13,315 nt of DNA, from positions 1 to 13,315 of the forward strand of contig JAFGPU010000193.1 in assembly GCA_016936035.1 (NCBI GenBank). The letters are read 5' to 3'. Below are positions 1 through 13,315 of the stretch, one piece after another (the stretch's first letter is position 1; each line of letters begins with the position of its first letter). The DNA comes from Acidimicrobiales bacterium. Lineage in GTDB: Bacteria; Actinomycetota; Acidimicrobiia; Acidimicrobiales; VFJN01. A program made the position numbers and the translations under genes. The notes beneath the pieces were generated by a model, which saw only the letters and a list, made by a program, of their open reading frames with translations, made no database searches and had not been told where the DNA came from.

Positions 1-239
1 CCCTCCTCGTCGAGCGCGACCGACGCCGCGAGGCGCTCGCCCGCGACCTCGGCCACGGCGTCGTCGATGTCGAGCTCGACGGCGTTGAGCACCACCTCCG
101 CGGTGGCCTCGGCGACGTCGACGGTGATGGTCTCGGACCCCGCGAAGGTGGCGCCGGCCAGATCGGGCTCGAGGGTCAGGTCGTAGTGACGGGGGACGAC
201 GGTGCGGGGCAGCCGGTGCGGGTTCTCGGATGTCGACAC
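1..239 (-). CDS. M1-family metallopeptidase (aminopeptidase N-like), N-terminal fragment
   Basis: This is the first 79 codons of a gene that runs off the left edge. Near the start the protein reads LPRTVVPRHYDLTLEPDL, followed by a segment that continues GSETITVDV and VVLNAVELDI. This is the typical opening beta-saddle domain of M1 zinc aminopeptidases (PepN/ERAP type), which remove N-terminal residues from peptides in the cytoplasm. The HExxH zinc site would lie beyond the window, so catalytic competence cannot be judged. There is no signal peptide. The GTG at 237-239 is chosen as start because a TACGGT element ends exactly 7 nt upstream, as in several neighbours; an in-frame GTG at 246-248 would overlap that element. 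The gene is divergent from the PfkB kinase. The family call is firm; the exact substrate class is not known. Confidence 0.85.
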   Translation of the reverse strand, partial: MSTSENPHRLPRTVVPRHYDLTLEPDLAGATFAGSETITVDVAEATAEVVLNAVELDIDDAVAEVAGERLAASVALDEE

Positions 240-246
240 GGGCTGC

Positions 247-252
247 ACCGTA
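247..252 (-). promoter_or_regulatory. Putative leaderless -10 element of the M1 peptidase gene
   Basis: TACGGT on the minus strand sits 7 nt before the GTG start. No Shine-Dalgarno sequence fits in between and no clear -35 is seen. The transcript probably begins at or next to the start codon. Confidence 0.5.
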
Positions 253-322
253 CCCACGAGCTGCGCCCGTGTCCGCGTGTGTTCGCTGACGGTCCGGCTG
301 AAATCGTCGAGCCGGCCTCGGC

Positions 323-328
323 TAGCCT
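323..328 (+). promoter_or_regulatory. Putative leaderless -10 element of the PfkB kinase gene
   Basis: TAGCCT lies 9 nt before the ATG at 338, with no ribosome binding site between. It follows the same TA-SSS-T pattern as the other genes here. It shares the 98-bp divergent gap with the M1 peptidase promoter. Confidence 0.5.
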
Positions 329-337
329 CGCCCGGAT

Positions 338-1318
338 ATGACTGCAGACGCCACGCTCGATGTGGTCGGCATCGGCAATGCGCTGGTCGACGTGCTCTCC
401 CACGAGACCGACGAGTTCGTCGCCGCGCAGGGGCTCGTGAAGAGCGCCATGACCCTGATCGAGCCCGACCGCGCCGAGCAGCTGTACCAGGCCATGGGCC
501 CGGGCATCGAGATGTCCGGTGGCTCGGCGGCCAACACCATCGCCGGGGTGGCGAGCTTCGGGGCGCGGGCCGCCTACATGGGCCGGGTCTACGACGACCA
601 GCTCGGTGCCGTGTTCGCCCACGATCTGCGGGCCCAGGGGGTCACGTTCGACAACAAGCCGGCGAGCGACGGGCCGTCGACCGGCCGGTGCCTCATCGTG
701 GTCACGCCCGACGCCCACCGCACGATGAACACGTGCCTCGGCGCGTCGGCGCTGTTCGGCCCGGACGACGTCGATCCCGACCTGGTCCGCTCCGCGCAGG
801 TCACGTTCCTCGAGGGCTACCTGTTCGACCGGCCCGAGTCGAAGGAGGCCTACTGGGTGGCCTCGAAGTACGCCCGGGACGCCGGCCGCAAGGTGGCCCT
901 CACGCTGTCCGACCTGTTCTGCGTCGAGCGGCACCACGACGACTTCGTCCCGCTCGTGCGCGAGCGCGTCGACATCCTGTTCGCCAACGAGGCCGAGGCC
1001 TGCGCGCTGTGGGGGTGCGACGAGGTGGGGGCGGCGGTCGAGCGCGCCCGGGCAGAGGTGGCGGTCGCCTGCATCACGCTCTCGGAGAAGGGCTCGATCG
1101 TGGTCGCCGGCGCCGAGACCCACGAGATCCCCGCCCGGCCGGTCGACGTGGTCGACACCACCGGCGCCGGCGATCTCTACGCGTCCGGCTTCCTGTACGG
1201 CTACACCAGCGGCCTGCCGCTGGCGCGGTGCGGCGAGCTGGGCACGCTGGCGGCCGCCGAGGTGATCAGCCACATCGGCGCCCGCCCGGACGTGCCGCTG
1301 TCGACGCTGCTGTCCTGA
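338..1318 (+). CDS. PfkB-family carbohydrate/adenosine kinase
   Basis: A complete 326-aa ribokinase-fold kinase that would phosphorylate a sugar or nucleoside hydroxyl with ATP in the cytoplasm. Near the N-terminus, VGIGNALVDVL (residues 10-20) and the glycine-rich GGSAANT (61-67) form the substrate pocket. NEAE at 217-220 fits the NxxE Mg/phosphate motif. DTTGAGDLYASGFL starts at 273 and is PfkB signature 2, with Asp279 as the expected catalytic base and GAG as the anion hole. Length is normal for the family. The opening resembles the adenosine-kinase-type branch of the family more than fructokinases, but the substrate cannot be fixed from sequence alone. The ATG at 338 is supported by the start of homology and by TAGCCT 9 nt upstream. 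The gene stands alone, convergent with the PPOX gene 15 bp downstream. Confidence 0.9.
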   Translation: MTADATLDVVGIGNALVDVLSHETDEFVAAQGLVKSAMTLIEPDRAEQLYQAMGPGIEMSGGSAANTIAGVASFGARAAYMGRVYDDQLGAVFAHDLRAQGVTFDNKPASDGPSTGRCLIVVTPDAHRTMNTCLGASALFGPDDVDPDLVRSAQVTFLEGYLFDRPESKEAYWVASKYARDAGRKVALTLSDLFCVERHHDDFVPLVRERVDILFANEAEACALWGCDEVGAAVERARAEVAVACITLSEKGSIVVAGAETHEIPARPVDVVDTTGAGDLYASGFLYGYTSGLPLARCGELGTLAAAEVISHIGARPDVPLSTLLS

Positions 1319-1324
1319 GCCGCG

Positions 1325-1343
1325 CGCCCGTCGTCAGCGGGCG
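1325..1343. terminator. Small hairpin between convergent kinase and PPOX genes
   Basis: CGCCCG (1325-1330) and CGGGCG (1338-1343) form a 6-bp GC stem with a 7-nt loop in the 15-bp gap, running into the PPOX stop codon. It could act in both directions. There is no T-run on either side, so this is a weak call. Confidence 0.35.
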
Positions 1344-1720
1344 TACTGGCGGGACGGGGCCACCTTCACGATGACCCGCTCCGACTGGATCGGGTTGCCG
1401 TAGTCGTTGCCGGTGTACTTCTGCGAGAGCTGGTCGATGTGGGCGCGGGCCTCGGGGCCCGTGACCGTCTCGACCACCTCGCCGCGCACCTCGGCGTACA
1501 CGTAGGGGTTGGCGGCGTCGATGATGGTCACCGTCACCCGGGGGTCGCGGCTGAGGTTGCGGTACTTCTGGCGGTGCACCTCGGTGTTGAGCAGCAGGTG
1601 CTCACCGTCGGCGTCGATCCACAGCGGTGTCGTCTGCGGTGTGCCGTCGGGCATGAGCGTGGTGACCGCGGCGAAGTTCCTGCCCTGCGTGGCCAGATGT
1701 CGGATCTTCTCGTCGAGCAT
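1334..1720 (-). CDS. PPOX-class F420/flavin-dependent oxidoreductase
   Basis: A 128-aa split-barrel protein of the pyridoxamine-5'-phosphate-oxidase-like superfamily, closest in appearance to the Rv1155-like F420-binding group. Supporting segments are FAAVTTLMPDGTPQTTPLWI (16-35), the basic stretch VHRQKYRNLSRDPRVTVTII (48-67), where cofactor phosphate binding is usual, and NPYVYAEVRGEV (71-82). Such proteins bind coenzyme F420 or a flavin and reduce small electrophilic substrates as dimers; the real substrate is unknown. The ATG at 1718-1720 is chosen because homology starts there and TACGCT lies 7 nt upstream. It follows the VOC gene, whose TGA ends 5 bp before the ATG, so it is last in the AraC-VOC-PPOX run but may also have its own internal promoter. 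Confidence 0.85.
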   Translation of the reverse strand: MLDEKIRHLATQGRNFAAVTTLMPDGTPQTTPLWIDADGEHLLLNTEVHRQKYRNLSRDPRVTVTIIDAANPYVYAEVRGEVVETVTGPEARAHIDQLSQKYTGNDYGNPIQSERVIVKVAPSRQYAR

Positions 1721-1725
1721 GCGGG

Positions 1726-2205
1726 TCAGCGTACGGACTCCGGCGCTCCGCCGGAACCGCTCGACCCCGACGCGTCGGGCCCGAACTCGCCGCCGTCGAA
1801 GGGCCTCGGCTCGACGAGCACGAGCCAGTTGCCGGAGTTGTCCCGGATGACGGCCTCGACGCCGTACGGGCGGTCGGCGGGCTCCTGGATGGACTCGACG
1901 CCCTTGGCGGTCAGCTCGTCGTAGGTCTTGCGGCAGTCGTCGGTGGCCAGTCCGACGGCGCCGAGCGAGCCCTTGCCCAGCATGCGGCGGAACGCGGCGG
2001 CGTCCTCGTCGTCGAGCGGCGGTCCGGGCTTCATGAGCGTGAGCTCCAGCTCCGGGTGGTCGGGGTGGGCGACCGACACCCAGCGGTAGCCGTCGCCCAT
2101 GGTGATGTCGGTGTGCTCGACGAAGCCGAGCTTGTCGACGTAGAAGGCCTTGGCCTCGTCCTGGTCGGTGACCCATACGGTGACGAGTGAAACGTTGGTG
2201 ATCAT
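1726..2205 (-). CDS. VOC (glyoxalase/bleomycin-resistance fold) family protein
   Basis: A 159-aa single-chain VOC protein with two beta-alpha-beta-beta-beta modules. The first runs from SLVTVWVTDQDEAKAFYVDK (6-25) through GYRWVSVAHPDHPELELTLM (39-58). The second runs from LGAVGLATDDCRKTYDELTA (81-100) to VIRDNSGNWLVLVEP (119-133). Acidic residues in ELELTLM and VLVEP occupy the usual metal-ligand strands, but the enzymatic or sequestering role cannot be assigned. Residues 134-159 are a Gly/Ser-rich disordered tail. The gene lies 17 bp after the AraC gene and 5 bp before the PPOX gene. AraC-VOC pairs are common in actinobacteria, which suggests the regulator acts on this gene. The ATG at 2203-2205 has TACGGT 7 nt upstream. 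Confidence 0.88.
   Translation of the reverse strand: MITNVSLVTVWVTDQDEAKAFYVDKLGFVEHTDITMGDGYRWVSVAHPDHPELELTLMKPGPPLDDEDAAAFRRMLGKGSLGAVGLATDDCRKTYDELTAKGVESIQEPADRPYGVEAVIRDNSGNWLVLVEPRPFDGGEFGPDASGSSGSGGAPESVR
1728..1733 (-). promoter_or_regulatory. Putative internal leaderless -10 element of the PPOX gene
   Basis: TACGCT on the minus strand is 7 nt before the PPOX ATG and shares a base with the TGA stop of the VOC gene (1726-1728). It would allow PPOX expression independent of the two genes upstream. Confidence 0.45.
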
Positions 2206-2212
2206 GGCCGGC

Positions 2213-2218
2213 ACCGTA
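2213..2218 (-). promoter_or_regulatory. Putative leaderless -10 element of the VOC gene
   Basis: TACGGT on the minus strand lies 7 nt before the VOC ATG, inside the 17-bp gap after the AraC gene. No Shine-Dalgarno sequence is present. The geometry is identical to the M1 peptidase element at 247-252. Confidence 0.5.
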
Positions 2219-2222
2219 CGGA

Positions 2223-2669
2223 TCACCCGGGCTGGTCGCTTCTCCCAGATTGCTCTCCCGCCGTCGTCCCGCCGGGCCACCGGTCGACGCCCCGCATGAA
2301 CAGGAAGCACCCGGGGATGCGGGGGCCGCCCCGGGCGACCCACCGGTCGCGGTACGCGGTCGGGGACTCGCCCACCAGCTCCGTGAAGCGCGACGAGAAC
2401 GAGCCGAGGCTGGAGAAGCCGACCATCATGCACACCTCGGTCACGGTCAGGTTGGCCGACCGCAGCAGGTCCTGGGCGCGCTCGATGCGGCGCCGCGTGA
2501 GGTAGCGCATCGGCGTCTCGCCGTAGGTGTCGGCGAAGCAGCGGCTGAAGTGGTACTTCGACACGTTGGCAGCGGCGGCCAGCGAGCCGAGGTCGAGGGG
2601 GTCGGCGTACCGCCGGTCGGCCAGGTCGCGGGCCCGGCGCAGGTGGGGGAGCAGCGCGGCAGGTGACAC
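2223..2669 (-). CDS. AraC-family transcriptional regulator (DNA-binding domain only)
   Basis: About 148 aa, almost all of it an AraC/XylS double helix-turn-helix. The first HTH covers DPLDLGSLAAAANVSKYHFSR (23-43) and continues to GETPMRYLTRRRIERAQDLL (50-69). The second covers LTVTEVCMMVGFSSLGSFSS (74-93), with the classic RFTELVGESPTAYR ending at 107. Full AraC proteins are about 300 aa with a ligand domain; here there is none, and only a 40-residue tail follows, so any signal is sensed elsewhere or by that tail. The GTG at 2667-2669 is chosen because homology begins just after it; the frame stays open upstream to about 2846 but would run through the dyad-rich region. It probably regulates the VOC and PPOX genes that follow. 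An imperfect dyad upstream (2705-2738) is a candidate operator. Confidence 0.88.
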   Translation of the reverse strand: MSPAALLPHLRRARDLADRRYADPLDLGSLAAAANVSKYHFSRCFADTYGETPMRYLTRRRIERAQDLLRSANLTVTEVCMMVGFSSLGSFSSRFTELVGESPTAYRDRWVARGGPRIPGCFLFMRGVDRWPGGTTAGEQSGRSDQPG

Positions 2670-2704
2670 ACCCGCAGTGTGCCAGCCCCGGTGGCGGGCC
2701 GATG

Positions 2705-2738
2705 GTTTCCTCTCGCAACTTTCGGAGCGAGGTGAAAC
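2705..2738. promoter_or_regulatory. Imperfect dyad upstream of the AraC gene, candidate operator
   Basis: The 12-nt arms GTTTCCTCTCGC (2705-2716) and GCGAGGTGAAAC (2727-2738) match in 10 of 12 positions around a 10-nt centre that is AT-richer than its surroundings. It ends 36 bp before the GTG start, a sensible place for an autoregulatory site. A binding role is inferred only. Confidence 0.4.
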
Positions 2739-2766
2739 GAGAGGGTGAGGGGCGCCTCGGACCGGA

Positions 2767-2805
2767 CGTGTCCGGCGGTGCCGGTGGCCACCACCGCCGG
2801 ACACG
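2767..2805. repeat. Perfect 14-bp inverted repeat
   Basis: CGTGTCCGGCGGTG (2767-2780) is exactly complementary to 2792-2805 around an 11-nt centre that contains GGTGGCCACC, itself a palindrome overlapping the right arm. It lies between the SnoaL terminator hairpin and the AraC gene. It may be a second terminator stem or a protein site. Confidence 0.6.
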
Positions 2806-2819
2806 CGGGCCTGTCCTCG

Positions 2820-2860
2820 GATCGTTCCGGCTCGTGCCCTGGGCACGAGCCGGAACGATC
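2820..2860 (-). terminator. Perfect 20-bp inverted repeat, probable terminator of the SnoaL gene
   Basis: The arm GATCGTTCCGGCTCGTGCCC (2820-2839) is perfectly complementary to 2841-2860 across a single centre base, so a 19-bp stem with a 3-nt loop is possible. It begins 10 bp after the SnoaL stop codon. No T-run follows on the minus strand, but high-GC actinobacteria often use stems without one. It should also insulate the AraC gene. Confidence 0.65.
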
Positions 2861-2870
2861 GGCCCGGGAT

Positions 2871-3332
2871 CTACGGCGTGGTGGGCCAGACCTGCCACAC
2901 CGGGGTGGTCTCGACGCTGGCCAGTCGCCAGCCGGCGGGCGTCCGGCGCGCCGTGAAGCGGTACACCTCGCCGAGCTGGCGCCGCGGCGCCGGCAGGCCG
3001 GCGCCGCGGGCGAACGTGACGACCAGGTTGGCCCGCACGGTGGCGGTGTCGCCGTCGAGGTCGACGACGACGTCGGTGATGACGTGCTGGATGCGGTCGT
3101 CGGCCGAGTGGTTGCGTGCGGCCTGGGCGACGACGGCGTCGAGCCCGTCGGCGCGGCCTCCGGGGGTGCTGGCGGTGGCGTCGCCGGTGAAGATCGTGCG
3201 GAGGCCGTCGAAGCGTCCCTCGTCCATGCAGGCGCCGAGGCGGTGCACGAGGGCGGTGATCGCGTCGCGGTCGACGAGGTCGCCGAGCTGGTGGCGGGCG
3301 TCGGGGCCCGGTCGGGTTTCGGAGATGGTCAT
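2871..3332 (-). CDS. SnoaL/NTF2-like family protein
   Basis: A 153-aa protein with the features of the SnoaL-like (NTF2-fold) superfamily: an opening helix pair LVDRDAITALVHRLGACMDE (19-38), then DGLRTIFTGDATAST (42-56), HVITDVVVDLDGDTATVRAN (83-102), and closing strands GEVYRFTARRTPAGWRLASV (121-140). Members form small cone-shaped barrels and act as isomerases, cyclases, dehydratases or ligand binders, so the reaction is undefined. The ATG at 3332 has a good Shine-Dalgarno sequence (GAGGAG at 3338-3343, 5-nt spacing), unlike most genes here. It is divergent from the MarR gene, and its predicted promoter is covered by the GTTGG-N5-CCAAC sites. This suggests it is the structural target of MarR repression, perhaps handling the small molecule that MarR senses. 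Confidence 0.85.
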   Translation of the reverse strand: MTISETRPGPDARHQLGDLVDRDAITALVHRLGACMDEGRFDGLRTIFTGDATASTPGGRADGLDAVVAQAARNHSADDRIQHVITDVVVDLDGDTATVRANLVVTFARGAGLPAPRRQLGEVYRFTARRTPAGWRLASVETTPVWQVWPTTP

Positions 3333-3350
3333 GGTCTCTCCTCGCTAGGC

Positions 3351-3365
3351 GTTGGGAATCCCAAC
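3351..3365. promoter_or_regulatory. MarR operator O1
   Basis: GTTGGGAATCCCAAC is a 15-nt palindrome with 7-bp arms around one centre base. It directly abuts O2 and falls in the expected 5' untranslated region of the SnoaL gene. Confidence 0.7.
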
Positions 3366-3380
3366 GTTGGGGAGACCAAC
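3366..3380. promoter_or_regulatory. MarR operator O2
   Basis: GTTGGGGAGACCAAC keeps the 5-bp arms GTTGG/CCAAC of O1 with no gap between the two sites. It overlaps the predicted -10 of the SnoaL gene. Confidence 0.65.
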
Positions 3381-3407
3381 GATAACGCCCGTTGGTAGCA
3401 CCAACAA
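3379..3407 (-). promoter_or_regulatory. Predicted promoter of the SnoaL gene
   Basis: On the minus strand TTGTTG (3402-3407), a 17-bp spacer and TATCGT (3379-3384) form a sigma-70-like promoter. O2 touches its -10 and O3 covers the spacer and part of the -35, so binding of MarR should block it. Confidence 0.5.
3391..3405. promoter_or_regulatory. MarR operator O3
   Basis: GTTGGTAGCACCAAC has 6-bp arms around a 3-nt centre. It is 10 bp from O2 and 8 bp before the MarR -10 element, which fits autorepression. Confidence 0.7.
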
Positions 3408-3412
3408 CCCGT

Positions 3413-3418
3413 TAGCGT
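3413..3418 (+). promoter_or_regulatory. Putative leaderless -10 element of the MarR gene
   Basis: TAGCGT lies 8 nt before the ATG at 3427. There is no Shine-Dalgarno sequence. O3 covers the place where a -35 would be. Confidence 0.5.
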
Positions 3419-3426
3419 GAGACGTC

Positions 3427-3873
3427 ATGGAGAGCGCATCCGCCCCGGCCCGGTTGCGGGCGTTGCCGAGCTGGTTGCTCAACCAGTCCGCGCGGCCGGC
3501 CCAGCACCTCGTCAGCGAGGGTCTGCGGGCCGTCGGCGCGCAGCGCTACCACTACTCCGTGCTCGCCGCGCTCGACGAGTTCGGGCCCGCGAGCCAGGCA
3601 GCGCTCGGGCGCCGCAGCGGCATCGACCGCAGCGACATGGTCGCGGTCGTCAACGATCTGACTGCTCAGGGGTCGGTCAGCCGGCAGCCGGATGCGACGG
3701 ACCGGCGGCGCAACGTCGTCACCATCACTCCCGCAGGTCACCGGCACCTGCAGGCGCTCGACGACATCGTGAACGGGGCCCAGCGCGACCTGCTCGCGCC
3801 GCTGTCGACCGACGAGCGAGCCGAGCTGGTGCGCCTCCTCGGCAAGATCGTCGACCACCACGCCGGTGGATGA
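3427..3873 (+). CDS. MarR-family transcriptional regulator
   Basis: A 148-aa winged-helix dimeric repressor. The N-terminal helix (8-36) for dimerisation is followed by YHYSVLAALDEFGPASQAAL (41-60), the recognition region GRRSGIDRSDMVAVVNDLTAQG (61-82), and the wing with the family hallmark DATDRRRNVVTITPAG (89-104). C-terminal helices (105-145) complete the dimer. Length is standard. Such proteins sense small phenolic or other ligands, or oxidation; there is no cysteine here, so thiol sensing is unlikely. The gene is divergent from the SnoaL gene, and three copies of GTTGG-N5-CCAAC in the shared gap are its likely operators, giving repression of both genes. The ATG at 3427 has TAGCGT 8 nt upstream. 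Confidence 0.92.
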   Translation: MESASAPARLRALPSWLLNQSARPAQHLVSEGLRAVGAQRYHYSVLAALDEFGPASQAALGRRSGIDRSDMVAVVNDLTAQGSVSRQPDATDRRRNVVTITPAGHRHLQALDDIVNGAQRDLLAPLSTDERAELVRLLGKIVDHHAGG

Positions 3874-3890
3874 GGGGCGGTCGTCGCCCC
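3874..3890 (+). terminator. Hairpin directly after the MarR stop codon
   Basis: GGGGCG (3874-3879) pairs with CGCCCC (3885-3890) with a 5-nt loop, immediately after TGA. A second small stem, GTACGG/CCGTAC (3913-3927), follows in the same 93-bp convergent gap. Neither has a T-run. Confidence 0.45.
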
Positions 3891-3966
3891 CCGGTGACCG
3901 CGGCGTGTCACGGTACGGGTGCCGTACGGTCGGCGGGGCCGCGGATCCAGGAGTCCTCCTGACCGC

Positions 3967-4662
3967 TCAGGGCACCGGGACCGTCTCGGGCGCTCGGCCC
4001 GGGGGTTCCACGCGCAGCTCGCCGCGGGCGGTGGGGGACATCTCCGTGCCGGGGGCGGGCGGTGCCGCGAGGGCGGTGTCGTCGAGTCGCCGGACGTCGC
4101 CGTCGTGGCCGAACTGCACGGTGCGGACGGTGCCGTCGGGGCCGACGGCGACGTAGCGGCTGGTGCCGTCCGGCTGGGGCACGCTCAGGCACGTGGCGCC
4201 GGCGATCTCGTCCGCGCTCAGCAGGTGGGGGACCGGTTCGCACAGCACGGTGCCCGACTCCCACGTCCCGTCGTCGGGGACGGTCGCAGACGGATCGCCG
4301 GCCGCGGCGCGGGCCCGGGCGTCCTCGGCGGCCTCCGCGGAGCGAGCGTCGGCCAGCACCCGGCCGGTGTCGACACCCGGTTCCGGCCGTGCCGGTTCGC
4401 CGGCACCCTGTTCGAGCCGGTCGAGCGCATCCTCGAGCATCTCGACCTTCGGGCTGTCCGCCGGGACGCCGCTCGCGACCATGGCATCGATCTCGTCTCG
4501 GAGCTGCTGCTCCATCTCGACGGGCGGCGGCTCGCTCAGTGCCGCGCTCGCGGCCGACGAGGCGGCCACGGCGACCAGCACCAGGGCCGCGAGCAGGACC
4601 CGCCGGCGTGTCGACCGGCGCGGGCCCGGCAACGTGGGTGTCGGAGTGTCGTCGGTGGTCAT
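3967..4662 (-). CDS. Membrane-anchored or secreted protein of unknown function
   Basis: A 231-aa protein I do not recognise. The short cytoplasmic start has a basic patch, PRRSTRRR (14-21), then a hydrophobic segment LLAALVLVAVAASSAASAAL (23-42) that is either an uncleaved anchor or a signal peptide. Residues 49-121 are rich in Glu, Ala, Arg and Leu, and the parts around 50-85 and 101-121 could be helical or coiled. The C-terminal half looks like a small beta domain, with GTVLCEPVPHLL and GATCLSVPQPDGTSRYVAVGPDGTVR; its two cysteines (141 and 158) could form one disulfide outside the cell. A Pro-rich tail follows. The ATG at 4660-4662 is 2 nt after the stop of the 316-aa exported protein, so the two are almost certainly co-translated and may work together. 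Confidence 0.75.
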   Translation of the reverse strand: MTTDDTPTPTLPGPRRSTRRRVLLAALVLVAVAASSAASAALSEPPPVEMEQQLRDEIDAMVASGVPADSPKVEMLEDALDRLEQGAGEPARPEPGVDTGRVLADARSAEAAEDARARAAAGDPSATVPDDGTWESGTVLCEPVPHLLSADEIAGATCLSVPQPDGTSRYVAVGPDGTVRTVQFGHDGDVRRLDDTALAAPPAPGTEMSPTARGELRVEPPGRAPETVPVP

Positions 4663-4664
4663 GA

Positions 4665-5615
4665 TCAGCTGTTCCAGTTCATGTCGGTCATGGTCGGGAC
4701 GTCGCCCTGCGCCGTGCGCGAGTCGCTGTTCAACCAGTTGCGGAGCTGGTCGTTGCCCTGGTGCGGCGTGTTGTCGACGCCCGCGCACCCGCCGACCTGC
4801 TGGCACGCGCCCCACTGGGTCATCGAGCCGTAGAAGTACATGCCGTCGCCCACCGCCGTCGTCGACCACAGGTCGATGAGCTGCCACTGGCGCGCCTGGT
4901 TGCCGCTGGTGGTGTAGATCTGGGGGATGGGCAGGGACGGGTCGTGCTCCCAGGCCAGGTGCCAGACCCGGTGCTGGTTCCAGCCGTTGTTGCAGGGCCC
5001 GTTGCTGGCCGAGGCGGTCGGGCAGCCGTCCGCCGACGCGTTGGCGAAGAGCAACCGCCGGCCCGACGTGGTGTCGTAGCCCCGCATCCACATCTCGGCC
5101 TTGCCGTACGTCGACCACGACGGCTCGAAGTCCCAGGCCGCGTAGATCTGGGCGTGGCCCGGGAAGTTGGCGTCGGCCCACGCCGCGACGTCCCGCACGC
5201 CCCGCGCCCACGCGGCGCCGTGGGCTCGCAGCCACGCGTCCGACCGCCCGTCGATGGCGCTGTTGCTGGTGCCTACGCCGATCAGCAACCGGTGGCTCGA
5301 GTTCTGCCGGCAGTAGGCGAAGCCGCGCACCACGCTCTTGATGCGCTCACCGATCTGGGAGACCGTGAGGTCCCGTGCGCCCCAGAGGGTCGCGCCGTAG
5401 CTGCCCCCCACTGTGGTGGGCGCACCGAAGAACAGCGTCAGCCGGCCGGACTTGTCGGCATTGAAGCATCCCAGCAGGGCGGCGTCGTTCACGCCGGCAC
5501 GGCCCATGTAGTAGCTCCGGGTCTCCGCGCTGGGCGGCTTGTGACACGAACCGGCGGCGGTGATCGTCAGCGCACAGAGCACTGCGGCGAGCCAGCGTGC
5601 TGGTCGCTTGGCCAT
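4665..5615 (-). CDS. Exported Cys-rich protein, possible lipoprotein, function unknown
   Basis: A 316-aa protein with a signal sequence (KRPARWLAAVLCALTITAAG, 3-22) and Cys24 in a lipobox-like AGSC, a loose match because the -3 residue is Ala. Six further cysteines (50, 102, 198, 208, 271, 277) could form three disulfides. The alternation of strands and helices (RLLIGVGTSNSA 109-120, AQIYAAWDFEPSWS 155-168, RRLLFANASADG 186-197, LPIPQIYTTSGNQ 228-240) resembles a TIM-barrel glycoside-hydrolase-like protein. WDFEP, with Asp162 and Glu164 at a strand end, and WEHD (222-225) are candidate active-site acidics; this is inference from pattern, not recognised homology. The Trp-rich C-terminal part includes TQWGACQQVGGC. 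The start has GAGG 5 nt upstream and a plausible promoter at 5655-5683. It forms an operon with the 231-aa protein. Confidence 0.8.
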   Translation of the reverse strand: MAKRPARWLAAVLCALTITAAGSCHKPPSAETRSYYMGRAGVNDAALLGCFNADKSGRLTLFFGAPTTVGGSYGATLWGARDLTVSQIGERIKSVVRGFAYCRQNSSHRLLIGVGTSNSAIDGRSDAWLRAHGAAWARGVRDVAAWADANFPGHAQIYAAWDFEPSWSTYGKAEMWMRGYDTTSGRRLLFANASADGCPTASASNGPCNNGWNQHRVWHLAWEHDPSLPIPQIYTTSGNQARQWQLIDLWSTTAVGDGMYFYGSMTQWGACQQVGGCAGVDNTPHQGNDQLRNWLNSDSRTAQGDVPTMTDMNWNS

Positions 5616-5654
5616 GACGACCTCACAGGGGGAGAGGAGGACGTTGTCGGCAGA

Positions 5655-5683
5655 ACGATTCCGCAGCGACCTCCCCCGGTCAA
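5655..5683 (-). promoter_or_regulatory. Predicted promoter of the exported-protein operon
   Basis: On the minus strand TTGACC (5678-5683), a 17-bp spacer and AATCGT (5655-5660) resemble a sigma-70 promoter, about 40 nt before the ATG at 5615. The -35 is good and the -10 is poor. Confidence 0.4.
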
Positions 5684-5709
5684 GCGCTGACCGCGAAGAG
5701 ACGACCGCG

Positions 5710-7731
5710 TCAGGTGGTCGACGCGCTCGCGATCACTTGGGGGACGAGCCAGTCGGCGACGAGCGGAGCCGCAGCCCACGAGTAGTGCACGCCGTCCCGC
5801 ATCCGGTCGCCGAACTCGCCTCCCGGCAGCTCCTCGGTCCACCGGTCGAGCTCGATGCGGTGGAAGCCCGGCCGGTCGCCGACCACCTCGGACACGATCT
5901 CGTTGAGCCGGTCGACGCGGTCCGGATCGTTCTCGCCCAGGTCCGACCAGGCGACGGTGGGGTCGTCGGGATCGTCGAGCCGCACGTGCGGGTGGGTCGG
6001 CCAGACGACCGGTGCGCCGGTCGCGGCGAGCAGGTCGGCGATCGCCGTGACTTCGCCGGTGAACCACCGGTCGAACACCGGGTCTCCCAGGTGGTACCAG
6101 TCGCCGGCGAACTCACGCTCGCCCAGCTCGAAGACCCCGGAGGTGAACACGATGACGTCGGGCTCGGCCCGGGCCAGGATGTCGGGCAGCTGGTCGTGCC
6201 AGCGGTTGCAGTCACCGGGCAGGCCCCACGGCCGGCCCCACACCCGCAACGCCGTCGCGGCGCCGCCGAGCGGGCACCCGAACGGCGTGTGGGCCTCGAC
6301 CGCCACCTGGTCGACCGGCTCGCGCTTGTTCCACGACGAGAAGGCCGGGCCGAGCGACCACGCCACCGAGTCGCCGATGAGCAGCACGTCGATCGGTTCG
6401 GCCACCGTGGCGTCGACCGTCCAGCCCATCGCCTGATCGCCCGGGCCGACACCGGCACGAGCCGGTGTGTGCACAGGCAGCACGGTGACCAGCAGCACCA
6501 CCGCACCGGCCGTCACGGCGAGCCCGGCGGCCAGCCGGGGTCGCGGCACCCGCACCCGGAACCGCACCGGCGATTCGATCACGGCGTACGACAGGGCGGC
6601 GACGGCCAGCGTGACGGTGACGCGGGCGACGAACAGGCGCACCGGATGGCCGATGCCGGTGCGTTCGGCGTCGAGCACCAGGAAGATCGGCCAGTGGTAC
6701 AGGTACGCCCCGTAGCTGACCTTCCCGATCGCCCGGAGGGGGCGGGCGCCGAGGACACGGGCGGCCGGTCCGCCGGTGGTGACCGCCAGGATGACCACCG
6801 CGGTCAACGTCGCGTTGACCGCCGTGCGGCCCCGGAACAGGTCTGCGGATGCCAGCGAGGTGGAGTGCCACAGCGCCAGCAGGCCGACGAGCGCTGCGGT
6901 CCCGGCGACCGCGAGGGTGCGGTGGGCCCACGGGCGGACCGGCGCCCCCGAGCGCTCCCGGTCCCGGGCGGCCACGAACCCGAAGGCGAGCACCACGCCC
7001 GCGAGCAACTCGCCCGCCCGGGTGAAGGTCGCGTAGTAGACGGCGCCGCTGTTGTCGCCCGAGCCGGACATCGCCCACGCAGCCGCGAACGATGCGAGTG
7101 CCACGCCCGCCCACCCGCCGGCCGCGACCGAGCGCCGGCCGCCGAGGAGGCGGGCCAGCGCCATGAGCCCGCCGAAGCCGAGCGGAAAGCCCAGGTAGAA
7201 CTGCTCCTCGATCGCGAGTGACCACGTGTGGGCCACCGGTGACGGGTCGGAGAACAGCAGGGCGTAGTCGCCCGATGCGGCGATGAACCGCCAGTTGGCC
7301 ACATACGCGAGCGCGGCCAGCAGGTCGCCGCGGAACGTCGTCGACGAGCCGATCTCGAGCGTCGCCTGCACCAGCGCGATTCCGGCGATCGTCGCCAGCG
7401 CCGCCGGAAGCAGGCGGCGGGCACGTCGCTCCCAGAACCGCCGCCACGACAGCCGTCCCGATGTGGACCACTCGCCCAGGGCCAGCACCGTGATGAGGAA
7501 CCCGGACAGGGTGAAGAAGCTCGACACTCCGAGGAACCCGCCGCTGGCCCAGTCGAAGCCCTGGTGGAAGGCGAGGACGGCCGCGAGCGCCAGCGCCCGC
7601 AACCCGTCGAGGCCCGGCACGTAGCCCAGTCGGGCACGGTCGGCGCCGGGTGTGCTGGATGCCGCGGGACGGTCGACGCCCGCAGCGCGCGCGTGATCGC
7701 CGGAGCGCATCGTGCCCGGTGCCGACGACAT
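5710..7731 (-). CDS. OafA-type membrane acyltransferase with C-terminal SGNH domain
   Basis: A 673-aa integral membrane protein predicted to O-acylate a cell-surface glycan. Residues 37-400 form the acyltransferase-3 domain of about ten membrane helices. It opens with YVPGLDGLRALALAAVLAFH, whose His56 is the conserved catalytic histidine, and contains FFTLSGFLIT (72-81), RFWERRARRLLP (98-109), HTWSLAIEEQFYLGFPL (168-184) with the conserved Glu175/176, and SYGAYLYHWPIFL (339-351). After a helix at 401-420 the extracytoplasmic SGNH domain has block-I GDSVAWSL (453-460; nucleophile Ser455) and block-V DGVHYS (646-651; Asp646, His649), so both active sites look intact. Residues 1-35 are a disordered cytoplasmic lead. 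The ATG at 7729-7731 follows a G-rich stretch. It lies 35 bp after the crotonase gene; a functional link to that gene is not evident. Confidence 0.93.
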   Translation of the reverse strand: MSSAPGTMRSGDHARAAGVDRPAASSTPGADRARLGYVPGLDGLRALALAAVLAFHQGFDWASGGFLGVSSFFTLSGFLITVLALGEWSTSGRLSWRRFWERRARRLLPAALATIAGIALVQATLEIGSSTTFRGDLLAALAYVANWRFIAASGDYALLFSDPSPVAHTWSLAIEEQFYLGFPLGFGGLMALARLLGGRRSVAAGGWAGVALASFAAAWAMSGSGDNSGAVYYATFTRAGELLAGVVLAFGFVAARDRERSGAPVRPWAHRTLAVAGTAALVGLLALWHSTSLASADLFRGRTAVNATLTAVVILAVTTGGPAARVLGARPLRAIGKVSYGAYLYHWPIFLVLDAERTGIGHPVRLFVARVTVTLAVAALSYAVIESPVRFRVRVPRPRLAAGLAVTAGAVVLLVTVLPVHTPARAGVGPGDQAMGWTVDATVAEPIDVLLIGDSVAWSLGPAFSSWNKREPVDQVAVEAHTPFGCPLGGAATALRVWGRPWGLPGDCNRWHDQLPDILARAEPDVIVFTSGVFELGEREFAGDWYHLGDPVFDRWFTGEVTAIADLLAATGAPVVWPTHPHVRLDDPDDPTVAWSDLGENDPDRVDRLNEIVSEVVGDRPGFHRIELDRWTEELPGGEFGDRMRDGVHYSWAAAPLVADWLVPQVIASASTT

Positions 7732-7766
7732 GCCGATCCCCCCGCCGTCCGACCTGCTCAGCTCGG

Positions 7767-8552
7767 TCAGACCTGTGAGCGGCCCCGCTCGGTCACCGCG
7801 GCCCGGCGGGCCCTGATGGCGTCGGGATCGAGCCCGCCGCCCTGCCAGTCGCGGGCGACGGTCGCCTCGAGCTGCCAGGCCTCGCCGGCGCTGACCAGGG
7901 CGCCGTCGGCGTAGGTGCGCAGGATGCGACGGACGGCGCGCTGGTCGTTGGACACGATGTCGGCAGCCAGTCGCCGGCAGTAGGGCAGCAGCTCGTCGTG
8001 GGGCACGACGTGGTTGACCAGGCCCCACGCCCGCGCGGTCTCGGCGTCGACGAAGTTGCCGGTGGCCGACATCTCGCGGGCACGCCGCACGCCGATGGCC
8101 TGCGGCAGCAGGACCGTCAGACCCCAGCCGGGCATGATGCCGACGCGGGCGTGGGTGTCGGCGAACGCCGCCCGCTCCGACGCGACGAGCAGGTCGCAGC
8201 GCAGCGCCAGCTCGAACCCACCGGTGATGGCCGCGCCGTTGACGGCGCCGATCACCGGCTTGCCGATGGGCGGGAACGGTCCCTGCTGCTGCGGCGACGA
8301 CGCCTCGACGGCCAGCGCCTCGATGGAGGCCCCGGTCGTGGACGCGAGCTCCTTGAGGTCGAGCCCGGCGCAGAAGGCGGGGTCGGCCCCCGTGAGGATC
8401 ACCACGTCGACGCTGTCGTCGCCGTCGAGATCGTGCATCGTGCGACGCAAGGCGCGTCGCAGCTCGCGGTCGAGCGCGTTGCGGGCCGCCGGACGGTCGA
8501 GGGTGACCGTCGCGACCCGGTCGGAGACGTCGAGGCCCAGCACGTCGGTCAT
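7767..8552 (-). CDS. Enoyl-CoA hydratase/isomerase (crotonase) family protein
   Basis: A 261-aa crotonase-fold protein acting on an acyl-CoA thioester in the cytoplasm. RVATVTLDRPAARNALDREL (12-31), the first oxyanion-hole segment AFCAGLDLKE (59-68) and the second, NGAAITGGFELAL (105-117), are standard. Glu114 in GGFELAL corresponds to the first catalytic glutamate of classical hydratases. The second glutamate position (the PE of the usual PEIxLG) is His134 in FADTHARVGIMPGWG, a variant I associate with EchA-type mycobacterial paralogues. The protein may therefore not be a simple 2-enoyl-CoA hydratase. The C-terminal helices are intact. The ATG at 8550-8552 has TAGCGT 7 nt upstream. It is divergent from the beta-propeller gene and precedes the acyltransferase. 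Confidence 0.9.
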   Translation of the reverse strand: MTDVLGLDVSDRVATVTLDRPAARNALDRELRRALRRTMHDLDGDDSVDVVILTGADPAFCAGLDLKELASTTGASIEALAVEASSPQQQGPFPPIGKPVIGAVNGAAITGGFELALRCDLLVASERAAFADTHARVGIMPGWGLTVLLPQAIGVRRAREMSATGNFVDAETARAWGLVNHVVPHDELLPYCRRLAADIVSNDQRAVRRILRTYADGALVSAGEAWQLEATVARDWQGGGLDPDAIRARRAAVTERGRSQV

Positions 8553-8559
8553 TGCGGCG

Positions 8560-8565
8560 ACGCTA
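8560..8565 (-). promoter_or_regulatory. Putative leaderless -10 element of the crotonase gene
   Basis: TAGCGT on the minus strand is 7 nt before the ATG in the 99-bp divergent gap. No Shine-Dalgarno sequence is present between them. Confidence 0.5.
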
Positions 8566-8651
8566 GTGGCGATCGTCGACGAGGGCCGAAGTCTGCCGCC
8601 CACCCGCGCAGTTCCACCATCGACCACACACATCGTGGCACGATCAACGCG

Positions 8652-9866
8652 ATGAGTGGAGTCAGGCTGGGGATCGTCGGGGCCGTGAGCGTCCTCGTCC
8701 TCGCTGGTGCGGTGTTCGTCGAGCGCTCCGGCGTCGAGGAGGGCGCCGAGGGGGCCGGCCAAGCCGGCAAGTCGCCGGCCGGCGCGGCACTGCCGACCCC
8801 CGGCGCCGGCTCGGCCACGACCACGACGCCACCGCCCCGACCGCCGTCGGCGGGGTTGCGGCTGGCCGAGCACCGCGTGATCACGGCCACCGCCGAGACC
8901 GGTCCGCTGTCGCCCAAGTCGATCGTCGCCTCGGGCACCGGCGTCGTCTACGCGCAGAACATGATCTACAACCACAGCGTCACCGCCTTCGACGCCGACG
9001 GCGACCACCTGGCGACCATCTCCGACGAGGTCGACCTGGCGTCGTTCGGCATCGACGACCACCCGCCCGGCACCGTCCGGGGCGGGCCGGTCGAGCTGGC
9101 GTTCTCGCCCGACCGCACCACCGCCTACGTGTCCAACTACTCGATGTACGGGCCCGGGTTCGCCAACCCGGGCGACGACGAGTGCTCGCCCGAGAGCGGG
9201 TTCGACAGCAGCTTCGTCTACCGCATCGACGTGGCCAGCCATGCGATCGACCAGGTCATCTCCGTCGGCTCCGTGCCCAAGTACGTGGCGACGACGCCCG
9301 ACGGCCGTCACGTGCTGGTGACCAACTGGTGCACCTACGACCTGAGCGTCATCGACGCCGCCACCGGGCGCGAGGTGCGACGCGTGCCGCTGGGCCCCTA
9401 CCCGCGGGGCATCGCGGTGTCCCCCGACGGGCGCACCGCCTACATCGCCATCATGGGCGGCACCGACATCGTCACGGTCGACCTCGGGTCGTTCGCCGTC
9501 GGCCGCTTCGAGGGCGTGGGCGGCGGGCCCCGCCATGTGGTGATCGGTCCCGACGGCGCCTACCTGTACGTGACGCTCAACCGCGACGGACGCATCGCCA
9601 AGGTCGACACCCGCACCGGCGAGGTGGTCGCCACGGTGGCGACCGGCAGTGCGCCCCGCAGCATGGACATCGCCGCAGACGGCCAGTCGCTCTACGTCGT
9701 CAACTACGGGTCGGCCACCGTGTCGAAGGTGACGACGGCCGACATGGTGGAGGTGCAGGAGGTGTCCACGGGCGAGCACCCCATCGGCGTCACCTACGAT
9801 CCGCTGACGGGGCGGGTGTGGGTCGCCTGCTACTCGGGGCAGATCCACATCTTCGACGACCGGTGA
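8652..9866 (+). CDS. Exported YncE-like beta-propeller protein
   Basis: A 404-aa protein with an N-terminal membrane segment (RLGIVGAVSVLVLAGAVFVE, 5-24), a Gly/Ala/Thr/Pro-rich linker (28-68) and a seven-blade-like propeller of YVTN/YncE type (about 69-404). Blade repeats carry the usual pattern of strand, SPDG turn and Y-V-x-N: LAFSPDRTTAYVSN (149-162), VATTPDGRHVLVTN (212-225), IAVSPDGRTAYIA (254-266), VVIGPDGAYLYVT (296-308) and DIAADGQSLYVVN (339-351). It most likely sits outside the membrane as a scaffold or ligand-binding module; the partner is unknown. An insert with Cys178 in the second or third blade and Cys227 could form a disulfide. The ATG at 8652 is chosen because the signal anchor starts directly after it; no clear -10 or ribosome binding site is seen. 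It is convergent with the 200-aa gene. Confidence 0.88.
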   Translation: MSGVRLGIVGAVSVLVLAGAVFVERSGVEEGAEGAGQAGKSPAGAALPTPGAGSATTTTPPPRPPSAGLRLAEHRVITATAETGPLSPKSIVASGTGVVYAQNMIYNHSVTAFDADGDHLATISDEVDLASFGIDDHPPGTVRGGPVELAFSPDRTTAYVSNYSMYGPGFANPGDDECSPESGFDSSFVYRIDVASHAIDQVISVGSVPKYVATTPDGRHVLVTNWCTYDLSVIDAATGREVRRVPLGPYPRGIAVSPDGRTAYIAIMGGTDIVTVDLGSFAVGRFEGVGGGPRHVVIGPDGAYLYVTLNRDGRIAKVDTRTGEVVATVATGSAPRSMDIAADGQSLYVVNYGSATVSKVTTADMVEVQEVSTGEHPIGVTYDPLTGRVWVACYSGQIHIFDDR

Positions 9867-9871
9867 CGCCG

Positions 9872-9887
9872 GACGGCTCCCGCCGTC
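9872..9887. terminator. Hairpin between convergent genes
   Basis: GACGGC (9872-9877) and GCCGTC (9882-9887) form a 6-bp stem with a CCC-containing 4-nt loop in the 19-bp gap, reaching into the stop codon of the opposing gene. It is short and has no T-run. Confidence 0.4.
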
Positions 9888-10488
9888 AGTGGCCCTCCTC
9901 GACCGGCGGCAGGAACGGCAGGGTGAGATCGCCCAGCCTGACCAGGGTGGCGGCGATCCAGCCGCCCATGGCGCTGAGGTGGTCGTCGAGGATGGTGCCG
10001 TCCTCGAGCGTGGCCTCGTCGAGCTCGTAGCTGCCCTCGTAGGACACCTCGATGGCGAACTCGCTCTCGTTCAGGTCGGCGGAGCACACGGTCTCGATGG
10101 TGGGGCCCGACCGTTCCAGCTGCTCCGAGCCGATGGCGGCGCTCGCCTCGGGAAGCACCGCCAGCACCACCCGGGGGTCGGGTGCCTCGGCCAGGCGTTG
10201 CACCCGCATGACCAGCTCGATCTCGATGCGGGGCGGGTCGCTGAAGGGCTCGCCGATGTACCAGGACCGGTAGGCGGTCTGCGCCCACGTGGGCCAGTCG
10301 AGGGTGAGATCGGCCTGCACCCGGGGCGGCAGCCCCTCGCCGGGCAGCCCGTAGGAGGTCTCCCACGTGACGTCGCCGAGCAGCACGTCGACCTGGAAAC
10401 GCTCCTCGAACGCCTGGCGCTCGAGGAAGGCGCGCTCGAGCGAGTCGCGGAGCGCTCCGATGGCATCGGTGAAGACGTGGTCGAGCAT
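9886..10488 (-). CDS. Hypothetical protein, 200 aa
   Basis: I do not recognise this family. The protein is soluble, acidic, without signal peptide or membrane segment. It begins with an amphipathic helix (about 1-33, rich in Arg/Glu), followed by alternating strands such as FQVDVLLGDVTWETSY (31-46), VQADLTLDWPTW (57-68) and RIEIELVMRVQRL (87-99), then EFAIEVSYEGSYEL (143-156), which suggests an all-beta core of antiparallel strands. A single cysteine (135) is present. The ATG at 10486-10488 is 12 bp after the TAG of the 247-aa glyoxalase-like gene, and TAGCCT, which overlaps that TAG, lies 9 nt upstream of it. Codon use matches its neighbours, so it is probably a real gene and last in the run. 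Confidence 0.75.
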   Translation of the reverse strand: MLDHVFTDAIGALRDSLERAFLERQAFEERFQVDVLLGDVTWETSYGLPGEGLPPRVQADLTLDWPTWAQTAYRSWYIGEPFSDPPRIEIELVMRVQRLAEAPDPRVVLAVLPEASAAIGSEQLERSGPTIETVCSADLNESEFAIEVSYEGSYELDEATLEDGTILDDHLSAMGGWIAATLVRLGDLTLPFLPPVEEGH

Positions 10489-10497
10489 GGCGTCGGC

Positions 10498-10503
10498 AGG
10501 CTA
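10498..10503 (-). promoter_or_regulatory. Putative leaderless -10 element of the 200-aa gene
   Basis: TAGCCT on the minus strand is 9 nt before the ATG. Its first three bases are the TAG stop codon (10501-10503) of the preceding gene. Confidence 0.45.
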
Positions 10504-11244
10504 GCGGGGTGCGCCGTCGGTGCCGCCCGGGGCGGCCGCCCCGCCGGCCGACATGAACGCCACCGGCACAGACACCGCGTCGGGCGGCGGCTCGGCGCCG
10601 GCGGTGCGGTCCGCCCGCAACGTGGCGATGCGCCGCCCCGGCTGGACGGCGGGCTTGGGCGCGCCGACGCGGCCGGCGAGCAGCGCGGCGGTCGCGTCCA
10701 GGTCGGCCACGGTGAACGCCAGGCCCCAGAAGGTGGCCGGTCCGTCGCCGGACGGTACGGCCGGCCCCACGACCTCGAGGATCACCTCGCCCAGCCGGAA
10801 GAACCGCTGGAGCCGGCCGCGCCCGGCCTCGCGCGTGCGCCGGGCCGGCAGCCCGATGCTCTCGATGGCGGCCGAGGTGCGGTCGAGGTCGGGGGTGAAG
10901 ACCACGAGGTGGTCGAGCTGGGTCGCCCCGTTGGGGTGCGGTGGTGCCGCGCCCCCAGCGTCGCCCGGCCCCGCCGTGGCCGCCGCTGCCGTCGGCAACC
11001 CGTCGAGGCCGTCGGGGCGGTCGGGGCGGTCGGGGCGGTCGCCCGGCAGCTCGGCGCCGGCCAGCGACCAGGCGACGATGCCGCGCCCCCGCTCGTCGCT
11101 GGCGCCGGTCAGCCCGATGCGCACCGCACCGACGCGGCACGTGCCGTCGCCGTCGACGGCGAACCCGATCGACCGCCAGGCCGCGGGGTCGTCGCCGACG
11201 GTGACCTCCGCGATGGTGACCGGTGCCCTGGCGTGCTCATCCAT
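10501..11244 (-). CDS. Glyoxalase-like (VOC) domain protein with extra N-terminal domain
   Basis: A 247-aa protein. Residues 107-232 form a glyoxalase-like domain: TQLDHLVVFTPDLDRTSAAIESIG (108-131), LQRFFRLGEVILEVVGP (145-161), WGLAFTVADLDATAALLAGRVG (173-194) and a last strand VSVPVAFMS (224-232). His112 and Glu157 are at the positions of the usual metal ligands, so a metal site is possible. Residues 1-66 are a separate part I do not recognise (VRIGLTGASDERGRGIVAWSL); it resembles nothing firm. The two are joined by a low-complexity Asp/Arg/Pro then Ala/Gly linker (68-106) that contains a 9-bp tandem repeat. The ATG at 11242-11244 has TAGCGT 8 nt upstream. It lies 32 bp after the queuosine-salvage gene; the substrate is unknown. 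Confidence 0.83.
   Translation of the reverse strand: MDEHARAPVTIAEVTVGDDPAAWRSIGFAVDGDGTCRVGAVRIGLTGASDERGRGIVAWSLAGAELPGDRPDRPDRPDGLDGLPTAAAATAGPGDAGGAAPPHPNGATQLDHLVVFTPDLDRTSAAIESIGLPARRTREAGRGRLQRFFRLGEVILEVVGPAVPSGDGPATFWGLAFTVADLDATAALLAGRVGAPKPAVQPGRRIATLRADRTAGAEPPPDAVSVPVAFMSAGGAAAPGGTDGAPR
11011..11040. repeat. 9-bp tandem repeat in the VOC-gene linker
   Basis: Three exact copies of GTCGGGGCG plus GTC, preceded by one degenerate copy. On the minus strand it encodes repeated Asp-Arg-Pro in the linker. The unit is a multiple of three, so slippage would change linker length without a frameshift. Confidence 0.8.
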
Positions 11245-11252
11245 GGTCGCGG

Positions 11253-11258
11253 ACGCTA
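11253..11258 (-). promoter_or_regulatory. Putative leaderless -10 element of the 247-aa VOC gene
   Basis: TAGCGT on the minus strand is 8 nt before the ATG, in the 32-bp gap after the queuosine-salvage gene. No Shine-Dalgarno sequence is present. Confidence 0.5.
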
Positions 11259-11276
11259 TCCCCGAACCGGTCCGGC

Positions 11277-12269
11277 TCAGTACCAGGTGCAGCGGCAGCG
11301 GTGGCGGGGGACGGCCTTGATCTCCGGGTCCTGCCCCCGTTGCCAGAGCTGGTGGTCGACGGCGGCGGCGGACAGGCCGGTGCGCGCCGCCAGCACCTCG
11401 ACGGCGTACAGGCCGCACGCCCGGATCTCGACCTCCTCGGGGCTGCCCGGTTCGAGCAGCTCGCCGGCCTCGATGCGCGCCGCCAGGTCGTCGCCGTAGA
11501 CGAGGGCGCCCGCCATGCGCAGCACGTGCGGCACCAGGTTGTCGGCGAACGCGGTGAGCCGGTCGACGTCGTGGAACCGGCCGAGGCCCTCGCCGCGGAA
11601 GGCCCGGGCCAGGTGCGACACCGTGATCTGGGCCCGCTTGTAGAACGGCACGTCGATGGCGTCGTCGTCCCGGCCGTACCGGGCGACGTCGTGGGCGAGC
11701 GGCATGGCGCCGAGCGTGCCGACCAGTGCGGCCGCCGATCCACCGGCGGCGCCGACCAGCGCCGCCGCCGACCCGTCGTAGTGGTCGATGAGCAGCGCAC
11801 CCAGGTCGCGCCAGGCCTCGGCGAACAGTGCCAGCAGGTCGTCGACCGGACCGGGATGGGGCTGGCCGAACAGGTCGGCGCACGTCGCCACGTCGACCGT
11901 GGCGAGCCACTCGGCCGTCGGCGCGCCGACCTGCGCCACATGGTCGGCCAGCGACTCGGCCAGGCTGCGGGCGCCCGACAGCCCGTCGCGCTTGTGCAGC
12001 ACCGGGAACCACCCCGACCCGAAGTTGACGGCGTTCCACACGACGACCTCGGTGGCCATCGACTCGTCGTCGCCACGTGGCTGCTCCTCGGGGAGCAGGG
12101 GAGGCTCGTCGGGGGCCAGCGTCTCGGCCAGGCGGCCGAGGGCGTCGATGTCGACGGTGACGGCGCTCGCCTCGATCGCGACCGTCGCGCAGGCGGCGCG
12201 GATGTCGTCGAACACGGTGCGCCCGGAGGCGACGGCGGCATGGCCTGTCGTGTCGGCCTCGTCGGTCAT
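11277..12269 (-). CDS. Queuosine salvage protein (Qng1/DUF2419 family)
   Basis: A 330-aa homologue of queuosine 5'-phosphate N-glycosylase/hydrolase, the enzyme that frees queuine from queuosine monophosphate (from degraded tRNA) for re-use. Recognised family segments are VVWNAVNFGSGWFP (76-89), ADLFGQ (131-136), DVPFYKRAQITVSHLARAF (206-224), the strongly conserved LTAFADNLVPHVLRMAGALVY (238-258), PGSPEEVEIRACGLYAVEVL (274-293), VDHQLWQRGQ (304-313) and the family's basic C-terminus, here PRHRCRCTWY. Length is typical. Residues 55-73 are a hydrophilic, Pro/Glu/Asp-rich insertion and probably a loop. The ATG at 12267-12269 overlaps the TGA of the prolyl oligopeptidase gene by 4 nt (ATGA), so translation is coupled. 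Known bacterial members are salvage enzymes, but the substrate here is inferred. Confidence 0.87.
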   Translation of the reverse strand: MTDEADTTGHAAVASGRTVFDDIRAACATVAIEASAVTVDIDALGRLAETLAPDEPPLLPEEQPRGDDESMATEVVVWNAVNFGSGWFPVLHKRDGLSGARSLAESLADHVAQVGAPTAEWLATVDVATCADLFGQPHPGPVDDLLALFAEAWRDLGALLIDHYDGSAAALVGAAGGSAAALVGTLGAMPLAHDVARYGRDDDAIDVPFYKRAQITVSHLARAFRGEGLGRFHDVDRLTAFADNLVPHVLRMAGALVYGDDLAARIEAGELLEPGSPEEVEIRACGLYAVEVLAARTGLSAAAVDHQLWQRGQDPEIKAVPRHRCRCTWY

Positions 12270-13315
12270 GACCCCAATCCGATCTGCCAGCGGAGGAACG
12301 TGTGCACGTCGCCGGCCTCGTCCGCCTGCTTCGAGGCGGGCTTGCCCTGCCCGTGACCGGCGCGCGGCTCGACGCGCACCAGGACAGGGCGGTCGTCAGC
12401 ACAGCTCGTGGCCCACGCCAGCGCGGCCCCGAACTTGCGGGCGTGCGCCGGGTCGACCCGGCTGTCGTGCTCGCCCGTCAGCACCAGCGTGGCGGGGTAG
12501 CAGGTGCCGTCGACCACGCGGTGGTACGGGGAGTAGGCCCACAGCCAGGCGAACTCGTCGGCGACGTCAGGGTCGCCGTACTCGGGCGTCCACAGCTGGG
12601 CGATGAGGAACCGCGGGAACCGCACCATGTCGGTGAGCGGCACCGCGCAGACGGCGGCGCGGCACAGATCCGGGCGCTGCGTGAGCGTGGCGGCCACCAG
12701 CAGCCCACCGTTGCTGCCGCCCCGAACGGCCAGGCGATCGCGGCGTGTGCGCCCGTGGTCGACCAGCCAGTCGGCCGCCGCGGCGAAGTCGTCGAACACC
12801 TGCTGCTTGCGGTCGCGCATGCCGGCCCGGTGCCAGTCCTCGCCCTGCTCGGCGCCGCCGCGGACGCAGGCCACGGCGAACACGCCGCCGTCGTCGGCCA
12901 CCGCCACGGCGGTGGGGCTGTAGGCGGGGCTCATGGTGACGGCGAAGCCCCCGTAGCCGGTGAGCAGGGTGGGTGTGGCCGGCGAGGGCACGACGTCGCT
13001 GCGCCGCAGGGTGAACAGCGTGATCTCGGTGCCGTCGGTGGAGGGGTAGCGGTCGATGCCCACGGTGTAGTCGGCGGGGTCGACGGCGGCGGGCAGCGCG
13101 CTCCAGCGGACCAGCTCGTCGCTCGGCCCGGTGGCGGCGCCCAGGGTGTCGTGGTCGCTCGACCCGGCGGCGACGCCCGGGGTGGCCGGGGCCCAGCGCC
13201 ACAGCTCGGTCGGGCGGGCCCACGAGGTGAAGGCCATCACAGCGGTGTCGCTGTCGCGGTCGCCGGCCAGACCCGCCAGGGTGCCGGGCTCGGGCAGGGC
13301 GATCTCGACGGGCGC
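12266..13315 (-). CDS. Prolyl oligopeptidase (S9A serine peptidase), C-terminal part
   Basis: The last 349 residues of a gene whose 5' end is beyond the right edge. It contains the end of the propeller, then the complete alpha/beta-hydrolase domain that cleaves short peptides after proline. LLTGYGGFAVTMSPAY is the domain's opening oxyanion region. The catalytic serine is in GGSNGG (codon at 12713-12715). GEHDSRVDPAHARKF holds the aspartate and the arginine equivalent to porcine Arg643. RAGHGQGKP holds the histidine. The triad is intact, and VRGGAEQGEDWHRAG is also characteristic. No signal peptide can be judged. The gene overlaps the queuosine-salvage start by 4 nt. Typical full length is about 700 aa, so roughly half is missing from view. 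The family is certain; oligopeptide substrates are inferred from it. Confidence 0.93.
   Translation of the reverse strand, partial: APVEIALPEPGTLAGLAGDRDSDTAVMAFTSWARPTELWRWAPATPGVAAGSSDHDTLGAATGPSDELVRWSALPAAVDPADYTVGIDRYPSTDGTEITLFTLRRSDVVPSPATPTLLTGYGGFAVTMSPAYSPTAVAVADDGGVFAVACVRGGAEQGEDWHRAGMRDRKQQVFDDFAAAADWLVDHGRTRRDRLAVRGGSNGGLLVAATLTQRPDLCRAAVCAVPLTDMVRFPRFLIAQLWTPEYGDPDVADEFAWLWAYSPYHRVVDGTCYPATLVLTGEHDSRVDPAHARKFGAALAWATSCADDRPVLVRVEPRAGHGQGKPASKQADEAGDVHTFLRWQIGLGS

What the first reader, a model, noticed from the sequence alone, without database searches (positions are those of the whole stretch)
247..11258. Eight start codons carry TA[C/G]3T exactly 7-9 nt upstream and no ribosome binding site: likely leaderless transcription
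Positions 247-252, 323-328, 1728-1733, 2213-2218, 3413-3418, 8560-8565, 10498-10503 and 11253-11258 all read TACGGT, TAGCCT, TACGCT or TAGCGT on the coding strand, 7, 9, 7, 7, 8, 7, 9 and 8 nt before the start. A/T-containing hexamers are rare in DNA this GC-rich, so this repeated spacing is unlikely by chance. Leaderless TANNNT promoters are known in mycobacteria and Deinococcus. What is notable is that most genes here fit, with a strict G/C middle and no visible -35. The SnoaL gene, with a good Shine-Dalgarno sequence and a conventional promoter, and the exported-protein operon, also with its own Shine-Dalgarno sequence, are the contrast.
Basis: partly seen in the sequence, partly recalled or inferred. 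Interest (0 to 1): 0.7.

Follow-up and report, generated by a model that had tools for sequence, protein, structure and literature searches.

The report
Leaderless gene promoters in an actinobacterium
Eight genes in this stretch have their promoter box so close to the start codon that the message probably begins at the start codon itself, without a ribosome-binding leader; this is real and conserved, but it is the arrangement already known from other actinobacteria.

Summary
Chance is excluded: 3,000 shuffles never gave more than one of 15 genes. It holds outside the window: in 80 other contigs of this genome a signal-blind gene finder puts TANNNT 6-9 nt before 46 of 319 starts, 2.9 expected; four relatives give 12-22%. 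No -35 consensus is seen and none of the 46 has a Shine-Dalgarno. Relatives of seven window genes keep the box in 9 of 28 to 6 of 8 cases; for gene B it moves with the start codon. Best reading: -10 boxes of leaderless genes, as mapped in M. tuberculosis and predicted for Actinobacteria in 2011. Two details fail: the strict G/C middle is no rule (20 of 46), and the window is richer than the genome (about a quarter of genes). Extras: an operator-like motif 19-20 nt before some boxes in AraC-VOC gene pairs, and divergent leaderless genes 24-32 bp apart in five relatives. Transcription starts were not measured.

The parts
247..252 (-). -10 box TACGGT, 7 nt before GTG at 239 of gene A (Peptidase_M1_N, aminopeptidase type; 3-239, cut by the contig end)
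   Evidence: box 6-10 nt before a candidate start in 15 of 22 related loci
323..328 (+). -10 box TAGCCT, 9 nt before ATG at 338 of gene B (PfkB-family kinase, 338-1318)
   Evidence: box in 21 of 28 related loci, control hexamers in at most 4 of 28
1728..1733 (-). -10 box TACGCT, 7 nt before ATG at 1720 of gene C (PNPOx_N, 1334-1720); its last T is the first base of gene D's stop codon TGA
   Evidence: box in 6 of 8 relatives read
2213..2218 (-). -10 box TACGGT, 7 nt before ATG at 2205 of gene D (VOC/glyoxalase superfamily, 1726-2205), in the 17-nt gap after gene E
   Evidence: box in 7 of 16 best matches in other genomes
2238..2255 (-). Operator-like motif GAGCAATCTGGGAGAAGC inside the 3' end of gene E, 19 nt before the -10 box of gene D
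   Evidence: in related loci the -10 box stands 19 or 20 nt after GAGAAGC
2223..2669 (-). Gene E, single-domain AraC-type regulator (HTH_18, HTH_AraC), proposed regulator of gene D; weak -10-like CACACT 6 nt before GTG 2669
3413..3418 (+). -10 box TAGCGT, 8 nt before ATG at 3427 of gene G (MarR-type regulator, 3427-3873)
   Evidence: the one relative read (G002, L401) has TACCTT 6 nt before ATG
3351..3405 (.). Three inverted repeats GTTGGN5CCAAC (3351-3365, 3366-3380, 3391-3405), proposed MarR operators between the divergent SnoaL gene F (2871-3332, with Shine-Dalgarno) and leaderless gene G
   Evidence: one exact and one near copy upstream of the relative in G002 (read by eye)
8560..8565 (-). 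-10 box TAGCGT, 7 nt before ATG at 8552 of gene K (enoyl-CoA hydratase family, 7767-8552)
   Evidence: box in 9 of 28 best matches in other genomes, many of them distant members of the family
10498..10503 (-). -10 box TAGCCT, 9 nt before ATG at 10488 of gene M (200 aa, no Pfam match, 9886-10488); its TAG is the stop codon of gene N
   Evidence: box at 6-10 nt in 15 of 20 relatives read, also in G001 and G002, which have no match to gene N
11253..11258 (-). -10 box TAGCGT, 8 nt before ATG at 11244 of gene N (Glyoxalase_3 match below its cut-off, 10501-11244)
   Evidence: box in 13 of 19 relatives, control hexamers in at most 4 of 19
2871..3332 (-). Gene F, SnoaL-like, contrast case: Shine-Dalgarno words GAGGA/AGGAG/GGAGA 4-6 nt before ATG, no TANNNT within 12 nt
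4665..5615 (-). Gene I, no Pfam match, contrast case: GAGG 5 nt before ATG 5615, no TANNNT within 12 nt

Best explanation
The hexamers are -10 elements (TANNNT) of the housekeeping sigma factor. They stand 7-9 nt before the start codon, so RNA polymerase begins transcription at, or within about three nt of, the first base of the AUG/GUG. The mRNA is leaderless, and the ribosome takes it up by its 5'-terminal start codon without a Shine-Dalgarno. There is no -35 consensus; specificity lies in the -10 box, helped at some promoters by regulators (AraC-type at gene D, MarR-type at gene G). Shown: motif, spacing, enrichment, lack of Shine-Dalgarno and of a -35 consensus, conservation. Inferred: sigma factor, transcription start, mode of translation, action of the regulators.
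For: Positions and chance. Gene-call-free test: ATG lies exactly 7 nt after 20 of 210 TANNNT sites against about 2 expected; four control hexamers show no excess. Signal-blind starts: 46 of 319 at 6-9 nt, expected 2.9. A model free to use spacers 3-13 learns T.80 A.93 N N N T.95 with spacers 6-9 at 0.15, 0.45, 0.23, 0.11 and puts 27% of 343 genes (15 of them from the window) in this class; 58 of 328 real upstreams pass LLR>3 against 2.1 shuffled, 43 of 319 against 1.7 with signal-blind starts. In this genome TANNNT and Shine-Dalgarno never occur together: 0 of 46 against 86 of 274. Box genes are those likely to need a promoter: 25 of 114 with a divergent upstream neighbour, 0 of 38 overlapping tandem genes. 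Related loci keep the box for A, B, C, D, K, M and N. At an operator-like motif the box sits at one distance whether or not a start codon follows.
Against: No transcription start was measured. 188 of 320 genes have neither a strict TANNNT box nor a regex Shine-Dalgarno, so the classes are incomplete. In three relatives one box gene also has a Shine-Dalgarno (1 of 30, 1 of 27, 1 of 13). Spacers of 9 nt (B, M) leave room for a leader of a few nt. Conservation is partial for K (9 of 28) and D (7 of 16). The loci used as an outside control, mostly Alphaproteobacteria, also show a small peak (24 of 331 at 6-9 nt), so the signal is not special to this group. In the 76 boxes of this genome and G001 one upstream position, -17, reaches 0.18 bit; it falls to 0.05 in the 139 boxes of five genomes.
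Confidence: 0.92

Rival explanations
1. The hexamers are chance or a by-product of base composition.
Against: Shuffles, control hexamers, the independent contigs and the related loci all speak against it.
Confidence: 0.01
2. In the tandem genes (C, D, M, N) the TA comes from stop codons or coding constraint of the gene upstream, not from a promoter.
For: The TAG of TAGCCT before M is the stop codon of N, and the last T of the box before C belongs to the stop codon TGA of D (sequence).
Against: M keeps the box in G001 and G002, which have no match to N; C keeps it in 6 of 8 relatives read; overlapping tandem genes have the box in 0 of 38 cases.
Confidence: 0.04
3. The boxes are -10 elements, but transcription starts a few nt away, giving very short leaders (1-5 nt) or starts just inside the gene, with the real start codon downstream.
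For: Spacers vary from 6 to 9 nt; starts in a high-GC genome are uncertain, and A, B and D have alternative starts.
Against: For B the box moves with the start codon in relatives whose N-termini differ in length; the spacer distribution is cut off sharply below 6 nt and above 9 nt.
Confidence: 0.2
4. The hexamer is a translation signal in the mRNA (a non-Shine-Dalgarno ribosome site), not a promoter.
For: Its distance from the start is like that of a ribosome-binding site.
Against: Middle positions carry almost no information while T, A and T are nearly invariant, as in -10 boxes; at the operator-like motif the box keeps its distance to the motif in 16 of 16 places, and only 7 of the 16 have a start codon at 6-9 nt.
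Confidence: 0.02

Closest known systems
Leaderless TANNNT promoters of Mycobacterium tuberculosis (Cortes et al. 2013, PMC3898074; highlights and passages seen)
   Same: TANNNT -10 motif 7-12 bp upstream of 73% of primary transcription starts, no conserved -35 motif, a quarter of genes leaderless, no base preference in the middle NNN.
   Different: There shown by mapping of transcription starts; here inferred from sequence. Pooled over five genomes the middle here has a mild G/C excess (72 of 139 against 38% expected).
TA-led genes of Actinobacteria and Deinococcus-Thermus (Zheng et al. 2011, PMC3160421; abstract and passages seen)
   Same: TANNNT about 12 bp before the start, counted from the first T; more than 20% of genes in Actinobacteria and Deinococcus-Thermus.
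   Different: Its main text does not contain a word beginning Acidimicrobi. Added here: signal-blind starts, conservation in related loci, and a genome that I place near Acidimicrobiia.
Bidirectional promoters with reciprocal -10 elements (Middlemiss et al. 2023, PMC10268837; passages seen)
   Same: In one relative (L170) the -10 boxes of two divergent genes overlap by 2 bp; the start codons are 24 bp apart.
   Different: In the window the two boxes are 70 bp apart; in four relatives they are 4-7 bp apart without overlap.

Membership tests
Leaderless TANNNT genes of Actinobacteria | TANNNT hexamer at a fixed short distance before the start codon | tested here: met
   8 of 15 window genes; 46 of 319 sampled genes at 6-9 nt, expected 2.9
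Leaderless TANNNT genes of Actinobacteria | No Shine-Dalgarno in the same genes | tested here: met
   0 of 46 box genes against 86 of 274 others; 0 of 8 in the window; in relatives 1 of 30, 1 of 27, 0 of 23 and 1 of 13 box genes have one
Leaderless TANNNT genes of Actinobacteria | No conserved -35 element | tested here: met
   75 aligned boxes: no upstream position above 0.13 bit (T at -24); TTGACA with at most one mismatch at spacers 15-19 in 1 of 75. In another set of 76, position -17 has 0.18 bit, 0.05 when pooled to 139
Leaderless TANNNT genes of Actinobacteria | Transcript 5' end at the start codon | not testable with these tools
   No RNA data
Leaderless TANNNT genes of Actinobacteria | Translation without Shine-Dalgarno pairing | not testable with these tools
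   No proteome or reporter data
Bidirectional promoter with shared -10 | -10 elements of opposite strands overlap reciprocally | tested here: not met
   Window genes A and B: boxes 70 bp apart; one of the 15 loci with both boxes, L170, overlaps by 2 bp
MarA-like class II AraC activation (gene E on gene D) | Single-domain AraC protein of MarA size (size recalled) | tested here: met
   HTH_18 at residues 31-110 of the 149-residue translation scanned, no other kind of domain
MarA-like class II AraC activation (gene E on gene D) | Conserved site at fixed phase next to the -35 region of the target promoter | tested here: met
   30 motif places read: 16 have TANNNT within 60 nt, all 20 or 21 nt after the 14-mer; 14 have none
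MarA-like class II AraC activation (gene E on gene D) | Binding of the site by the protein and activation | not testable with these tools
   No binding or expression data

The most novel reading that the evidence does not exclude
AraC-type regulators encoded directly before VOC genes read an operator that lies inside the 3' end of their own gene, 19-20 nt before the TANNNT box of the next gene. The activator stands in for the missing -35 element and switches on a leaderless mRNA. The same motif, set the same way before other VOC-like genes, some of them with leaders, forms an undescribed regulon across Actinomycetota. In the same order, some divergent leaderless genes hold two complete promoters in 24-32 bp, so that each polymerase sits on the other gene's start.
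Probability: 0.45. Interest if true: 0.5.

Novelty: new member of a known kind. Interest (0 to 1): 0.33.

Why it matters
It extends sequence evidence for leaderless genes to an order that I place in or near Acidimicrobiia. My searches for leaderless genes there gave two papers, neither of them, as far as I saw, a study of that class (one seen by passages, the other in the listing only), and none for Ilumatobacter. It offers a practical rule for correcting start codons in such genomes: a TANNNT box 6-9 nt before a start marks it. The fixed distance from an operator-like motif to the box, and the very short divergent regions, are natural test cases for how a polymerase works without a -35 element.

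Tried and rejected
Outside control (67 loci that I did not class as actinobacterial by title, mostly Alphaproteobacteria, 438,581 bases, 58% GC): not clean, since it also shows TANNNT 6-9 nt before 24 of 331 starts. The three-class model's Shine-Dalgarno class swallowed nearly everything that was not TA and is not used as a Shine-Dalgarno count. Strict G/C middle as a rule: rejected. A -35 element: sought as TTGACA, TTGAC, TTGCC and GTTGAC with at most one mismatch, nothing beyond a faint T excess at -24/-23. Two leaderless genes in one divergent pair: 19 of 145 pairs against 16.2 expected, so no association. The short pattern (7-mer plus box plus ATG; 85 of 198 genomes) is not specific, because its reversed-pattern control columns are well filled too (I did not sum them); only the longer motif is used (82 places against 10 for the reversed control, counted by hand from the listing). 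The window's own motif copy does not fit the pattern; this genome's match there is another gene pair, on contig C76. Paper search for motif strings: 10 papers, none about such a promoter as far as titles and abstract beginnings tell; none was opened. Paper searches (7 papers listed; 0 papers) on AraC and glyoxalase/VOC regulation gave nothing of use.
Full report
WHAT WAS CHECKED. The window is the whole of contig C145 of a genome of 3.20 Mb in 555 contigs, 67.9% complete. The best named match to its PfkB-type kinase gene is contig PKRH01000001.1, labelled Thermoanaerobacterales bacterium ZC4RG19 (84% identity). That contig has the same length, 65,521, as G001:C96 of the same-genus genome, and the same upstream sequence of gene B (L002 and L163). 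Further matches carry titles of Actinomycetota, Microthrixaceae and Acidimicrobiia, besides many Alphaproteobacteria. I take the organism to be an actinobacterium in or near Acidimicrobiia; this is an inference from names and GC content, not a classification.

THE OBSERVATION. All eight hexamers are at the stated places with the stated spacers. The genes are: A Peptidase_M1_N, B PfkB kinase, C PNPOx type, D VOC/glyoxalase superfamily, G MarR type, K enoyl-CoA hydratase type, M without a Pfam match, N with a Glyoxalase_3 match below its cut-off. None of the eight has a Shine-Dalgarno-like word; F (SnoaL) and I have one. Shuffling the 15 upstream sequences 3,000 times gave at most one gene with TASSST at 7-9 nt and at most two with TANNNT at 6-9 nt; eight are observed (one of the 15, gene E, was entered with a start three bases off).

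IS IT A PROPERTY OF THE GENOME? I read 80 of the 555 contigs (407,034 bases, 21,359 masked; the window is not among them). Without any gene call, an ATG stands exactly 7 nt after 20 of 210 TANNNT sites, about ten times background, while ATSSST, TTSSSA, TSSSTA and TSSSAT show no excess at 6-10 nt. A gene finder written for this purpose, which uses codon statistics and start-codon type but no upstream signal, gives 328 starts in these contigs. TANNNT lies 6, 7, 8, 9 nt before 8, 17, 13, 8 of them and before none at 4, 5, 10 or 11 nt. With 60 clean upstream bases required the count is 46 of 319, expected 2.9. A mixture model free to place the motif at any spacer from 3 to 13 nt settled on T.80 A.93 NNN T.95 at 6-9 nt and gave 27% of 343 genes (window included) to it. 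At LLR above 3, 58 of 328 real upstreams pass against 2.1 shuffled; with signal-blind starts 43 of 319 against 1.7. So 14% is the strict floor and about a quarter the likely share. Four relatives give 30 of 244 (G001), 27 of 121 (G008), 23 of 121 (G012) and 13 of 92 (G037).

WHAT KIND OF ELEMENT. In this genome no gene with the box has a Shine-Dalgarno (0 of 46; 86 of the other 274 do; 188 of 320 have neither by these strict rules). In the relatives 1 of 30, 1 of 27, 0 of 23 and 1 of 13 box genes have one. The box is found before genes with a divergent upstream neighbour (25 of 114), before tandem genes with a gap of 40 nt or more (13 of 101) or of 0-39 nt (7 of 48), before 1 of 19 without a called upstream gene, and before no overlapping tandem gene (0 of 38). 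Seventy-five boxes aligned on themselves show no -35 consensus, only a faint T excess at -24/-23; pooled over five genomes, 139 boxes, T is 0.21 and 0.19 there against 0.12. In the 76 boxes of this genome and G001 position -17 has 0.18 bit, which falls to 0.05 in the pool. The G/C-only middle of the window's boxes (8 of 8) is not general: 20 of 46 in this genome, where composition predicts 39%. Pooled over five genomes it is 72 of 139 against 38% expected, a mild excess. The window is richer in such genes than the sample: 9 of 15 against 80 of 328 by the model (p 0.005), 5 of 15 against 46 of 320 by blind starts (p 0.06).

CONSERVATION. In other genomes of the order, a TANNNT box stands 6-10 nt before a candidate start in 15 of 22 loci for A, in 21 of 28 for B, 13 of 19 for N, 7 of 16 for D, 9 of 28 for K and 15 of 20 for M, and at 6 or 7 nt in 6 of 8 for C. 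The one relative of the MarR gene that I read has it too. Seven control hexamers reach at most 4 of 28 (B) and 4 of 19 (N), six for A at most 2 of 22; C and MarR had no such control. What was read is a part: best match per genome, 29 of 38 other genomes with a match for B, 20 of 20 for N, 17 of 17 for D, 29 of 40 for K, 20 of 24 for M, 8 of 14 for C, and for A the 22 of 29 B loci in which it was found. Dropped before counting: for B, N and K one locus each whose alignment began more than 15 residues into the query, for D one locus without an alignment at the cut-off used. Gene B is the clearest case: the N-terminus differs in length among relatives and the box moves with the start codon. M keeps the box in G001 and G002, which have no match to the upstream gene N, so the TAG shared with N's stop codon is not its cause. 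K keeps it in G001 and G002 and mostly lacks it in more distant matches.

MECHANISM. The spacing puts the first base of the start codon where transcription would begin after a -10 box. Cortes et al. place TANNNT 7-12 bp upstream of 73% of primary starts in M. tuberculosis, find no -35 motif, and report a quarter of genes leaderless (PMC3898074, highlights and passages). Zheng et al. predicted the same signal about 12 bp before the start in bacteria, with more than 20% of genes leaderless in Actinobacteria and Deinococcus-Thermus (PMC3160421, abstract and passages). The StartLink paper repeats that Actinobacteria have a significant number of leaderless genes (PMC9581028, passages). The finding is therefore a new member of a known kind. 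What is shown here is motif, spacing, enrichment, exclusivity and conservation; the start of transcription and the mode of translation are inferred.

TWO THINGS FOUND ON THE WAY. First, gene D follows an AraC-type gene, E. In many related loci a motif (GAGCAGGATCGGAGAAGC or GGTCAGGAATCGAGAAGC and variants) lies in or after the 3' end of an AraC-like gene, 19-20 nt before the TANNNT box of a VOC-like gene (of these neighbours only D and E of the window were scanned against Pfam, the others I judged by eye). The 14-mer CAGGAWYSGAGAAG occurs in 59 of 198 genomes drawn from the phylum, 82 places against 10 for the reversed pattern (hand counts from the listing). Of the 30 places read, 16 have TANNNT within 60 nt and all 16 have it 20 or 21 nt after the 14-mer; 14 have none. 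Seven of the 16 have a start codon 6-9 nt after the box and nine do not, so the box belongs to the motif, not to the start codon. This supports the promoter reading independently. I propose that E-type regulators bind the motif and replace the -35 contact, as MarA-like class II activators do (recalled, not tested). Second, A and B are divergent in many relatives; of the 23 loci (window included) where both genes were found, 15 have both boxes, and these are separated by -2, 4, 5, 6, 7, 23, 23, 28, 54, 66, 70 (the window), 76, 99, 770 and 773 bp. At the short end, in five genomes, 24-32 bp between candidate start codons hold two promoters. Overlapping -10 boxes are known from bidirectional promoters of Salmonella and E. 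coli (PMC10268837, passages). One search for divergent transcription together with leaderless genes gave 114 papers, of which 12 were listed; none of the 12 seemed by title and abstract beginning to treat such pairs. The search for AraC with VOC families gave no paper.

VERDICT. Interest is modest because the arrangement is established for actinobacteria; the operator-like motif and the compact divergent pairs are the parts worth a follow-up.

Noticed in passing
2238-2255 (-), gene E 2223-2669, gene D 1726-2205; loci L313-L342: Operator-like motif at a fixed 19-20 nt before TANNNT in AraC-VOC gene pairs and before other VOC-like genes across Actinomycetota; it includes the codon AGA, which I take to be rare at this GC content (not counted).
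   Followed up: partly
3351-3405: Three GTTGGN5CCAAC inverted repeats between the divergent SnoaL and MarR genes; the third ends 7 nt before the marR box. One exact and one near copy precede the relative in G002 (L401).
   Followed up: partly
L170, L185, L186, L176, L174 (divergent A/B relatives): Candidate start codons of two divergent, probably leaderless genes only 24-32 bp apart, with -10 boxes overlapping by 2 bp or 4-7 bp apart.
   Followed up: partly
67 loci among L009-L081, mostly Alphaproteobacteria: A smaller TANNNT peak at 6-7 nt before starts (21 of 331 genes), suggesting some leaderless genes there too.
   Followed up: no
7767-8552 and 9886-11244, with relatives: Genes N, M and K are neighbours in G003, G004, G005 and G006, with B some kb away in G003 and G004. 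K, directly after M, has no box in these four genomes but keeps one after M in G008 (L352).
   Followed up: partly
8652-9866: Gene L, with beta-propeller family matches, shows neither a TANNNT box nor a Shine-Dalgarno at its ATG 8652; its start or promoter is unexplained.
   Followed up: no
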